A stretch of 64,000 nt of DNA, taken from Thiocapsa marina 5811. Its GTDB lineage: Bacteria > Pseudomonadota > Gammaproteobacteria > Chromatiales > Chromatiaceae. Shown here piece after piece: positions 1 through 64,000 of this stretch. Position 1 is the stretch's first letter. Each line of letters opens with the position of its first letter. The position numbers and the translations under genes are program-made. The stretch lies in assembly GCF_000223985.1 (NCBI RefSeq), contig NZ_AFWV01000001.1:124001-188000 (forward strand), given 5' to 3'. The notes beneath the pieces were generated by a model that was not told where the DNA came from, did no database searches, and saw nothing but the letters and a program-made list of their open reading frames with translations.

Positions 1-240
1 TTCGGCGAGTTCGTGCTCAACGGCGAGGCGCGGGTCGGGGATCTGGCAGCCGCCTACGCGCTGGATCTACGCGGCTCGGACCATGCCCTGACATTGGATG
101 CCTTCATCAGGCGTGACCTGCACACCGCCCACCCCGTGATCGGCGACAGACTCCAACTCAAAACGGTCGATCTGGTGGTACGGGAGGTCGAAGGCGACCG
201 AATCCTCAAGGTCGGCTTGAAGCTGGTGCGCAGCGGCTGA
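1..240 (+). CDS. C-terminal end of probable K+/H+ antiporter (NhaP2/CvrA-like), partial
   Basis: The reading frame is open from the first base and stops at 240, so only the last 79 residues are present. The visible part resembles the cytoplasmic C-terminal tail of NhaP2/CvrA-type potassium/proton antiporters: a FGEFVLNG segment followed by a CorC/HlyC-like domain with PVIGDRLQL and DLVVREVEG and an end in LKVGLKL. In those proteins this soluble tail regulates ion exchange across the inner membrane. The transmembrane part must lie upstream of the window. A stand-alone CorC/HlyC-domain protein is the main alternative. Nothing follows in an operon, because the next gene is on the opposite strand. 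Confidence 0.65.
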   Translation, partial: FGEFVLNGEARVGDLAAAYALDLRGSDHALTLDAFIRRDLHTAHPVIGDRLQLKTVDLVVREVEGDRILKVGLKLVRSG

Positions 241-343
241 TCTCAGCGCGGGAGTCTTTGGTCGTTTTCGGAATCGGCCCTGAAGCCCATCCCGCAAGCC
301 GCGGCGAAAACCCGCCGCGGCACGGGGCGATCGACACCGCGCC

Positions 344-608
344 TCACCAATCAGCCGACGCATTGAGTGCGGCCCTGGCCTCCTCGCTCGGAAACAGGAC
401 GACGCCCGCCTCGTCGATCAGCGAGATCGCCAGGGTGGGGCAACCCTCCGCAGCGGCTCGCATGATGTGCTGGTCGCCCAGCCCCCCCGTCGGGAGAGCC
501 TTAAGGTCGTCCCCGACTATCGTGCTCTTTGAAGGCTTGGGGGCAGGCCACCCAGCAGGTCCCGCAGCCGATGCAGGCGGCGTCGATAACCTCGATTTTA
601 CTGATCAT
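344..608 (-). pseudogene. Frameshifted [4Fe-4S] ferredoxin
   Basis: An ATG at 608 opens a frame reading MISKIEVIDAACIGCGTCW, then VACPQAFKEHDS, with the cluster motif CxxCxxCxxxCP. That frame stops at 501-503. The adjacent frame continues the same protein with DDLKALPTGGLGDQHI and then AAEGCPTLAISLID, ending at the stop at 344. The second half carries the later GCP cysteine expected of small single-cluster ferredoxins. Removing one G from the run of four near 511-514 (minus-strand CGGGGAC) restores one 87-residue protein. This is either a true one-base frameshift or a homopolymer sequencing error. The gene is divergent from the hypothetical gene at 802. No clear ribosome binding site is seen before the chosen start. 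Confidence 0.75.
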
Positions 609-801
609 AAGTGCAAGCAATCCGTATTCGAATTCGTTGAGCGGCCCGAGCCGCGCGCGTCGGGCGCAAAGATTACGCCGCACGCCGCCATGGCGCAACG
701 CTGCAAGCCCCAACCTCATCCCGATGCGGGCCTGACGAATCGCGTCCGCGGGTGTACCTTACGCGATCCTCAAGATTCAGGCGAAACGCAGGAGACGCTT
801 C

Positions 802-1284
802 ATGTCCGACGCCCCGTTCGAGCTCGTCGACGCCAAAGACAACTTCATCGACAGCGACTGGTTCCATCAGTGCCGCGAGACCCGCACACCCTTCGTCGTC
901 GTGCGTAGCGGCGAACACTCGGCGGATGTCCTCTGGGATTACATCACGTTGCCGCCCGAGTGCGACGCGGCGCTGCGGGAGAACCTGCCCGCATTGGAGC
1001 GTGACGCCCGCGCCATCTTCGATCGCTACGCCATTCCAGAGTCCTATCTCCGCGTCAAGGCTACCCTGATCGGCTTCGATCGCCTGCCGTTCGATCGCGC
1101 CAAGAGTGCGGCGGCAGAGCTCTACAACCTGATCGCCGCCTACCTTCCTCCGGCGGCCGAGGCCGTCCCCGCCGGCACGATGCTGCACGACGCGCACGCG
1201 GAAACCGACGCACGTCGGGACACCGCAGCGTCGACATCGCGCCGCCTCTGGGTCGAAGCGGTCAGCACCTCCTCTGCGGCCTGA
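802..1284 (+). CDS. Hypothetical protein, 160 aa
   Basis: The ATG at 802 is preceded by a good ribosome binding site (aggaga). The protein is soluble and acidic, with a mostly helical middle and a low-complexity Ala/Thr/Ser-rich end. I recognise no domain, signal peptide or membrane segment. The sequence has a normal coding composition for this genome, and the RBS and start context make it a credible gene. It lies between a divergent broken ferredoxin gene and nrdB. The 210-base gap to nrdB argues against a tight operon. No function can be assigned. Confidence 0.6.
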   Translation: MSDAPFELVDAKDNFIDSDWFHQCRETRTPFVVVRSGEHSADVLWDYITLPPECDAALRENLPALERDARAIFDRYAIPESYLRVKATLIGFDRLPFDRAKSAAAELYNLIAAYLPPAAEAVPAGTMLHDAHAETDARRDTAASTSRRLWVEAVSTSSAA

Positions 1285-1494
1285 CATCCGGCAGCGCACG
1301 AAAACACAACATAGGGTTCAGCGTTTCCGGATTCTCCACAAGATATTGTGTTCATGAGCACTGGACATCCGCGACGAATGCCCTAAACTCCCGTGTCACG
1401 AACGCACCGGAGCGACCACCGACATGTTTGGCCGACGGCCGTCGGAAGCCCCCTGCATGCCGAGCTCGCCAACCGAATCCCATCGAGGAGACAC

Positions 1495-2901
1495 ATGATG
1501 CTGAACTGGGACGACCCACTCGCCACGACCGGATCCGCCGCCCGAGATCACCGGGGGTCTTGCCTCGTCGATCCGACCGCCCCCCGCGAAGACTGGTCCA
1601 CCGACGAGCCGTCCCGCACGCCGACGGCAACCGCGCCTCGCCCGGCCCTCGGCAACGCGCATGTGCGTCCCGGCCAAGGCTTGGTCAGCAATACCGACTT
1701 GATGGCGACGGCCGGCGCAGCCCCTGTGGTCGACCCCAACCCATTCCCTGCGTCCGCAACGCAGCAGAGCGAGCTGCCGATCGGCGACACACTGCTGCCG
1801 GCCGAGCCGCGGTTGCACAGTCAGCAGACGGATGACGGCATCGTGGGCGGTGCCACTGGTCTCGAGTCGCTCGAGATGGGCGCGGGACGGGTGCGCGTCG
1901 ACGACAAGAAGATCATCAACTGCCACGCGGATCTCAACCAACTCGTCCCCTTTAAGTACGAGTGGGCCTGGCAAAAGTATCTCGACGCCTGCGCCAACCA
2001 CTGGATGCCGCAAGAGATCAACATGAACGCGGACATCGCGCTCTGGAAGGATCCCAACGGCCTGACCGACGACGAGCGCACCATCATCAAGCGCAATCTC
2101 GGCTTCTTCTCCACCGCCGATTCCTTGGTCGCCAACAATCTGGTCCTGGCCGTCTACCGCCACATCTCCAACCCCGAGTGCCGCCAGTATCTGCTGCGCC
2201 AATCCTTCGAGGAGGCGCTGCACACCCACGCCTATCAGTATGTCGTCGAAAGCCTGGGCCTGGATGAAGGCGAGATCTTCAACATGTACCGCGAGGTCCC
2301 CTCGGTCGCACGCAAGGCCGAGTGGGCCCTGCCCTACACCCAGCACCTGGCCGACCCGCACTTCAAGACCGGCACCCCCGAGAACGACCGCAAACTGCTG
2401 CGCGAGCTGGTGGCCTTCTATGTCATCTTCGAAGGCATCTTCTTCTACGTCGGATTCGTGCAGGTCCTGAGCATGGGGCGGCGCAACAAGATGACCGGCA
2501 CCGCCGAGCAGTTCCAGTACATCCTGCGCGACGAATCCATGCACATGAACTTCGGCATCGACGTGATCAACCAGATCAAGATCGAGAACCCGCATCTGTG
2601 GAGCCCGGAATTCAAGCAAGAGCTCATCACCATGATCCGCGATGCCGTGACCATGGAATCGCGCTACGCCCACGACACCATGCCCCGCGGCGTCCTCGGG
2701 CTCAACGCACCCATGTTCGAGGAATATCTGCAATTCATCGCCAACCGGCGTTGTGCGCAGATCGGTCTGCCGGAGCAGTATCCGGGCGCATCCAACCCCT
2801 TCCCCTGGATGTCCGAGGTGCTTGATCTGAAGAAGGAGAAGAACTTCTTCGAGACCCGGGTGACGGAATATCAGACGGGCGGCGCGTTGAACTGGGATTA
2901 A
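1495..2901 (+). CDS. nrdB: Ribonucleoside-diphosphate reductase, beta (R2) subunit
   Basis: This is the class I ribonucleotide reductase radical subunit, which makes deoxyribonucleotides together with NrdA (not in this window). The ferritin-like core shows EALHTHAYQ, which aligns with the E115/H118/Y122 region of E. coli NrdB and so keeps the radical tyrosine position. Later it has EGIFFYVGF and [10 protein letters not shown], carrying the second metal-ligand Glu and His. The C-terminal tail that docks on NrdA ends in GGALNWD. The start at 1495 follows a strong RBS (gaggag); an immediately following ATG at 1498 is equivalent. Between MLNWDDPLA and [10 protein letters not shown] lies about 100 residues of low-complexity sequence that typical NrdB proteins lack. 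The TAA stop is the first three bases of a TAAACCGCG repeat. Confidence 0.95.
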
Positions 2902-3093
2902 ACCGCGTTTTGTGGGTCACTTGCGGGATTCCATCGAGCCCGGCCCGCTGGAGCCCCAATGGGTCTTTGAGTCACGCGGTTTAAGGTTTTTTGGTCAATT
3001 ATCGACTTAAACCGCGTCTGCTCCGAGATTGGCTGTTTCCTTCGACGCTGACCCAGCGCGCATAGAGCGCATTTCACAGGGAGACGCGGTTTA
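2899..3093. repeat. TAAACCGCG palindromic element, doublet 1
   Basis: There are two units: 2899-2983 and 3008-3093. Each begins TAAACCGCG and ends CGCGGTTTA, and they are joined by a T-rich 24-base linker. The left end supplies the TAA stop of nrdB. The right end directly abuts the ATG of the NADAR gene at 3094. The interiors differ from those of other copies, so this is a diverged doublet. Confidence 0.85.
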
Positions 3094-3558
3094 ATGCGCG
3101 CCGAAACGAGCCTTTATATCTCGATGACGGACGAGACAAACCTGCTCTCCGCCGTCTCTCCACAACCATTCTCACTCGACGGCGCCGAATGGCCCACGGC
3201 CGAGCATTATGTCCTGGCCATGCAGTTCGAGGATCCCGCGCTCATGGCCGAGATCCGCTCGTCGCTCGACCCGCAGCAAGCCCGCAAACTCGCCAAGCGT
3301 CACAAGCGCAAGATCCGCAGCGACTGGGAGTCGGTGCGGCGTGTCTATGTGACCCGCGCCGTCTACACCCGCTGCCTCAGCCATCCCGAATCCGCGCAGG
3401 CACTCCTCGAAACCGGCGACAAACGCATCATCGAGAGCAGCCTCTATGACTACTACTGGGGCTGCGGCCGGGACGGACGTGGACTCAACACCTATGGAGA
3501 GGTGCTCATGGACGTCAGGGAGAAACTCCGCTCGGTGGCGGCCGTCTCTGCGGTATAG
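3094..3558 (+). CDS. NADAR-family (YbiA/DUF1768) protein
   Basis: The pattern of the NADAR family is clear: FSLDGAEWPTAEHYVLAMQF near the start, DWESVRRVYV in the middle, and WGCGRDGRGLNTYGEVLMDV at the end. Family members are N-glycosidases acting on ADP-ribose-linked or riboflavin-pathway intermediates, and some are toxin or defence associated. The length of 154 aa is normal. The ATG at 3094 is used because residues before 3124 align with the usual first strand; an internal ATG at 3124 is an alternative. The start codon directly follows a repeat element, so native upstream signals may have been replaced. No partner gene is adjacent, which fits a stand-alone housecleaning enzyme. Confidence 0.85.
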   Translation: MRAETSLYISMTDETNLLSAVSPQPFSLDGAEWPTAEHYVLAMQFEDPALMAEIRSSLDPQQARKLAKRHKRKIRSDWESVRRVYVTRAVYTRCLSHPESAQALLETGDKRIIESSLYDYYWGCGRDGRGLNTYGEVLMDVREKLRSVAAVSAV

Positions 3559-3713
3559 TGGTCCGCCCGGGCTCATGACCCGACGGGGCGAGCTTGACCG
3601 ACCGCATCCGCCACGAGCGCATTCAGCTCCCGAGCTGATTTAGCCGCTCGACACTCGACAACGAAACCACGCCGCGACGCATCCAGGAATGCCGATTCCA
3701 GACACGGGCCAAC

Positions 3714-4472
3714 ATGATCACACTTGAATCGATGGAGCTCGGTCTGAGACAGGGTGAGTTCTTCCTTGAGTATCTCCCCACGATTTCTCTCGTGGATGGA
3801 CGCTGCACAGGTGCAGAGGCATTGATCCGCTGGCGGCGATCCGATCAATTAACCATACCCCCTGGCGACTTTATCCCCTTCGCCGAGAACACCCGCGTTT
3901 CCGGAACACTCACGTACTGGGTCATCGAGACTGTCGCCGTCGAGTTGACGCCATGGCTCCGAGCCAACCCCGACGCCAAACTCGCAATCAACATACCGCC
4001 GGAAATCGTCGGGCGCGGCGGAATCCGTTACGCGGCTGATCGAAGCGGCCTCAGTGAATTCACGGATCAAATCATCCTGGAGATGACCGAGCGGGGAATA
4101 CCGGACATGATGGCGGTCACGGCGATCAACGACTATCTGTCGACCGGCGGTTGCGTCGCCCTCGACGATGTCACCCTGGTCGGCGGCGGCAACCTGGCCG
4201 TTCTCGCGCGCTGCCACATCAGCATCATCAAGCTCGACAGGTCCCTTGTCTCCCAAATCGTCGAGCATGAGCCCGCGCCCGCGTGGCTGGAAAGCGTCAC
4301 GGCATTGCTGCGCTCCTCCCAACTGAAGGTCGTCGCCGAAGGGGTCGAAACCCAGTTTCAGCTTGCCTCACTCCGCGCCGCGGGTATCCAGGAGGCACAG
4401 GGCTTCTATTTTTCCCCTCCCGTCCCGGCAGCGGAATTCGTGGCCTTTCATCATAAGACTCGCGGTTCTTGA
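3714..4472 (+). CDS. Stand-alone EAL-domain protein (c-di-GMP phosphodiesterase)
   Basis: The protein is a single EAL domain filling nearly all 252 residues. It keeps AEALIRW (EAL motif near residue 35), NIPPEI, LEMTERG, an Asp-Asp pair in LDDVTLVGGGN, IKLDRSLV, AEGVET and QGFYFSPP, so the metal and catalytic ligands appear present. Loop 6 (normally DDFGTGYSS) diverges after the two aspartates, which may affect activity or dimerisation. It probably hydrolyses cyclic di-GMP in the cytoplasm. There is no sensory domain, signal peptide or neighbour in the same operon. Other c-di-GMP proteins are encoded at 27.7, 33.8 and 60.1 kb. Confidence 0.9.
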   Translation: MITLESMELGLRQGEFFLEYLPTISLVDGRCTGAEALIRWRRSDQLTIPPGDFIPFAENTRVSGTLTYWVIETVAVELTPWLRANPDAKLAINIPPEIVGRGGIRYAADRSGLSEFTDQIILEMTERGIPDMMAVTAINDYLSTGGCVALDDVTLVGGGNLAVLARCHISIIKLDRSLVSQIVEHEPAPAWLESVTALLRSSQLKVVAEGVETQFQLASLRAAGIQEAQGFYFSPPVPAAEFVAFHHKTRGS

Positions 4473-4736
4473 TTTAGGGTGACTCACCCGACCACGATGC
4501 CCGTTTCGTAAAGAACGCGCTTGTGACAGCTCGCTGCACGCGCAAGGCCTCTTGATGCCGCCCGCTTGCGCATGAATCCTTTAGCCGAGTGCAGCAAGGC
4601 GGATGGGTCGAAGCCGCTCGTTGTCGTTGTCGCAATCGACCACCGATATGATCGCGATTACGACAACGAGAATAATCTCGGGCGGTCTCGAATTCCCTGC
4701 TCTGCACCGCAGCGCCTGGAGAAAGTGCTTGAGACC

Positions 4737-4820
4737 TAAACCGCGTCACACCGAGATCGAGGACACCTCCGAAGCCAAACGCAAGACGAAAATGTCGCAT
4801 GTCGCTCTAGGCGCGGTTTA
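4737..4820. repeat. TAAACCGCG palindromic element, single
   Basis: An 84-bp element with ends TAAACCGCG and CGCGGTTTA. The flanking bases are also inverted (GACC before, GGTC after). The right end, read on the minus strand, is the TAA stop of the glycosyltransferase gene at 4818. The 264 bases before this element, back to the EAL gene, hold nothing recognisable. Confidence 0.85.
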
Positions 4821-5963
4821 GGTCGCGCGCGGCCGCTTCCAAGTGTAGACGGCCGTCACCGCATAGTTCCAAACCGCACCGACCAGGATCCCGGCGAGCG
4901 CCGAGAGGAACCAGCCTGAGTGCCCGCCTTGGAAGAGATAGTCGGCGATGCCGACATTCGCCAGAGCGCCGACGCTGCAGGCGGCGACGAAGGACAGCCA
5001 GCCTCGGATCAGCTGACGGCCGCGCAGACGCATGTCGCGATACGTCAGGATGTTGTTCAGGAAGAAGTTGCTGGTCATGGCGACCAGTGTTGCCGTGGCC
5101 TGACTGATCAGGAAGGCGTCCGTCCCGAGCAGGGTCAGCATGGGCCAGAGCACGGCCATGTGGACGAAGACACCGAACCCGCCGATCGCCGAGAAGGCGA
5201 TGAAGCGCACCGGAATCACCGGGCCGATCAGCTTCTGAGTCAGCATCAGCAGGTATTCCCAGAGGACAGCGTTGTCGAGCTTGCTGCTGCCGGCCTCGCG
5301 CGCACGGAAGGTGAAGGGCAGCTCGCGAAAGCGCAGGGGATGCTCCGCCTCGGCGAAGATGTCGAGCAGGATCTTGAAGCCGACCCCGCTGAGACGCCGC
5401 ACGCACCCCTGGACGACCGAGGCACGCACCAGAAAAAACCCGCTCATCGGATCCTGCAGGTCCGCATGGATCAAGTACTGGCCGATCCGCGTCGCGAACC
5501 GGCTCATGGATTGGCGGCGGGCGTTCCAGTCACCCATCCCTCCGCCGGAGACGTAGCGGCTGCCGACCACGATGTCCAGGTTCTCGGCCTGGATGACCTC
5601 GAGCATCTTGGGCAAAAGGGTCTCGTCGTGCTGGAGGTCGCCGTCCATCACCGCCATGAAGGGTGCGGCGGTGGACATCATGCCTTCGATGCACGCCGAG
5701 GAGAGTCCGCGTCGCCCGATACGCTGAACCAGCCTGACACGCGAATCCTGTCGCGCAATCGCGCGGACCCGGTCAGAGGTCCCGTCGGGCGAGTCGTCGT
5801 CCACGAAGATCAACTCCCAGTCGATCCCCTGCAACACCGCCTCGACCCGCCGGACGACCTCGTCCACCATGTCCGACTCTTGGTAGGTCGGTACGATGAC
5901 GGCTAACTCGGGCGGAGGGCAGTTGTGTCGGGGCATCGGCTGATCGGAGATCCTAGTGGCCAT
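4818..5963 (-). CDS. Glycosyltransferase family 2 fused to GtrA-like membrane domain
   Basis: The N-terminal 240 residues form a dolichyl-phosphate-sugar synthase-like GT2 domain: AVIVPTYQESD, FVDDDSPDGT, MDGDLQHDE and DPMSGFFLVR. The C-terminal part has four predicted membrane helices of the GtrA type (RFIAFSAIGGFGVFVHM, then NFFLNNILTYRD). Such fusions transfer a sugar from a nucleotide donor to a polyprenyl phosphate and help move it across the inner membrane for envelope glycan modification. The start at 5963 (MATRISDQ) is chosen over the longer frame; 5936 (MPRHNC) is also possible, and neither has a strong RBS. The stop codon lies in a repeat element. The next gene is a divergent GT39/83 enzyme, a plausible user of the lipid-linked sugar. 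Confidence 0.88.
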   Translation of the reverse strand: MATRISDQPMPRHNCPPPELAVIVPTYQESDMVDEVVRRVEAVLQGIDWELIFVDDDSPDGTSDRVRAIARQDSRVRLVQRIGRRGLSSACIEGMMSTAAPFMAVMDGDLQHDETLLPKMLEVIQAENLDIVVGSRYVSGGGMGDWNARRQSMSRFATRIGQYLIHADLQDPMSGFFLVRASVVQGCVRRLSGVGFKILLDIFAEAEHPLRFRELPFTFRAREAGSSKLDNAVLWEYLLMLTQKLIGPVIPVRFIAFSAIGGFGVFVHMAVLWPMLTLLGTDAFLISQATATLVAMTSNFFLNNILTYRDMRLRGRQLIRGWLSFVAACSVGALANVGIADYLFQGGHSGWFLSALAGILVGAVWNYAVTAVYTWKRPRAT

Positions 5964-6092
5964 GAGCGGAGGGTCGATTCGTCGCGGGAAGGAACGTGCG
6001 GTGCGCGCCCTTTCAAGTAGACTGCCGCCCGCGGCCGCGGTCACCGGAGCGGTGCCGAGACCGCAGAGCCGAGCTCCGAAGTCGTTCTATTC

Positions 6093-6283
6093 TAAACCGC
6101 GTCAAGAGCGACATGGGTCATTTTCATTTGGTGTTGGGCTTAGTGATTTTTCCGACTTTTGCGGAGGCGCGGTTTAGAATTTAATTTTTTTAATGTCTTA
6201 AACCGCGCCGCCTCCAACGAAAGTCAAGTCTGCGGGCGCCGATCCCATCCAAAAACGTCGCATACCGCGCTGGGCGCGGTTTA
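6093..6283. repeat. TAAACCGCG palindromic element, doublet 2
   Basis: Unit A is 6093-6176 and unit B is 6199-6283, separated by an AT-rich linker with a run of seven T (6177-6198). Both units end in TAAACCGCG/CGCGGTTTA. Unit B closely matches the B unit at 34209. The doublet fills most of the 400-base gap between the two divergent glycosyltransferase genes; the rest of that gap shows nothing else recognisable. Confidence 0.88.
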
Positions 6284-6361
6284 ACGCGATCGTGTCACCG
6301 GCACCTCGACCGATCGCGACCGACCTCCGCCGAATCAGATCACCGACCGAGTCACTGGACC

Positions 6362-7912
6362 ATGGAAACGACCCGAGGCATCGATACACCCCGTCAGGCT
6401 TGGGGCCTACTGCTCGCCCTGATCGCGGCCATGACGGCTTGGCGGCTGAGCATCGCCGCAGTCCTGCCCGTCACGCAGGACGAGGCCTATTACTTCGACT
6501 GGGCCCGCAGCCTTGCCTGGGGCTATTTCGACCATCCCCCGGGTGTGGCACTGCTCGGGATCGGCACCTGGCTCGCCCCGGCGTCGGCGCTCGCAGCACG
6601 CGCGGGCACACTGATCGCCGGCGCATTGACGCTGCTCGTCCTTGCACGCTTCTTCCGCAACTGCGGCCTGACGGCGACGCGCGATCTGGCCTTGGCATTG
6701 GTCCTGGTCTTCGCGACCGTTCCCGGATTCGCCGGCGGCGTCATCACCACGCCCGACACCCTGTTGGGCCTGGCCTGGGCACTGGCCCTGCACGAGAGCG
6801 AGCGCGCGCTCGCCGGGGAGCGTCGGCGGTGGATCACCGCCGGAGCAGCGGTCGGTCTCGGCCTGCTCGGGAAATACACCATGGTCCTGATCGGGCCGGT
6901 CCTGCTGTTGGCCATCATTTTCAGCGACCCGCGCGCGCTGCGCACCCGCTGGCCCTACGTCGGCGGACTCGTCGCACTCTTGGTGTTCGCGCCGAACATC
7001 CTCTGGAATCAGCACAACGAGTGGCTGACCATGCGCTTTCAGTTCGGCCACGGCTTCTCGACCGAGGTCGGCGCGCTGCCGGTCGGCGCGCCTGGTGCCA
7101 TCGCGCACGTCGGCCCCCAATCGACCGGAGAGCGTCTGGGCAGCCTTTCGGGTTATCTCGGCACCCAGCTCGCGTTTTGGGGACTGATCGCTATTCCCCT
7201 GCTCCTTGCGCCTTTGATCAACCGGGCGCGACGCAACAAACCGAGCCAGGAGATGGCCGGGACACTCGTCCGCCACGCCACTCCTCTGCTGTGGGCTGCA
7301 ACCCTCTTCCCGTTGGGCTTCTTCGCCCTCGTCGCGACCGGCAGCGAAGTGGAACCGAATTGGCCCGCCGTCTATCTCATCTCCGCAGCGCCCTTGGCGG
7401 CGTTGCTGTTGCGCAATCTGCGTCCCTGGGTCATCGCGGCCGCACTGGGCAATCTGCTGCTTCTGAGTCTCTACGCGGTCCATGCCGCGACCGCGGCACT
7501 GCCGCTCGGTGACAGTCAGAATCGCGTCCTGCGCGAGACCCATGGGTTTCGGGAGTTGGCCGAAACCGTCGGCAGGCTCGAGGAGCCCGTCTATGCCGAC
7601 CGGTATCAGACGACGGCGATGCTGCGCTTCTACGCGCCGGGCTTGGACACCACGACCCAATGGCCCGGACTCACCCGACCCTCCGAATATCTCCGAGGAC
7701 AGATCGCGCCGCGACTGAATCCGGAATCCGTCGACTCCCCCTTCTGGCTCGTCTCCGGATTCGGCGCACCGCCGGCCATCGCGGATTTTCGCAGCGGCAC
7801 CCATCGACGGCTCTTCGATTGCGCCGGGCAGCCGCTGAGCGAAGCCGCTGAAGCGCCCTGCCTGCGTCCCTTACACACCTGGAATCTGTATCGGTACCAT
7901 CCTGAGGGCTGA
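6362..7912 (+). CDS. ArnT-like glycosyltransferase (GT39/GT83, PMT_2 superfamily)
   Basis: A 516-residue polytopic membrane protein. The first extracytoplasmic loop after helix 1 contains TQDEAYYFDWARSLAWGYFD and HPPG, the signature of the ArnT/PMT family in which the acidic residue after Q is catalytic. About eleven hydrophobic segments follow, then a soluble C-terminal periplasmic part from about residue 390. Such enzymes use a lipid-linked sugar on the periplasmic face to glycosylate lipid A, another glycan or a protein. The neighbouring GT2-GtrA fusion could make that donor, but the acceptor cannot be read from sequence. The start follows directly from the reading frame; the RBS is weak. 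Confidence 0.88.
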   Translation: METTRGIDTPRQAWGLLLALIAAMTAWRLSIAAVLPVTQDEAYYFDWARSLAWGYFDHPPGVALLGIGTWLAPASALAARAGTLIAGALTLLVLARFFRNCGLTATRDLALALVLVFATVPGFAGGVITTPDTLLGLAWALALHESERALAGERRRWITAGAAVGLGLLGKYTMVLIGPVLLLAIIFSDPRALRTRWPYVGGLVALLVFAPNILWNQHNEWLTMRFQFGHGFSTEVGALPVGAPGAIAHVGPQSTGERLGSLSGYLGTQLAFWGLIAIPLLLAPLINRARRNKPSQEMAGTLVRHATPLLWAATLFPLGFFALVATGSEVEPNWPAVYLISAAPLAALLLRNLRPWVIAAALGNLLLLSLYAVHAATAALPLGDSQNRVLRETHGFRELAETVGRLEEPVYADRYQTTAMLRFYAPGLDTTTQWPGLTRPSEYLRGQIAPRLNPESVDSPFWLVSGFGAPPAIADFRSGTHRRLFDCAGQPLSEAAEAPCLRPLHTWNLYRYHPEG

Positions 7913-8108
7913 GGCAAACCGATGGTGTAGGTGCACCTTGCACCTATTGAAGGGCAGCGAACAACGGCCTTGTCATGCTCGCGGAAGTCGCTCGCATGCC
8001 GACGGGCGTGGCGCGGAGCGCCAATGGATGCGTCACACCGCCAGAGCGGTGTCACGAGTATCTCCTGCAGAGCCCGGTCGCCAATCCTGCGAGCCGGCCT
8101 TGGGGATC
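7913..8108. other. Intergenic region with a short hairpin
   Basis: After the ArnT-like gene there is a perfect 7-bp inverted repeat (AGGTGCA, loop CCT, TGCACCT) at 7929-7945 without a T-run. The rest, up to the repeat doublet at 8109, shows no coding or regulatory element I can support. Confidence 0.4.
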
Positions 8109-8301
8109 TAAACCGCGTCCAGAGCGAGATGCTCACTTTCGCGTGAGTTCGACGTTGGGTGCTTCCACGGCTCTTAGCGGAGACGCGGTTTAGAATTTTA
8201 TATTTTTTAATACTTTAAACCGCGCCGGCTCCGACGATTATCAGAGCCGGAGCGGCCACGCCAATTCAACAAACTACGCATACCGCGCTGCGTGCGGTTT
8301 A
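8109..8301. repeat. TAAACCGCG palindromic element, doublet 3
   Basis: Unit A (8109-8192) and unit B (8216-8301) are joined by an AT-rich linker. Unit A is very similar to the A unit at 34101. Unit A contains an inner hairpin, CTCAC...GTGAG. The right end of B is slightly degenerate (TGCGGTTTA) and provides the minus-strand TAA stop of the HNH nuclease gene. Confidence 0.88.
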
Positions 8302-8584
8302 ATTCGACGCACCTGACCGCAGCATGTCACGGACCTCTTCGATCGAACGTGTGCATCCTCCAAGATGGATGACGGCATGGCAGTTCGGGCAGACAGGCCG
8401 CAGGTCAGTGATCGGGTTCACGGCATATCGAGCGACGATCTCGGATAAGGGTGTGAGATGGTGCACTTTGATGAAGCCCTTCGCAGCGGGGCCAAACGAC
8501 GTCAGGAAATCGAAGCAACAGATGACACACGAGCACCCGTAGTGTTCGATGCAGCGTTGGCGAGCGGCAGGATCACGTTCGTAA

Positions 8585-10004
8585 GTAACGATTCACTAAC
8601 AAGTAAGGCATTTTACCTCAGCCATCTTGTATGAAAAGTGCGTTAGCGACTTGAAAAAGAATCGACGTGCTGCGAGCATCGCTCCCGATGATCCGAACGG
8701 GAGTGGTTGCCGCATGAACGAATTTCCGGGCTACGGCGCAGCGCACGAGGAGACGATGCGGATGTTCTCGCGCACCTTGGACGAGGACCATCGCCGCCGC
8801 TACGCGGCGATCGAGGCGCTGAAGATCGGTTTCGGCGGGATCGCCTACGTGGCGCGCGTGCTGGGGATGAGTCGACGCACGCTCTACACCGGGATTCGCG
8901 AGTTGGAGCAGTTGCGCGAAGACGACCCGGACCATCCGCAGCGCCCGAGCGGCGATGCCAAGCGGGTGCGCCGCCCCGGCGGCGGTCGCCCGCCGATCAC
9001 CGAACGCAAGCCTCAGCTGGAGTCGACTCTCCACGAGGTGCTCGACGCCCACAGTGCCGGCAGTCCGACCGACGAGCGGGTGCGTTGGACCGATCTCAAA
9101 CCGCTGCAGTTGGCCCATCGCCTGCTCGAGCGCGGGTTCGAGATCAGTCGCAACACGGCCGCCGCGTTGCTGGATCGGGCCGGCTTTCGCCGCCGTGCGC
9201 TGCGCAAGGAGTTGATCACCGGCGTGGTCGACCCGACGGCACGCGACGAGCAGTTCCGCCACATCGCCGCGCTGCGCCGTCTGGCACGTCAGCGCGGCAT
9301 TCCGGTGTTCAGTATCGACACCAAGAAGAAGGAGGTGCTCGGCACCCTGTCGCGGCCCGGCCAGTGTTACACCACCGCACCGCAAACGGTCTTCGATCAC
9401 GACTTCCGCCACCTCGCCGACGGCGTGCTGGTGCCGCATGGCGTCTACGACGTGCTCGCCAACGTCGGCTTCATCACGCTCGGGACCTCGCGCGAGACCA
9501 GCGCCTTCGTCTGCGACGCCATCGCCTTGGCCTGGACGGTGCTGTTCAGGGCGATGTACCCCAACGCGACCGAACTGCTGTTGCTGTGCGACTGCGGCGG
9601 GGCCAATGCCGCGCGCTCGCTGCGCTTCAAGGAGGACTTGATCGAGCTGGCCACACGCTTGGGCGTGCGCCTGCGCATCGCCCACTATCCTCCTTATACC
9701 TCCAAGTGGAACCCCATCGAACATCGCCTGTTCAGCCAGGTCGAGCGCGCTTGGAGCGGGGTCATGCTCGACTGCCCGCAGACGGCTCTGCGCACCGTCG
9801 AGCAGACGCGCACACAAACGGGGTTGAGCGTGACCGCGCGGATCCTCGACGCGACCTACGAGATCGGCCGTACGTGTTCCGACACCTTCCGCGACGTCAA
9901 GGATCGGTTCATTCGCCACGATTGCGTGAACGGACAATGGAACTACCTCGTCGATCCAAATGGGTTCGCTTGTTAAAATGTTTAACTAGTTTTTGAACCG
10001 TTAC
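8585..10004 (+). mobile_element. Insertion sequence, ISAzo13 family, 1420 bp
   Basis: The element has imperfect terminal inverted repeats of about 33 bp: left GTAACGATTCACTAACAAG, right (reverse complement) GTAACGGTTCAAAAACTAG, both continuing to CATTTTA. It is flanked by the direct repeat TAA at 8582-8584 and 10005-10007. The rejoined HNH frame proves these borders. It encodes a single transposase. Confidence 0.93.
8714..9976 (+). CDS. ISAzo13-family transposase
   Basis: Full-length DDE transposase of about 420 residues. The N-terminal region has a helix-turn-helix (GGIAYVARVLGMSRRTLYTG). The catalytic core shows the three acidic positions in VFSIDTKKKE, LLCDCGGANAAR and SKWNPIEHRLFS. The ATG at 8714 (MNEFPGYG) is preferred; the frame is open further upstream from a TTG at 8627, but that lies close to the IS end. 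The ORF is intact and the IS ends are well preserved, so the element may still be active. It catalyses cut-and-paste or copy-type movement with a 3-bp target duplication. Insertion has inactivated the HNH gene on the opposite strand. Confidence 0.93.
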   Translation: MNEFPGYGAAHEETMRMFSRTLDEDHRRRYAAIEALKIGFGGIAYVARVLGMSRRTLYTGIRELEQLREDDPDHPQRPSGDAKRVRRPGGGRPPITERKPQLESTLHEVLDAHSAGSPTDERVRWTDLKPLQLAHRLLERGFEISRNTAAALLDRAGFRRRALRKELITGVVDPTARDEQFRHIAALRRLARQRGIPVFSIDTKKKEVLGTLSRPGQCYTTAPQTVFDHDFRHLADGVLVPHGVYDVLANVGFITLGTSRETSAFVCDAIALAWTVLFRAMYPNATELLLLCDCGGANAARSLRFKEDLIELATRLGVRLRIAHYPPYTSKWNPIEHRLFSQVERAWSGVMLDCPQTALRTVEQTRTQTGLSVTARILDATYEIGRTCSDTFRDVKDRFIRHDCVNGQWNYLVDPNGFAC

Positions 10005-10691
10005 TAAGCGTTGACCGTTACCCGGCGTTTGGCACCCTCGAAAAATGTCGAGCCATCGGTCAATTCCCCCGGCCATGAGAATGCCTTGGCGATAATGGCC
10101 TGACACTCGAGCAGATGACTGTGCCGCTCGACGCCGGCATATTGCGACAGTTCGGCCCAGTTCGTCCGCCTGCCCGTCTCTCCGGCCGGGCGTCCCGTCA
10201 GCCTGCGTTGCATCGGGTTTCGACTGATCCCCGCGTCGTCGCACATCGCGACGATGTTCTGGATCTTCATGCTGATCGATGCAGGACTGCGTGACTGAAG
10301 CGCGCGTATGGTCTCGATGCCTCCGATCTCGGCGATGTCGTATCGCGCCGCATAGATGCAAAGCACGATTTCATCTCGGGTGAATGCTTTACGCGTTGCC
10401 ATTGACGTCCTTCGTTTCCCGCCTCACGCGTTCATCTCGAAACGTCGAACCACCCGGTTCCGCCGTCGAGCACAGGTACCGCGATGCGGTTCGCTGGCTC
10501 ACCGCATCTTACGGAATGTGTCGGCCTGGTTCGTAACTCCCGGCCATCGAGGCATGTAGCGCAGAACACGACGAGGCATGCGTGACACCAGGGAACGGAT
10601 GTCCCGAACCCCTAAAGGCTCGGATGGCAGGCCGAGTGAGCAAGGTCGGATGGGCGACCGACGTACTCGTGATCGGGACGGACCATGTCGA

Positions 10692-11216
10692 TCAATGATC
10701 GTCTCCGCGATTGCTCGCCTTATCCGCCGAGATCCGATCCATCATTGCGAACAGCAGCCCGGAGACGACGAAGGTCATGTGGATGCCGACCTTCCAGGCC
10801 AGCTCTTCGTTGGTCAGGCGATCCACGTACATGAAGGCCTTGAGCAGCTCGATACCGGAGATGGCAACGATGGAGCCGATGAGCTTCATCTTCAGCTCGG
10901 CGAAACCGACGTGTCCCATCCACCCCGGGCGATCTTCATGGTTTCCCGTATCGATTCGGGAGACGAAGTTCTCGTAGCCGGCGAGCACGATGATGAGCAC
11001 CAGATTGGCGATCATGACGACGTCGATCAGGGAGAGCAGCCCGATGATCACCTCGCCGGCCTCGGCATTGAAGACCAGCGGGACGAAGTGGATGAACTCC
11101 TTGACGAACTTGACCAGCAGGAGCGCGATGGCCAAGACAAGGCCCAGATAGAAGGGCGCGAGCAGCCAACGGCTGCTGAAGATCACCAACTCCAGAAAGT
11201 GTTCGATCTGTTTCAT
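10692..11216 (-). CDS. YqhA/UPF0114-family inner-membrane protein
   Basis: The 174-residue protein starts at MKQIEHFLE (11216) and has four predicted membrane helices (FYLGLVLAIALLLV, IIGLLSLIDVVMIANLVLIIV, KLIGSIVAISGIELL, GIHMTFVVSGLLFAMM). The order and the GYENFVSRID loop match the UPF0114/YqhA family of conserved inner-membrane proteins, whose biochemical function is unknown. It is monocistronic as far as can be seen: about 290 featureless bases separate it from the HNH gene, and the next gene upstream starts 1.4 kb away. A longer start at 11240 is possible. Confidence 0.85.
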   Translation of the reverse strand: MKQIEHFLELVIFSSRWLLAPFYLGLVLAIALLLVKFVKEFIHFVPLVFNAEAGEVIIGLLSLIDVVMIANLVLIIVLAGYENFVSRIDTGNHEDRPGWMGHVGFAELKMKLIGSIVAISGIELLKAFMYVDRLTNEELAWKVGIHMTFVVSGLLFAMMDRISADKASNRGDDH

Positions 11217-11370
11217 GTCGAGGTTCCGGTTTGCCGTCAAGCCGTTGAGTCCGAGTGCGGCGCTTGCGCGCGGGGGCGAGCGACCGAGCGGGCGGGATCC
11301 TACGCGGGGGCGGGCGCCACTTCAACGGCGTTCGATCGATCGGCGCTCGGGCCTCGGCTCGGGCGCGTGC

Positions 11371-12624
11371 TCAGGGTGCCGGCGGCTCCTCTTCGAAGGC
11401 GATCGACACGCTCGTGCAAGCTGCCAGCGTGCGATAGACCGGGCTGCGGGCGGCAACCTCGAGCAGTCGGGTACGCTCCTCGGGCGTGAGCGCGCCGAGG
11501 ATGTTCAGACGCACATCGATATTCTCGACCCGACCTTCCTCGTGATCGCAATCCCGGCAATCCCGGCCGTGAACCCGCTCCTGACTCAGACGCACCTCGA
11601 CGTCGTCCAACGCAAGGCCCTGATGCCTCGCGTAGGTCCGCACCGTCATGGAGATGGAGGCGCCGAGCGACATCAAGAGCAGATCGTAGGGCGTCGGACC
11701 CAGATCGGACCCGCCGACCGACTTGGGCTCGTCGGCCAGCCATTGATGACGATGGGTGTAGAGTCCGCGCTGGAAGCGGGTATCCAGCTCGGTGACCAGG
11801 ACCTCTTTCTCGGCCACACGCGGTGCGGTCCCGATGCTCTGCTCGAAGCCGTGCTTGCCGAGGCCCAGATAACGGCTCGCCCAGGCGACCAGGGTCTCGG
11901 CGACGTACTCGGCATCTTCGCGATTGCCGAGCAGATGATCGGCCTTGTCGAGCGAGATGAAGCTCTTGGGGTGCCGCGCCGCCTGGTAGATCTTGCCGGC
12001 CTCCCCGATCGAGACGATGGTGTCGAGCGGCGAGTGGAACACCAGAAGGGCGCGGTTGAGGTGACGGATGTGGTCCGCCGAGGCGTATTGATCCAGGTCG
12101 TCGAGCAATTGCTTGCGAATGCGGAAGCGCCGCTGCCCGATCTGGACCTCGGCCTCGCCCGTCTCCTCCAACTGCCCGCGCGCCCCGCTGAGGAGGTGCT
12201 GAACATGGGAGGCGGTGGCCGGGGAGGCGATGGTCACCACCGCCTCGACGGACGGGAGCGCATGCACGGCGGCCAAGACCGCTGCGCCGCCCAGGCTGTG
12301 CCCGATCAGGAGCGCCGGGGCCTCGTACTCCTCCTCGAGCTTGCGCGCCGCGGCGAGCAGGTCGGCCACGTTGGATGAGAAATTGGTGTTCGCGAAGTCG
12401 CCGTCGCTGTTGCCGAGACCGGTGAAGTCGAAGCGCAGCACGGCAATCCCGCGCGCGGCCAATGCCCGGCTGATGCGCGTCGCCGCGGCGATATCCTTGC
12501 TGCAGGTGAAGCAGTGCGCGAAGAGGGCATAACGCGACGTCGGCACGCGATCCGGAGGGGTCTCGAGCAGACCGACCAGCGTGTGCCCCTCGGGATTCGG
12601 AAATTCGAGCTTGATACGAGCCAT
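11371..12624 (-). CDS. Alpha/beta hydrolase fused to OsmC-like domain
   Basis: Residues 1 to about 260 form an alpha/beta hydrolase with ALFAHCFTCSKD (oxyanion region), the nucleophile elbow IGHSLGG, HSPLDTIV (acid) and DKADHLL (His). Residues from about 270 to 417 form an OsmC/YhfA-type domain with RHQWLADEPKSVGG, the reactive region TPYDLLLMSLGASISMT and a later TLAACTSVSI. OsmC proteins reduce organic hydroperoxides with paired cysteines. Here the first canonical Cys position (LGAC in many members) is Ser in LGASIS, so peroxidase chemistry is uncertain. The natural fusion suggests hydrolysis and detoxification in one polypeptide. The family is known, but its substrate is not. No operon partner is evident. 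Confidence 0.88.
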   Translation of the reverse strand: MARIKLEFPNPEGHTLVGLLETPPDRVPTSRYALFAHCFTCSKDIAAATRISRALAARGIAVLRFDFTGLGNSDGDFANTNFSSNVADLLAAARKLEEEYEAPALLIGHSLGGAAVLAAVHALPSVEAVVTIASPATASHVQHLLSGARGQLEETGEAEVQIGQRRFRIRKQLLDDLDQYASADHIRHLNRALLVFHSPLDTIVSIGEAGKIYQAARHPKSFISLDKADHLLGNREDAEYVAETLVAWASRYLGLGKHGFEQSIGTAPRVAEKEVLVTELDTRFQRGLYTHRHQWLADEPKSVGGSDLGPTPYDLLLMSLGASISMTVRTYARHQGLALDDVEVRLSQERVHGRDCRDCDHEEGRVENIDVRLNILGALTPEERTRLLEVAARSPVYRTLAACTSVSIAFEEEPPAP

Positions 12625-12770
12625 GCCAGTTCCTCTCGTTGGAGATCCGTCGATCCGGGAAAAGCCTCCGGCTTCCAGCCGCCGGCCGCCAGCTTTTTTT
12701 ATTCATGGTATGGATAGGGTCGGCCGACCGGATCCTTGGGATGGACAAGCGCCAAGGGTGAACAAGCATC

Positions 12771-12849
12771 GTAGGGTGGACGAGCGGGAGCGAAGTCCAC
12801 CGATCCCCGCGCCGGCGTTGGTGGACTGCGCTGCGCTTGTCCACCCTAC
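12771..12849. repeat. REP doublet (BIME-like)
   Basis: GTAGGGTGGACGAGCG...AGTCCACC faces its inverse GGTGGACTGCGCTGCGCTTG...CCCTAC around a short GC-rich centre, making two head-to-head hairpins. A degenerate half copy precedes it near 12740. It lies between the hydrolase and DUF455 genes. Confidence 0.9.
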
Positions 12850-12853
12850 ACCT

Positions 12854-13690
12854 CTACGGCTCGTCGACCGTCCGACAGAGTGCCTGGAGACCCTCCAGCT
12901 CGACCTCGTCGAAGCCCGCCTCGCGCCTGGCCGGGAGGTTGAGCGGACAGCGGATCTCGGCGCGCATGTACTCGCGCAGCAGATCGAAATAGAGCGGCCC
13001 GGGGTCGAGGCCGCGATCCTCGCACAGCCGCTTGAACCAACGCGAGCCGACGGCGACGTGCCCGACCTCATCACGGAGGATGACCCCAAGACTGGCCGCC
13101 GTTTCAGGATCGCCTGCCGCCTCGAAACGCGCGATCATCCCGGGCGTCACATCCAATCCGCGCGCCTCGAGGACACGCGGGACCAGGGCCATGCGCACGA
13201 GCGGGTCGTGGGCGGTCGCGCGCGCCATCTCCCAGAGTCCGTCATGGGCGGGGAAATCGCCGTAGTCATAGCCGAGATCCCGAAGTCGGTCGCGCATGAG
13301 GCCGAAATGCTCCGCCTCCTCGGCCGCGACCCCGATCCAATCAGCATAAAAGTCCGTCGGCATCGCGCGGAAGCGCTGTACCGCGTCCCAGGCGAGGTTG
13401 ATGGCGTTGAATTCGATGTGAGCGACCGCGTGGATCATCGCCGCTCGGCCCTCGCGGCTCGTGAGCTTGCGCGCCTTGAGTGCACGCGGCGCAACCAGCT
13501 CGGGCCGCGCCGGACGCCCCGGCAGATCCCGGACAGGGTCCGCGCCCGACGCATCCGCATGCAGGCAGCCGTCCCGCCAGTACTCGGCCGCCGACTGCGT
13601 TGCGGCCTGTTTGCGGGCCGGATCCGGCTCGGCCAGACAGGCGGCTGCCACATCGAAGAGATTGCCCTGTCTTTGCGTCATCCGCGCCAC
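12854..13690 (-). CDS. DUF455 ferritin-like protein
   Basis: The 278-residue helical protein has the metal-binding pattern of the DUF455/ferritin-like family: AHIEFNAINLAWDAV, EEAEHFGLMRDRL and LRDEVGHVAVGSRWF supply Glu/His ligands for a di-metal site. Members are related to the MiaE-like fold, and their substrate is not established. The start region at 13690 overlaps the end of the glycerate kinase gene by 13 bases, so the two are translationally coupled. An internal start (MTQRQ) would shorten it by three residues. No membrane segments are seen. The gene ends four bases before a REP doublet. Confidence 0.88.
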   Translation of the reverse strand: MARMTQRQGNLFDVAAACLAEPDPARKQAATQSAAEYWRDGCLHADASGADPVRDLPGRPARPELVAPRALKARKLTSREGRAAMIHAVAHIEFNAINLAWDAVQRFRAMPTDFYADWIGVAAEEAEHFGLMRDRLRDLGYDYGDFPAHDGLWEMARATAHDPLVRMALVPRVLEARGLDVTPGMIARFEAAGDPETAASLGVILRDEVGHVAVGSRWFKRLCEDRGLDPGPLYFDLLREYMRAEIRCPLNLPARREAGFDEVELEGLQALCRTVDEP

Positions 13691-14916
13691 CCCAGAATCA
13701 GATCCATCACGTTGGTCCCCGTCGGTCCGGTGCGGATCAGGTCGCCGCTGGCCTCGAGCAGCCGGCCTGAATCGGCGTGACGCAGCCCGTGGGCGGCGTC
13801 GAGTCCGGCGTCTCGGATCCGCTCGAGCGTCGCGCCATCGACCAGGGCCCCGGCGTCCTCGGTGGGACCGTCGGTGCCGTCGGTGCCGGCGCTCAGCAAC
13901 GCGGCATCGGCATGACCGGCAAGCTCGATCGCCGCAGCCAAGGCCAAGTGTTGATTACGACCGCCCCGCCCCGGCGCATCGGGCAGACGCAGTGTCGTCT
14001 CCCCGCCCGCGATCGAGAGCCCCGGCGGGCCAGCCAGCAAGGCACGCGCGAGGCGTCGGCCGGCGAGCACGGCATCACCCTCGAGCGGTTGAGCCTCGAC
14101 CCGGACCGCAAGACCCGCGCGACGCCCCGCCTCGGCTGCCGCGGCCTTGGCTGTGTCCAAGGTCGCGACCAGCTCGACGCACGGACCGGGCCTCGGCAAC
14201 GGGCCCCGCTCCGTTAGACCGCGCTCGACCCAATCCGAAAGCCAAGCCGGCAGATCGAGCCGTGCAATCCCCTCGGCCAAGCCGACCTCGGGGACCAACA
14301 ACCCGGAGCCGATGACGCCCGGATCATCCCCCGGCACATCCGAGATCGCGAGCACGCGCGTCGGCCGGTCCCCGAGCGCGCTCAGCAGCCCTCCGCCTTT
14401 GATCCGAGAGACCGACTTGCGCACCCGATTCACCGCGTCGATCGGCAGACCGCTGCCGAGCAGCCATCGGTTCATGCGGCGCAAATCGGCGAGATCCAAC
14501 CCGGCGACCGGGACCTCGACCAGACTCGAGGCCCCGCCGGAGAGGAGGAAGAGCACCTCGGTCTGCGAGCGCAACTCGCCGAGCGCGCAGAGGAGGCGTT
14601 GGCCGGCCGCCAGACTGCCGGCATCCGGCACGGGATGACCGCCGAGCAGACATTCGATCCCGCGCCCGGCGAAGGGCGCGGGATCCAGATGGCCGGGCTT
14701 GGTGATCAGCAGGCCGCCGACAAGTCCCGAACCCAGCGCATCGCAAGCGCCTAGCGCCATGGACTGTGCGGCCTTACCGATCGCACAGATCCACACCGGG
14801 CCCTCCGGGGGCCGCGCGACGAGCGCCTGCCCGACAACCGCACGCCCCTCTACCGCACGCAGGGCCGCGGCGAAGACATCGAGCAGCAGACAACGAGCGA
14901 AGGCCGTGTCAGCCAT
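13678..14916 (-). CDS. Glycerate 2-kinase, type II (MOFRL domain)
   Basis: Type-II glycerate kinase of 412 residues, phosphorylating D-glycerate to 2-phosphoglycerate with ATP. The GCKR-like N-terminal domain shows VWICAIGKAAQSMA, LLGGHPVPDAGS, LFLLSGGASSLVEVP and the KSVSRIKGGGL segment. The C-terminal MOFRL domain shows AGGETTLRL, GGRNQHLALAAA and LSAGTDGTDGPTEDAGA. The start MADTAF at 14916 is chosen because upstream codons have no family similarity. The gene overlaps the downstream DUF455 gene. In a carbon-fixing phototroph this enzyme fits glyoxylate/photorespiratory glycerate salvage, which is inferred rather than shown. Confidence 0.92.
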   Translation of the reverse strand: MADTAFARCLLLDVFAAALRAVEGRAVVGQALVARPPEGPVWICAIGKAAQSMALGACDALGSGLVGGLLITKPGHLDPAPFAGRGIECLLGGHPVPDAGSLAAGQRLLCALGELRSQTEVLFLLSGGASSLVEVPVAGLDLADLRRMNRWLLGSGLPIDAVNRVRKSVSRIKGGGLLSALGDRPTRVLAISDVPGDDPGVIGSGLLVPEVGLAEGIARLDLPAWLSDWVERGLTERGPLPRPGPCVELVATLDTAKAAAAEAGRRAGLAVRVEAQPLEGDAVLAGRRLARALLAGPPGLSIAGGETTLRLPDAPGRGGRNQHLALAAAIELAGHADAALLSAGTDGTDGPTEDAGALVDGATLERIRDAGLDAAHGLRHADSGRLLEASGDLIRTGPTGTNVMDLILGWRG

Positions 14917-15130
14917 CGAGACTGCGCCGAACGACGGGTTGGAAAACGGCAACCCGAGCCTCCAAATTGACAATCCTCAATGTCATCTTCCGAAAAGACA
15001 TGTCTAAGTGTCGGCAAGGTCTGAATGTCGTTACGCAAAGGGTCCGGCAGCAACAAAGGGATACAGACAGCCGGAGTCGCCCGAGAACAAAAAGGATCCC
15101 CACTGAACCCATTTCCAACGAGTCCAACCC

Positions 15131-15394
15131 ATGAAGCTGTGCCCGAAATGTAGTCGTTCCCCGCTGCCCTTCGTCATGGTCTTGCTGATCTCCACCGTGC
15201 TGGCCTTTATCACTTGGCTGGTTTTGGGGCTCTCGCAGGTCGAGCCCACCGCCAGATTGGCCGCCGCCGCGGCGGTCTTCCTCGCCGTCGGCGGAACCCT
15301 GCTGCACTATGTCATCAGCTGTCTAAAGCGCCACTGCCGGCATGACCAGAAGCATCAACGCGTCCACGGCCATACCTTCAGCCGACCCGCGTGA
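15131..15394 (+). CDS. Small membrane protein with CPKC motif, 87 aa
   Basis: The protein begins MKLCPKCSRSP, a possible zinc-ribbon half with CxxC, followed by two hydrophobic helices (LPFVMVLLISTVLAFITWL and LAAAAAVFLAVGGTLLHYVI). It ends in a basic, His-rich tail with two more cysteines and HCRHDQKHQRVHGH. The paired cysteines and histidines on the same side of the membrane could bind a metal. I do not recognise the family by name. Its end overlaps the convergent tsaB gene by 17 bases. No strong RBS precedes it. Confidence 0.6.
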   Translation: MKLCPKCSRSPLPFVMVLLISTVLAFITWLVLGLSQVEPTARLAAAAAVFLAVGGTLLHYVISCLKRHCRHDQKHQRVHGHTFSRPA

Positions 15395-16058
15395 CGCGAT
15401 CCCTCAGATAAACCGGAGCCGCCAGCTCGGGCGGCACCCTATGCCCCGCGGCAAACTCGGCGGCGCCGAGTAAGAGCAGATCCCGAGCCTCGCAGATCGA
15501 CTCCTCGGCATGGATGTCTGCAACCGCGCCGGTTCGTGCCGCGAGCTCGGCGCCGTAGACCGACCAGCCCGGCCCGACACCGAGCCACCCATCGCCGTGC
15601 GGGGCCTCGACTGCCTGCGGCGGGCAGACACGCTCTTCGCCGCAGGCCACGGCCAAGCCGCTTTCGTCGATCTCGAAACAGCCCCAGTAGACCTCGGCCA
15701 TCCGCGCATCCAGAGCCACCAGGAGACGCCGCTCGCCGCTGCGTCGAAACGCGCCCTGCGCGATTGCGGCCAATGTGGAGATCGGCACGAGCGGCAACCC
15801 GGCGCCGAACGCGGCCCCCTGCGCGACGGCGACCGCGATCCGCACCCCCGTGAAGGATCCGGGACCGCGCGCGAAGGCGATGGCGTCGAGTGCGTCCAGA
15901 CGCGTCCCGGCGGCCTCCAGGACCTGCTGCATCATGCCCAGGATCAGCTCGCCGTGCCGACGCGGGGCGGTCTCGAGCACCTGCTCGATCCGCTCGCCCG
16001 AGAGCAGGGCCGCCGAGCAGGCGTCGCCCGAGGTATCGATCGCGAGGAGAGTTGTCAT
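15378..16058 (-). CDS. tsaB: tRNA threonylcarbamoyladenosine biosynthesis protein TsaB
   Basis: The ASKHA-fold protein opens with LLAIDTSGDACSAAL and has HGELILGMMQQVL, AFARGPGSFTGVRIA, PISTLAAIA and LVALDARMAEVYWG, all typical of TsaB. TsaB partners TsaD and TsaE to make the universal t6A37 modification of ANN-decoding tRNAs, and acts as the non-catalytic dimer partner of TsaD. The start is set at MTTLLA (16058). The frame runs upstream to 16085 without family similarity. At 226 residues the length is normal. The gene is convergent with, and slightly overlaps, the small membrane protein gene. Confidence 0.93.
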   Translation of the reverse strand: MTTLLAIDTSGDACSAALLSGERIEQVLETAPRRHGELILGMMQQVLEAAGTRLDALDAIAFARGPGSFTGVRIAVAVAQGAAFGAGLPLVPISTLAAIAQGAFRRSGERRLLVALDARMAEVYWGCFEIDESGLAVACGEERVCPPQAVEAPHGDGWLGVGPGWSVYGAELAARTGAVADIHAEESICEARDLLLLGAAEFAAGHRVPPELAAPVYLRDRVTRVG

Positions 16059-16165
16059 GGGTGAAGAAGGGAGCGCTGCAGCCAAGTAACCTTGGCTGCG
16101 ATTCTATACGGAGTCGGCGCCGAGCTGCGGATATCCGATCGAGCCGCCGTGCGCGGCGTCAATCC

Positions 16166-17101
16166 TTACGACTGGAACGCGCTATCCCCGAGGCCGTGCT
16201 CGGATGTCTCGGGAAGGCGCGCCGAATCGAGCATGCGGACGAAATCCTCGGGCGGAAACAGAACCCAACCGCGAAAATCCGGGCTCAAGGGTCCGGCGCA
16301 CTCGCAAGGCGGGGCATCGTCGGCGAGATCCACAAGCCATAATCCACGCTGACCGGACAGGCCGAACGGGGTCTCCAAGCGGGTTTCGGCCGCCCATCCG
16401 TGCAACCCGCTCGTGCGATCACCGATCGCGTTCACGAAGACTTGCGCGATCAGCCCGAGCAGAAGGACTTCCTTATATCTGAGCTCGACCGACCTGGTGC
16501 GGTGATACCCGACATCGGGGCCGGCGACCCCTAAAGCCTCGGCCGACCGAGGATACCGAGAGCTGACCACAAGCCGCACCGACAGTGCATGAAGATCACG
16601 CCAGGATCCCGCAGGGAGCGGAATCCGCAAGCGCGCGGCCTGTCGGATCTGCTGTTGAAAAAAATGAAACAGGTTATGAACCGCCCAAGCGGTTAAATCG
16701 GCGTCGGGAGCACGTTGACGATCCGCGACGCGCTCGATGGCCGCTGCAAGGTTGCGGAACATCAGCCGATAGAGACGCCCCTCGAACACCGACCCCCCGG
16801 ACCCGCCGCTGCGCGTACCGGCATCTGCACCGATGCGGTCGCAGGCCCCCAGTAAGGGAGCCTTCCAAGCGTGGAGAAGCCGGAATCGTTCGGCGGCGTT
16901 CAAATCGCTCGCCAGCAACGCTTCCAACATCTCGATCAGCTTGGCGGGAGAGATCCTGTCCCCGACCGAGGGCAGAGTCGCAAGCGTGCCGCTCGCGGAT
17001 TCCTGACGAGGGGACGAGACCGGCTCGCCGATCGCGATGGACAGGTTCATCCCCGCCGGCAGGCCGGGGGCGGGTCGAGCAGAGGTCTCGAAGGTCATCA
17101 T
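16166..17101 (-). CDS. Conserved hypothetical protein, 311 aa
   Basis: This is a soluble, mostly helical protein. A stretch around AVHNLFHFFQQQIRQAARL and SWRDLHALSVRLV is followed by RYKEVLLLGLIAQVFVNAIG and then a beta-rich end with RGLWLVDLADDAPP. The helical middle recalls the N-terminal region of some PilZ-containing proteins, but no PilZ motif (RxxxR, DxSxxG) is present, so I do not assign that function. Four cysteines are scattered. The start at 17101 (tandem ATG) is tentative. It could be co-transcribed with tsaB (about 110 bases downstream on the same strand). Confidence 0.65.
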   Translation of the reverse strand: MMTFETSARPAPGLPAGMNLSIAIGEPVSSPRQESASGTLATLPSVGDRISPAKLIEMLEALLASDLNAAERFRLLHAWKAPLLGACDRIGADAGTRSGGSGGSVFEGRLYRLMFRNLAAAIERVADRQRAPDADLTAWAVHNLFHFFQQQIRQAARLRIPLPAGSWRDLHALSVRLVVSSRYPRSAEALGVAGPDVGYHRTRSVELRYKEVLLLGLIAQVFVNAIGDRTSGLHGWAAETRLETPFGLSGQRGLWLVDLADDAPPCECAGPLSPDFRGWVLFPPEDFVRMLDSARLPETSEHGLGDSAFQS

Positions 17102-17278
17102 GCCAAATCCGCGGGTCGATGACGAACCGCCGCGGATCTCTCGATGGACAGGTCCGCGGATATCGCCCCCCTTGGCGCAAGTCCGTACACTGATCAGAAT
17201 CCATTGGCTGAATCCTAGACCCGTTGGACGGCATCGAACTGCCGACCGCTCCGCAGATTCGAAAAGCGGTCGGATCGT

Positions 17279-18271
17279 TCAGCGGTCGAACTCTTTCAGG
17301 ATTGCCTGTGTTTGGTCGGCGGAGATCCTCGGGCCGAGACTGGTCACCAGCTTCGCCGACGCGGCCGACGCGAGATTGCCTGCCCGTGCGTAGTCCCAGC
17401 CTTGCCCGAGGCCGTAAAGGAAGGCGCCCGCAAACATGTCTCCCGCACCGACCGTATCAACGGCCTTGACCTTCACCGGTGCGATCTCGATCAGTGTCTC
17501 ACCGTCCCAGACCAATGCACCGTCCGGCCCGCGCGTGACGGCGAAGGTCCGACTGATGGTCTTGAGATAGTCCACCGCGACATCGAGGTCCTCGCTGCCG
17601 GCCATGCCCATCGCCTCGAACGCGTTGGCGAACAGCAGATCCACGCCGGAGCCGATCATGTCGAGCAACCCGGACTTGAAGAACTTCACCATATTCGGAT
17701 CCGACAGGGAGATCGCGGTCTTCACCCCGGCGGCATCCGCGATCCCCTTCGCGAGGATGGACGCCTCCCGAGCGGCCTCCGATGTCACCAGATAACCTTC
17801 CGTGTAGAACCACTCGGAGTCGCGCAGGGCGTCTTCGACAAGCTCGTTGGCGGACAGGGCGCCGCTCACCCCCAGGAAGGTGCACATGGTGCGATCGCTG
17901 TCCGGCGTCACCAGGACGACGCAACGACCCGTATGTCCCTGGTCCTTGCGGGTGTGGTTGTTCGTATCGACACCGCCGCGCACCAGATCGTCCATGTAGA
18001 AATGACCCAGCTCGTCGTCGGCCACCTTGCAGGAATAGAAGGCCTTGCCGCCGAGCTGGCTGAGCGCGATGACCGAGTTCGCGGCCGATCCTCCCGAACC
18101 GCGCCGGGGTCGGTGATGCTTGAGATGCGACATGATCGCCGCTTGCTGCACCTCGTCGACCAGGGTCATGACACCCTTGTCGATCCCGAGGATGCCGAGA
18201 TCCGTCGCATCCACCTCGTATTCCATATCCACCAGCGCGTTGCCGATGCCGTAGACCTGATATTTCGCCAT
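17279..18271 (-). CDS. PfkB-family carbohydrate kinase (adenosine kinase-like)
   Basis: A 330-residue ribokinase-fold enzyme. It begins YQVYGIGNALVDMEYEV, has the first PfkB signature around RRGSGGSAANSVIALSQLGG and the second as AVDTVGAGDMFAGAFLYGL, whose GAGD holds the anion hole and catalytic Asp. Close relatives in proteobacteria are annotated as adenosine kinases, phosphorylating adenosine to AMP. The substrate here is inferred from that resemblance. The start at 18271 has a good RBS (gaggga) on the minus strand; an upstream in-frame extension to 18355 lacks similarity. The ComEC gene begins upstream on the same strand with about 30 bases between. Confidence 0.9.
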   Translation of the reverse strand: MAKYQVYGIGNALVDMEYEVDATDLGILGIDKGVMTLVDEVQQAAIMSHLKHHRPRRGSGGSAANSVIALSQLGGKAFYSCKVADDELGHFYMDDLVRGGVDTNNHTRKDQGHTGRCVVLVTPDSDRTMCTFLGVSGALSANELVEDALRDSEWFYTEGYLVTSEAAREASILAKGIADAAGVKTAISLSDPNMVKFFKSGLLDMIGSGVDLLFANAFEAMGMAGSEDLDVAVDYLKTISRTFAVTRGPDGALVWDGETLIEIAPVKVKAVDTVGAGDMFAGAFLYGLGQGWDYARAGNLASAASAKLVTSLGPRISADQTQAILKEFDR

Positions 18272-18300
18272 AAGTCCCTCGTCTCCTCGCTCAAAAGCCG

Positions 18301-20628
18301 TCAGTTTATACCGAGCGCGCGATGGGTCCAGAATCGGCCGGCGCGCTCGCGCCATGTCGAGGGGCCATCGATGGTGCCGTCCGGCCGAAGTCGCAGCTCG
18401 ATCGCGCCGACAAGACCCGTGTCCAGTGCGGGGATTGCGCGCGCCGAGAACCGTTCACGCACCTCGGCGACCGGAAAGCCGAAATGGTTGGCATAGCCGG
18501 AGGCAAAAAGGACGAGCCCGGGCGCGACCGCATCCAGAAACTCGGGATGTGTCGAGGTCGCACTGCCGTGATGACCGGCGACAAGCACATCGCTCGCAAT
18601 CATCTCGCCCGATTCGCGTGCCAGGCGACGCTCGACACGCGCCTGGATATCGCCCGTCAGAAGGATCGAACGGCCACCGGTTTCGACACGCAGCACGCAG
18701 GAGGCGTCGTTGCCTCGGAACCCTGCATCGGACGGGTGGATAAACCGAAACGACACACCGGACCAGCTCCACCCCTCGCCCGCCCTGCACGGCTCGACGC
18801 CCGGCACACCCAGACGCGCCGGCTCTCCGCTGTCGATGCGATCGATCGGGATGCGTTCGGTCAAACCGGCGAGACCGCCGGCGTGGTCGCGATCGGCATG
18901 GCTGATGACCAGGCGCTCGATCCGACGCACACCTTGGGCCGCGAGAAAGGGCGCGACCACCGCACTGCCCGTATCGAAGCCGCTCGGAAACCCCGGCCCG
19001 GTATCGTAGACGAGCGTGCCCTCCCGAGTGCGCACCACGGCCGACAGACCGAGCCCGACGTCCAGCAAGGTGAACCAAGCCTCGCCCTCGCCCGGCTGCG
19101 GCACGCGCAGCACGAACATCGGAACAACGAGCAGCAGACCCGGCCAGCGCCCCGGCAACCCGCGCGGCGCAAGCATCAAGAGAGCCCCGGCAGCCGCGGC
19201 CGGCCAGACCCAGAGCGGACGCTCCGGCAGCACCATCGCAGCCCAAGGTAAGGCCGCGATCCAGGCGAGTCCGTCCAGACACCACCCGAGCAGATACGCC
19301 GTCCACTGCAGGGGCCACCAAGTGACCGTGCCGAATCCGGGGATCAAGCTGAGCAGGCTCGTCGTCAAGACCAACGGCAGAAGGATCAGACTGAAGAGCG
19401 GGACGGCCACCAGGTTCACCGGCGGCGCAATCAGTGAGGCCCGCCCGAACAGCAGAAACAGCAGCGGCAACAGGCCGATACCGACCGCCCATTGGGCCCG
19501 ACCCCAGCGCGTCCAGAGATCGCGACTCGGCAGACGTTGCCCGAGGCTGAACAAGAGCGCCGCGACCGCGCCGAATGACAGCCAGAACCCGGGCGACAGG
19601 ACCGCCCTTGGATCGACCAACAGCACCCCGACCAGCGCGAGCACGAGGGCGTGGTAAGGCCGCAGCGTCCGTTGCCAGAGGAGCGCCGCGAAGACCACCG
19701 CGATCATCACGAGCGCACGCTGAGTCGAGACCGCGAAGCCCGCCAATCCCGCATAGCCCAGCGCGGCGATCAGGGCGCCGACAGCCGCCGCACGCGGTGC
19801 GGCGAACGCGACGGCCAGACGCGCACTGCGCGACCAGAGCCAACGCACCAGAACGAACATCGCGCCGGCGATCAGGCCGACGTGCAGCCCCGAGATGGCG
19901 ACCAGATGATTGGTCCCGGTGCGCGTCAGCACCTCCCAGTCGTCCTGATCGAAGCCCGAGCGATCGCCGATCACCAGGGCCTGTACAAGCGGCAAGGCCG
20001 GCGCACCGTCCAGGACCCGGGCCAGATGCTCGGACAGGGCCTGCCGCCGACGGTCGAGCCAATAGCGACCGGCGCCGGCATCGAGCCGCTGCGGCGGCTC
20101 GCCCCCGCGCAGATTACCCGTCGCGCGCACCCCCTGCTCGAACAACCAGCGCTCGAAGTCGAAGGTGCCCGGATTGGCGAGACCATGCCGGGGCTTGAGC
20201 CTTACCGGCATGCGCCAGCGCTCGCCTGCACGCAAGGGCGATGCATCCTCGTACCAGGAGAGTCGGACGAGCCCGGTGAAGGGGATGAGCTCCCCCTCGT
20301 GCCAAGCCTGCTCCACCTCGAACAGAAATCGCCGCGCAAGACCCGAATCGGTCGGGATCGAGGCAATGCGCCCTTCCACGATCAAAGGCGCACGGGCCAG
20401 CGCATCCGGAAAGGGCGCGCAGAGCAGGAGGCAGGCATTCCAGTGCGCCCAGAACGCGCCGAGCAACAGCCAGAACGGCAATCGAAGCGGACGCCAGCAC
20501 CACGCGGCGACCCCCAAACCGACAATGACGAGTCCGACAGCGGCAAGCGGCGGCAGCCATGGCAGCAGGTAAGCGACGGCAACACCGGAGGCGAAGGCGA
20601 GACCCGGGCCGATCGTGCTTGCGGTCAC
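18301..20628 (-). CDS. comEC: ComEC/Rec2 DNA-uptake channel protein
   Basis: A 775-residue inner-membrane competence protein thought to form the channel for single-stranded DNA uptake. It has N-terminal hydrophobic helices, then the ComEC competence domain beginning with NHLVAISGLHVGLIAG and further membrane helices. The C-terminal metallo-beta-lactamase domain shows DVGLGLSAVVRT, VISHADRDHAGGL and VAGHHGSATSTHPEF, a HxxxDH-type metal site. The start is GTG at 20628. The complete domain set suggests natural competence could be functional, although no other com or pilus genes lie in this window. Confidence 0.95.
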   Translation of the reverse strand: MTASTIGPGLAFASGVAVAYLLPWLPPLAAVGLVIVGLGVAAWCWRPLRLPFWLLLGAFWAHWNACLLLCAPFPDALARAPLIVEGRIASIPTDSGLARRFLFEVEQAWHEGELIPFTGLVRLSWYEDASPLRAGERWRMPVRLKPRHGLANPGTFDFERWLFEQGVRATGNLRGGEPPQRLDAGAGRYWLDRRRQALSEHLARVLDGAPALPLVQALVIGDRSGFDQDDWEVLTRTGTNHLVAISGLHVGLIAGAMFVLVRWLWSRSARLAVAFAAPRAAAVGALIAALGYAGLAGFAVSTQRALVMIAVVFAALLWQRTLRPYHALVLALVGVLLVDPRAVLSPGFWLSFGAVAALLFSLGQRLPSRDLWTRWGRAQWAVGIGLLPLLFLLFGRASLIAPPVNLVAVPLFSLILLPLVLTTSLLSLIPGFGTVTWWPLQWTAYLLGWCLDGLAWIAALPWAAMVLPERPLWVWPAAAAGALLMLAPRGLPGRWPGLLLVVPMFVLRVPQPGEGEAWFTLLDVGLGLSAVVRTREGTLVYDTGPGFPSGFDTGSAVVAPFLAAQGVRRIERLVISHADRDHAGGLAGLTERIPIDRIDSGEPARLGVPGVEPCRAGEGWSWSGVSFRFIHPSDAGFRGNDASCVLRVETGGRSILLTGDIQARVERRLARESGEMIASDVLVAGHHGSATSTHPEFLDAVAPGLVLFASGYANHFGFPVAEVRERFSARAIPALDTGLVGAIELRLRPDGTIDGPSTWRERAGRFWTHRALGIN

Positions 20629-20768
20629 CGTCGGGGTGCCGCGAGCGGTTTACGGCAGCGACTCGACGGGCTGCGAGGATCGCGAGAACGCGGATCAAGG
20701 CATCGGTCCATGACTGCTATATACTCCCTGCTCTGTCCCTCTGACGTAAGATCCCCCGGACTTGCGGC

Positions 20769-21320
20769 GTGAAACGATGGCTTAAGCGAAATCTACCCGC
20801 CGCCGGAGCCATCCGGGCCAGCGGCCGTTTCGGGGTTTTCGGCAAGCTCCTGCATGACCCGAACCTCTGGCATCTGAACCGGCATTCGGTCTCGGGCGCG
20901 ACCGCGCTCGGGATATTCGTCAGTTTTCTGCCGCCCTTCGGCCAGTCCCTCATCGCAGCCGGGGCAGCCATCATCCTGCGCGTGAATCTACCGATTTCGG
21001 TCGCGCTGGTGTGGGTCACCAATCCGGTGACCATCCCGCCGCTGTTCTATTTCACCTATCGACTCGGCTGCTGGATGCTGGGGATTGAGCCCGGCGAGTT
21101 CGAGCTCGAGTACTGGCTGAACTGGCATCACTGGATCGCGGTCATCTGGCCGTTGGCGCTCGGCAACCTGGTGTGCGGAACCCTCTGCTCCGCACTGGGC
21201 TATCTGACGATTCAGCAGATTTGGCGCCGGCGGCTGATGCGCCGCATCCGCGAGCGGCGCGAACGCTATCGCGCCTCGGCGTCGCGCGACAACCGTCCGT
21301 CGTCCAATCGCCAGACCTGA
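20769..21320 (+). CDS. DUF2062 membrane protein
   Basis: A 183-residue protein of the DUF2062 family. Diagnostic segments are [33 protein letters not shown] and [16 protein letters not shown], followed by two more hydrophobic helices and a basic tail ([16 protein letters not shown]). The role is not established; members sit in the inner membrane and are often near comEC and lol genes in gammaproteobacteria, as here. The gene is divergent from comEC and its 3' end overlaps the convergent lolD gene by about 55 bases. Confidence 0.92.
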
Positions 21321-21964
21321 TCCATGCGCCCGGCCAGCTCCTGGTCGTGCGTGACGATGACCAGACTCGTGCCGATCGCGGCGTTGAGCTCCAGCATCAG
21401 ATCGAAGACCCGAGCAGCGGTGACCCGATCGAGGTTGCCGGTGGGCTCGTCCGCCAAGAGACAGGCCGGATGGGTCACCAAGGCGCGCGCGACGGCGGCG
21501 CGTTGACGCTCGCCGCCCGACATCTCGCCGGGCTTGTGCCGGGCACGGCTCGCGAGACCGACGCGATCCAGCAAGGCCGCCGCACGATCGCGCGCATCGC
21601 TCGGCCGGCTGCCGCCGATCAGGAGCGGCATGGCGACGTTCTCGAGCGCGGTGAACTCGGCAAGCAGGTGATGGAATTGATAGACGAAACCGAGGTGGCG
21701 GTTGCGCAGCAGGCCGCGCTTGTTTTCCGAAAGCCTGCCGACCTCCTGACCGAGCCAGCGCAGGCTTCCGCTGCTCGGGCGCTCGAGTCCGCCGACACAG
21801 TGCAGCAGCGTGCTCTTGCCCGAGCCCGAGGCCCCGACGATCGCGATCCGCTCCCCGGCACCGACGCGAAAATCCACATCGCGCAGCACCTCGACCTCCA
21901 GCGGACCCTGGCGGAAGGTCTTCGACAACCCCTTAACCTCCAACACCGGCATGAGATCACTCAT
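21266..21964 (-). CDS. lolD: Lipoprotein-releasing ABC transporter ATPase LolD
   Basis: ATP-binding subunit of the LolCDE complex, which extracts outer-membrane lipoproteins from the inner membrane and passes them to LolA. It shows Walker A (GASGSGKST), Q-loop, the signature [15 protein letters not shown], Walker B ([12 protein letters not shown]) and the H-loop [26 protein letters not shown] is typical of LolD. The 232-residue length is normal. The start at 21964 overlaps the 3' end of the permease gene (shared ATGAGTGA), a sign of coupled translation. Confidence 0.96.
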
Positions 21965-23207
21965 AGCGAAGGGCCTCGGCCGGTTGGGTCGCGGCTGCAC
22001 GCCAGGCCGGATAGATGGTCGCAAGCACCGACATCAGGAAGGCTGCACCGCCGACGAACAGCACATCATTCAGATGCACGTCGGAAGGCAGCGCGCTGAT
22101 GTAATAGATGGTCGGATCCAGGAAGTGAACGCCGAAGAGCCCCTCGATCCCGGCGACGACGCTCTCGACATTGAGCGCCAGGATCACCCCGGCCACCATC
22201 CCGATCAGGGTTCCGACCAGACCGATGGCCGTCCCCTGCACCATGAAGATCCCCATGATGCGCGCGGGCGAGGCACCCAGGGTGCGCAGCACGGCGATAT
22301 CCGCCTGCTTGTCGGTGACGACCATGACCAGGGTCGAGACGATGTTGAAGGCGGCCACGGCCACGATCAGGAAGAGGATGATGCTCATCATCCGCTTCTC
22401 CATCGCCAACGCACTGAAGAAGTTGCTGTGGACCTGCGTCCAGTCCAAGACGCGGTAGACCCCGTCCAGCTCATAGGCGATGTCGCGCGAGAGCTGCGGG
22501 GCCAGCCACATGTCGGTCAACTTGAGCCGCACACCCGAGACCGCATCGCCCAGGCTCAGCAGCTTGGCCGCGTCGTCCATCTGCATGAAGGCGGCATTGC
22601 GGTCGTAATCCGCCATGCCGACCGAGAAGACACCGCTCACGGTGAAGCGTTTGAGCCGCGGCATGATCCCGACCGGCGTCGCGCTCACCTGGGGCGTGAC
22701 GACGGTGACCTTATCGCCGGGCACCACGCCGAGGAAGTTCGCCAGATCCTGTCCGAGGATGATCCTGAACTCGCCGTCGACCAGGTCGTCCACCGAGCCC
22801 GTGACCATATCCCGTCGCAGCTCCGCGACCTGGTCTTCCTCGGTCGGAACGATGCCGCGGATCAGCGCGCCGCTCACCTGCGAGCCGTTGACCAGCATCC
22901 CCTGAACCTCGACGAAGGGCGCCGCGCCGACGACGTCCGGATGGGCTCGCACCCGCTCGAGCACATCGCGCCAGTCCTCGATGCCTCCGCCGTAGGGATC
23001 GGCAAGTGTGGCGTGCGAGGCCATGCTCAGGATGCGAGCTTGGATCTCCTTGTGGAAACCGTTCATCACCGAGAGCACCACGATCAGCGCCACGATGCCG
23101 AGCGTGATGCCCACCATCGAAGTACCGGAGATGAAGGAGATGAAATGATTACGGCGCTTCGCTCGCGTGTAGCGCAGGCCGATGTAGATGGCGATGGGAT
23201 GGAACAT
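21957..23207 (-). CDS. lolC: Lipoprotein-releasing permease LolC/LolE
   Basis: A 416-residue MacB-fold permease. One helix follows [21 protein letters not shown] ([17 protein letters not shown]), then a large periplasmic domain, then three C-terminal helices of the FtsX type ([52 protein letters not shown]). [18 protein letters not shown] is a family hallmark. It forms the membrane part of the Lol exporter with LolD. Only one permease gene is here; the partner may be elsewhere, or this could be a single LolF-type permease. The start at MFHPIA fits family length; the upstream extension is REP sequence. Confidence 0.93.
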
Positions 23208-23261
23208 GGCGCGGGATTTAACCACAAAGGTCGCCGCAGCGCCCGAAAACCGTGAAGGCCC

Positions 23262-23355
23262 GTAGGGTGGACAAGCACAGCGCAGTCCACCCAACCCGCG
23301 CCGGCGCTGGTGGACTGCGCTACCGCTTGTCCACCCTACCGCGCTCGTCCACCCC
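23262..23355. repeat. REP doublet downstream of the RAYT gene
   Basis: GTAGGGTGGACAAGCACAGC...AGTCCACC faces GGTGGACTGCGCTACCGCTTG...CCCTAC, with an extra half copy to 23355. It lies between the RAYT gene and the lolC/E start. Confidence 0.9.
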
Positions 23356-23380
23356 TAAGGCTTCACCACAACGCCGAAAA

Positions 23381-23899
23381 TCACTCCAAATCCCAATCTC
23401 GCAGATCCCCGGGCTCGATGCCGCCCCATTCCGGCGGATACCAACCCTCGGCGACCGCACGACGGAAAGAACTATAGGGCCAATCCCCGGCCGCACGCGC
23501 GAGTCCATGTTTGACGGGGTTGTAATGGACATAGTCGATATGTCGACGCCAGTCCTCCTCGTTTCGAATCGCATGCTCCCAGAATCGCCGCTGCCACACC
23601 TCCTTTTCGCCCCGCCGATTCACGGGCGCATCGGCGCGGACAGAGACGTCGTGTTTGATATCCCTCCAGCGTCGGGAGAAATCGGCATCTCCCTCGGGGA
23701 GCTGCCAGACGGTGTGAAGATGGTCCGGCAGCACGACCATGGCTTGAATCTCGAACGGCCGACGCCGTTTGACATCCCGCATCGCCTCTCGCAAAAGCTC
23801 CACAGGCTCGGGTCGACCGAAAAGCGGCCGTCTGCCGTATGTCACGACGGTGAAAAAATAACAGCCGCCGGGGAGGTAACGCCGCCTGTAGTCGCTCAT
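23381..23899 (-). CDS. REP-associated tyrosine transposase (RAYT, Y1_Tnp family)
   Basis: A 172-residue HUH-type single-stranded DNA transposase. The HUH pair is in MVVLPDHLHTVWQLPEGD, and the catalytic tyrosine is in HIDYVHYNPVKHGLA. RYLPGGCYFFTVVTYGRRPLF and QRRFWEHAIRNEEDW are hallmarks of RAYTs. These enzymes cut and join at REP palindromes carrying a conserved GTRG tetranucleotide. Here REP doublets starting GTAGGG flank the gene on both sides (23262 and 23953), as is usual for RAYT-REP systems. The ORF is intact, so the enzyme may be active. It is monocistronic and starts at MSDYRRRYL. Confidence 0.95.
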   Translation of the reverse strand: MSDYRRRYLPGGCYFFTVVTYGRRPLFGRPEPVELLREAMRDVKRRRPFEIQAMVVLPDHLHTVWQLPEGDADFSRRWRDIKHDVSVRADAPVNRRGEKEVWQRRFWEHAIRNEEDWRRHIDYVHYNPVKHGLARAAGDWPYSSFRRAVAEGWYPPEWGGIEPGDLRDWDLE

Positions 23900-23952
23900 G
23901 CTGCGGATTACGTTCTGCTGTGCGAAGTCGAGGCATTGGCGGGTCTTCTGCC

Positions 23953-24131
23953 GTAGGGTGGACGAGCGGGAGCGAAGTCCACCGATCCCCGCACCGGCGT
24001 TGGTGGACTGCGCTGCGCTTGTCCACCCTACGGCGTTTGTCCACCCGGCGGCGTTTGTCCACCCGGCGGGGTTTGTCCACCCGGCGGCGCTTGTCCACCC
24101 GGCGGGGTTTGTCCACCCGGCGGGGTTTGTC
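23953..24131. repeat. REP doublet followed by an 18-bp tandem array
   Basis: A complete REP doublet (23953-24032) runs directly into about six head-to-tail copies of an 18-bp unit of the form GGCGGCGTTTGTCCACCC, with C/G and T/C variation, ending near 24131. The unit is the arm of a REP, so the array looks like amplification of one REP half. There are no spacers, so it is not a CRISPR array. Confidence 0.9.
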
Positions 24132-24174
24132 GATCATACACGATTCGCAATTAAGCTTCGCCGATGGTTCTCCC

Positions 24175-24332
24175 GTAGGGTGGACGAGCGGGAGCGAAGT
24201 CCACCGATCCCGGCTCCGGCGTTGGTGGACTGCGCTGCGCTTGTCCACCCTACGGCGCTTGTCCACCCTACGGCGCTTGTCCACCCGGCGGCGCTTGCCC
24301 ACCCGACGGGGTTTGTCCACCCGGCGGGTTTG
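24175..24332. repeat. REP doublet and partial array overlapping a gene end
   Basis: A REP doublet from 24175 is followed by further half units (CTTGTCCACCCTACGG, CTTGTCCACCCGGCGG). The last 60 or so bases are translated as the tail of the chemotaxis-type fusion protein. The TAG of that gene is the reverse complement of the CTAC at a REP end. Confidence 0.9.
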
Positions 24333-27300
24333 CGGGGCGCTCGGTGGTCGCAAGCGCGTAGGGGTTTCCGTGCGTGTCCAGCAGTGCGGTGGGATGGATC
24401 AGCACGGATAGACGGCGGCCGTCGGCATGCAGCCGCGCGCTCTCGAACGGCTCGACGCGCTCGCCGCGCTGCAGGCGCTCGATCGTCGTGCGATGGAGCT
24501 CCATCGCCTCCGGCGGTATCAGGCGTTCGATCGACATCGCCAGGGCGTCGCTCTTGCGGTATCCGTAGATGCGCTCGGCCGCCGGGTTCCAGGCACGGAT
24601 GGACCCGTCGAAGCCCTGCACCGTCATGGCATCGTCGGCATCCTTCACCAGGACCGCCAGACGCTGCTCCTGCCCCAACGCGTTGCGTAGACGCTCGGAC
24701 CTCTTCACCTCGTCCACGTCGACGAACGCGATCACCGCGCCCTCGATGCGGTTCTCCGCGGACTTGTAGGGGCGAATCCGCACCGAGTACCAGTGGCCGT
24801 CCTTGTCCTGTATCTCCAGCGTCTGGGGTGTCACCCGGTCGATGACCGCCTGAACCCGGGCCTCCAGATCGGGGATCTCGATATTCGGCTTGATGTTGCC
24901 GATGGGACGGCCGAGATCGGAGGCGATCAGGTTCAACAGCCGTTCGGCCTGGGGCGTGAACTGGCGGATGCGCAGGTCTTCCCCGAGAATCAGCACGGGT
25001 AGACGGACGCTGGCGAGGAGATTGCCGAGATCGCTGTTGGCCTCGGCCAGGTCGTTGTTGCGGTTCTCGAGCTCGCAGTTGACGGTGGCCAACTCCTCGT
25101 TTGTCGATTGAAGCTCTTCCTTGGCCGTCTCCAGCTCCTCGATGGTGCTTTGCAGCTCCTCGTTGGCGGACTGGATCTCTTCGTTGGCGGATTTGAGCTG
25201 CTCGTTGTTGCGCTCCTGCTCCGCGATGATGGATTGGAGATAGTCGCGCGTGGAGGTCAGCTCGCGCTCCAGCGCGACGATGCGCTCGTCCACCGGCATC
25301 GTGGGCTCGCTGGTCGCGTCCGGGGCGGGGACCGAGCCCGGCTCGGCGCTGGCTGTCTCGTCGAACAAGACCAACAGCCGATCGGGCGACCCGCCGTCGT
25401 CGATCGGCAGCACCCGCAGACCCACCCAGGCATCGGTGCCGTTGCGCCGATACCAGACACGACGCTTGTTGACGGCCGACCCGCTCGTACGCGCCTCTTG
25501 GATCGCGGTGCGCAGCTCGACCGCGAGCTCCCGGCGCGCGAGCTTGAGCAGATTCAGGGTTGCCGCCCCCGGGATCGGATCGAGATAGCGACCGGTCTCC
25601 CCGCGGAACAGCAGGATATCCAGATCGCCCGAAATCACCACGCCCGGCGGACCATAGTGTTTGAGGATCATCCGATCGGTTGCTTCGGTCAGGTCGATCG
25701 GCTCGTTCACACCCCGCGCCGGGGCGACGACCCGGGCATCGCCCGGCGCTTGAAACGCGCGCGGCATGAGCGCGGGGTCGAGCCGGGGCGCGTTTGATTT
25801 CTTCGTGTAGATCTTGCTCTTCTGATCGAGCAGCGCGAAAAGGTCGGCCCGTGCCCCGATGGACTCGGACGACCCCAACATCAAGAACCGATTCGGCTCC
25901 AAGGCATAGTGGAAGATCTGCAGCGCCTGTTTCTGCAGAGGTGGCCCGAAATAGATCATGAGGTTGCGGCAGGAGACCAGATCCAACCGGGAGAACGGCG
26001 GATCCTTCACCAGGTTCTGGACGGCGAAGATGCACAGATCGCGCACCCGCTTGGCAACCTCGAATCCGCCGGGGGCCTTGACGAAGAAACGCTTCAGCTG
26101 CTCGGGTGTCAGGTGCGCGACCAGCGGGTCGGCAAAGAGACCGGCGCGGGCCTTTTCGATCGCCTTCGGGTCGATATCGGTCCCGAAGATCTGGATGCGC
26201 GTCCCGGCCGCCCGCTCTCCCAGAGACTCGAGCATGGCGATGGCGATGGAGTAGGCTTCCTCGCCGGTGGCGCAGCCGGGCACCCAGACACGGACCGGGC
26301 GCTCCGCATCCGGTTCCGCGAAGAGAACCGGAAAGACCTTCTCGCGCAGGGCGTCGAACGCCTCGGGCTCGCGAAAGAACCCGGTGACGCTGATCAGCAG
26401 ATCGTCGAACAGCCTCGACACCTCCTCCGGCTCGGATTGGAGATAACGCACGTACTCCGCAAGCCGGTCGATCCGATGCACGGCCATGCGCCGTCTGATG
26501 CGCCGCAGGATCGTGTCGCGCTTATAGAAGCTGAAGTCGTTTCCGGTGCGCGTGCGCAGCATCATGAAGATCCTGCCGAGATCCTCTTCGTTGCCGCCCG
26601 GCAGCTGCGCGATCGTGCGCGCGGGTTGGCGCAGGTAGGGATGACGGGCGATGCGCGCGAGCTCGCTCGCCATCTCCGGCGGTGCCAACACCAGATCCAC
26701 ACAGCCGGCGGCGATCGCGCTGCCCGGCATCCCGAAGTGCTCCGCGCTGCGCTCGTCCTGGGCGAAGGTCATCCCGCCCGCCGCCTTGATCGCCTTCAGC
26801 CCCAGGGTGCCGTCCGAGCCGGTTCCGGAGAGGACCACGCCGATCGCCCGGGGCCCCAAGTCGTCCGCCAGGGTTTGCAGAAAGGTGTCGACCGGCAGGT
26901 GCAGCCCGCGCTCCTCCCGGCGCGCCAAGACGAGCAGGCGCCGATGGTGCAGCCCGAGTGAACAATCGGGCGGGATGACGTAGACATGGTCGGGCTCGAC
27001 CGACTCGCCGTCCACGGCCTCGCGCACCGGCATCCGGGTCGCCCGCCCCAGCAGATCGACCAGGAGGCTCGGATGCGCGGGATCCAGATGTTGGATGAGG
27101 GCGAAGGCCATGCCGGTGCGCGTCGGCAGATGGTGCAGCAGACTGCGGAAGGCATCGAGCCCGCCGGCCGAGGCGCCGATGCCGACGATCGGGTAGACGC
27201 CGCGCTCGGCCTCCGGGTCCCGGTCGGGAGGGTTGTCGTGCTCGCCGCGCTTGGGCTCCGCAGACGAATCGTGCTCGCCGGCGCCGTTCTCGGCGGTGCT

Positions 27301-27375
27301 CGAGGGGTCTTGCGACGGCTCGGAGACCGGTTCCGGCGGAGCGGTATTCCTCGATGCTTGCGGATCAGGGCTCAT
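24268..27375 (-). CDS. CheB-CheR-PAS-PAS fusion, apparently truncated at its C-terminus
   Basis: A 1035-residue cytoplasmic signalling protein. Domains in order: a CheB methylesterase domain (residues about 60-240; GIGASAGGLDAF, IQHLDPAHPS, SGTGSDGTLG give the Ser-His-Asp triad); CheR N and methyltransferase domains (about 255-530; ISVTGFFREPEAF, WVPGCATGEEAYS); a long Glu-rich coiled coil (about 700-770; repeated ANEELQST-like units); and two PAS domains. Family members usually continue past ATTERDIT into a kinase or GGDEF output. Here the sequence goes ATTERPANPPGG and then into a REP-derived tail (GGQAPPGGQAP) and stop. The start at 27375 has a strong RBS (gaggagt). It likely modifies a receptor or acts as a regulator without its own output. 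Confidence 0.9.
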   Translation of the reverse strand: MSPDPQASRNTAPPEPVSEPSQDPSSTAENGAGEHDSSAEPKRGEHDNPPDRDPEAERGVYPIVGIGASAGGLDAFRSLLHHLPTRTGMAFALIQHLDPAHPSLLVDLLGRATRMPVREAVDGESVEPDHVYVIPPDCSLGLHHRRLLVLARREERGLHLPVDTFLQTLADDLGPRAIGVVLSGTGSDGTLGLKAIKAAGGMTFAQDERSAEHFGMPGSAIAAGCVDLVLAPPEMASELARIARHPYLRQPARTIAQLPGGNEEDLGRIFMMLRTRTGNDFSFYKRDTILRRIRRRMAVHRIDRLAEYVRYLQSEPEEVSRLFDDLLISVTGFFREPEAFDALREKVFPVLFAEPDAERPVRVWVPGCATGEEAYSIAIAMLESLGERAAGTRIQIFGTDIDPKAIEKARAGLFADPLVAHLTPEQLKRFFVKAPGGFEVAKRVRDLCIFAVQNLVKDPPFSRLDLVSCRNLMIYFGPPLQKQALQIFHYALEPNRFLMLGSSESIGARADLFALLDQKSKIYTKKSNAPRLDPALMPRAFQAPGDARVVAPARGVNEPIDLTEATDRMILKHYGPPGVVISGDLDILLFRGETGRYLDPIPGAATLNLLKLARRELAVELRTAIQEARTSGSAVNKRRVWYRRNGTDAWVGLRVLPIDDGGSPDRLLVLFDETASAEPGSVPAPDATSEPTMPVDERIVALERELTSTRDYLQSIIAEQERNNEQLKSANEEIQSANEELQSTIEELETAKEELQSTNEELATVNCELENRNNDLAEANSDLGNLLASVRLPVLILGEDLRIRQFTPQAERLLNLIASDLGRPIGNIKPNIEIPDLEARVQAVIDRVTPQTLEIQDKDGHWYSVRIRPYKSAENRIEGAVIAFVDVDEVKRSERLRNALGQEQRLAVLVKDADDAMTVQGFDGSIRAWNPAAERIYGYRKSDALAMSIERLIPPEAMELHRTTIERLQRGERVEPFESARLHADGRRLSVLIHPTALLDTHGNPYALATTERPANPPGGQTPSGGQAPPGGQAP

Positions 27376-27524
27376 CGTTGACTCCTCGGGGTCGATCACG
27401 GGATCAATACACGACCGCAACAGCCTGTCAACTCGATGAGAGCAACCGCGCCCGGCCGAATGCGCGAACGATGGCGGCGTGATTCAGCGGGGGATCGGTA
27501 AAACTACTGAGCCCGCCCGCAGAT

Positions 27525-27568
27525 AGCCACAATACAAAAATCCACTAGTTACTCATATAGTTGTGGCT
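27525..27568. promoter_or_regulatory. Inverted repeat upstream of the GGDEF-EAL gene
   Basis: AGCCACAA at 27525-27532 is mirrored by TTGTGGCT at 27561-27568 around an AT-rich centre (contains ACTAGTTACTCATATAGT). It sits about 130-170 bases before the start at 27698, in an otherwise GC-rich region. It could be a regulator site or promoter region. No specific factor is claimed. Confidence 0.35.
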
Positions 27569-27697
27569 GATGAACGCCCGACATGAAGACCGGGCAATAC
27601 CGACAGAGGAACCCTCGGCACGCGCCTGATCCGCCGGGTAGATTCCAAGCGTCGAGGCGGCGACGCTCCAGCGAAGATTCAATCGAGCGGGACACAC

Positions 27698-29575
27698 ATG
27701 GACGCACAGATGACGAAACAACCGGGTTGGGGCGGGGATGACACCGACCCATCGAGCGAATGGTCATCGGAACAGGCGGGCAGCGCAGACGAGCTGCACC
27801 GCCTCATGCACGATTTGAAGGCCCATCAGATCGAGCTGACCCAGCAAAACCGCGAGCTTCAAGACGCGCAGCATGCGCTCGAGATCTCGCGGGACCGCTA
27901 TGCCCGACTCTACGACCGGGCACCCGTCGGCTATTGCACCCTGGATCGGGGCGGCATCATCCGCGAGATCAACCTGACCGGTGCAGCAATGCTCGGGACG
28001 GAGCGCGGGCACCTCGTAGGTACGCCGTTGTGGAGTCATCTCGATGCCGGTCAAGCACAGGCGCTGCACGCGCACATCGAGGCGGTCCAACGCGGCGCCG
28101 AGCGCCGCACGCTCGGCGTCCGGCTGACACGGCGCGACACCGGACACACCCTCGATCTAAGGCTCGACAGCGAGCCCGCGCGCGGCGAAGAGGGCGATGC
28201 GGTCTGTCTTACCGTCATGCTCGATGTCACCGAGCAGCGGCACCTGCTCGAGCAGCTCAGCGCGCGCGAGCAGTCGCTCTCCCGGCTCGCCCTGCATGAT
28301 CCGCTCACCGGCTTGGCCAACCGCGCCTTGTTCTCGGATCGCCTCGATCAGGCGATTGCCCGCACGCAGCGCACCGGGGAGCAGCTCGCCGTTCTGTTCA
28401 TCGACCTCGACCGCTTCAAGCTCATCAACGACAGCTTCGGACACCCCTTCGGCGACGAGGTCCTCAAAGAGGTCGCTGCTCGACTCAGAGAGCAGGTCCG
28501 CAAGGACGACACGGTCGCCCGCATCGGCGGGGACGAGTTTCTCATGCTCGTCGCCCCGGCGGACTCGCCGGACGCCGCCGCCGCGGTCGCGCGCAAGCTC
28601 ATCGAGCTGCTGCGCCGTCCCTATGCCGGTCCCCGAGAAGAGATCGCGCTGACCGTCAGCATCGGCATCAGCCTCTGTCCGAACGACGGCACGGAGGCGG
28701 AAGACCTGGTGCGTCAAGCCGACACGGCGATGTACATCGCCAAGCAGAGCGGTCGCAATACCTTCCGCTTCTACGCCCCGGACATGACCGCGCAGGCCTT
28801 CGACCGTATCCTTCTCCGATCGGGTCTGGCGCACGCCGTGGAACGCAACGAGCTGGTCATGGCCTACCAACCGCAGCTCGCATTGGATACCCGGCGCATC
28901 CCGGGTATCGAGGCGCTCGTGCGATGGAATCATCCGGTGCTCGGCTGCTTGGCGCCGAACGGGTTTCTGGCTTTGGCCGAGGAGACCGGGCTGATCCGCG
29001 GAATCGATGCCTGGGTCCTGCGTACCGCGTGCACCCAGCGCAAACGCTGGCAGGCCGAGGGGCTCGACGAGGGAACTCTCATCAAGGTCAATTTGTCGAG
29101 AAGGGAGCTGGAGCGGCCGGAGCTTGCAGACGATCTGGAGACGCTGCTGCGCGAGCTGGATCTCGACGCGCGATTGGTCAGCCTGGAGCTGACCGAGACG
29201 GGGCCCGTCTCGGACTCCGCCTCGGCACTGGAGACGGTGCGCCGGTTGAAGGGGCTCGGGATCGAGCTCTCGATCGACCATTTCGGGGCCGTCTCATCCT
29301 CGCTCATGGACCTGAAGCGGCTGCCGATCGGGGAGCTTAAGATGGACAAATCCTTGATCGACGGACTTCCGCAAGACAGCGACGATGCGGCGATCGCTCG
29401 CGCGATCCTCGCACTGGGCAAGACCCTGGGCATGCGCGTCGTCGCCCAGGGGGTCGAGACGCAATATCAGGCCGATTTCCTGCGGGAGGCCGGCTGCACG
29501 ATCGCGCAGGGGTTTCTCTACACCCAACCGCTCGGTCCCGACGAGCTGATGCGGTTCGTCAAGGCTTGGACATAA
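27698..29575 (+). CDS. PAS-GGDEF-EAL protein with degenerate EAL site
   Basis: A 625-residue protein. A short coiled coil (QIELTQQNRELQDAQH) leads into a PAS domain (residues about 60-185), then GGDEF (about 190-355) and EAL (about 365-620). The GGDEF motif is intact (IGGDEFLML, near residue 276) with an inhibitory-site RKDD five residues before it, so diguanylate cyclase activity with product inhibition is expected. The EAL domain keeps IEALVRW, VNLSR and LELTET. It has DHFGAVSSS instead of DDFGTGYSS and AQGVET instead of AEGVET, losing two catalytic acidic residues, so phosphodiesterase activity is doubtful. The protein probably makes c-di-GMP in response to a PAS signal. Confidence 0.93.
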   Translation: MDAQMTKQPGWGGDDTDPSSEWSSEQAGSADELHRLMHDLKAHQIELTQQNRELQDAQHALEISRDRYARLYDRAPVGYCTLDRGGIIREINLTGAAMLGTERGHLVGTPLWSHLDAGQAQALHAHIEAVQRGAERRTLGVRLTRRDTGHTLDLRLDSEPARGEEGDAVCLTVMLDVTEQRHLLEQLSAREQSLSRLALHDPLTGLANRALFSDRLDQAIARTQRTGEQLAVLFIDLDRFKLINDSFGHPFGDEVLKEVAARLREQVRKDDTVARIGGDEFLMLVAPADSPDAAAAVARKLIELLRRPYAGPREEIALTVSIGISLCPNDGTEAEDLVRQADTAMYIAKQSGRNTFRFYAPDMTAQAFDRILLRSGLAHAVERNELVMAYQPQLALDTRRIPGIEALVRWNHPVLGCLAPNGFLALAEETGLIRGIDAWVLRTACTQRKRWQAEGLDEGTLIKVNLSRRELERPELADDLETLLRELDLDARLVSLELTETGPVSDSASALETVRRLKGLGIELSIDHFGAVSSSLMDLKRLPIGELKMDKSLIDGLPQDSDDAAIARAILALGKTLGMRVVAQGVETQYQADFLREAGCTIAQGFLYTQPLGPDELMRFVKAWT

Positions 29576-29637
29576 GAGACCGCGCGGCGAGGGCCGGAAC
29601 AACTCCGCCGACGCGGGACCTGTTGAAAGGAGGACCC

Positions 29638-29768
29638 GTAGGGTGGGCGAGCGAGAGCGAAGTCGACCGAACCCGGCGCCGGCGTTGGTGGACTGCGCTG
29701 CGCTTGTCCACCCTACGGCGCTTGTCCACCCTGCGGCGCTTGTCCACCCTGCGGAGCTTGTCCATCCT
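29638..29768. repeat. REP doublet with extra half units
   Basis: GTAGGGTGGGCGAGCG... faces GGTGGACTGCGCTGCGCTTG...CCCTAC, then three further half copies (GGCGCTTGTCCACCCT) run to about 29768. It lies between the GGDEF-EAL and STAS genes. Confidence 0.88.
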
Positions 29769-29885
29769 CTGCGTGCTTGCGCGCCCTACCCGTGTCGATC
29801 AACGACGGTAACGGGCTTCAGGGCGAGGACGTCGCAGGAGAGCGGCGCAAAACAGAACGAGAATGAACGGAAGGAGAGCACCACC

Positions 29886-30317
29886 ATGACACGACTCGAC
29901 TCGATGCGCGCACCGACGGCATCCTCGGCCTCACGGAGCGCAGGCGGTCAGGCCATCGGCGTCCTTGGACTCCAAGATCTCGGGCGCCGGGGCCCCGACA
30001 GAACGGGCGACCCCGCCCCGAGGATCGCGACCCCTGCGGCAGATCTGGAATACGAGGTCGACGACGGCCACCTTTCCATTCGGATCGAGGGTCCGCTGGA
30101 CTTGCGCTGCGCCTTTGCCTTGCTGCTGATCGGCCAAACGGTGGACGAGAGCATCGACACCTGTACGCTCGATCTGACAAGCGTCGACCCGATCTTCGAC
30201 TCCGGCATCGCCGCTCTCGTCTTGGTCACGCGGGAGCTGAAGGAGAAAGGCGTGGAACGGATCCGGATCCACGGCCTGGACCTCGACAGCGCGACCCTGA
30301 AACCCTTCTTGATGTGA
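29886..30317 (+). CDS. STAS-domain protein
   Basis: The 143-residue protein starts at 29886 after a good RBS (aaggaga). About 50 residues of low-complexity sequence precede a STAS-like domain: YEVDDGHLSIRIEGPLDL, CTLDLTSVDPIFDSGIAALVLV, RIRIHGLDLD. The serine in FDSGI is at the position phosphorylated in anti-anti-sigma factors such as SpoIIAA. It could take part in partner switching, but no anti-sigma kinase lies next to it. Position just before a PAS histidine kinase and regulator suggests a shared signalling role, though a terminator-like hairpin lies between. Confidence 0.75.
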   Translation: MTRLDSMRAPTASSASRSAGGQAIGVLGLQDLGRRGPDRTGDPAPRIATPAADLEYEVDDGHLSIRIEGPLDLRCAFALLLIGQTVDESIDTCTLDLTSVDPIFDSGIAALVLVTRELKEKGVERIRIHGLDLDSATLKPFLM

Positions 30318-30325
30318 GCATCCCG

Positions 30326-30351
30326 GACCCCAAACCATCGATCATGGGGTC
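30326..30351 (+). terminator. Possible weak terminator after the STAS gene
   Basis: A perfect 7-bp stem, GACCCCA/TGGGGTC, with a 12-base loop is followed by TCACCTTTTC. The T-run is short. It starts nine bases after the STAS stop codon. Confidence 0.45.
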
Positions 30352-30640
30352 TCACCTTTTCAACCCCCTGCCGGTGATCACCGCCGGCCAGGGTCGACTG
30401 AACACGCATCGGCTCGAATCTTCTAAACTAAAGGTGTGTGGAGGGCGTTTTCGTCGAACGCTCGGGCCGCGCCGAGAAACGGCGGCCGATCCCGCAAGGC
30501 ATTGCAGGCGGGCAGACCACAACGGTCGAAACGCAACGCCACACCCCGGCACGGCAAGACCCCGGACGGGTGTCGAGCACGTCCCCGAACGCCGGCATCG
30601 GAACCCAATTCGCCGACAGCACAATGGAGGTGCCGCTCCA
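30352..30640. other. Leader region before the PAS histidine kinase gene
   Basis: This stretch between the STAS gene and the kinase start at 30641 holds an AT-rich spot near 30418-30434 (ATCTTCTAAACTAAAGG) that may include the kinase promoter. I see no gene, repeat or conserved RNA motif. The reading frame of the kinase is open upstream, but those residues look non-coding. Confidence 0.35.
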
Positions 30641-32968
30641 ATGGCAAAATTCGACCAAGCGAGTGACGCGCAACTGGCACGTCTCTTGGCGGAGATCGAG
30701 CGCGCAGGCAACGGGTCCGACGAGCTGACCCGCCTCGTGCACGATCTGCAGGTCCATCAGATCGAGCTCGAGCAGCAAAACCGCGAGCTGCTCGCCGTGC
30801 GTGCGGTGCTGGAGGAGTCGCGCGAGCGCTATGCGGATCTCTATGACTTCGCCCCCGTCGGCTACCTCTCGATCGACGCCGCGGGCAGGATCCAAGACAT
30901 CAACCTGACCGGGGCCAAGCTGCTGGGGCAATCGCGCAACGCGTTGATCAACCGGGCCTTCAGCGGTTTCCTGCGTCCGGAAGACCGCGCACGCCTGAAC
31001 GGTCATATCGCCGAGATCCTGTACGCACGTGAGCCTGGAAACTGCGAAGTGCGCCTGCGAGCGCGCGACTCGGCCGACTCCGTCGACGCCGCCGAGCCGC
31101 GGACCTTGATGCTCGAAAGCCGGCTCGAGGACGGGAGTCCGCCCGCGCGGATCCGCATGATTCTTTCGGACATCACCGAGCGCAAGCAGGCGGAGCGCGA
31201 GCGCAGGCAACGCGAGATCGCAGCGGCCGCGGCGGAGTCGAGACATCGGCTGGTCAGCGGACTCGAGCGGCTGTCGGCCGCGGCAACGACGGCGTTCGAC
31301 CCGCAGACCGTCTTGAACGATCTGTTGCGGGTCGTGCAGGATCTCCTGCGGGTGGATCGCGCCTGGTTGCTGTATCCGTGCGATCCCGACGCAACCGAGG
31401 TCAGAATTCTGGCGCAGTCCGCCGTTCCGCGCTGCCCGGGAGAACCTCTGACCGACCGCAGCATCCCGACCGACGAGCCTCTGCGCCGTCTGATCCGATC
31501 GGCCCTGAACGCATGCGATCCGGTACAGGATCCGGACCCGGGCGCCATTGCGATCCTCGGCGGCGGCTTCGCGCCGCGCTCGCGCCTGATCATCGCCGTG
31601 CGTCCCGAGGATGATCGGCCCTCGCTGCTCGGCCTGCATCTGTGTCGGGTCGAACGCACTTGGAGCGAGGACGACCTGACCCTCGCGCGGGCGCTCGCCG
31701 GCCGACTCGCCGATATCCTCGACATCCTCGCGGTGCGGCGCGCGTTGACCGAAAGCGAGGAGCGCTTTCGCGCAACCTTCGAGCAAGCGGCGGTCGGCAT
31801 CTGTCACCTCGACCGGCAGGGCTTTTTTCTGCGGGTGAACCGCAAGCTCTGCGCCATCCTGGGCTACACGGCGGAGGAGCTGCTCGCCCGGACCTGTCGC
31901 GGCCTCGTCCACCCGGACGATCACGATGACTTGATGGAGTACATCGCGAGGATCGGCGAGGATCGGGCCCGTGATCCGGAGAGGGAGCCCGGTACATCGC
32001 AGAGCCTGGAGCTGCGACATCTCGGCAAAGCGGGCCACGTCATCTGGTGCAATCTGACGATGGCCGCCGTGCGCGATTCGAGCGGAGGCCTGCGCTATTT
32101 TATCGGCGTCATCGAAGACATCAGCGCCCGCAAACGCCTCGAGGAGCGCGAGTCCAGACACCGCCACGCGCTCTTCAGGTTCGGGCGCATCAGCACCATG
32201 GGCGAGATGTCGAGCGCCATTGCACACGAGGTCGCCCAGCCGCTCATGGGCATCAGCACCTATGCCGGCGGAGCGCTCGAGCGCCTCGACAACGCACCGG
32301 TCGATGTCGAGGCGCTGCGCCTCGCCCTGCATCAGATCTCCAGGCTCGCAGCGCGTGCGGGCCGGATCATCGAGCGCATTCGGGATTTCTCCAGGCAGCA
32401 TGCGGGCGCACCCCGACCGATCGACATGGAAGCCGTCAGCCGAGCGGCCGTCGGCATGATCGAGCCTGAGATCAGGGCAAACGACGTGAAGGTCGAGATT
32501 CGGAGCAACGACGACGTGCCCCTTGCCAGCGGCGATCCGGTCGAGATCGAGCAGGTCTTGATCAACCTTTTGATGAACGGCATGGACGCGATGCGCGACA
32601 CGCCCCCCGCGGAGCGCCGCTTGCGCATCGCGATCAAGCGCGCCGGAGCGGATCAGGTCCGGGTCGCCGTCGGCGACCGCGGGGTCGGGTTGGACCAAAC
32701 CGACCCGAGCCGGCTGTTCGATCCCTTTTACACGACAAAGGAGGGCGGTACCGGGCTCGGGCTTTCGATGAGCAGAACCATCGTCGACTCCTACGGCGGA
32801 CGCATCTGGGCCGAACCCCGTCCAGGCGGCGGCGCGGTGTTTGCCTTCACGCTGCCCCGGCACCTCCCGGCCGAAGCGAGCGACCGGTCGTCCGCGAAGA
32901 CGCCCGCGAGCTCGACCGATCGCCGGCTCGCAGACCCGCCCGATGCCGCCACAGGAGACCCGACATGA
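30641..32968 (+). CDS. PAS-GAF-PAS sensor histidine kinase (FixL-like)
   Basis: The start at 30641 follows ggagg. It is a soluble 775-residue kinase without membrane helices. It contains a coiled coil much like that of the neighbouring GGDEF-EAL protein (VHQIELEQQNRELL), PAS 1 (about 60-190), a GAF-like region (about 205-370), PAS 2 (about 375-505), HisKA with AIAHEVAQPLMGIS (His near 528) and HATPase_c (NLLMNGMDAM, GDRGVGLD, GGTGLGLSMS). The H-box type and the FixJ partner put it in the FixL/TtrS group, which often senses oxygen, redox or small ligands. No haem His can be assigned. Its end overlaps the regulator gene by ATGA, so the two are coupled. Confidence 0.93.
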   Translation: MAKFDQASDAQLARLLAEIERAGNGSDELTRLVHDLQVHQIELEQQNRELLAVRAVLEESRERYADLYDFAPVGYLSIDAAGRIQDINLTGAKLLGQSRNALINRAFSGFLRPEDRARLNGHIAEILYAREPGNCEVRLRARDSADSVDAAEPRTLMLESRLEDGSPPARIRMILSDITERKQAERERRQREIAAAAAESRHRLVSGLERLSAAATTAFDPQTVLNDLLRVVQDLLRVDRAWLLYPCDPDATEVRILAQSAVPRCPGEPLTDRSIPTDEPLRRLIRSALNACDPVQDPDPGAIAILGGGFAPRSRLIIAVRPEDDRPSLLGLHLCRVERTWSEDDLTLARALAGRLADILDILAVRRALTESEERFRATFEQAAVGICHLDRQGFFLRVNRKLCAILGYTAEELLARTCRGLVHPDDHDDLMEYIARIGEDRARDPEREPGTSQSLELRHLGKAGHVIWCNLTMAAVRDSSGGLRYFIGVIEDISARKRLEERESRHRHALFRFGRISTMGEMSSAIAHEVAQPLMGISTYAGGALERLDNAPVDVEALRLALHQISRLAARAGRIIERIRDFSRQHAGAPRPIDMEAVSRAAVGMIEPEIRANDVKVEIRSNDDVPLASGDPVEIEQVLINLLMNGMDAMRDTPPAERRLRIAIKRAGADQVRVAVGDRGVGLDQTDPSRLFDPFYTTKEGGTGLGLSMSRTIVDSYGGRIWAEPRPGGGAVFAFTLPRHLPAEASDRSSAKTPASSTDRRLADPPDAATGDPT

Positions 32969-33579
32969 GCCATCAGTCGACCGTATTCGTCATCGACGAC
33001 GACGAGGACGTGCGCGAGTCGCTGCGCTGGCTCTTCCAATCGGTATCCATGCCGGTCGAGGTCTTCGCATCGGCGGCCGAGTTTCTCGCCCATCCAGACC
33101 GCGATGGCCCTGGATGCCTGGTGCTGGATGTGCGCATGCCGGAGATGGACGGGCTCGAGCTGCTCGAGGTTCTGCGCACGCACCGCATCGGCCTGCCCGC
33201 AATCATGATCAGCGGACACGCCGACGTGCCGATGGCGGTCAAGGCGATGCAAACCGGTGCCGTCGATTTCATCCAGAAACCGGTCAATCACCAGGATCTC
33301 CTGCAGCGCGTGCGCAGGGCGCTCGCCGCGGACGAACGTTTCCGCGAGGAGATCGGCGACCCGCGGATCATCGCCGAACGGCTCGAGCAGCTCACAGCCA
33401 AGGAGCGCGAGGTGCTCGAGTCGATCGTCAACGGCAGCACCAACAAGGCGATTGCCGGCGCGCTCAAACTCAGTGTGCGTACGGTCGAGACACATCGCGC
33501 CAACCTGATGCGCAAGCTCGGTGTCCACTCGACCGCGGGTCTGGTGCGCGTGACGCTCGCGTGCAGACTGCGCCCTTAA
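32965..33579 (+). CDS. FixJ/LuxR-type response regulator
   Basis: A 204-residue regulator. The receiver domain has FVIDDDEDVRESL (acid pocket), LVLDVRMPEMDG (phospho-acceptor Asp) and FIQKPVN (conserved Lys-Pro). The C-terminal LuxR/GerE HTH shows LTAKEREVLESIVNGSTNKAIA and SVRTVETHRANLMRKLGV. It is the partner of the overlapping histidine kinase. Phosphorylation should trigger dimerisation and promoter binding; targets are unknown, but the adjacent PilZ gene is a candidate. The TAA stop codon is the first three bases of a repeat element. Confidence 0.95.
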   Translation: MSHQSTVFVIDDDEDVRESLRWLFQSVSMPVEVFASAAEFLAHPDRDGPGCLVLDVRMPEMDGLELLEVLRTHRIGLPAIMISGHADVPMAVKAMQTGAVDFIQKPVNHQDLLQRVRRALAADERFREEIGDPRIIAERLEQLTAKEREVLESIVNGSTNKAIAGALKLSVRTVETHRANLMRKLGVHSTAGLVRVTLACRLRP

Positions 33580-33661
33580 ACCGCGCCCGGCGCGCTCTGT
33601 GATGTGATTGAATGGGATCGACCCCGGCAGACGTGACGACCGCTGCAGCCGACGCGGTTTA
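33577..33661. repeat. TAAACCGCG palindromic element, single
   Basis: An 85-bp unit from TAAACCGCG to CGCGGTTTA. The first three bases are the stop codon of the FixJ-type regulator. Confidence 0.88.
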
Positions 33662-33773
33662 GGTCCTTCCATCCGCGCCGGAGTCTTCGACTTGCCTGAT
33701 CCGGAGGTCCACGTGACTCCAAGAGCACGATTCCCCCGCCCCATGAACCAGCAGAAGAGGAGGACTCGAGAGG

Positions 33774-34058
33774 ATGGAACGCCGATGGCATCAGCGAATC
33801 GAGATCGACGTCCCGGCAACCCTCGCGATCAACGGCAAGCACCGCCCTGGTCCGTGCCGAATCAGAAACTTCAGTGCAGGCGGGCTCTTCCTCGAGACCG
33901 CCGTGCCACTCGAGCGCAACCAATTCGTCGAGGTACTCATCCATCCGCACGGCGTCTCGCCGCGTGTTATCGACGGGATGGTTGTTCATGTCGGGGACAG
34001 CGGGGTCGGGATCGAGGCCGAGACCCGCTTCTGGTCGCAAGCGCTGAACTGGGCGTGA
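33774..34058 (+). CDS. PilZ-domain protein, 94 aa
   Basis: A single PilZ domain. MERRWHQRIEIDVPA carries the RxxxR c-di-GMP-binding pattern and RIRNFSAGGLFLET the (D/N)xSxxG motif, so it should bind cyclic di-GMP. The protein is soluble with no output domain, hence a likely adaptor acting on a partner. The start at 33774 has a purine-rich RBS (aggaggactcgagagg). It follows a two-component operon and sits within reach of the GGDEF-EAL gene at 27.7 kb, so a shared c-di-GMP circuit is plausible but unproven. Confidence 0.88.
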   Translation: MERRWHQRIEIDVPATLAINGKHRPGPCRIRNFSAGGLFLETAVPLERNQFVEVLIHPHGVSPRVIDGMVVHVGDSGVGIEAETRFWSQALNWA

Positions 34059-34100
34059 AGAGGACCGCGCGGGATACAATAAAGGCATCGACAACCCAAC

Positions 34101-34293
34101 TAAACCGCGTCCAGAGCGAGATGCAAAATTTTCGAGTGAGTTCGACGTTTGCTGCATCCACGGCCCTTAGCGGGGACGCGGTTTAGAATAATATATTTTT
34201 GAATATCTTAAACCGCGCCGACTCCAGCGGCCGCCAAGTCTTCCGGGGCCGATCCCATCCCAAAACATCCCATACCGCGCCGGGCGCGGTTTA
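34101..34293. repeat. TAAACCGCG palindromic element, doublet 4
   Basis: Unit A (34101-34185) and unit B (34209-34293) are joined by an AT-rich linker (ATATATTTTTGAATATCT). A is close to the copy at 8109 and B to that at 6199. The aguA ribosome binding site starts immediately after the right end. Confidence 0.9.
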
Positions 34294-34304
34294 AGAGGCC
34301 TTCC

Positions 34305-35339
34305 ATGCGCCGATTCCCCGCCGAATGGGAACCCCAGAGCGGGGTCATGCTCACCTGGCCTCACGAGGACACCGACTGGGCCGACCAGTTGGATCGCGTC
34401 GAGCGGCTCTATGCCGACCTCGCCGCCCTGATCGGGCGCTACGAGCCGGTACTGAACGTCTGCCGAGACGCCGAGCATGCCGCGGCCGTCCGCGCACGCC
34501 TCGCAACCGCCGGAGCCGATCCCGAAAGTCAGCGTTTCGGGATCGCCCCGAGCAACGACACCTGGGCGCGCGATCACGGGCCGATCGGCGTTCGCACCGA
34601 ATCGGGAGAACACCTCCTGCTCGACTTCCGTTTCAACGGCTGGGGTGGCAAGTTCGCCGCCGATCGCGACGACCGCATCACCGAGACGCTGAGCGCAGGC
34701 GGTCTTTTCGGAGAAACCCCGCGCGAGCCCGTCGACCTGGTTCTCGAAGGCGGCGCGATCGAGACCGACGGTCGGGGCACCCTGCTCGCGGTCACCCGAA
34801 CACTGGTTGACCCGCGCCGCAACCCGGGCCTGACCCGCGACGCAATCGAGCGGATCCTCGCCGAGCGTCTCGGCATCCGTCGTTTCCTGTGGCTCGAGCA
34901 CGGCGCCATCAGCGGCGACGACACCGACGGACATATCGACACCTTGGTTCGCTTCTGCGCGCCCGACACACTCTGCTACGCCCGCTGTACCGACCCGACC
35001 GATGCGGACTTCGACGAGCTTCAGGCGATGGAGCAGGAGCTTCGAGGCTTTCGCGACCCGCAGGGCAGCCCCTACCGCCTGGTGCCCTTGCCGACCCCCG
35101 AACCCGTCCTGGACGGCGACGGCGAGCGCCTCCCGGCCGGCTACGCCAACTTTCTCCTCATCAACGGCGCCGTGCTCGTGCCGACCTACGACACCCCCGC
35201 CGACGTCGAGGCGCTCGACACCTTCCGCCGTCTCTTCCCGGACCGCGCCGTCTTGCCCGTCGACTGCCGCCCGCTGATCCGCCAAGGCGGCAGCCTGCAC
35301 TGCATCAGCATGCAGCTCATGGATGGCGTGCTGGCATAG
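34305..35339 (+). CDS. aguA: Agmatine deiminase
   Basis: A 344-residue enzyme of the peptidyl-arginine-deiminase fold that converts agmatine to N-carbamoylputrescine and ammonia, part of arginine-derived polyamine synthesis. It begins RRFPAEWEPQSGVMLTWPHE, has SNDTWARDHGPI and the catalytic regions DDTDGHIDTLVRF (His) and RQGGSLHCISMQ (nucleophilic Cys near the C-terminus). The length is normal. The start at 34305 has its RBS right beside a repeat doublet, so native upstream regulation may have been displaced. The usual partner, N-carbamoylputrescine amidase, is not adjacent. Confidence 0.95.
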   Translation: MRRFPAEWEPQSGVMLTWPHEDTDWADQLDRVERLYADLAALIGRYEPVLNVCRDAEHAAAVRARLATAGADPESQRFGIAPSNDTWARDHGPIGVRTESGEHLLLDFRFNGWGGKFAADRDDRITETLSAGGLFGETPREPVDLVLEGGAIETDGRGTLLAVTRTLVDPRRNPGLTRDAIERILAERLGIRRFLWLEHGAISGDDTDGHIDTLVRFCAPDTLCYARCTDPTDADFDELQAMEQELRGFRDPQGSPYRLVPLPTPEPVLDGDGERLPAGYANFLLINGAVLVPTYDTPADVEALDTFRRLFPDRAVLPVDCRPLIRQGGSLHCISMQLMDGVLA

Positions 35340-35360
35340 GCGATTTCCGGAACAAACACC

Positions 35361-35512
35361 GTTGGGTGGATGAGCGCCGCAGGGTGGACAAGCGCCGCAG
35401 GGTGGACAAGCGCCGTAGGGTGGACAAGCGCAGCGCAGTCCACCAAACGCCCGCGCAGGACTCGGTGGACTTCGCTCTCGCTCGTCCACCCTACGGCAAA
35501 TGTCCACCCGGC
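35361..35512. repeat. REP cluster with tandem half units
   Basis: Three half units (GGGTGGACAAGCGCCGCA) are followed by a full doublet GTAGGGTGGACAAGCGCAGC...CCCTAC and one more half. It lies downstream of aguA. Confidence 0.88.
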
Positions 35513-35552
35513 GCTTATCCGCCCGCATCCCGCCTTCGTTGTCTTTCTTATC

Positions 35553-35636
35553 CAAACCGCGTCACAGCAGGGGGTCTTGGTATCCGCTAGCGTACGAACA
35601 CCCGCCGACGCCCGGATGAACCAAGGACGCGGTTTG
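35553..35636. repeat. TAAACCGCG-family element, CAAACCGCG variant
   Basis: An 84-bp unit whose ends are CAAACCGCG and CGCGGTTTG. Both ends carry the same compensating T-to-C / A-to-G change, and the flanks ATC/GAT extend the inverted repeat. The matched change suggests that pairing of the ends is maintained. Confidence 0.8.
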
Positions 35637-35737
35637 GATCATTCGATCTCGCTAACGTGCTAATGAGGTGCGCTGCATCAAATCAGGGCCGCCTCAAAGC
35701 GCCTAGAATCTCCAACAAAGAGGCCGAGGTGTGCAGA

Positions 35738-36190
35738 ATGTCATTGCTGGATCAGATCCCTGTAGTCGTCGAAACCGGCTCGGCCGTTCCCGAGGGTGAT
35801 CCGCAATCGCACGGCAACGCCGACCCCGTCCTCCATGAAGTCCGCCATGCCCTGTCGCGTCTGATCGCCACGGGAGAGACCACCAAGATCGATCTGAAGG
35901 CGATGCCGTTTGGCCCGGGCGACCTGGAGCGGTTGCTGTCCGTGCTGGGCACGGGCGAGGTTCAGGCCAGTATCGATGCCTTGGGTCCGACACGCGTCCA
36001 GGAAACCGCCATCCCCGGCGTCTGGCTGGTGGACTATCTGAATTCCGAGGCGAATCGCCTCGCCCTGCATCTCGAGATCGCGACTGTTCCCGAGATCCTG
36101 TGTCCGCAGCCGCAGGATCTGGACGACGCGATCGCCGCGCTCGACGCCCGCTTGAACCCGGGCCGGAGCGACCCGCCTCTCGCGTCCTGA
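35738..36190 (+). CDS. HupH/HyaF C-terminal-domain protein (hydrogenase expression)
   Basis: A 150-residue protein with one HupH-C domain: VLHEVRHALSRLIATGE, IDLKAMPFGPGDLERL, ETAIPGVWLVDYLNSE and LEIATVPEILCPQPQDL. Proteins with this domain (HupH, HyaF) help assemble or mature the small subunit of uptake [NiFe] hydrogenases. This single-domain form lies 17 bases upstream of hynS with the same orientation, supporting a role in making the Hyn enzyme and co-transcription with it. The ATG at 35738 has an RBS (gaggt). A longer frame from 35657 lacks similarity. Confidence 0.82.
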   Translation: MSLLDQIPVVVETGSAVPEGDPQSHGNADPVLHEVRHALSRLIATGETTKIDLKAMPFGPGDLERLLSVLGTGEVQASIDALGPTRVQETAIPGVWLVDYLNSEANRLALHLEIATVPEILCPQPQDLDDAIAALDARLNPGRSDPPLAS

Positions 36191-36207
36191 CATCTGAAGG
36201 AGGGACT

Positions 36208-37317
36208 ATGGCTGCCCGTAACCCCACTGATAAAACACTCGGCGAGAGCCTTCGCGAACGTGGCGTCTCGCGCCGCGGCTTCCTGAAGTTCTGTGCCGCG
36301 ACCGCCTCGATGATGGCGCTGCCGCCAAGTATGGCTCCGGCGATCGCCGCGGCGCTGGAGAAGGCCAAGCGCCCGTCGGTCATCTGGCTGTCGTTCCAGG
36401 AATGTACCGGCTGTACCGAGTCGCTGACCCGCAGCCATGCCCCGACGCTAGAGGATCTGATCCTCGATGTGATCTCGCTGGATTATCACCACACCCTGCA
36501 GGCCGCGGCCGGCGATGCCGCCGAGCATGCACGCGAGCAGGCGATGGCGGCGAATCCGGGCGAGTATCTGGTCATCGTCGACGGCTCCATCCCCGGGCCG
36601 GACTCCAATCCGGGCTACTCGACCGTTGCCGGTCACAGCAACTACGCCATGCTCATGGAGACGGTCGAGAACGCCGCCGCCGTGATCGCGGTCGGCACCT
36701 GTGCGACCTTCGGCGGACTGCCGGGCGCCAATCCCAATCCGACCGGCGCCATGTCGGTCATGGATCTGGTGAAGGACAAGCCGGTCATCAATGTCTCGGG
36801 CTGTCCGCCGATCCCGATGGTGATCACGGGCGTCATCGCCCATTACCTCACCTTCGGACGTCTGCCCGAGCTCGACGCCTACAACCGCCCGATGGCCTTC
36901 TTCGGCCAGTCGATCCACGACCGTTGTTATCGCCGGCCCTTCTACGACAAGGGGCTGTTCGCCAAGACCTTCGACGATGAAGGTGCGCGGCTGGGCTGGT
37001 GTCTGTACGAGCTCGGATGCAAGGGTCCGACCACCTACAACGCCTGTGCGACCATGCGCTGGAACGACGGCACCAGTTGGCCGGTCGAGGCGGGGCACCC
37101 CTGCCTGGGCTGCTCCGAGCCGAGATTCTGGGATGCCGGCGGTTTCTACAACACGGTCTCGGTGCCGACCTCGGCCTCCGGCGTCGACGTGCTCGCAGCG
37201 GGTGCAGCGGGTGCCGTCGTCGGGGGCGCGGTCGCGGCATTGGCCAAGAAACAGACCAAGACAGCCGTCGCCCATCGCCAACCGGTGACGGTCGAGGAAT
37301 TGGAGGCGAAGCTATGA
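36208..37317 (+). CDS. hynS: [NiFe] hydrogenase small subunit HynS
   Basis: Electron-transfer subunit of a membrane-associated [NiFe] hydrogenase. It starts at 36208 after a strong RBS (aaggaggg). A twin-arginine signal SRRGFLKFC lies at residues 21-29. The proximal-cluster motif ECTGCTE follows, with the later ligands in GTCATFGG, VSGCPPIP, the HDRCYRR region, LGCKGPTTYNAC and HPCLGCSEP. A hydrophobic C-terminal segment (DVLAAGAAGAVVGGAVAALA) should anchor the protein on the periplasmic side. The order hynS-isp1-isp2-hynL, with the Isp genes between the subunits, matches Thiocapsa roseopersicina. The stop overlaps isp1 by ATGA. Confidence 0.96.
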   Translation: MAARNPTDKTLGESLRERGVSRRGFLKFCAATASMMALPPSMAPAIAAALEKAKRPSVIWLSFQECTGCTESLTRSHAPTLEDLILDVISLDYHHTLQAAAGDAAEHAREQAMAANPGEYLVIVDGSIPGPDSNPGYSTVAGHSNYAMLMETVENAAAVIAVGTCATFGGLPGANPNPTGAMSVMDLVKDKPVINVSGCPPIPMVITGVIAHYLTFGRLPELDAYNRPMAFFGQSIHDRCYRRPFYDKGLFAKTFDDEGARLGWCLYELGCKGPTTYNACATMRWNDGTSWPVEAGHPCLGCSEPRFWDAGGFYNTVSVPTSASGVDVLAAGAAGAVVGGAVAALAKKQTKTAVAHRQPVTVEELEAKL

Positions 37318-37976
37318 GCGGCTCGATGGAGTTTCTGCTTTGGACCAAGGGTCCGATGTTCAACATCGCGATCGCCATCTTCGCGATCGGCCTGCTGGTG
37401 CGCATCGCCGAGATCTTCGTGCTCGGACGCAAGAAGAACTTCGCCGAGGCCCGCGCGGGCGAGTGGGGGCCGGGCTTTCGGACCATGCTCACCCGCACCG
37501 TCGCGGATCCGGGCACCTTCCAGCGCGCGCCCTTCAACGTGGTCGTCGGCTGGGTGTGGCACATCGGCTTTCTGATCGCGCTGCTGCTCTTCCTGCCGCA
37601 CATCGCGCTGATCGAGAGCCTGACCGGTCTGTCCTGGCCTGCATTGCCGAACCCGGTCATCAGCCTGGTCACCTCCGTCACCCTGGTCGCGCTGATCGCC
37701 ACCCTGGTGCATCGGATGACGCATCCGGTGAAGAAACGCATCAGCACGGTCGAGGACTATGTGGTCTGGGCCGTGGTCTTCGCGGTCGTCCTCACGGGCT
37801 GGCTGGCCTATTACCGTCTGGTCAACCCCTATCCGCTGGTCCTGGGCATGCACATCCTCTCGGCCGAGATCATGTTGATCCTGCTGCCCTTCACCAAGCT
37901 GACGCACATCTTCACGACCTTCATCGCACGCTGGTACAACGGGGCCGCATTCGGCCGCAAGGGGGTTCAGTCATGA
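37314..37976 (+). CDS. isp1: Isp1, cytochrome b-type membrane subunit of Hyn hydrogenase
   Basis: A 220-residue membrane protein with five predicted helices related to the NarI/DsrM cytochrome b family. The first is FNIAIAIFAIGLLVRIAE; others are WVWHIGFLIALLLFLPHIALI, VTLVALIATLVHRMTH, VVWAVVFAVVLTGWLAYY and LGMHILSAEIMLILLPF. Histidines in the helices are candidate haem b ligands. In T. roseopersicina Isp1 and Isp2 link the Hyn hydrogenase to the quinone or sulfur electron pool. It overlaps both neighbours by four bases, so the operon is tightly coupled. Confidence 0.93.
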   Translation: MSGSMEFLLWTKGPMFNIAIAIFAIGLLVRIAEIFVLGRKKNFAEARAGEWGPGFRTMLTRTVADPGTFQRAPFNVVVGWVWHIGFLIALLLFLPHIALIESLTGLSWPALPNPVISLVTSVTLVALIATLVHRMTHPVKKRISTVEDYVVWAVVFAVVLTGWLAYYRLVNPYPLVLGMHILSAEIMLILLPFTKLTHIFTTFIARWYNGAAFGRKGVQS

Positions 37977-39238
37977 GCGAGCTGACACTCGAACGAGGCC
38001 TCGCGGCCTTTCGCGCCGAGGTCGACGGTCCGGTCGCGGCCTTCTTCTCGAGCTGCGTGCACTGCGGCATCTGCGCCCAGGCCTGTCCCTTCTATCTCGA
38101 GACCGGCGATGCCAAATACACGCCGATCCTCAAGCTGGAGCCGCTGCGTCGCGTCTGGGAGAACGACTTCACGCTCTGGGGCAAGATCAAGGGCATGATC
38201 GGCCTCCAACAGAAGGTGACGGACGCGATGCTGGCCGAATGGGAGGAGCTGCTCTACGACTCCTGCTCCATGTGCGGTCGCTGCTCCATGGTCTGTCCGG
38301 TCGGCAACGATCTGGCGCTGATGATCCGTAAATCACGCGAGGGCATGGTCCAGGCCGGACATGCACCGGAAGGGCTGATCGCCGCCTCGGTGCGCGCCAT
38401 CCAGACCGGCAGCCCCATGGGGCTGCAATGGAAGACGCTCGCGGTCCAGATTCAGCATGTCGAGACCAGCTCGGGGCTGAAGGTCCCGGTCGACCAGCCC
38501 GGCGCCGACTATCTGGTGCTGCTCTCCTCGATGGAGATCATCAACTTCCCCGAATACCTCGAAGCCATCACCAAGATCTTCGACCATGCGGGGGTGACCT
38601 GGACGCTGTCCACCGAGTGCTTCGAGGCGACCAACGCCGGCATCCAGATCGGCAACAAGGACATCGCCGCCCAACTGGTCGAGCGTGTCGTAGCCGCCGC
38701 CGAAGCGCTCAAGGTGCCGAAGGTGATCAGCCCGGAGTGCGGCCATGCCTTTACGGCCATCCGTTGGGAAGGCCCGAACCTGATCGGCCGGCCCTACCCC
38801 TTCAAGGTCTTCCACATCATCGAGGTCCTCGACGAGCTACGCGCGAGCGGGCGGATCAAGACCGAAGGGATGGAGACCGATCGGCTCTCGATGCACGATC
38901 CCTGCAACCTCGCCCGCAAGAGCGGTGTCATACAGCAGCAGCGCAACCTCATGAACCTGGTCGCGGAGAACTTCGTCGAGCTCAAGGAGCACGGCAAGTT
39001 CCAATGGTGCTGCGGGGCGGGCGGCGGGGTGAGCTCCAACGAGCGTGCCGAGCCGCTGAAGATGGCCGCCTTCAAGCGCAAAAAGGCGCAGATCGAGGAG
39101 GTCAACCCGGAACGCATGGTCACCATGTGCGCCACCTGCCGGACCCAGCTCGAAGAGGGTCTGGAGGAATTCAACATGGAGATCCCGGTGGTCGGTCTCA
39201 CCGAGATGATCGCCGAGCACCTGGTGGAGAAGAACTGA
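37973..39238 (+). CDS. isp2: Isp2, HdrD/DsrK-like iron-sulfur subunit of Hyn hydrogenase
   Basis: A 421-residue soluble protein. Two N-terminal [4Fe-4S] motifs (SSCVHCGICAQACPF and SCSMCGRCSMVCPV) are followed by two CCG-type domains, the second visible as WCCGAGGGVSSNERAEP and TMCATCRTQLEEG. This is the HdrD/DsrK architecture, in which a special cubane cluster handles disulfide- or persulfide-type substrates. On the cytoplasmic face it would exchange electrons with Isp1 and so connect periplasmic hydrogen oxidation to cytoplasmic redox chemistry. Only one base separates its stop from the hynL start codon. Confidence 0.94.
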   Translation: MSELTLERGLAAFRAEVDGPVAAFFSSCVHCGICAQACPFYLETGDAKYTPILKLEPLRRVWENDFTLWGKIKGMIGLQQKVTDAMLAEWEELLYDSCSMCGRCSMVCPVGNDLALMIRKSREGMVQAGHAPEGLIAASVRAIQTGSPMGLQWKTLAVQIQHVETSSGLKVPVDQPGADYLVLLSSMEIINFPEYLEAITKIFDHAGVTWTLSTECFEATNAGIQIGNKDIAAQLVERVVAAAEALKVPKVISPECGHAFTAIRWEGPNLIGRPYPFKVFHIIEVLDELRASGRIKTEGMETDRLSMHDPCNLARKSGVIQQQRNLMNLVAENFVELKEHGKFQWCCGAGGGVSSNERAEPLKMAAFKRKKAQIEEVNPERMVTMCATCRTQLEEGLEEFNMEIPVVGLTEMIAEHLVEKN

Positions 39239-39239
39239 C

Positions 39240-40970
<1,731 letters not shown>

Positions 40971-40988
40971 GGCGATCGTCTTGAAGGA

Positions 40989-41016
40989 AAAAAGGCCGCT
41001 CGGCGCGGCCTTTTTC
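40989..41016 (+). terminator. Intrinsic terminator of the hyn operon
   Basis: A perfect 11-bp stem, AAAAAGGCCGC/GCGGCCTTTTT, has a 5-base loop (TCGGC) and its own T-run. It begins 19 bases after the hynL stop codon and probably ends hydrogenase transcription. Confidence 0.93.
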
Positions 41017-41190
41017 ATCGTGAGTCGCATCATCCCCTCGCGTTCGAGCGCCACTCCCTCGAACGCCGCGAGAACACAGGCGCATCCGATTCCCGGTCCT
41101 GCGCTCCAGGCCGCGATCGTCGACGTCGCCCCTCCCCAGAGGCCAAGTCAAAGGGACAGCGTCCCGAACCGACTCGACGGAGAACACGCC

Positions 41191-41730
41191 ATGGAGTTTT
41201 CAAACCGACCGCAAGGGCGAGAAGAAGACATCATCGCGCTTTTCACCGTGACCTTCACCGCGTCCGAAGGCACGGAGGAAGGCGCACTGATCGGCGCTCT
41301 GGCGCGAAACCTGCTGATCGGTACGGCCGAGAAGGATCTCTTCGTCTTCACCGCCGAGGAGGATGGCACGATGATCGGCAGCATCGTCTTCTCGCGGCTG
41401 ACCTACGAGGGCGATGACCGAACCGTGTTCGTTCTTGGCCCTGTCGCCGTTGCGACCGACCGGCAGGGAAAGGGCATCGGACAGGGATTGCTGAGCCACG
41501 GCTTGGCGTCACTGCGAAATGCGGGCGTGGACATCGCCGTGACCTACGGCGATCCGAATTACTATGCCAAGGTCGGCTTCATGCCGATCAGCGAGGCGGA
41601 GGCGCAAGCGCCCTTCGCGTTGAAGCATCCCGAAGGCTGGCTGGGACAGTCGTTGACGGATCGGGCGATGACGCCGTTGAAGGGTCCGTCCCGCTGTGTC
41701 GAGGCGCTGAACGATCCCCTGTTTTGGTAG
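41191..41730 (+). CDS. GNAT-family N-acetyltransferase
   Basis: A 179-residue protein of the YhbS-like GNAT group. The acetyl-CoA-binding core is VFVLGPVAVATDRQGKGIGQ with the R/QxxGxG/A loop, followed by AVTYGDPNYYAKVGFMPI. Acetyl transfer to a small molecule or protein amine is expected; the substrate is unknown. The start is the ATG at 41191, with a weak RBS (cgacggaga). It is monocistronic, separated from hynL by the terminator and about 170 bases that hold nothing else. Confidence 0.88.
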   Translation: MEFSNRPQGREEDIIALFTVTFTASEGTEEGALIGALARNLLIGTAEKDLFVFTAEEDGTMIGSIVFSRLTYEGDDRTVFVLGPVAVATDRQGKGIGQGLLSHGLASLRNAGVDIAVTYGDPNYYAKVGFMPISEAEAQAPFALKHPEGWLGQSLTDRAMTPLKGPSRCVEALNDPLFW

Positions 41731-41808
41731 GGGCATCGTCGTTGACCGTGATCTCGGGGCGGGTGGACGTCGGCGGATGGCAACTGCATCACGAACGCAG
41801 AGCACGCA

Positions 41809-42627
41809 CTAAGCAACGCCGAGCATCGAGGGGCGGTCGTCGCCTGCACCCAGCCAGATCGATACTTCCATGCCGTCGGGATGCTCTTCGTAGTACTCCA
41901 AGTGGCTTTCCACGTAGCGAGATCGGTAGAGGTTGTAGGGATTGGTCCGCACGTACTTCAGGTAATCGCGTGCATCGAAGAGCGGTCCCACATTGTCCGC
42001 GACGATGATGCTGCCGGGCTCGATGAGACCCTTCTCCTCGATGCGCCAGAGATCGACGAGATACTCGTCCTTGCTGTGGTCCAGGAAGACCAGGTCGAAT
42101 GGACCGGCCAGCGTAGGGATGATCGCGCCGGTCCATCCCACCATGATTTGCACCTGATCCTCCACCCCGGCAAACCTGCACATCGCCTTGGCGATCCGAG
42201 CGTGGCGAGGATTCGCTTCGATCGAAATGATCTGCCCGCCCCCTCGAAGCAGCCGCGCCATCCGCACCGCGGAGTAGCCGCAGTAGGCGCCAAGCTCGAG
42301 GACACGTGCGCTCGAAGGCAGCCCGGCCACAAGCTCATCCAAAATGCACCCTTTTCCGTTCCCTAGGTTCATCATGAAGCGTTGCTCGCGTGCAAAGCGA
42401 TCAAGGGCGCGCAGCACAGACTCGGCGTCGCCCTCGACTGCGTGTGCGCGCACGAACTCCAAGGCCGCTCGCTCCCGACGCGGTTGTCCGCCGAGCATGG
42501 CCCGTGCCGAGCGGCCGATCTCGCGCAAGATCGCCCCGATCAAGCCGATGCGTTTCGGGATCGCCCGGAAGTCCGTGAGCAGCGTTGCGGAGATGCCGAG
42601 GGCAAGAGCGGCGATAGTCTGATTCAT
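41809..42627 (-). CDS. Catechol O-methyltransferase-like SAM methyltransferase
   Basis: A 272-residue protein with an N-terminal hydrophobic segment (QTIAALALGISATLLT) and a class I methyltransferase domain strikingly like animal COMT: NLGNGKGCILDEL, VLELGAYCGYSAVRMARLL, IISIEANPRHA, FDLVFLDHSKDEYLVDL and SIIVADNVGPLFDARD. The Asp in LDHSKD and the Asp-Asn in ADN are the Mg2+ ligands of COMT, and the Lys next to HS corresponds to the catalytic Lys. A catechol-like or other diol acceptor is likely. The start MNQTIA at 42627 is chosen; the N-terminal helix suggests membrane attachment. It stands alone. Confidence 0.85.
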   Translation of the reverse strand: MNQTIAALALGISATLLTDFRAIPKRIGLIGAILREIGRSARAMLGGQPRRERAALEFVRAHAVEGDAESVLRALDRFAREQRFMMNLGNGKGCILDELVAGLPSSARVLELGAYCGYSAVRMARLLRGGGQIISIEANPRHARIAKAMCRFAGVEDQVQIMVGWTGAIIPTLAGPFDLVFLDHSKDEYLVDLWRIEEKGLIEPGSIIVADNVGPLFDARDYLKYVRTNPYNLYRSRYVESHLEYYEEHPDGMEVSIWLGAGDDRPSMLGVA

Positions 42628-42769
42628 CGATCGTATCCTCAATGGTCACCGGCTCGGGAATCGGAGTCGGAGGAGCCGAAGAAACTAAGCGCGCGGGCGG
42701 GAAGCGATGCGCATCCCGCCCGAGGGACTCAATGCTTGCCGGGCTTCGGCAGGCTGTCGGGAAACGCAA

Positions 42770-43441
42770 TCAGAACGTATAGCGCAGGCCGAGGGTCATC
42801 TCGTGGGAGCCCAGATCGTCGAAACGCATGCTCTGCCCGTTGATGTCCCCGCCGGTTTCCGCGCTCCCGAGATCCACGTACTGATACTCCGCGGTCAACG
42901 ACAAGCGCTCGTCGATCGGATAAGCAAGCCCTGCGCCCAGGGACCAGGCGAACTCGGTATCCGTTGCCGAGGAGTAGACGCCCCACCCGGCGGAAGGACC
43001 CATGCCGAGCTCATCCACATCCGCCTCGTTCCAGGCCGCACCGATCCCACCCTTCAGGTACGGGCGCAGCTTGGTGCTCTCCAGAATGAAATCGTAGACG
43101 AGGTTCGCCATGAAGGTCGTGCTCGTCACCGAGCCGTCGGCGGAGGACGGAGCGCCGAAGCCTGCGTGGGAGATCCCGCCTGCGTCGAACGCGCGGTAGC
43201 GCAGCTCGCCCTCCAGTCGCAGTCCATTGCCGAAGCCGTAGCCGCCGCCGAGCCCGGCGACACCGCCGTTCTCCAGGTCGTAGTCCGGCCCCCGGCCAGG
43301 ATCGTCGCCACCATAAATCAGGCTTCCTTCCGGGATCGCGAGACCGAGGTTGAGCGAGCCATACCAGCCGGGCTCATCCGCGTTTGCCGTTTGCGCACCG
43401 GCGACGATCGCCGACATCAGGATCAATTGGGTCTTGTTCAT
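42770..43441 (-). CDS. Outer-membrane beta-barrel protein (OmpW/Opa-like)
   Basis: A 223-residue protein with a Sec signal peptide (MNKTQLILMSAIVAGAQTAN-ADE) and a mature part of alternating beta strands such as WYGSLNLGLAIPEG, GLRLEGELRYRAF, TFMANLVYDFIL and LRPYLKGGIGAAWN, ending in the terminal-Phe strand HEMTLGLRYTF. This is the eight-stranded outer-membrane barrel type (Omp_b-brl). The function is probably structural or for adhesion/small-molecule passage, but no ligand can be named. The start at 43441 is supported by the signal peptide. A 180-base gap separates it from the next gene. Confidence 0.88.
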   Translation of the reverse strand: MNKTQLILMSAIVAGAQTANADEPGWYGSLNLGLAIPEGSLIYGGDDPGRGPDYDLENGGVAGLGGGYGFGNGLRLEGELRYRAFDAGGISHAGFGAPSSADGSVTSTTFMANLVYDFILESTKLRPYLKGGIGAAWNEADVDELGMGPSAGWGVYSSATDTEFAWSLGAGLAYPIDERLSLTAEYQYVDLGSAETGGDINGQSMRFDDLGSHEMTLGLRYTF

Positions 43442-43618
43442 CGATGACTCCGATTGGTTCAACAAAAGGGGCCACAGCCCCCCGACACGCGTTCAGAGTA
43501 CGTCGCGACCTTGAAACGAGAATGTAGCGAATGTGAGAAGTTCATGAGGACGGGGGCGTCGCAAAGGCGATACCGATTGATTGGCCATCCCGGGCAAGAT
43601 TCGGACGAAACCGGACAA

Positions 43619-43627
43619 CGCGGTTTA
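43619..43627. repeat. Solitary TAAACCGCG-family half end
   Basis: CGCGGTTTA is present without a recognisable left partner. Read on the minus strand it gives the TAA stop of the flavoprotein gene at 43625. It is probably a decayed element. Confidence 0.6.
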
Positions 43628-45409
43628 GGCCGGCCAGCGATCGAACGGCTGCTTCTCCAGGCGCATCTGCCCGTCGGCACCCTGGTGGATATTGATCCAG
43701 GCCTGCCAATTCGCGTCGTCCATCTCCGGGTAGTCGATCCGGAAATGACTGCAGCGGCTCTCCTTGCGCATCAGCGACGCCCGCAGCTTCATCTCCGCGC
43801 TGAGGATCATGTTCGCGGTCTCATGGGCCAGCCGAAGCTCATGCAGATCGCCGGCGCACAGCATCGGCAGATGGTGATCCCGCAGCTCTTCGATATAGGC
43901 GAGCGCCGCATTCAGCATGGACTCCTTTTTGATGTAGAGAACGAAGTTCGGAATCATGACGCCCTGCAGGGTCTGCGTGACCCAAGCCGGGCCATAACCC
44001 GCCTCGCGCCGCAGCGGCGCCAGCATCTCGTTCTCCACCTGGGCCAGCTTGTCCGCCGGCACGGACGGCATCGGCACACCCCGGCTGTAGCCTGCGGCGG
44101 CCTCGCCGGCGACGGCTCCCTGAACCGCGGATCCGGCCAGGGAGGAGCCGATCTGGGTGTAGATGGCCCCGGCCATGTAGGACCCCAGGGCATCGCCAGC
44201 CGCATAGAGCCCGGGGATGTTGGACTCGCAGCGGTCGTTGATCGGCACCAGACCCTCTGATTTATGGATCGCCATGCCGGCCGAGGAGCCGCCGACCGGC
44301 GCTCCGCGCATCCCGGGCGGACCCTTGTCCCCGCCGGGTCCACCCCCGGCTCCACCATCGGCGCCCGGGAGCGGCGGGCGATGAATCGGACCGCCTGTCA
44401 GCCAGCCACCCCCGGGCGGCGGCGGTCCGTGCGGGCGGTCGAAGCCTCGCGGCCGGGAGGGACCGCCGTCCAGCCGACCGAGCAGTCTATCCGGCGGACC
44501 CGGCGGCAAGGGTGCGCCCTTGGTATAGGCGACGTAGTTCAGCTCTACGCCGAGATCGTGGCGAACGTCCACGCCGGTCACGTCCGGTTTGCGCTCGAAC
44601 ATGCCGTGCCAGCCGTCGAAGCAGGCCGCCGGGTTCTGCGCCTGACCCGGGTGACCGTCGTTCCACTCCTTTCCGGTCACCTTGGCACCGATCCGGTAGG
44701 CCATGACGGTGCCATCATGTGTCAGGTCGCAGATCGGGAATCCGTTGGGCTTGAATCCGCCGGCACCGGTGCACAGGACCACGCTCTTGGCTGAAACCTG
44801 GATCAGGTGCCCGTCGTCCAAGGTGAAGCCCGCGGCGCCGGCGATGCGGCCCTCGTGCTCGATGAGATGGGTGACCATGACCCGCTCGATCAAGGGGATG
44901 CCGCGCGCCTCCATGGGACGCGAGAAGGCCTTGTTGCAGAGCGGCGAATCGAAGAATCCCCAGTCCCGAAGCTCCGCGACCCTGGCGGCGGAATGCTCCG
45001 CCATCTGGCGCGTGTAGACCGGGTTGTTGGTGCCGAGCGCCGAGCGCGACACCTCCGCCACGAAGGCATCCAGCGACATTCCCGCCTCGCGCGCGTCGAA
45101 CGCGAAGATACCCTTCGCGAACGGCGTTTGTCCCGACGCGCCGAGCCGCCCCTTGGACAGGACCACCACCCGCGCACCGGCGTCGTGCGCCTTGACCGCC
45201 GCGAACAGCCCGGCCATGCCGCCGCCGATCACGAGGACATCGGTCTGGTGGGTCTTTTGGTCCATGTTGTCGGGGTCGAAGGCGGCCCGGTTCTCGCCCC
45301 ATCCCGGGGCCATCCCCATGGCCGCGAGCGTCGCCGCCCCGGCCGTGCCACCGGCCAGCGTCAGGAAGCGGCGGCGTGACATGCCGTTGTTCTCATGCGG
45401 AGCCTTCAT
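43625..45409 (-). CDS. Tat-exported FAD-dependent reductase (fumarate-reductase-type flavoprotein)
   Basis: A 594-residue protein. The Tat signal is SRRRFLTLAGGTAG near residue 10. An FAD-binding Rossmann motif follows (DVLVIGGGMAGLFAAVKAHDAGARV), and the second half has SIPGLYAAGD-type sequence (SNIPGLYAAGDALGSYM). The C-terminal helical part (KESRCSHFRIDYPEMDD) matches succinate dehydrogenase/fumarate/APS reductase-like flavoproteins. Residues about 297-372 form a Pro/Gly-rich stretch (GPPPPGGGWLTGG, GGPGGDKGPPGMRG) not seen in most relatives. The gene overlaps the upstream cytochrome b gene by ATGA. It is likely a periplasmic reductase receiving electrons from the membrane partner. Its substrate is unknown. 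Confidence 0.85.
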   Translation of the reverse strand: MKAPHENNGMSRRRFLTLAGGTAGAATLAAMGMAPGWGENRAAFDPDNMDQKTHQTDVLVIGGGMAGLFAAVKAHDAGARVVVLSKGRLGASGQTPFAKGIFAFDAREAGMSLDAFVAEVSRSALGTNNPVYTRQMAEHSAARVAELRDWGFFDSPLCNKAFSRPMEARGIPLIERVMVTHLIEHEGRIAGAAGFTLDDGHLIQVSAKSVVLCTGAGGFKPNGFPICDLTHDGTVMAYRIGAKVTGKEWNDGHPGQAQNPAACFDGWHGMFERKPDVTGVDVRHDLGVELNYVAYTKGAPLPPGPPDRLLGRLDGGPSRPRGFDRPHGPPPPGGGWLTGGPIHRPPLPGADGGAGGGPGGDKGPPGMRGAPVGGSSAGMAIHKSEGLVPINDRCESNIPGLYAAGDALGSYMAGAIYTQIGSSLAGSAVQGAVAGEAAAGYSRGVPMPSVPADKLAQVENEMLAPLRREAGYGPAWVTQTLQGVMIPNFVLYIKKESMLNAALAYIEELRDHHLPMLCAGDLHELRLAHETANMILSAEMKLRASLMRKESRCSHFRIDYPEMDDANWQAWINIHQGADGQMRLEKQPFDRWPA

Positions 45410-46068
45410 GGGCGAGCACCCCGGGTTTGTGATAAGGGATTGGAATAGTCGTAGACGGCTTGCCGGATCACCACGAGCACCGCCGCACAGGCCAGCATCA
45501 CCACCAGCAGCGCGACGGCCGCATCGGTGTGTCGGCCCAGCTCGATGGCGTGCCAAGAGGCGACGACCACCAGCAGGACCGACAGCAAGGCGTGCAACAG
45601 CCTCCAGGTGCGGTAGTCCAACCCCAGCCGCGCGCGCAGCAGGGAGGTGGCGCCGATCACCAGCATCAGCACCCAGGAGACCATGCCCAGGACGACCCCG
45701 AGGCTGTCGAGGGTGGTCAGGATCTGCATCAAGGCATCTCCGGGAGAGACGCCGCCTTCGAAGGCACGGGGCAATACGATCAAAAAGGGATGAACAAGCA
45801 ACAAACTCACCACCGAATAGCCGATGATCTTGTGCAGATTCAAAAGCCTGCCGAACCTAATCCCTTCGGGTGCAAAGCGCGCGCCGCGCCCGAGCAAAAA
45901 CTGCCCGAACAGGAGAAAGAAGGCGCCCAGGGTCAGCATGGAGAGCGTTTCCTTCAAGAGCGAGCGCCCGGGATAGTCCCCCCGAGTCAGCAAAACCAGC
46001 GGCGGAAGCAAGAGCATCGATGCGGCGGCAATCAACCGGCATCTGTCGGTATCGGATCTCATGTTCAT
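45406..46068 (-). CDS. Ferric-reductase-like cytochrome b membrane protein
   Basis: A 220-residue protein with six predicted membrane helices and a ferric-reductase-like haem arrangement: FGRLLNLHKIIGYSVVSLLLVHPFLIV holds one pair of histidines, and YRTWRLLHALLSVLLVVVASWHAIEL another. It would carry electrons across the inner membrane. The start MNMRSD at 46068 overlaps the ferredoxin stop (ATGA), and its own stop overlaps the flavoprotein start. The three genes therefore form a coupled operon with a ready electron path: ferredoxin, cytochrome b, periplasmic flavoprotein. Confidence 0.85.
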   Translation of the reverse strand: MNMRSDTDRCRLIAAASMLLLPPLVLLTRGDYPGRSLLKETLSMLTLGAFFLLFGQFLLGRGARFAPEGIRFGRLLNLHKIIGYSVVSLLLVHPFLIVLPRAFEGGVSPGDALMQILTTLDSLGVVLGMVSWVLMLVIGATSLLRARLGLDYRTWRLLHALLSVLLVVVASWHAIELGRHTDAAVALLVVMLACAAVLVVIRQAVYDYSNPLSQTRGARP

Positions 46069-46289
46069 CCCCAGGAGACGACAACGGGTATCGACTTGTC
46101 CGGCGTGATGCTGATGGCATCGACCGGACAATACATTCGGCACAAATGGCAGATCTGGCAGTCGGCCACGTATTGAATGAATGCCTTGCCGGTGCGTGGG
46201 TCCATGCGAATGACGTCGGTCGGGCAGGACTGAACACAGGTCCCGCATCCGATGCATCCATCGATGCTGCTGATTGCCATCGGGTTCAC
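46065..46289 (-). CDS. 2[4Fe-4S] ferredoxin
   Basis: A 74-residue protein with two cluster motifs, GCIGCGTCVQSCPTDVI and CQICHLCRMYCPVDAI. This is a bacterial-type dicluster ferredoxin. The start is at 46289 (MNPMAISS) or 46280 (MAISSIDG); the first is taken provisionally. It is first in the operon with cytochrome b and the flavoprotein and is probably the electron donor on the cytoplasmic side. No RBS can be chosen with confidence. A REP doublet and a divergent histidine kinase gene lie upstream. Confidence 0.9.
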   Translation of the reverse strand: MNPMAISSIDGCIGCGTCVQSCPTDVIRMDPRTGKAFIQYVADCQICHLCRMYCPVDAISITPDKSIPVVVSWG

Positions 46290-46468
46290 CTAAAAAGTTG
46301 ATCCGGCTCATCGGCACGCGGCCGAAGGTTCCGGTGGTCAAGATACGCGGCGAGATTGGGCGAACCGGGGGGAGATTAAGAGGAAACTGTGAGTATCGAC
46401 GCGAGGGGTCGTTCGAGCGGTCTGAATCTGCAATTCTGTGCGTCGATCCTGATTCCTGCCACGCGTCT

Positions 46469-46544
46469 GTAGGGACAAGCGCAGCGAAGCCCGACAACAA
46501 TGGCGCGGGATTTAGTGGACTTCGCTCTCGCTCGTCCACCCTAC
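46469..46544. repeat. Diverged REP doublet
   Basis: GTAGGGACAAGCGCAGCGAAG... faces GTGGACTTCGCTCTCGCTCG...CCCTAC. One arm has lost bases (no TGG after GTAGGG). It occupies the 320-base space between the ferredoxin and histidine kinase genes, which shows nothing else I can name. Confidence 0.8.
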
Positions 46545-46607
46545 CCGCTCAGCTGATGACCAGGGGCCCGATCCGGCACCCCGCGACAACTCGGAGGTAC
46601 GCGAAAA

Positions 46608-48209
46608 ATGCGCATCGGTCTTACGACGAAGCTCCTGTTCATGCTCGGCATCACCAGCCTCGTCACGGTGCTGGCCATGGCGCTTGCGGCCCGCTGGAAC
46701 TTCCAGCACGGATTTCTCGACTACCTGGGCCAGCAGGAGCTGACGCGTATCGCCCCGCTGCGCGAGGCGCTGCTGCCGATTTACGCCCGCAACGGCTCCT
46801 GGGCGTATTTCGAGCGCGACCCCGCTGCCTGGCCGCGTTTCGTCGACGACACCCTCCAGCCGCAAGGCGTGCATCCCCCCGGGCCACGTCAAGGGCCACG
46901 ACCTCCCGGGGCACCCGAGGAGTCCCTCGAGGGGTTGCCCGGGGGTCCACACGAGCAGGACACCACGGCAGCCTACGAGGCAAGCCCACCGCGTCATCCG
47001 CCCGGCCCGCGGCTGGGGCCACCACCCGCGCCGCCCGCCCCGATGGAGCTCCTGGGCCTGCGTGTCCGACTGCTCGACGCCCGGGGTCAGCTGGTGGCCG
47101 GTGTCTCGTCGACGGCTAGCGAGCCCTTCCGTTTGCCGATCGAGCTCGACGGAGCCGTCATCGGCTGGCTGCTGCTGTCCCCGCCGGAGTGGTTCGAGGA
47201 CGATCTCGCCCAGCGATTCAATAGCCAGCACAATCGCACCCTGGTCTGGATCTCCGTCGGCGTGCTCGCGCTGGCCTTCGTACTCGGCTGGGTGTTCGGC
47301 CAGGGACTTCTGCGCCGCATCCGGACCCTGGCACGCGGCGCGCGTCAACTGGCCGGGGGGGACTTCGGGACTCGCATTGTCGACCACGCCCACGACGAGC
47401 TGAGCGCCCTGTCCGAGGACTTCAATCGCCTCGCCGCGGCCCTCGAGCGCAACGAAGCGCTCAGGCGCCGCGGCATGGCGGACGTATCCCACGAGCTACG
47501 TACACCGGTCGCCGTGGCACGCGCCGAGCTGGACGCCCTGATCGACGGCATCCGGCCTTGCAACAAGACAAACCTGGAACAGGTCCAGGGTCGCCTCCTG
47601 ACGCTCGGACGGTTGCTGGACGACCTCTACGACCTAGCCCTGTCGGACGCGGGCGCGCTGGCCTATCGCTTCTCGCCGCTGGATTTGGGCGAGATCGTCC
47701 GACTGGCGGTCGTTCAGATGGAGGACGCGTTCGCACGCCAAGGCATCGCGCTGCATCTTGAGTGCACCGACACGCTGCCGATGGACGGGGATCGCGGACG
47801 CCTGCGCCAGGTATTGGACAACCTGCTCGGCAACAGCTTGCGGTACACCGATTCCGGCGGCGTCACGCGGGTCGTGGCGAAACGCGCGGGAGCCTGGATC
47901 GAGGTGAGCGTCCAAGACACGGCCCCCGGCGTCGCGCCCGAAGCGCTCGAGCGCCTGTTCGACCGCTTCTACCGCGTCGAGGCCTCGCGCTCGCGCGCCA
48001 AGGGCGGCGCGGGGCTCGGCCTGGCGATCTGCCGCAACATCATCGAGGCCCATCGCGGCAGCATCCTGGCCAGGGCTGCCGACGCCGGGGGCTTGGCCAT
48101 CGATATTCGCCTACCGACCTCCGACGGCTCGCTACGGAGGCAGGATCCGAAACCTCATGATTCGCTCATGATTCCCTCAAGGCGACACCTCAATCAATGC
48201 GTAGAGTGA
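46608..48209 (+). CDS. Membrane sensor histidine kinase with Pro-rich periplasmic domain
   Basis: A 533-residue kinase of the OmpR-partner class. It has TM1 (LLFMLGITSLVTVLAMALAA), a periplasmic domain of about 185 residues, TM2 (TLVWISVGVLALAFVLGWVFG), HAMP, HisKA (MADVSHELRTPVAVA, His near 294) and HATPase_c (DNLLGNSLRYTD, DTAPGVAP, GGAGLGLAICR). The layout is BaeS/CreC-like. Periplasmic residues about 85-148 are very Pro/Gly/His-rich (PRQGPRPPGAPEE, GPRLGPPPAPPAP). This could bind metal or be a flexible linker. Its likely partner is the OmpR-type regulator encoded at 50554 on the other strand. Confidence 0.92.
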   Translation: MRIGLTTKLLFMLGITSLVTVLAMALAARWNFQHGFLDYLGQQELTRIAPLREALLPIYARNGSWAYFERDPAAWPRFVDDTLQPQGVHPPGPRQGPRPPGAPEESLEGLPGGPHEQDTTAAYEASPPRHPPGPRLGPPPAPPAPMELLGLRVRLLDARGQLVAGVSSTASEPFRLPIELDGAVIGWLLLSPPEWFEDDLAQRFNSQHNRTLVWISVGVLALAFVLGWVFGQGLLRRIRTLARGARQLAGGDFGTRIVDHAHDELSALSEDFNRLAAALERNEALRRRGMADVSHELRTPVAVARAELDALIDGIRPCNKTNLEQVQGRLLTLGRLLDDLYDLALSDAGALAYRFSPLDLGEIVRLAVVQMEDAFARQGIALHLECTDTLPMDGDRGRLRQVLDNLLGNSLRYTDSGGVTRVVAKRAGAWIEVSVQDTAPGVAPEALERLFDRFYRVEASRSRAKGGAGLGLAICRNIIEAHRGSILARAADAGGLAIDIRLPTSDGSLRRQDPKPHDSLMIPSRRHLNQCVE

Positions 48210-48240
48210 AGCCACCGAAACGAGATCAAGGAGTCTCAAG

Positions 48241-48522
48241 ATGCAGAAGAATCGAACCAACGCCATGATCGCACTACTCGCCCTCCTCCTCGCCGGCACG
48301 GCGACGACCGTGTCCGCCAGGCCCGAGCCCGGCGACGGCGGAGGCCGACGCGGCCCGCCGCCCGAGGCGATCAATGCCTGCGAAGGCAAGCAGGTCAACG
48401 ATCAGTGCAGCTTTAAGGGCCGCGGAGACGAAACCCTTACGGGCATCTGCTCCGCACCTCCGAATGTCGACGAGCTGGCCTGCGCACCGGAGGGCGGCCC
48501 GCCAGAGCGCGGCGGTCGCTGA
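48241..48522 (+). CDS. Small secreted four-cysteine protein
   Basis: A 93-residue protein with a Sec signal (MIALLALLLAGTATTVSARP), a Gly/Pro-rich start (GDGGGRRGPPPEA) and a short domain with four cysteines: NACEGKQVNDQCSFKG, GICSAPP, LACAPEGG. It ends in GGPPERGGR. Disulfide-bonded periplasmic or secreted function is likely. Similar short ACxGK-CSF-C-C proteins occur in other proteobacteria, but I know no assigned role. The gene follows the kinase by 31 bases and shares its Pro/Gly-rich style, so it may be a signal or target of that kinase. Confidence 0.75.
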   Translation: MQKNRTNAMIALLALLLAGTATTVSARPEPGDGGGRRGPPPEAINACEGKQVNDQCSFKGRGDETLTGICSAPPNVDELACAPEGGPPERGGR

Positions 48523-49146
48523 TCGGACCTCCTCCGACACATCAATTACCCCCCCTGGCGCAAGGATGGCCGCCCCCATCGGGTACGGATACCCGATCCC
48601 CCTCGGGCAGGGACGCCCGACCTGAAGCGCCAATCCGCGGGCATCGACTCCGAGCCCCCCGTTACCGCAACCGCGCTTTCGGCGCAGCGCACTGCGGCTC
48701 CCTCCATCGCTGATCCGCTCCCGGGACCGGCTGGGCACCTCATTCCGCTTTCGCTCACGACATCCCTTACCTGCCAGAGCGCGGCCGTTGAGAACCCCTG
48801 TCATGGCGCCGGACTGCCTGGAGGATGAGTGGCTGCAGCAGCCTGCTCGCCTCACAATTGCCTTCATTTGTTCCCACAGTGCTCTCACTCTCTTCGCGCA
48901 TCTTGTTCTCTAACGGAGGGCGCGGTCTCAGCCGCCCGTCCGTTGGCCCCTAGATTCGCGCCGGAGACGCGGTGAGCCAGTCATTGGGAATTGGGAAACG
49001 AAGTGTCGGCGACAGTCAGCCAATTCGAGCCCTTCGCAATGAATCGCCATTTCCGGACCCGGTGATTCGACGTCTCTATTGGCGGAAATCAAGGACAAGG
49101 GGCCGCGGTGACGACCGATTTCAAATCCCTGAACCGGAGAATTTTC
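48523..49146. other. 624-base region without a recognisable gene
   Basis: Open frames here are short and have no protein-like pattern. I see no strong hairpin with T-run and no repeat family member. It must include the end of the small-protein transcript and the promoter of the DUF1566 gene. Confidence 0.4.
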
Positions 49147-50433
49147 ATGTACCCGAAACCGATACTCGCAAGCGCTGTTGCACTCGCCCTTTCCGCGCCG
49201 CTGAGCGTCACGGCCGCCCAAATGCCGGGGGGGATGAGCTTCCCCGGTGCACGCCCGCCGCCCCCCAACGAGCGCCAGCTCATGATCGTCGTGGATACCG
49301 GTCAGGCGGCTTGCTATGACAGCGATGGCGCAGAGCTCACCTGCCCCGCCGAGGGCGAGGACCTCCATGGCCAGGACGCTCAGAATGCCAACAACGCGGC
49401 CAGCTACAGGGACAACCGTAACGGCACGGTCACCGACAACCTCACCCGCCTGATGTGGCAGCAGACGCCTCCGGCCGACAAGTATGAGTGGTCCGACGCG
49501 CAGGACTACTGTGAAAGCCTGTCGCTGGCCGAGCATGATGACTGGCGCACGCCGAACCTGAAGGAGCTCTTCTCCATCAGCGACTTCACCTCCGGCTGGC
49601 CCTACATCGACACCCGTTTCTTCAACCTGAACGAGACCCCCGAGCTCAAACAGCTCCAATACTGGTCGAACAACTTCTACGAGGTGGGTACCACCCACGG
49701 TGGGTCGGACTCCGCGTTCGGCGTCAATCACGGCACCGGACACATCAAGGCCTATCCGGTGGGCGGCGATGACGGCAGCGGGGATATCCCGATTGATGGC
49801 GCGGTTGAGGCCCCAACCGACGGCGTTGCAGGGTCTCCCCCCGGCGCTTCACTCACGGCGAAGTACGTGCGCTGCGTACGCGGTAACGGCTATGGCGACA
49901 ATGCATTCGTCGACAACGGTGACGGCACCGTCACCGACCGCAACAACGAACTCATGTGGAGCCAGTACGACAGCGACGCAGGGGTCGATTGGCGGGACGC
50001 CCTGGCCTACGCGGTCGAGAAGAACGCCGCGGGCTATCTCGGCTACAGCGACTGGCGTCTGCCGAACGTGAAGGAGCTACAGAGCATCGTCGACTATTCC
50101 GGCAGCTATCCAGCCATAGATACGGACTACTTCAACATCACCGACGTCGACTCGTACTTCTGGTCCAGCACGTCCGCCTACTTCAGCCCAGCCGAGCCCG
50201 GCTTCTACTACGGCTGGTACGTGGCCTTCGGTTATGCCGTGGGTGGCGACGGCGAGGATTTGCATGGCGCCGGTGCGGTGCGCTTCGACACCAAGGCACT
50301 GGACGGGCCCGCCGGCGAAGACCCGGAGCGGATCTTCAACTATGTGCGCCTGGTCCGGGATGCCGAGCCGCAGACCCAGCACGAGGTTATCCACAACGAC
50401 CAGGGCTGCTACACGATTCACTGTCGCCGCTGA
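49147..50433 (+). CDS. Secreted protein with two DUF1566 (Lcl) domains
   Basis: A 428-residue protein with a Sec signal (MYPKPILASAVALALSAPLS, cleavage near TAA-AQ) and a short Pro-rich start (GARPPPPNERQ). It has two tandem DUF1566/Lcl domains: DNLTRLMWQQ...DDWRTPNLKELFSI and DRNNELMWSQYD...YSDWRLPNVKELQSIVD. In Legionella the Lcl protein with this domain is an adhesin binding glycans; other members are undefined. Aromatic and acidic residues dominate. It is likely outside the cell or on the surface. It sits between the kinase/secreted-protein pair and the regulator, suggesting control by that two-component system. Confidence 0.85.
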   Translation: MYPKPILASAVALALSAPLSVTAAQMPGGMSFPGARPPPPNERQLMIVVDTGQAACYDSDGAELTCPAEGEDLHGQDAQNANNAASYRDNRNGTVTDNLTRLMWQQTPPADKYEWSDAQDYCESLSLAEHDDWRTPNLKELFSISDFTSGWPYIDTRFFNLNETPELKQLQYWSNNFYEVGTTHGGSDSAFGVNHGTGHIKAYPVGGDDGSGDIPIDGAVEAPTDGVAGSPPGASLTAKYVRCVRGNGYGDNAFVDNGDGTVTDRNNELMWSQYDSDAGVDWRDALAYAVEKNAAGYLGYSDWRLPNVKELQSIVDYSGSYPAIDTDYFNITDVDSYFWSSTSAYFSPAEPGFYYGWYVAFGYAVGGDGEDLHGAGAVRFDTKALDGPAGEDPERIFNYVRLVRDAEPQTQHEVIHNDQGCYTIHCRR

Positions 50434-50463
50434 TACGCCCCACCCAAAGCTCACAAACACCAG

Positions 50464-50496
50464 GCCCAAGGTGGAGACCAAGTCCTCACCTTGGGC
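50464..50496. terminator. Bidirectional hairpin between convergent genes
   Basis: A perfect 10-bp stem, GCCCAAGGTG/CACCTTGGGC, with a 13-base loop lies midway between the convergent DUF1566 and regulator genes. There is no clear T-run, but the position suits a shared transcription stop. Confidence 0.6.
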
Positions 50497-50553
50497 ATAG
50501 TCGTTTCGATGGGGCGCCTGGATTCGACCGGATGGCTCCTGAACCGCCCGTGA

Positions 50554-51258
50554 TCACTCGGGCTCGTACCGATACCCAACACCGTAGACCGATTCGATGA
50601 ACTGGCGCCCATCGAACTCAGACGCCAGCTTCCGGCGCAGGTTCTTCACATGAGAGTCCACCGAGCGCTCGGTCACCACCCGGTGGTCGTCGTAGAGCTC
50701 GTCAAGCAGACGGGTCCGGGACATGATGCGCCCGGGATGTCGGCAGAGCGCGACGAGCAGGCGGAACTCCCCCACGGTCAGACGCAGCGCACGGTCGTCC
50801 AGGCGCACCTCGTATCGGTCCTCGTCGAGCACGAGCCCGCCGCGACTCTGCGCATCGGTCTTGCCGGCCGGCCGGGTCAGCATCTCGACGCGACGCAGCT
50901 GCGCCTTGACCCGCGCCACCACCTCACGCGGAGCAAAGGGTTTGCAGATGTAGTCGTCCGCGCCGAGCTCCAGACCCAGCAGGCGATCGATCTCCTCCAC
51001 CCGGGCGGTCACCATGATGATGGGAACCGACGAGAAGGTGCGAAGCTCCCGACAAATCTCCAATCCGTCGCGCCCCGGCAGCATCAGGTCCAGCAGGATA
51101 AGGTCGGGCGGGGCCTCGCGAACCCGCGGCACCACGGCCGCGCCATCCTCGATGCGCTCGACCTCCATCGCCGAGGCGCGCAGGTACTCCTCGAGCACCA
51201 CCGCGAGCGGGGTCTCGTCCTCGACGATGAGCACGGTCTTGGCGGCGGCGGGACTCAT
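50554..51258 (-). CDS. OmpR-family response regulator
   Basis: A 234-residue regulator. The receiver domain has VLIVEDETPLAVVL, LILLDLMLPGRDGLEI (phospho-Asp) and ADDYICKPFAPREV (Lys). The winged-helix output domain shows LTVGEFRLLVALCRHPG, DDHRVVTERSVDSHVKNLR and SVYGVGYRYEPE. It resembles BaeR. It is the probable partner of the kinase at 46608, with the two secreted-protein genes between them; such gene order implies those genes are its targets. The start MSPAAA at 51258 is used; MPAMSP at 51267 is equally possible. Confidence 0.93.
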   Translation of the reverse strand: MSPAAAKTVLIVEDETPLAVVLEEYLRASAMEVERIEDGAAVVPRVREAPPDLILLDLMLPGRDGLEICRELRTFSSVPIIMVTARVEEIDRLLGLELGADDYICKPFAPREVVARVKAQLRRVEMLTRPAGKTDAQSRGGLVLDEDRYEVRLDDRALRLTVGEFRLLVALCRHPGRIMSRTRLLDELYDDHRVVTERSVDSHVKNLRRKLASEFDGRQFIESVYGVGYRYEPE

Positions 51259-51499
51259 GGCGGGCATCTACCTCGAATTCTCTCGAAGCCCCCGGATCGG
51301 GGAGCAGTCGGCGTTATTCTCGCCGATCCTCCGCTCCCGGGTAAGGCGCAGTTCAACACCCTACCCCACCCTGAAGAACATCTTCATCCCCCCGCAGCGC
51401 CGACCCCGATCAGCTCCGCCATATCCACCAAACCCGCGTCGATCCAACCCAGCCGTCGCCCCGGCGGATCCCTATCGCTCTTCAATCGCCCTCCGGCGT

Positions 51500-52348
51500 T
51501 CATGACGAGGTCGGCCCCTTGACCACAAGCGCACCCGGCGCGACCCCCAGATCGGCGGCGATGACCGCGCATTTGGCCTGCAGCAGAAAAAAGACCGGAG
51601 CCGACACGGTGCTGAGCGTCTCGTAGTTGGCCTGTCCCTTCGCGATGATCAGCTCTGCCTCGGCGAAGCGCTCGCGAAAGGACTCGGCGCACTGCTCGAG
51701 CACCGTACCGGGCGCTTGCGAGCCGTTGTCGATGATCTCGGCGACACGGTCGATCCCGGCGGCCAGCGCATCCTCGCGGGTAGCATCGTTGATGATGGGG
51801 CCGCCCTTCACGACGTAGGTCACCGGCCGGTCGAGGTGCTCGATCAGCACTCGATCGAAGACCGTTTCCCCCGCGTTGTCGGCCAGATAGAGAACAGCCC
51901 CTACAGACCCGAGCGCATGACGCAACGCCGTGAGCCCATCGATCGCCAGGGGCGCCGCAAGCACCCGCGCCAATGTCTCGTCCAGATCGTAGGTCTCGGC
52001 CGCGCCCAGATCGATGATGTTGCCCGCGATCGCGATACGCACGGCGATGTCGAGCGGATCGGCCGCCCTGTCGACATGCGCGCGGAGCACGGGCCGCAAG
52101 GCCAACGCCTCGCGGGTCGCCTCGGCCTTGGCCTCTCGGTAGGGGTCCGGGTTTGCGGTGCGCATGCGCACCAAGCGGTGGATGTCATCCGCCATCATCG
52201 GCGGCGTCGCCTCCGGGGGCAGTGCACGTAGCCGCTCCAGTGTTTCCAGGAGAATCTCGCGCTGCAGATCGGGTGTGGCACCGGCACGGCGCGCTGCGCT
52301 CAGCGCCTGTCGCACAAAGCAGGGATAGCAGTCGAGATTTGTGTGCAT
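51500..52348 (-). CDS. DUF89 (ARMT1-like) damage-control phosphatase
   Basis: A 282-residue DUF89 protein. The N-terminal LDCYPCFVRQAL and the active-site motifs LYLADNAGETVFDRVL (Asp/Asn), VVKGGPIINDATREDA and IAKGQANYETL are all present. Family enzymes use Mn2+ or other divalent metals to remove phosphate from damaged or surplus sugar phosphates. The two N-terminal cysteines in CYPC are characteristic of the prokaryotic subgroup. It starts at ATG 52348 and is divergent from the SrfA-like gene. Substrate unknown. Confidence 0.9.
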   Translation of the reverse strand: MHTNLDCYPCFVRQALSAARRAGATPDLQREILLETLERLRALPPEATPPMMADDIHRLVRMRTANPDPYREAKAEATREALALRPVLRAHVDRAADPLDIAVRIAIAGNIIDLGAAETYDLDETLARVLAAPLAIDGLTALRHALGSVGAVLYLADNAGETVFDRVLIEHLDRPVTYVVKGGPIINDATREDALAAGIDRVAEIIDNGSQAPGTVLEQCAESFRERFAEAELIIAKGQANYETLSTVSAPVFFLLQAKCAVIAADLGVAPGALVVKGPTSS

Positions 52349-52432
52349 GGTGCAATTGGCCTCTTATCCACTTCGACCCCCGATCTTGCCCGCAGAAGCC
52401 CATCCAGACCAAATGACATCGATCATTCCGAT

Positions 52433-52441
52433 CGCGGTTTA
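52433..52441. repeat. Solitary TAAACCGCG-family half end
   Basis: CGCGGTTTA followed by GAATC, as in the right ends at 6176, 8192 and 34185, but with no left partner. It lies 42 bases before the start of the SrfA-like gene. Confidence 0.5.
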
Positions 52442-52483
52442 GAATCCTCTGAGGACGTCACATCGACTGCACGGGAGCACGCG

Positions 52484-54691
52484 ATGACCCCCTCGGTTCG
52501 TATCCTGACATTGGTCTACGCGACTCCACCCGCGGAGGCCTTGCCGCCGGATCATCCCTGGCAGCGATTCGACGCACTCGGCCGGACCCTGCGACGTCAT
52601 CTTCCGAGCGCAACGGCCGCCCTTTTCGCCCGGCCCGAGATCGCCCTCGACGGCTCGGGTACGGTCACATGGACCAGCGCGCTGGCCGGACAACCACGGC
52701 GGTTACTGGATCTGCCCGACGAGGAGCAGGCGGCCGCGCGTCGTGTCCTCGCCGATCACCTGAACGCGATCTCGCATCTCGCCGAGGAGCTGGCGCGCCG
52801 CGAGCCGGACGATCCCGAGCCCGCGCAGCTCCTGAAGCGCGCCATCCTCTACCCGGGCGACGCGGCCGTCTTCGTGATCGGCGGCGCCCCGGTCCTGATC
52901 TCCTGGGGCGGCACTGACCCCGGCCGCCCGCCGCGCGCGGCCGGTGCGCCCGATCCCGCGACCGTGCCGGCCCCGCGGCGGCGACCGGCGTGGATCCTGC
53001 CCGTTCTCGGCTTGATCGCACTCGCATTGGTGGGACTCGGTCTCGGAAGCCTCTGGCTCCGGCAGTTGCAGGAGACCGAGCAGGACTTGCGCGAGGATCT
53101 CGCCGTCGCGCTGGCCACGCACTGCGACCCGGTCGCGCCGCTCGTGGAGCTGGCCTCCCGCCTGGAGCGGATCGATCGGGAGGACGCGCGCTACGCAGAC
53201 ATCCGGATGGCGGTCCTGACCGAGCTCGGCATCTGCGAGGAGGCCGCGCTCTTTCGCGAACGACTCGCAACCGAGCCGCCCTGCGATCATCTGCCCGCCT
53301 TGAACGCCGAGCTTGCCTTCTACGACCTCGAGCGCGAACCCTTCCGCGCCCTGAAGACCGATCTGGACCGGCGGATCCGGGCCTGCACACGGGTCGATGG
53401 GCTCGCGCAACGCCTTGACGCGGTCGCCGGCGATTGCCTTGCCGTAGCCGAGTCGGCGCAAGAGATCGCGACGCTCGATGAACCCAAACGCGAGCTGGCA
53501 ACGCTGCGAGTCGGACTCGATCGCGCGATTGCCGCCTGCCATCTCGCCGAGAGACTCGGCCCGCGAATCGCCGAGGCGTCCGAGACCTGCACGGCACTGC
53601 GCACCCTGGCGCGCGAGACCTCCCCCGCCTTCGTCGAGCTGGATGGCAGCCGGCCACCCTTGAGCGCGATCCGCCGAGGGCTCGACGAGGCCCTCGCACG
53701 CTGCGACCTCGCCGATCATCTGGAGGGCGAGCTGGCCCGCTCGCAAGACGATTGCCTTGCCCTCGCCGGCCTCGACGAGACCCTGTCGCGCCATGACCCG
53801 GACCGCGAGCCACTCGCCGCCGTGGCAGAGAGGCTCGCCATTGCGCTGCGCCAATGCGCGTCTCTGAACGACCTGGAGCAGCGCTTCGCCGAGGCCAACG
53901 GCGACTGCGCCCGTCTTAGGGCACTGGCCGACGGGCTCGATGCCTACAAAAACAACCTCCGCTTCCTCGACATCCGCACCCGACTGGCACCCGAGCTTCA
54001 GGTCTGCAGCGAGGCCGACGCGCTGGTTGAGCAGATCGCGGCCATCGGCAGCGACTGCACCAAGGCCCGCGCGCTGGCCACACGTCTGGCCGACCGAGGC
54101 GACCCGCGCTTCGCCAAGGCGCGCGAGTCCATCGCGGCACCGATCGCCGACTGCGATCGGATCGACCGCTACACCCGACGCCTCGCCGAGGCCGGCACCG
54201 ACTGCACCCGACTCGTTGCCCTGGAACGCGACCTCAAGCGCGAGTCCGTTGCGTCGCTGCGACCGGTCAGTCGAGCGCTCGGCGAGCGGATCGGCCCGTG
54301 CCGCCCGCCGCCACCAAAACCCGTCGTCGCCCAAACGCCCCCGAAGGGCGCGGCACCAATCCCCCAAGAGAGCGGCACCTTCGCCATGCGCGGAGACTGC
54401 AGCGGGCTTCTCACCATCGATCCGTCCTCCGGCTGGAACGGCGACCGTGTCCGACACATCGTCACCATCGATCCGCCGGCGAGCGAGCGCGTCGCCCGCG
54501 TGACTTCCACCAACCGTGGATGCCGCAACTGCGGCCTGCGCAAGATCGGCCGCAACACCTGGCGCGGCGATCTATTCCACAGATGCGGCGGTCGCGGGAT
54601 CATCCCGGTTGCCTACGCAGCTTACGATGCAAGTGGTCGAATGATCTGCAGCGGAAACGGCAGCGGTCTTTGTCTTGGACGACGTCGATAA
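52484..54691 (+). CDS. SrfA-like membrane protein with cysteine-paired helical repeats
   Basis: A 735-residue protein. Residues 1-150 resemble the N-terminal domain of SrfA-family proteins, including LLKRAILYPGDAAVFVIGG and APVLISWGG. A single membrane helix (AWILPVLGLIALALVGLGLG, about 169-190) follows. From about 205 to 605 there are about six helical repeats of 60-70 residues, each with one Cys after about 15 residues (GDCLAV, ETCTAL, DDCLAL, GDCARL, SDCTKA, TDCTRL) and another near the end (AACHLA, ARCDLA, RQCASL, QVCSEA, ADCDRI). A Pro-rich linker leads to a C-terminal domain with six more cysteines. Disulfide-linked repeats in the periplasm are inferred. Start 52484 has an RBS (ggag). 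Usual srfB/srfC neighbours are absent. Confidence 0.75.
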   Translation: MTPSVRILTLVYATPPAEALPPDHPWQRFDALGRTLRRHLPSATAALFARPEIALDGSGTVTWTSALAGQPRRLLDLPDEEQAAARRVLADHLNAISHLAEELARREPDDPEPAQLLKRAILYPGDAAVFVIGGAPVLISWGGTDPGRPPRAAGAPDPATVPAPRRRPAWILPVLGLIALALVGLGLGSLWLRQLQETEQDLREDLAVALATHCDPVAPLVELASRLERIDREDARYADIRMAVLTELGICEEAALFRERLATEPPCDHLPALNAELAFYDLEREPFRALKTDLDRRIRACTRVDGLAQRLDAVAGDCLAVAESAQEIATLDEPKRELATLRVGLDRAIAACHLAERLGPRIAEASETCTALRTLARETSPAFVELDGSRPPLSAIRRGLDEALARCDLADHLEGELARSQDDCLALAGLDETLSRHDPDREPLAAVAERLAIALRQCASLNDLEQRFAEANGDCARLRALADGLDAYKNNLRFLDIRTRLAPELQVCSEADALVEQIAAIGSDCTKARALATRLADRGDPRFAKARESIAAPIADCDRIDRYTRRLAEAGTDCTRLVALERDLKRESVASLRPVSRALGERIGPCRPPPPKPVVAQTPPKGAAPIPQESGTFAMRGDCSGLLTIDPSSGWNGDRVRHIVTIDPPASERVARVTSTNRGCRNCGLRKIGRNTWRGDLFHRCGGRGIIPVAYAAYDASGRMICSGNGSGLCLGRRR

Positions 54692-55163
54692 ACCGTCGAG
54701 CGTCGCTTGCAGGGCGCCTCAGGCGGAGCCCCGTGCCATTCCAAAAGCGCCGGAAGAGCACTCCCGCCGGAACGGGTGTGGTGGCCTGCTCCAATGGTGG
54801 TCAGGTATCGCCCGATGTAAGGTGGGAACCTCAGTTCGAGGCGGGACAACGTTCCCTTGCTCAAGCCGCGAATGTTGACGGCCTGTCCCAAGAGTCCTTC
54901 ATGGAAATCCTGGTGGGAGGCCGGCATCCCCGCGGTCGACTATCCGCCGCAGGAGCCTGAGGGAGAGCTGGATACGACCCGATGAGCCGGATCGTCGTCG
55001 CCGATGCCGGTGGTCCCAGGATGGTCTACGGACGTTTTCCCGGAATTTGCCGGCCTGGAGTGCTGGAATCAAAATCAGAAAACGCCGGAGATGAGCATTG
55101 CCCAAGGATAGGGCTTGGCGGGATGCCGAGTCACTTTCGTAACTGGCTGTTTAGAATGGGGTT
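54692..55163. other. 472-base region without a recognisable gene
   Basis: Frames on both strands are short and compositionally unlike neighbouring genes. I see no known repeat. The region may contain the remnant of a mobile element, but no motif supports a name. Confidence 0.35.
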
Positions 55164-55240
55164 TGGCGCGCCCGACAGGATTCGAACCTGTGACCCCAGC
55201 CTTCGGAGGGCTGTACTCTATCCATCTGAGCTACGGGCGC
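55164..55240 (-). tRNA. tRNA-Arg (anticodon CCG)
   Basis: The minus strand folds as a full cloverleaf: acceptor GCGCCCG/CGGGCGC, anticodon stem CAGCC/GGCTG with loop CTCCGAA (anticodon CCG, reading CGG), and T stem ACAGG/CCTGT with TTCGAAT loop. It has discriminator G and an encoded CCA (55164-55166). The rep gene lies upstream on the same strand. Confidence 0.97.
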
Positions 55241-55416
55241 TTTGTGCGGTTTCGCTCTCCGGGATGATGCGGCGCGATTTTATACCGGCGCGGTCTCGAT
55301 TGGCGAAGACCCTGAAATATACTGCGATTCGTCTCGGACGTCCATGGGTTCTTCCACGACTGGCTCATGCGCACCCATATGCGCCGGTCTGAATTCGGTC
55401 GACCGCTCGGGGGGCG

Positions 55417-57432
55417 TTACTCTGCTCTGTCGACCTCGAGCATCCCCTTGAGCGCATGCAGATGACTCAAGCCCCGGGCCTTGCGGTTCTCGGGGGTCTC
55501 GTCGCGGGCGCTGTCCCAGCGCAGTTGATCCCGCGGCAGCTCGGCAAGGAAGCGGCTGGGCTCGCTGGTCACCCACTCGCCGTAGCGTTTACGCCGCCGC
55601 GTGAGTGTGAAGGTGAGTGTGCGTTGTGCACGGGTGATGCCGACATAGGCAAGCCGGCGCTCCTCCTCGATGGTCTCCTCCTCGATGCTGGTGCGGTGCG
55701 GAAGCAGCTCCTCTTCCATGCCGACCAGGAAGACGTGGGGGAATTCCAGGCCCTTGGCGGCGTGCAGGGTCATGAGGCTGACCCGGTCGCCGCCTTCGTC
55801 CTCGTCCTGACGTTCCATGACGTCCAACAGGGTGAGATGGGTCGCCATCTCGGCGAGTGTCTTCTCTTGCAGCTCGCCCTTTTTGAGTGCGCCGAGCCAG
55901 TCGAGCAGATCGGTGATGTTGGCGTAACGGCGGTCGGCAACCGCTTGACTGGAGGCATGCTCGCGCAGCCAGGAGGCGTAGTCGATCGTCTCGACCAGCG
56001 TGCGCATGGTCCCGACGGGGTCGCTTTCGCCGCGTCGGGCATGCTCGGAGACCAGTGCACTGAACGCTTGAAGGCGCTCGCGTTGGCGCTCGCTCAGATG
56101 TTCGCCGAGACCGAGCTCGCCGCAGGCTTCAAGCAGATGGATACCACGCTCGCGTGCATAGTTGGCGAGCTTCTCCAGGGTCGTCGGGCCGATCTCGCGC
56201 CGCGGGGTGTTGACGATGCGCAGGAAGGCGGCATCGTCCTGCGGATTGGCGATCAGGCGCAAATAGGCCATCAGGTCCTTCACCTCGGCGCGGGCGAAGA
56301 AAGACGTCCCGCCGCTCAGGACATAGGGCACGTTGTGCTCGCGCAGGGCCTTCTCGAACGGGCGCGCCTGATGGTTGCCTCGATAGAGGATGGCGATGTC
56401 GCCGAACTCGGCCCCTTCGGCGAACTTCAGGTGCAGGATCTCGGAGACGACCTGCTCGGCCTCGTGGCCCTCGTCCTTGCAGTGCAGCACACGCGGCGGC
56501 TCGCCCGGACCATGCTCGCTCCAGAGCCGTTTCTCGAAGACATGCGGGTTGTTCGCGATCAGGGTGTTGGCGAGTCCGAGGATGGTCGCGCTGGAGCGGT
56601 AGTTCTGCTCCAGCATGATGACCTTCAGATGCGGATAGTCGGTCTGCAGCCGGGCGAGATTCTCGGGCCGTGCGCCGCGCCAGGCGTAGATGGATTGATC
56701 GTCGTCGCCGACCACGGTGAAGGCCGCGCGCGGGCCGACGAGGCGACGGACCAGGTCGTATTGTGCCCCGTTGGTGTCCTGGTATTCGTCGACCAGCAGA
56801 TAGCGGATCCGTCCTTGCCAGGTCTCGCGCAGCTCCGGGTGCTCGGCAAGCATTCGCGCCGGGCCCAGGATGAGGTCGTCGAAGTCGACCGCGTTGTAGG
56901 CGCGCAGGCTGCGTTCGTAATCGGCATAGAACGCGGCGAGTCGGGCCTCGAAGTCGTCCTCGGCACGGCTGGCGGCCTGCGCGGGGTCGACCAGGTCGTT
57001 CTTCCAGCGCGAGATGCGGTGTTGGATCGCGGCGGGGCTGAAGGCGTCGCCGCCCTTGGTGTGGCGCAGGTGCTCCTTGATCAGGGCCTCGGCGTCTTGG
57101 GCGTCGAGGAGCGAGAAGCGCGGGCGCAGTCCGGCAGGCTGCGGGTGTCGACGCAGCATGTCGAGACCCAGGGTATGGAAGGTGGAGATGGTCAGGCCGC
57201 GCGTCTCGGCGCCTTTGATCCGACTGCCGACCCGCTCGCGCATCTCGCGCGCGGCCTTGTTGGTGAAGGTCAGTGCGCAGATGTGGCGGGGCGAGATCCC
57301 GCCCGGGCCGATCAGGTGGGCGATCTTGCGGGTGATCACGCGGGTCTTGCCGGACCCGGCACCGGCCAGGACCAGGAGCGGCCCGGCGGTGTAGTGCACG
57401 GCCTCGAGTTGTCGCGGATTGAGTCCGGTCAT
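55417..57432 (-). CDS. rep: ATP-dependent DNA helicase Rep
   Basis: Superfamily 1A 3'-5' helicase of 671 residues that clears proteins ahead of the replication fork and restarts stalled forks. Motifs: LNPRQLEAV (Q-like), LAGAGSGKTRV (I), ALTFTNKAAREM (Ia), YLLVDEYQDTN (II), VVGDDDQSIYAWRGA (III), LEQNYRSS (IV), VSLMTLHAAKGLEF (V) and LAYVGITRAQ (VI). Length and DDDQSIYAWRGA phrasing match Rep rather than UvrD or PcrA. The start at 57432 follows aaagga. It is monocistronic. Confidence 0.95.
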   Translation of the reverse strand: MTGLNPRQLEAVHYTAGPLLVLAGAGSGKTRVITRKIAHLIGPGGISPRHICALTFTNKAAREMRERVGSRIKGAETRGLTISTFHTLGLDMLRRHPQPAGLRPRFSLLDAQDAEALIKEHLRHTKGGDAFSPAAIQHRISRWKNDLVDPAQAASRAEDDFEARLAAFYADYERSLRAYNAVDFDDLILGPARMLAEHPELRETWQGRIRYLLVDEYQDTNGAQYDLVRRLVGPRAAFTVVGDDDQSIYAWRGARPENLARLQTDYPHLKVIMLEQNYRSSATILGLANTLIANNPHVFEKRLWSEHGPGEPPRVLHCKDEGHEAEQVVSEILHLKFAEGAEFGDIAILYRGNHQARPFEKALREHNVPYVLSGGTSFFARAEVKDLMAYLRLIANPQDDAAFLRIVNTPRREIGPTTLEKLANYARERGIHLLEACGELGLGEHLSERQRERLQAFSALVSEHARRGESDPVGTMRTLVETIDYASWLREHASSQAVADRRYANITDLLDWLGALKKGELQEKTLAEMATHLTLLDVMERQDEDEGGDRVSLMTLHAAKGLEFPHVFLVGMEEELLPHRTSIEEETIEEERRLAYVGITRAQRTLTFTLTRRRKRYGEWVTSEPSRFLAELPRDQLRWDSARDETPENRKARGLSHLHALKGMLEVDRAE

Positions 57433-57606
57433 GCGGGATCCTTTCGGGTGAAGGCGATCCCGTGCTCGCATCGCGCGAGGCCGCCTCCGGTTCGGGCCGA
57501 CAAAGATACCCTATCGGCCTCGGTCGAGCGCACCTGCGGATGAGGCAATCCGGGTGCGTTCGTACTACCATGCAGGTCTTTCAATCGACGGTCAGATGGT
57601 GGTCCC

Positions 57607-57957
57607 GTGACGAGAACGATCCTGCTGACGATCCCGCTGATGCTTTGCCTCGGGATGGCGCACGCGCAAGAGGAGCAGCCGGCGGCTGCCGGCGGTGGCT
57701 TTCTGGAGGCGCCGACGGTGATTCCGTCTCCGGTCACCGGCGAGCCGGTGGAGCCCGAGATCACCATCATCGAATCCGGGGACGAGGTCATCTACGAGTA
57801 CCGGGTCCGCGGGGTGCTCTACATGGTCCGGATCCAACCCCAGTTCGGACCGCCTTACTTTCTTTTCGACACCAACGGCGACGGCATCCTGGACATGCAG
57901 GAGAATGCGGCGAACAACGTCTCGATCCCGCAGTGGGTGCTGTTTGAATGGAATTGA
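57607..57957 (+). CDS. DUF2782 secreted protein
   Basis: A 116-residue protein with a signal peptide (LLTIPLMLCLGMAHA-QEE) and the DUF2782 domain: EPEITIIESGDEVIYEYRVRG, LYMVRIQPQFGPPYFLFDTN and IPQWVLFEWN. It is a small conserved periplasmic protein of gammaproteobacteria, often near polA and homoserine kinase genes, with unknown function. The start codon is GTG at 57607. PolA lies about 4 kb away here, with the TRAP genes between. Confidence 0.88.
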   Translation: MTRTILLTIPLMLCLGMAHAQEEQPAAAGGGFLEAPTVIPSPVTGEPVEPEITIIESGDEVIYEYRVRGVLYMVRIQPQFGPPYFLFDTNGDGILDMQENAANNVSIPQWVLFEWN

Positions 57958-58092
57958 AGTCGGATCGAGCGGCATCCGGTTGACATGTCGATCTCGAGTC
58001 CGCGAACGGCCGAGCCGCCGGCGCCGTTCGGCCCGATCTGATGTCTCGTCCGAGTCGCCTGTTTTGCCCGATACAGACGCCTGGAGCCCCCT

Positions 58093-58668
58093 ATGACGAA
58101 CCATCCCCGACCGGGAGGCCGGACCCGCCTGCTTGTGCTCGCCGATCGGATCGACGCCGTCGTCCGACAGATCGGCGAATGGGCGACCTGGCTTTCGCTT
58201 GGCATGGTGCTGGTCACCTTCGCCGTGGTGGTCTTGCGTTATGCGTTCGACATCGGCTCGATTGCGTTGCAGGAGTCGGTGACCTACATGCATGCCGTCC
58301 TCTTTATGCTCGGTATCGCCTATACGCTGGGGCGCAACGGCCATGTGCGGGTCGATATCCTCTACGAGCGGCTCTCGCGTCGCGGCCGTGCGCGGGTGGA
58401 TCTGATCGGCACCCTTCTGCTGCTGATCCCCGTGTGCATCCTGATCATCTGGCTCGGTTGGGCCTATGTCGCGGAATCCTGGCGTGTTCAGGAGGCCTCG
58501 CGCGAGACCGGCGGCCTGCCGGCGGTCTATCTGTTGAAAAGCCTGATCCTGATCATGCCGGTCCTGCTGTTGGCGCAGGGCCTGTCCAATGCCGTGCGCA
58601 ATTGGCTCTTCCTGGCCGGGATGGACGAGGCCCTGCCGTCCGTCGACGGGGAGATCGGTCGTGCATGA
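58093..58668 (+). CDS. dctQ: TRAP transporter small permease (DctQ-like)
   Basis: A 191-residue protein with four membrane helices (WATWLSLGMVLVTFAVVVLRY, TYMHAVLFMLGIAYTLG, LIGTLLLLIPVCILIIWLGW, LLKSLILIMPVLLLAQGLSN). RNGHVRVDILYERLS is the DctQ signature. It joins DctM to move organic acids such as C4-dicarboxylates, driven by a sodium or proton gradient. It overlaps the dctM start. The soluble binding protein DctP is not in this window. Confidence 0.92.
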   Translation: MTNHPRPGGRTRLLVLADRIDAVVRQIGEWATWLSLGMVLVTFAVVVLRYAFDIGSIALQESVTYMHAVLFMLGIAYTLGRNGHVRVDILYERLSRRGRARVDLIGTLLLLIPVCILIIWLGWAYVAESWRVQEASRETGGLPAVYLLKSLILIMPVLLLAQGLSNAVRNWLFLAGMDEALPSVDGEIGRA

Positions 58669-60046
58669 GATGATGCCTGTTCTGCTCTTCGTCGGCGTTG
58701 TCGCCACCCTGCTGGCCGGCTACCCGGTGGCTCTGTCCTTGGGGGGCACCGCGCTTGCCTTTGCCCTGGTCGGCGAGGCCTTCGGGCTGTTCGAGCCGGC
58801 GTTTCTCGAGGCGCTGCCCAACCGGCTCTACGGCGTCATGACCAACGAGACGCTGATCGCGGTTCCGCTCTTTGTCTTCATGGGGGTGATGCTCGAACGC
58901 TCGCGGGTGGCCGAGAGTCTGCTCGATACCATGGCGATGCTGTTCGGTCCTTTACGCGGCGGGCTCGGGATCTCCGTGACCCTGGTCGGCATGTTGCTGG
59001 CGGCGAGTACCGGAATCGTCGGAGCGACGGTGGTGACGATGGGGCTCTTGTCGTTGCCGATCATGATGCGACGCGGTTATTCGCCGAGCTTGTCGGCCGG
59101 GACCATCTGTGCGTCGGGAACCCTGGGTCAGATCATCCCGCCGTCGATCGTGCTGGTGCTGCTCGGGGACGTGCTCTCCTCCGCCTATCAACAGGCGCAA
59201 TTGGAGATGGGCATCTGGTCGCCGGAGACCGTCTCCGTCGGCGACCTGTTCGTCGGTGCATTGGTACCCGGATTGATGCTGGTCGGTTTCTACATCCTCT
59301 ACATCGTGGGTGTCGCGGTTTTTCGACCCGAGTCAGTCCCGGCCATGCCGCGCGAGGATCGACCGGTCGACGGCACCGCCCTTGCCTGGCGGGTCATCTC
59401 GGTACTGATCCCGCCCCTCTTTCTGGTTGTGGCGGTGTTGGGCTCGATCCTGGGCGGGTTTGCGACTCCCACGGAGGCGGCCTCGGTCGGCGCAGTCGGC
59501 GCGCTCATCCTGGCCGCGAGCCGGGGTAGGCTCACCCTGTCGACACTGCGTGAGGTCGTGCGTCAGACCACCATGGTGACCAGCATGGTGTTCTTGATCT
59601 TCATCGGTGCTGCGATCTTTTCATTGGTCTTCCGCGGATTCGGCGGCGATGACCTGGTCACCGAGTTCCTCACCGGCTTGCCCGGCGGGACGTTCGGCGC
59701 GGTGGCGCTGGTGATGCTGGTGATGTTCCTGCTGGGGTTCATCCTTGACTTCATCGAGATCACCTTCGTGGTGGTCCCGATCGTGGGTCCCGTCCTGCTT
59801 GCGATGGGGCTGGATCCGGTCTGGCTCGGGGTCATGATGGCGATCAATCTCCAGACCTCCTTCCTCACGCCGCCGTTCGGCTTCTCGCTGTTCTACCTGC
59901 GCGGGGTGGCTCCGCCCGAGATCACGACGGTCGACATCTACAAGGGCGTCGCACCCTTTATCTTGATCCAGTTGCTCGTCCTTGGACTGCTTGCGCTTTG
60001 GCCCGCCTTGACCACCTGGTTACCCGGGTTGGTCTATGCCTCCTAA
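58661..60046 (+). CDS. dctM: TRAP transporter large permease (DctM-like)
   Basis: A 461-residue, about 12-helix permease of the DctM family. Markers are GYPVALSLGGTALAFAL, NETLIAVPLFVFMGVMLERS, GTLGQIIPPSIVLVLLGD, GGFATPTEAASVGAVGA and FLTPPFGFSLFYLRGVAP. The GTG start at 58661 lies seven bases after a good RBS (ggggag) and overlaps the dctQ stop; ATG at 58670 is the alternative. The TAA stop is supplied by a repeat element. ETGG-containing DctQ and this DctM resemble the large TRAP group for mannitol/chloroaromatics or dicarboxylates; the substrate is not assigned. Confidence 0.93.
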   Translation: MHEMMPVLLFVGVVATLLAGYPVALSLGGTALAFALVGEAFGLFEPAFLEALPNRLYGVMTNETLIAVPLFVFMGVMLERSRVAESLLDTMAMLFGPLRGGLGISVTLVGMLLAASTGIVGATVVTMGLLSLPIMMRRGYSPSLSAGTICASGTLGQIIPPSIVLVLLGDVLSSAYQQAQLEMGIWSPETVSVGDLFVGALVPGLMLVGFYILYIVGVAVFRPESVPAMPREDRPVDGTALAWRVISVLIPPLFLVVAVLGSILGGFATPTEAASVGAVGALILAASRGRLTLSTLREVVRQTTMVTSMVFLIFIGAAIFSLVFRGFGGDDLVTEFLTGLPGGTFGAVALVMLVMFLLGFILDFIEITFVVVPIVGPVLLAMGLDPVWLGVMMAINLQTSFLTPPFGFSLFYLRGVAPPEITTVDIYKGVAPFILIQLLVLGLLALWPALTTWLPGLVYAS

Positions 60047-60099
60047 ACCGCGCCCCCGCAAAGGGCCATGGACACATCAAATCGCCTGGACGCGGTTTG
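60044..60099. repeat. Short TAAACCGCG palindromic element
   Basis: A 56-bp unit, TAAACCGCG to CGCGGTTTG. It is shorter than the usual 85 bp. Its first three bases are the dctM stop codon. Confidence 0.75.
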
Positions 60100-60143
60100 T
60101 GGTCCGAGCGAGCCGCTTGGTGGGCGGCTGCACCATCCGGAAA

Positions 60144-60500
60144 TCAGCGCACGCTCGATCGATGGCCGCTTGCACCGATAGCCTGCGGAGGCGGAAGCTG
60201 TCGAGCAGGATCTCGGGTCAAAGCCTGGTAGAGGGCGGGTTGGGGATCTCGGAACATCACGCCGATGCCGGAACCGCGATGGTGTACCACGAGCGCCGGG
60301 ATCAGCCAGTCCTTGCCGAGACATTCGAGCTCGAGCTCGACCAGGATACCGGTGGGAAGCGTCAGATTGCGGACCTCCAGGAACATGCCCTGATTGGACA
60401 TGTTGCAGGCATGGGCACAGATGAACCGGCGTTTACGGTAGCGGATCGACACAGGAAGGTCGATCGGGTGTCGGGCGCAGTAGCGGCGTTCGATGGTCAT
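60144..60500 (-). CDS. PilZ-domain protein, 118 aa
   Basis: The start MTIERRYCARHPIDLPVSIRY at 60500 is chosen because the family begins there. RRYCARHP gives the RxxxR motif and CNMSNQGMFLEV the (N)xSxxG motif for cyclic di-GMP binding. The C-terminal end is basic and Pro-rich. It is soluble and probably a c-di-GMP effector. A longer frame to 60650 overlaps the upstream glycosyltransferase gene. It lies downstream of that gene on the same strand and might control it. Confidence 0.88.
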   Translation of the reverse strand: MTIERRYCARHPIDLPVSIRYRKRRFICAHACNMSNQGMFLEVRNLTLPTGILVELELECLGKDWLIPALVVHHRGSGIGVMFRDPQPALYQALTRDPARQLPPPQAIGASGHRSSVR

Positions 60501-60615
60501 TGGATGGTTTCCCCCTCGTTCTTCGGTTTCGCGGGATAGTAGAGGCTCGACTTGACGAATCGGTTGAGGTCGTATGACGGATTGATGAACCTTATCGAGC
60601 ACGCCGCCGTCTTCA

Positions 60616-61320
60616 TCAGCCATCGCGATGCTGCCAATAGCCCCAGTCATAGGTCCGATATTTCACAGGCATCAGATTCGTATAGAGCAAAGTGCAGCGG
60701 ATGATCGAATGCAGCGTCTTGCGTAATCTGCTGCTTTCTATTCGGCGATGGTCGGTCGCATGGACGACCAGATCCTTTTGGAACGAAACCCGAAAGCCTG
60801 CTCGTCGAATGCGCCAGACGACCTCCGAGTCCTCGTTGCAGGTCAGCCTCATATCGAAACCGTCCACGCACGCGAGCGCATCTCGCCGTATCAGGAGATT
60901 CGAGCCGGACGCGGCAGGAAATCCGCAGGCATGGCTGAGCGCTTGGGCGCGTGCAATGCGGTTGTAATAGTGGCGGAAGCGACCTCGGGAAAGCTTCGGT
61001 CCGTAGTAGACCGCACTCCCGGAAAGTGCCGCGAGCCTGTCGAAATAATCCGGCGGAAAAAGGATATCGGCATCGCTGAACAGCAGCCAGTCGGTCCGTG
61101 CGAGATCGGCGCCGCGCTGTCTCGCTTGCGTGACCGAGCCGGGCTCGCGCAGGACGATCGTGCGCTCCGGACGTAGGGTCTCGATCAGATCCGGCGTCTC
61201 GTCCCGGCTCGCATCCACGACGATGAGCCGGATTTCCGCCGGAACGGACGCCAGAAACTGCCGGATATTGTGGGCCTCGTCGCGCGTCGGAACGATCAGT
61301 GTCAGTTCGGCCGGCAGCAT
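60616..61320 (-). CDS. Family 2 glycosyltransferase
   Basis: A 234-residue GT-A enzyme. LTLIVPTRDEAHNI opens the nucleotide-sugar domain, with VVDASRDET and the DxD motif in WLLFSDADILFP. GFPAASGSNLLIRRDAL and NEDSEVVWRIRRAGF (acid-base region) follow. The enzyme adds a sugar to a cell-surface or lipid acceptor that cannot be defined. Unlike many GT2 enzymes it has no membrane helix. It starts at MLPAEL (61320) and is followed by a PilZ gene on the same strand. Confidence 0.9.
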   Translation of the reverse strand: MLPAELTLIVPTRDEAHNIRQFLASVPAEIRLIVVDASRDETPDLIETLRPERTIVLREPGSVTQARQRGADLARTDWLLFSDADILFPPDYFDRLAALSGSAVYYGPKLSRGRFRHYYNRIARAQALSHACGFPAASGSNLLIRRDALACVDGFDMRLTCNEDSEVVWRIRRAGFRVSFQKDLVVHATDHRRIESSRLRKTLHSIIRCTLLYTNLMPVKYRTYDWGYWQHRDG

Positions 61321-61476
61321 TCGCGTTCATCCCGTCTCGCACGGCAAAATGGCCGTCGGTCGAGTTTAAGGCGGCGTCATGTCAAGCTGATGACACGATG
61401 GGGTTGGATCGGAGACCCAATCGAGCGCGAGGCCAATAAGCCCATGGGGCATCGGTCCGGAAACCCGGATAAAGAA

Positions 61477-61572
61477 ACCCCGGAGTCCAGGGGTCGGGAC
61501 TCCGGGGTAATCGCTTCCCCGGCTGGGGGATGCCGGGTAGTGGGGTTGCCCTCAGGGGGGATAGGCAACCCC
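61477..61572. ncRNA. Structured noncoding region: three consecutive hairpins
   Basis: Three perfect inverted repeats follow one another between polA and the glycosyltransferase gene. The first is ACCCCGGAGTCC/GGACTCCGGGGT at 61477-61508. The second is CCCGGC/GCCGGG at 61518-61537. The third is GGGGTTGCC/GGCAACCCC at 61542-61572. Each loop carries a G-run on the plus strand (C-run on the minus). It is downstream of polA. It may be a small RNA or the polA terminator region. The rest of the 511-base gap (61321-61831) holds nothing I can identify. Confidence 0.45.
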
Positions 61573-61831
61573 GATGCGCTCGGCAAATGTGACCCGGTAC
61601 ACCTGAGTAAGTTCCTTGGGTGTTCGACGCGTAAAACCAAGCTCTGCGACATTCAGCGCTGCGATGTCCCGGGTACGGCAAGACAGCCGTACTTGTTCGA
61701 TATATCAATAGAGGTTTTTCAGCAGCTTAATACCAAAATCTTAATCCAAATCGCGCTCCGCCAGGGCACCCTGCAACGACGAGCCTACGCATACCCGAAA
61801 CCGGCATGGATGACCTCGGGCGCGATTTGGG

Positions 61832-64000
61832 TCAATGGGCCTCGTCCCAGTTATCCCCTACCCCGATATCGACAATCAAGGGCACAGCCAGGTCCGCGGC
61901 TGACTCCATCATCGTGCGGATGCGCGCACCGGCCGTTTCGACCGCATCGGCGGCGATCTCGAACACCAGCTCGTCGTGCACCTGCATGATCATCCGCACC
62001 GGCGGCTGCTCGGATTGGATCCAGTCGTCCGTCGCGATCATGGCACGCTTGATGATGTCGGCCGCCGTGCCCTGCATCGGGGCGTTGATGGCGGTCCGCT
62101 CAGCCGCTGCGCGCCGGCCCTGGTTGCTGTGCCCGATCTCGGCGAGATAGAGCCGGCGCCCGAAGAGCGTCTCGACATAGCGGTCCTCGCGTGCCTTGGC
62201 GCGGGTGCGCTCCATGAAGTCCTTGACCCCGGGATAGCGCTGAAAATAACGATCGACGTATTCCTGCGCCGCACCCCGCTCGATACCGAGCTGCTTGGCG
62301 AGGCCGAAGGCGGACATGCCGTAGATGAGCCCGAAGTTGATCGCCTTGGCCGAGCGGCGTTGCTCGCCGGTAACCGCCTCGGGCTCGAGCCCGAGGATCT
62401 CGGCGGCGGTCGCGCGGTGGATGTCGAGCCCGCTCGCAAAGGCCGCGAGGAGCCGCTCGTCGCCCGAGAGATGGGCCATGATGCGCAGCTCGATCTGGGA
62501 GTAATCGGCGGCAAGCAGTCGGTTCCCGGACTCGGCGACGAAGGCGCGGCGGATGCGGCGGCCCTCGTCGGTACGGATCGGGATGTTCTGCAGATTCGGG
62601 TCGCTCGATGAGAGTCGGCCGGTGGCGGCCACCGCCTGGTGGTAGGAGGTGTGCACCCGCCCGGTCTGCGGATTGACCATCTGGCGGAGCTTGTCGGTGT
62701 AGGTGGATTTCAGCTTCGAGAGGCTGCGGTGCTGCAGGATCAGATCCGGCAGTGCATGGCCGTCGGCGGCGAGCTGCTCGAGGACCGACTCCGAGGTCGA
62801 CGGCGCGCCCGTCGGCGTCTTGGCGACCACCGGCAGGCCCAGCTCCTCGAAGAAGATGGCGCCGATCTGCTTGGGCGAGCCCATGTTAAAGCGCCGACCG
62901 GCCGTTTCGTAGGCCCGGGCCTCGATCTCCTGGATACGCTTGGCAAGCTCCCCGCTTTGCACGGCGAGCAGGTCCGGGTCGATCCGCACCCCGTGGCGTT
63001 CCATCCGCGAGAGGATGGGGATCAGGGGGATCTCGATGTCCCGGTAGAGTGCGGCCATGCTCGGGACCGCTTCCAAGCGGGGCCAGAGTGCGCGATGCAG
63101 GCGCAAGGTCACGTCCGCATCCTCCGCGGCATAGTGTCCGGCCTGCTCCAACGGGATCTGGTCGAAGGTCAGCTGCTTGGCGCCTTTGCCGGCGATGTCC
63201 TCGAAATGGACCGTATCGTGGTCCAGGTATTTCTTGGCCAGCGAGTCCATGTCGTGGCGGGTCGCCGTGCTGTCGAGCACGTAGCTCTCGAGCATGGTGT
63301 CGTGCGCAATGCCGCGCAGCTCGATGGCGTAGCGGGCCAGGATGCTCATGTCGTATTTGAGGTTTTGGCCGACCTTGCGACGCTGCGGATCCTCCAACAG
63401 CGGCTTCAGGCGCTCCAAAACCTCCAGGCGATCGAGCTGATCCGGGGCCCCCGGGTAGATGTGGGCGACCGGGACATAGGCGGCCGTGCCCGGCTCGACC
63501 GAGACGGAGAGGCCCACCAGCTCCGCGCGCATGTAATCCAGGTCGGTCGTTTCGGTATCGAAGGCGAAGAGATCGGCGCTCCGCAGCGTCTCGACCCAAC
63601 CCTCGAAGGCGTCTCGGGTGAGGACGACCTCGTAGTCCTGGCTCGACGTCGACCCCGTCGCTGTCTCGGCGCCGTTCGGGTCGACCGCGGTGTCCGCGTC
63701 CTTGAGTGTGGCGAGCAGCCGACGCGACTCCAGGCGCTCGTACCAACCGCGCAGGGTCTCGCGATCCGGCTCGCTCGGGCGCAGGTCCGTCGGCTCGAGG
63801 TCGAGCGCGACGTCGCGCTTGATGGTGGTCAGCTCGCGCGACAGAGGCAAACGATCCAGCACGGCACGCAGGTTCTCCCCGACCTTGCCCTTGATCGTCT
63901 CGGCATTGGCGATCACGCCGTCCAGATCTCCGAAGTCGGCGATCCATTTGGCGGCGGTCTTGGGGCCGCACTTGTCGACGCCCGGAATGTTGTCGATGCT
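61832..64000 (-). CDS. polA: DNA polymerase I, C-terminal 722 residues (partial)
   Basis: The frame is open at the window edge (64000), starting within the 5'-nuclease domain (IDNIPGVDKCGPKTAAKW). Next comes a 3'-5' exonuclease domain with intact DEDD residues (FAFDTETTDLDY, NLKYDMS, YAAEDADVTL), so proofreading is expected. The polymerase domain has motif A (ADYSQIELRIMAH), motif B (RRSAKAINFGLIYGM) and motif C (MQVHDELVFE). It acts in Okazaki-fragment processing and repair. The N-terminal 5'-nuclease part lies beyond the window. The gene ends in GDNWDEAH. Confidence 0.97.
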   Translation of the reverse strand, partial: SIDNIPGVDKCGPKTAAKWIADFGDLDGVIANAETIKGKVGENLRAVLDRLPLSRELTTIKRDVALDLEPTDLRPSEPDRETLRGWYERLESRRLLATLKDADTAVDPNGAETATGSTSSQDYEVVLTRDAFEGWVETLRSADLFAFDTETTDLDYMRAELVGLSVSVEPGTAAYVPVAHIYPGAPDQLDRLEVLERLKPLLEDPQRRKVGQNLKYDMSILARYAIELRGIAHDTMLESYVLDSTATRHDMDSLAKKYLDHDTVHFEDIAGKGAKQLTFDQIPLEQAGHYAAEDADVTLRLHRALWPRLEAVPSMAALYRDIEIPLIPILSRMERHGVRIDPDLLAVQSGELAKRIQEIEARAYETAGRRFNMGSPKQIGAIFFEELGLPVVAKTPTGAPSTSESVLEQLAADGHALPDLILQHRSLSKLKSTYTDKLRQMVNPQTGRVHTSYHQAVAATGRLSSSDPNLQNIPIRTDEGRRIRRAFVAESGNRLLAADYSQIELRIMAHLSGDERLLAAFASGLDIHRATAAEILGLEPEAVTGEQRRSAKAINFGLIYGMSAFGLAKQLGIERGAAQEYVDRYFQRYPGVKDFMERTRAKAREDRYVETLFGRRLYLAEIGHSNQGRRAAAERTAINAPMQGTAADIIKRAMIATDDWIQSEQPPVRMIMQVHDELVFEIAADAVETAGARIRTMMESAADLAVPLIVDIGVGDNWDEAH

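What the first reader, a model, noticed from the sequence alone, without database searches (positions are those of the whole stretch)
2899..60046. The element terminus is the stop codon of six unrelated genes
The TAA at the element edge is exactly the stop codon of nrdB (2899), the GT2-GtrA gene (4818-4820, minus), the HNH gene (8299-8301, minus), the FixJ-type regulator (33577), the Tat flavoprotein (43625-43627, minus) and dctM (60044). In a seventh case the unit abuts a start codon (3094). A TA-targeted element beginning with A always rebuilds TAA when it lands in a TAA or TAG stop. Such insertions would be harmless and could be selected, perhaps also giving the gene a 3' hairpin. The coincidence is too frequent for chance placement in intergenic DNA.
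Basis: partly seen in the sequence, partly recalled or inferred. Interest (0 to 1): 0.75.

Follow-up and report, generated by a model that had tools for sequence, protein, structure and literature searches.

The report
Hairpin repeats that land on stop codons
Hundreds of copies of an ~85-base hairpin-ended repeat in purple sulphur bacteria sit exactly on the stop codon of a neighbouring gene about half the time, because the mobile repeat inserts at a four-base site (C/T-T-A-A/G) that two of the three stop codons contain, and because insertions within about ten bases behind a gene are over-represented.

Summary
Observation confirmed, with corrections. In samples of four related genomes, 112 of 244 repeat clusters have an edge that is a gene's stop codon (G000: 47 of 92), against 6-7% of non-coding TA sites. 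In the window four of the six cited cases are complete or shortened units at good genes; one is a lone unit end (43625) and one ends a 55-aa ORF without a Pfam match (8299).
Mechanism: empty sites show that the unit, often a ~193-bp inverted pair, duplicates TA (7 of 10 clean empty sites hold TA). The target is YTAR in 174 of 183 clusters, so TAA and TAG stops are ready-made targets and are rebuilt as TAA. This alone predicts 14%; 50% is seen. The excess is not special to the stop: sites 1-10 nt behind it are hit at least as often, sites further away about 2.7 times less.
Afterwards the ends persist as a stem: orthologous units drift inside (15%) but less at the ends (~4%), and old copies carry matching changes at both ends, reaching the stop codon and the flanking base.
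Best reading: a YTAR-targeting, MITE-like and BIME-like family landing harmlessly at gene ends, with a terminal stem under selection. No transposase partner was found. Ribosome stalling or mRNA stabilisation is only a hypothesis. Unexplained: unit-less orthologues often use TGA.

The parts
2899..2983 (.). unit (85 bp) whose left edge TAA is the nrdB stop; first of a pair
   Evidence: the same stop carries a unit in G002, G003, G004, G008 and G010, a decayed left end in G001 and G007; G005, G006 and G009 lack it and end at the same residue with TGA
3008..3093 (.). second unit of the pair; its right edge abuts ATG 3094
1393..2901 (+). nrdB, ribonucleotide reductase small chain
   Evidence: Pfam PF00268
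4737..4820 (.). unit whose right edge is the stop (minus strand) of the GT2-GtrA gene
   Evidence: orthologue in G004 has TAG at the same place without a unit
4818..6044 (-). GT2-GtrA gene
   Evidence: PF00535, PF04138
6093..6283 (.). A-spacer-B pair (6093-6176, 6199-6283), not at a stop
8109..8301 (.). A-spacer-B pair (8109-8192, 8216-8301); right edge ends the 55-aa ORF 8299-8466
33577..33661 (.). unit whose left edge is the stop of the response-regulator gene 32965-33579
   Evidence: G004 has a unit at the same stop
34101..34293 (.). A-spacer-B pair, not at a stop
35553..35636 (.). unit with CA..TG in place of TA..TA
43619..43627 (.). lone right end CGCGGTTTA = stop (minus) of the FAD flavoprotein gene 43625-45556
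60044..60099 (.). shortened unit (56 bp) whose left edge is the dctM stop
   Evidence: orthologue in G001 ends at the same residue with TGA, no unit
58589..60046 (+). dctM
   Evidence: PF06808

Best explanation
The units are a non-autonomous, MITE-like mobile element family of Thiocapsa and neighbouring Chromatiaceae. They occur alone or as an inverted A-(about 23 bp)-B pair, insert at YTAR and duplicate the TA (shown from empty sites). TAA and TAG stops are TAR, so stop codons are natural targets; the element starts with A, so the stop is rebuilt as TAA and the protein is unchanged (shown). Coding sequence is nearly free of units (1 unit-like match against 1,373 coding YTAR sites), and sites from the stop to 10 nt behind it are about 2.7 times more occupied than sites further downstream, probably because insertions there disturb little (inferred). 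Both edges of an inserted unit are YTAR again, so more units can be added (adjacent units sharing a TA are seen), and the repeated ends allow loss of one unit of a pair (different single units at the same stop in sister species fit this), leaving TAA. Once in place, the two ends are kept complementary, including the TA copies and the next base (shown as covariation), so a terminal stem, whose foot includes the stop codon at stop sites, appears to be under selection; its use is unproven.
For: Stop coincidence 47/92 in G000 and 12/29, 25/73, 28/50 in three relatives. YTAR 174/183 versus about 22% of background TA sites. Empty sites: TA in 7 of 10 loci under a strict flank rule (two of the seven are the same place in two genomes) and in 10 of 16 under a looser rule after dropping one hit that is itself a unit edge. 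Same C-terminus in 47 of 58 comparisons lacking a full unit. Occupancy step at 10 nt, sharper in convergent gaps (32:82, 8:10, 11:220). Pair, single and flipped states at one stop across species. Ends diverge 1-8% (mean of offsets 2-8 about 3.6%), interior 15.3%, in 196 of 228 orthologous comparisons. Old units of G000: pairing at -1/+1 30/35 (shuffled 15.9) and at offset 1 31/35 (17.4). The -1/+1 bases pair in 82% of 65 old and 62% of 69 young single units but across only 34 of 89 two-unit clusters, where they are not the foot of one stem. One orthologous locus shows TA..TA, TA..CA and TG..CA in different species.
Against: Unit-less orthologues of genes with a unit on the stop use TGA in 13 of 25 comparisons (8 of 14 genes by my count, leaving out one gene whose filled stop is itself TGA), whereas TAR stops stay TAR in 83% of unit-free orthologue pairs; insertion only into existing TAR stops does not predict this. 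Three of ten clean empty sites do not hold TA. No transposase or autonomous copy with these ends was found. TG..CA ends are 34/95 among old and 0/218 among young units, so part of the covariation could reflect an older subfamily with different ends. Paired stems also occur in divergent gaps, so pairing is not tied to gene 3' ends. End conservation is partly favoured by how units were detected.
Confidence: 0.7

Rival explanations
1. The position is selected: the hairpin at or just behind the stop acts on the mRNA (3' exonuclease barrier, or stalling of the terminating ribosome as reported for E. coli REPs within 15 nt of a stop), so units are kept where they work.
For: Enrichment confined to 0-10 nt; stem conserved and covarying up to the stop codon; in mRNA sense G-U exceeds A-C 49:29 among unpaired cells of tandem-context units; published REP precedent, including nrdAB (passages of PMC12306157).
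Against: Old clusters are not significantly more stop-proximal than young ones (51/79 vs 73/133, p=0.2). Stems are kept in divergent gaps too (7 of 9 old units fully paired). G-U bias is absent for units at the stop itself (11:10). No expression data.
Confidence: 0.25
2. The units are intrinsic transcription terminators.
For: Hairpins behind genes; in the scan of 2500-8700 two of the six terminator-like hits lie in the unit 8216-8301.
Against: No T-tract: T5 within 14 nt in 9 of 147, A5 in 27 of 147; pair orientation 22:21; six terminator-like sites against 4.2 expected from shuffles.
Confidence: 0.05
3. The stops are created by the insertion: the element truncates genes at in-frame TA codons near their ends.
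For: The element always supplies TAA in the frame of the target TA.
Against: Proteins of orthologues without a full unit end at the same residue in 47 of 58 comparisons; 7 differ by 2-10 residues and 4 by more than 15.
Confidence: 0.04
4. The unit can also enter TGA stops and convert them to TAA, because its own ends carry the TA, or because mismatches of the duplicated bases are repaired towards pairing.
For: TGA in 13 of 25 unit-less orthologue comparisons against 17% expected; clean empty site TG-AGAGGCC in both G001 and G010 where G000 has TA..TA-AGAGGCC.
Against: Seven of ten clean empty sites have TA; TA to TG is a common transition; downstream DNA of most TGA cases does not align with the filled flank at the insertion point.
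Confidence: 0.15

Closest known systems
IS711 and the YTAR-targeting IS5-type insertion sequences
   Same: Target consensus YTAR with duplication of the central TA (IS711: passages of PMC2266754); IS5 motif YTAR (passages of PMC10359306).
   Different: The units carry no transposase; the PF13340 domain that I associate from memory with this group has no match in 7 of the 8 unit-bearing genus genomes. A preference of IS711 for palindromic repeats is mentioned in the passages read; stop codons are not.
Bacterial MITEs with TA ends (Correia/NEMIS, RUP, ERIC, QMITE2)
   Same: Around 100 bp or more, inverted ends, TA at the termini, many copies, stem-loop transcripts (passages of PMC2229807 and PMC5896051). 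One QMITE2 copy is described with a stop codon immediately before it.
   Different: About half of the clusters sit exactly on a stop codon; interiors drift while ends covary; inverted pairs with a spacer of mostly 23 bp.
REP/BIME elements of enterobacteria
   Same: High-copy hairpins, inverted pairs, a share of them just behind stops; nrdAB carries one in E. coli (passages of PMC12306157).
   Different: Units are 84-86 bp, duplicate TA at YTAR, and are not tied to the presence of Y1 transposases, which occur in all 11 genus genomes searched including three without units.

Membership tests
MITE | terminal inverted repeats | tested here: met
MITE | target-site duplication | tested here: met
   single TA at 7 of 10 clean empty sites where the filled site has TA at both edges or a changed copy of it
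MITE | no transposase of its own | tested here: met
   units of 84-86 bp, pairs of about 193 bp
MITE | autonomous relative sharing the ends | tested here: inconclusive
   2 solo-end pairs 150-4000 bp apart in the held sequence, one enclosing genes that look ordinary, one without a called gene; two IS630-type loci lack such ends; whole genomes were not scanned for this
IS5/IS711 target type | YTAR target, TA duplicated | tested here: met
   174/183 clusters with TA at both edges
IS5/IS711 target type | related transposase in the unit-bearing genomes | tested here: not met
   PF13340: match in 1 of 8 unit-bearing genus genomes; only this one Pfam family of the group was searched
REP/BIME | inverted pairs at regular spacing | tested here: met
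   73 of 74 two-unit clusters with both units typed are A+ B- or B+ A-; spacer 22-24 bp in 74 of 100 adjacent pairs
REP/BIME | 20-40 bp palindrome with a GTAG or CGTC tag (title and abstract of PMC3733652) | tested here: not met
   length mostly 84-86 bp, ends TAAACCGCG
REP/BIME | mobilised by RAYT | tested here: inconclusive
   PF01797 matches in unit-bearing and unit-less genomes alike
structured RNA family | Rfam match or conserved internal fold | tested here: not met
   the only Rfam gathering-threshold hit in the window is a tRNA; alifold of 106 A-type units keeps 3 pairs, of 133 B-type units the terminal stem and a few weakly supported inner pairs
intrinsic terminator | hairpin followed by T-tract | tested here: not met

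The most novel reading that the evidence does not exclude
A mobile element domesticated as a stop-codon-anchored hairpin: its arm begins with the stop codon itself, is kept base-paired by compensatory changes that pass through TAA and TGA, and the terminating ribosome must open it, so that the element tunes termination, ribosome release or mRNA decay for many unrelated genes; the dock persists while the units in it are lost, flipped and replaced.
Probability: 0.2. Interest if true: 0.8.

Novelty: new variant of a known kind. Interest (0 to 1): 0.58.

Why it matters
It gives a simple, quantitative reason why a transposable element should sit on stop codons: a target motif that contains two of the three stops, regeneration of the stop by the element's first base, and edges that remain targets. 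It makes testable whether high-copy hairpins behind genes are there because they are harmless or because they act on termination and mRNA decay, an old open question for REP elements.

Tried and rejected
Intrinsic terminator: not supported. Gene truncation by insertion: not supported. IS630-type partner (PF13358): G003 has 342 exact-ended units and no match; two full-length loci of G000 have no matching ends. RAYT partner (PF01797): present with and without units; in the window its copy lies more than 9 kb from any listed unit. IS427/IS711-type partner (PF13340): no match in 7 of 8 unit-bearing genus genomes. Conserved internal RNA fold: none found. Plasmids, phages and viral contigs: no match to one unit pair or to the unit pattern. 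RNA-sense G-U excess: 49:29 overall but 11:10 at stops, so not used as proof. The comparison of stop codons with unit-less orthologues left an unexplained TGA excess. An early idea that units are gene-cassette (attC) sites was dropped without a test.

Papers: passages only of PMC10892978 (three places found, none on such repeats), PMC5944118 (CRISPR only in the places shown), PMC12306157, PMC2266754, PMC10359306, PMC2229807 and PMC5896051; all others seen only as search listings with the start of the abstract. I saw no description of this repeat in the listings; most subscription journals are not held, and listings were capped.
Full report
What was checked. The window is part of a 5.59-Mb genome (G000:C62:124001-188000). 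Named organisms with the same units include Thiocapsa, Thiobaca trueperi, Thiocystis minor and Lamprocystis purpurea (a capped listing). The repeat reads TAAACCGCG ... CGCGGTTTA, usually 84-86 bp. The genome has 343 exact-ended copies against 1 for the reversed control pattern. Seven of the ten other genus genomes hold 121-588 copies under a similar pattern and three hold none; of the 45 further genomes searched one has 80 and one has 1.

The six cases. Four are solid: nrdB, the GT2-GtrA gene, the response regulator and dctM. At the flavoprotein gene only one unit end remains. The so-called HNH gene is a 55-aa ORF without a Pfam match. The ATG-abutting unit is real, and the same junction is seen in G003 and G008.

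Frequency. I took 1.24 Mb of G000 and called genes with a simple periodic Markov caller. There are 127 units with at most one mismatch per end; one inside a gene was dropped, leaving 126 in 92 clusters; 47 clusters have an outer edge that is a called stop (39 TAA, 7 TGA, 1 TAG). Of 4,892 free TA sites in non-coding DNA and stops, 301 (6.2%) lie in stops. G004, G001 and G010 give 12/29, 25/73 and 28/50. Loci of other named organisms, fetched because they hold a unit, agree: Thiobaca 6/18, Thiocystis 6/8, Lamprocystis 1/3, T. roseopersicina 9/20, KS1 8/14, Thiocapsa MAGs 18/37, other Chromatiaceae MAGs 5/7.

Target. Joined flanks find empty orthologous sites: a single TA where the unit or pair is flanked by TA on both sides, for example C62:32764 in L165 and G004, C60:156734 in G001 (a TAG stop), G001_B 68583 in G000, G010_A 67960 in G001. 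Under a strict flank rule 7 of 10 loci hold TA (two of the seven are the same place in two genomes), the others TG, CG and AA; under a looser rule 10 of 16 hold TA, after dropping one hit that is itself a unit edge, the others TG, AA, CG and TT. The base before the left TA and after the right TA form YTAR in 174 of 183 clusters with TA at both edges, against about 22% of background TA sites. YTAR contains TAA and TAG. Under a YTAR null 344 of 2,468 sites (13.9%) are stops; 87 of 174 clusters are there.

Distance. Unit edges per free YTAR site downstream of genes: 90 per 327 at the stop, 14 per 32 at 1-10 nt, 85 per 803 at 11-299 nt. The stop does not differ from the next ten nucleotides (p=0.19); both together exceed the rest 2.7-fold (p=3e-10; related genomes pooled, so optimistic). 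In convergent gaps, where no promoter is expected, the figures are 32:82, 8:10 and 11:220. Inside genes there are 1,373 YTAR sites and one unit-like match. So the striking coincidence is the product of a target motif, scarcity of such motifs in a 65% G+C genome, and a zone of about ten nucleotides behind genes.

Effect on the gene. For 115 genes whose stop is a unit edge I compared 137 orthologous ends in other species (pairs with a unit on both sides can count twice): 79 have a unit there too (78 at the same residue), 11 have half a unit (all same residue), 47 have none; of these 36 end at the same residue, 7 within ten residues and 4 further off. nrdB ends ...ALNWD or ...ALSWD in all eleven genus genomes, with TGA in the three unit-less ones.

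Dynamics. Units fall into related types A and B; 73 of 74 typed two-unit clusters are A(+)-B(-) or the reverse, with an A/T-rich spacer of 22-24 bp in 74 of 100 adjacent pairs. At the same stop, sister species hold B+A-, A- alone or B+ alone (gene C60|69), or the pair in opposite orientation (C62|57). Of 966 reciprocal best-hit pairs, 130 have a unit within 12 nt of the stop in at least one species, 53 in both; in 18 of the 53 the first units are no more alike than the chance maximum of 0.61; three of these are the nrdB units, which look homologous by eye. Four adjacent pairs share one TA. Loss of one unit by recombination between repeated ends is the simplest reading (inferred).

The ends. 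In 196 of 228 orthologous comparisons with interior identity of at least 0.55 (32 dropped; both directions of a pair may count), the interior differs at 15.3% of positions, the BLAST-aligned flanks by about 10.6%, the first T of the TA copy by 1.8%, its second base by 8.2%, the element's end bases by 1.3-7.2%, and the next outer base by 6.2%. Queries were chosen for good ends, which lowers these figures. Of 344 units, 218 are close to a reference type ('young'), 95 are not ('old'), 31 lie between. TG..CA replaces TA..TA in 34 of 95 old and 0 of 218 young units; one-sided TG..TA or TA..CA are 6 and 4. In old units of G000 alone the outer flanking base pairs in 30/35 (shuffled mean 15.9), offset 1 in 31/35 (17.4), offset 9 in 31/35 (22.4); G001 alone agrees. 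A control: the bases flanking a whole two-unit cluster pair in only 34 of 89, those flanking single units in 62% (young, n=69) and 82% (old, n=65). One locus (C60:55790 and orthologues) shows TA..TA, TA..CA and TG..CA in different species, and another (C60:55686) shows C-G replaced by T-A on both sides of offset 5. Since the TA copies and flanking bases come from the target, not the element, such pairing points to selection for a stem after insertion, unless TG..CA marks an older subfamily with its own ends. The stem is also kept in divergent gaps, so its use need not be at mRNA 3' ends. I found no conserved inner fold, and eight window units fold with z of -1.2 to -5.1 against shuffles.

What it does. 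Passages of PMC12306157 report that E. coli REPs within 15 nt of a stop can stall terminating ribosomes, and name the nrdAB transcript among them. The 0-10 nt zone and nrdB fit, but age does not sharpen the zone significantly (73/133 young, 51/79 old clusters), and the G-U excess in mRNA sense is weak (49:29) and absent at stops (11:10). I therefore favour harmless landing over selected placement, and selection on the stem for an unknown reason.

Open problem. In 25 comparisons of a filled stop with a unit-less orthologue, 13 orthologues have TGA (in one of them the filled stop is TGA as well), although TAR stops stay TAR in 83% of unit-free pairs. In one clean case (gene end DGFDDF) both G001 and G010 have TG-A where G000 has TA..TA-A. 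Prior mutation, turnover of the downstream DNA, or insertion into TGA with conversion to TAA could explain it.

Noticed in passing
window 23384-23899 (-): A short protein with a weak match to the Y1 (IS200-like) transposase family (E 8.5e-06); no unit lies near it.
   Followed up: partly
window 3094-3558 (+): A NADAR-domain gene directly behind nrdB, separated only by a pair of units.
   Followed up: no
window 55167-55240 (-): A tRNA gene, the only Rfam hit of the window at the gathering threshold.
   Followed up: no
G001:C1:2028118-2028240 (L191): A second, partial match to the nrdB C-terminus (41 aa, 80% identity) about 9 kb from the full gene.
   Followed up: no
G008: A genus member listed at 10.4 Mb, well above the others, with 121 units; nrdB gives two matches in separate frames.
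   Followed up: no
G000 C62 about 8145-8175 (L016): Short tandem copies of TGAACC[A/G]CGC at a unit edge behind a gene end, as if unit feet had been duplicated.
   Followed up: no
G000 C60:52954 and C62:292106 versus G001: The same unit lies 4 or 3 nt behind the stop in G001 but exactly on it in G000: small deletions may bring the unit's own stop onto the gene end.
   Followed up: partly
stop-proximal units, four genomes: Unit edges 3-10 nt behind the stop are at 3 (1), 4 (4), 5 (4), 6 (7), 8 (6) and 10 (9) nt, none at 7 or 9; small, partly related numbers.
   Followed up: no
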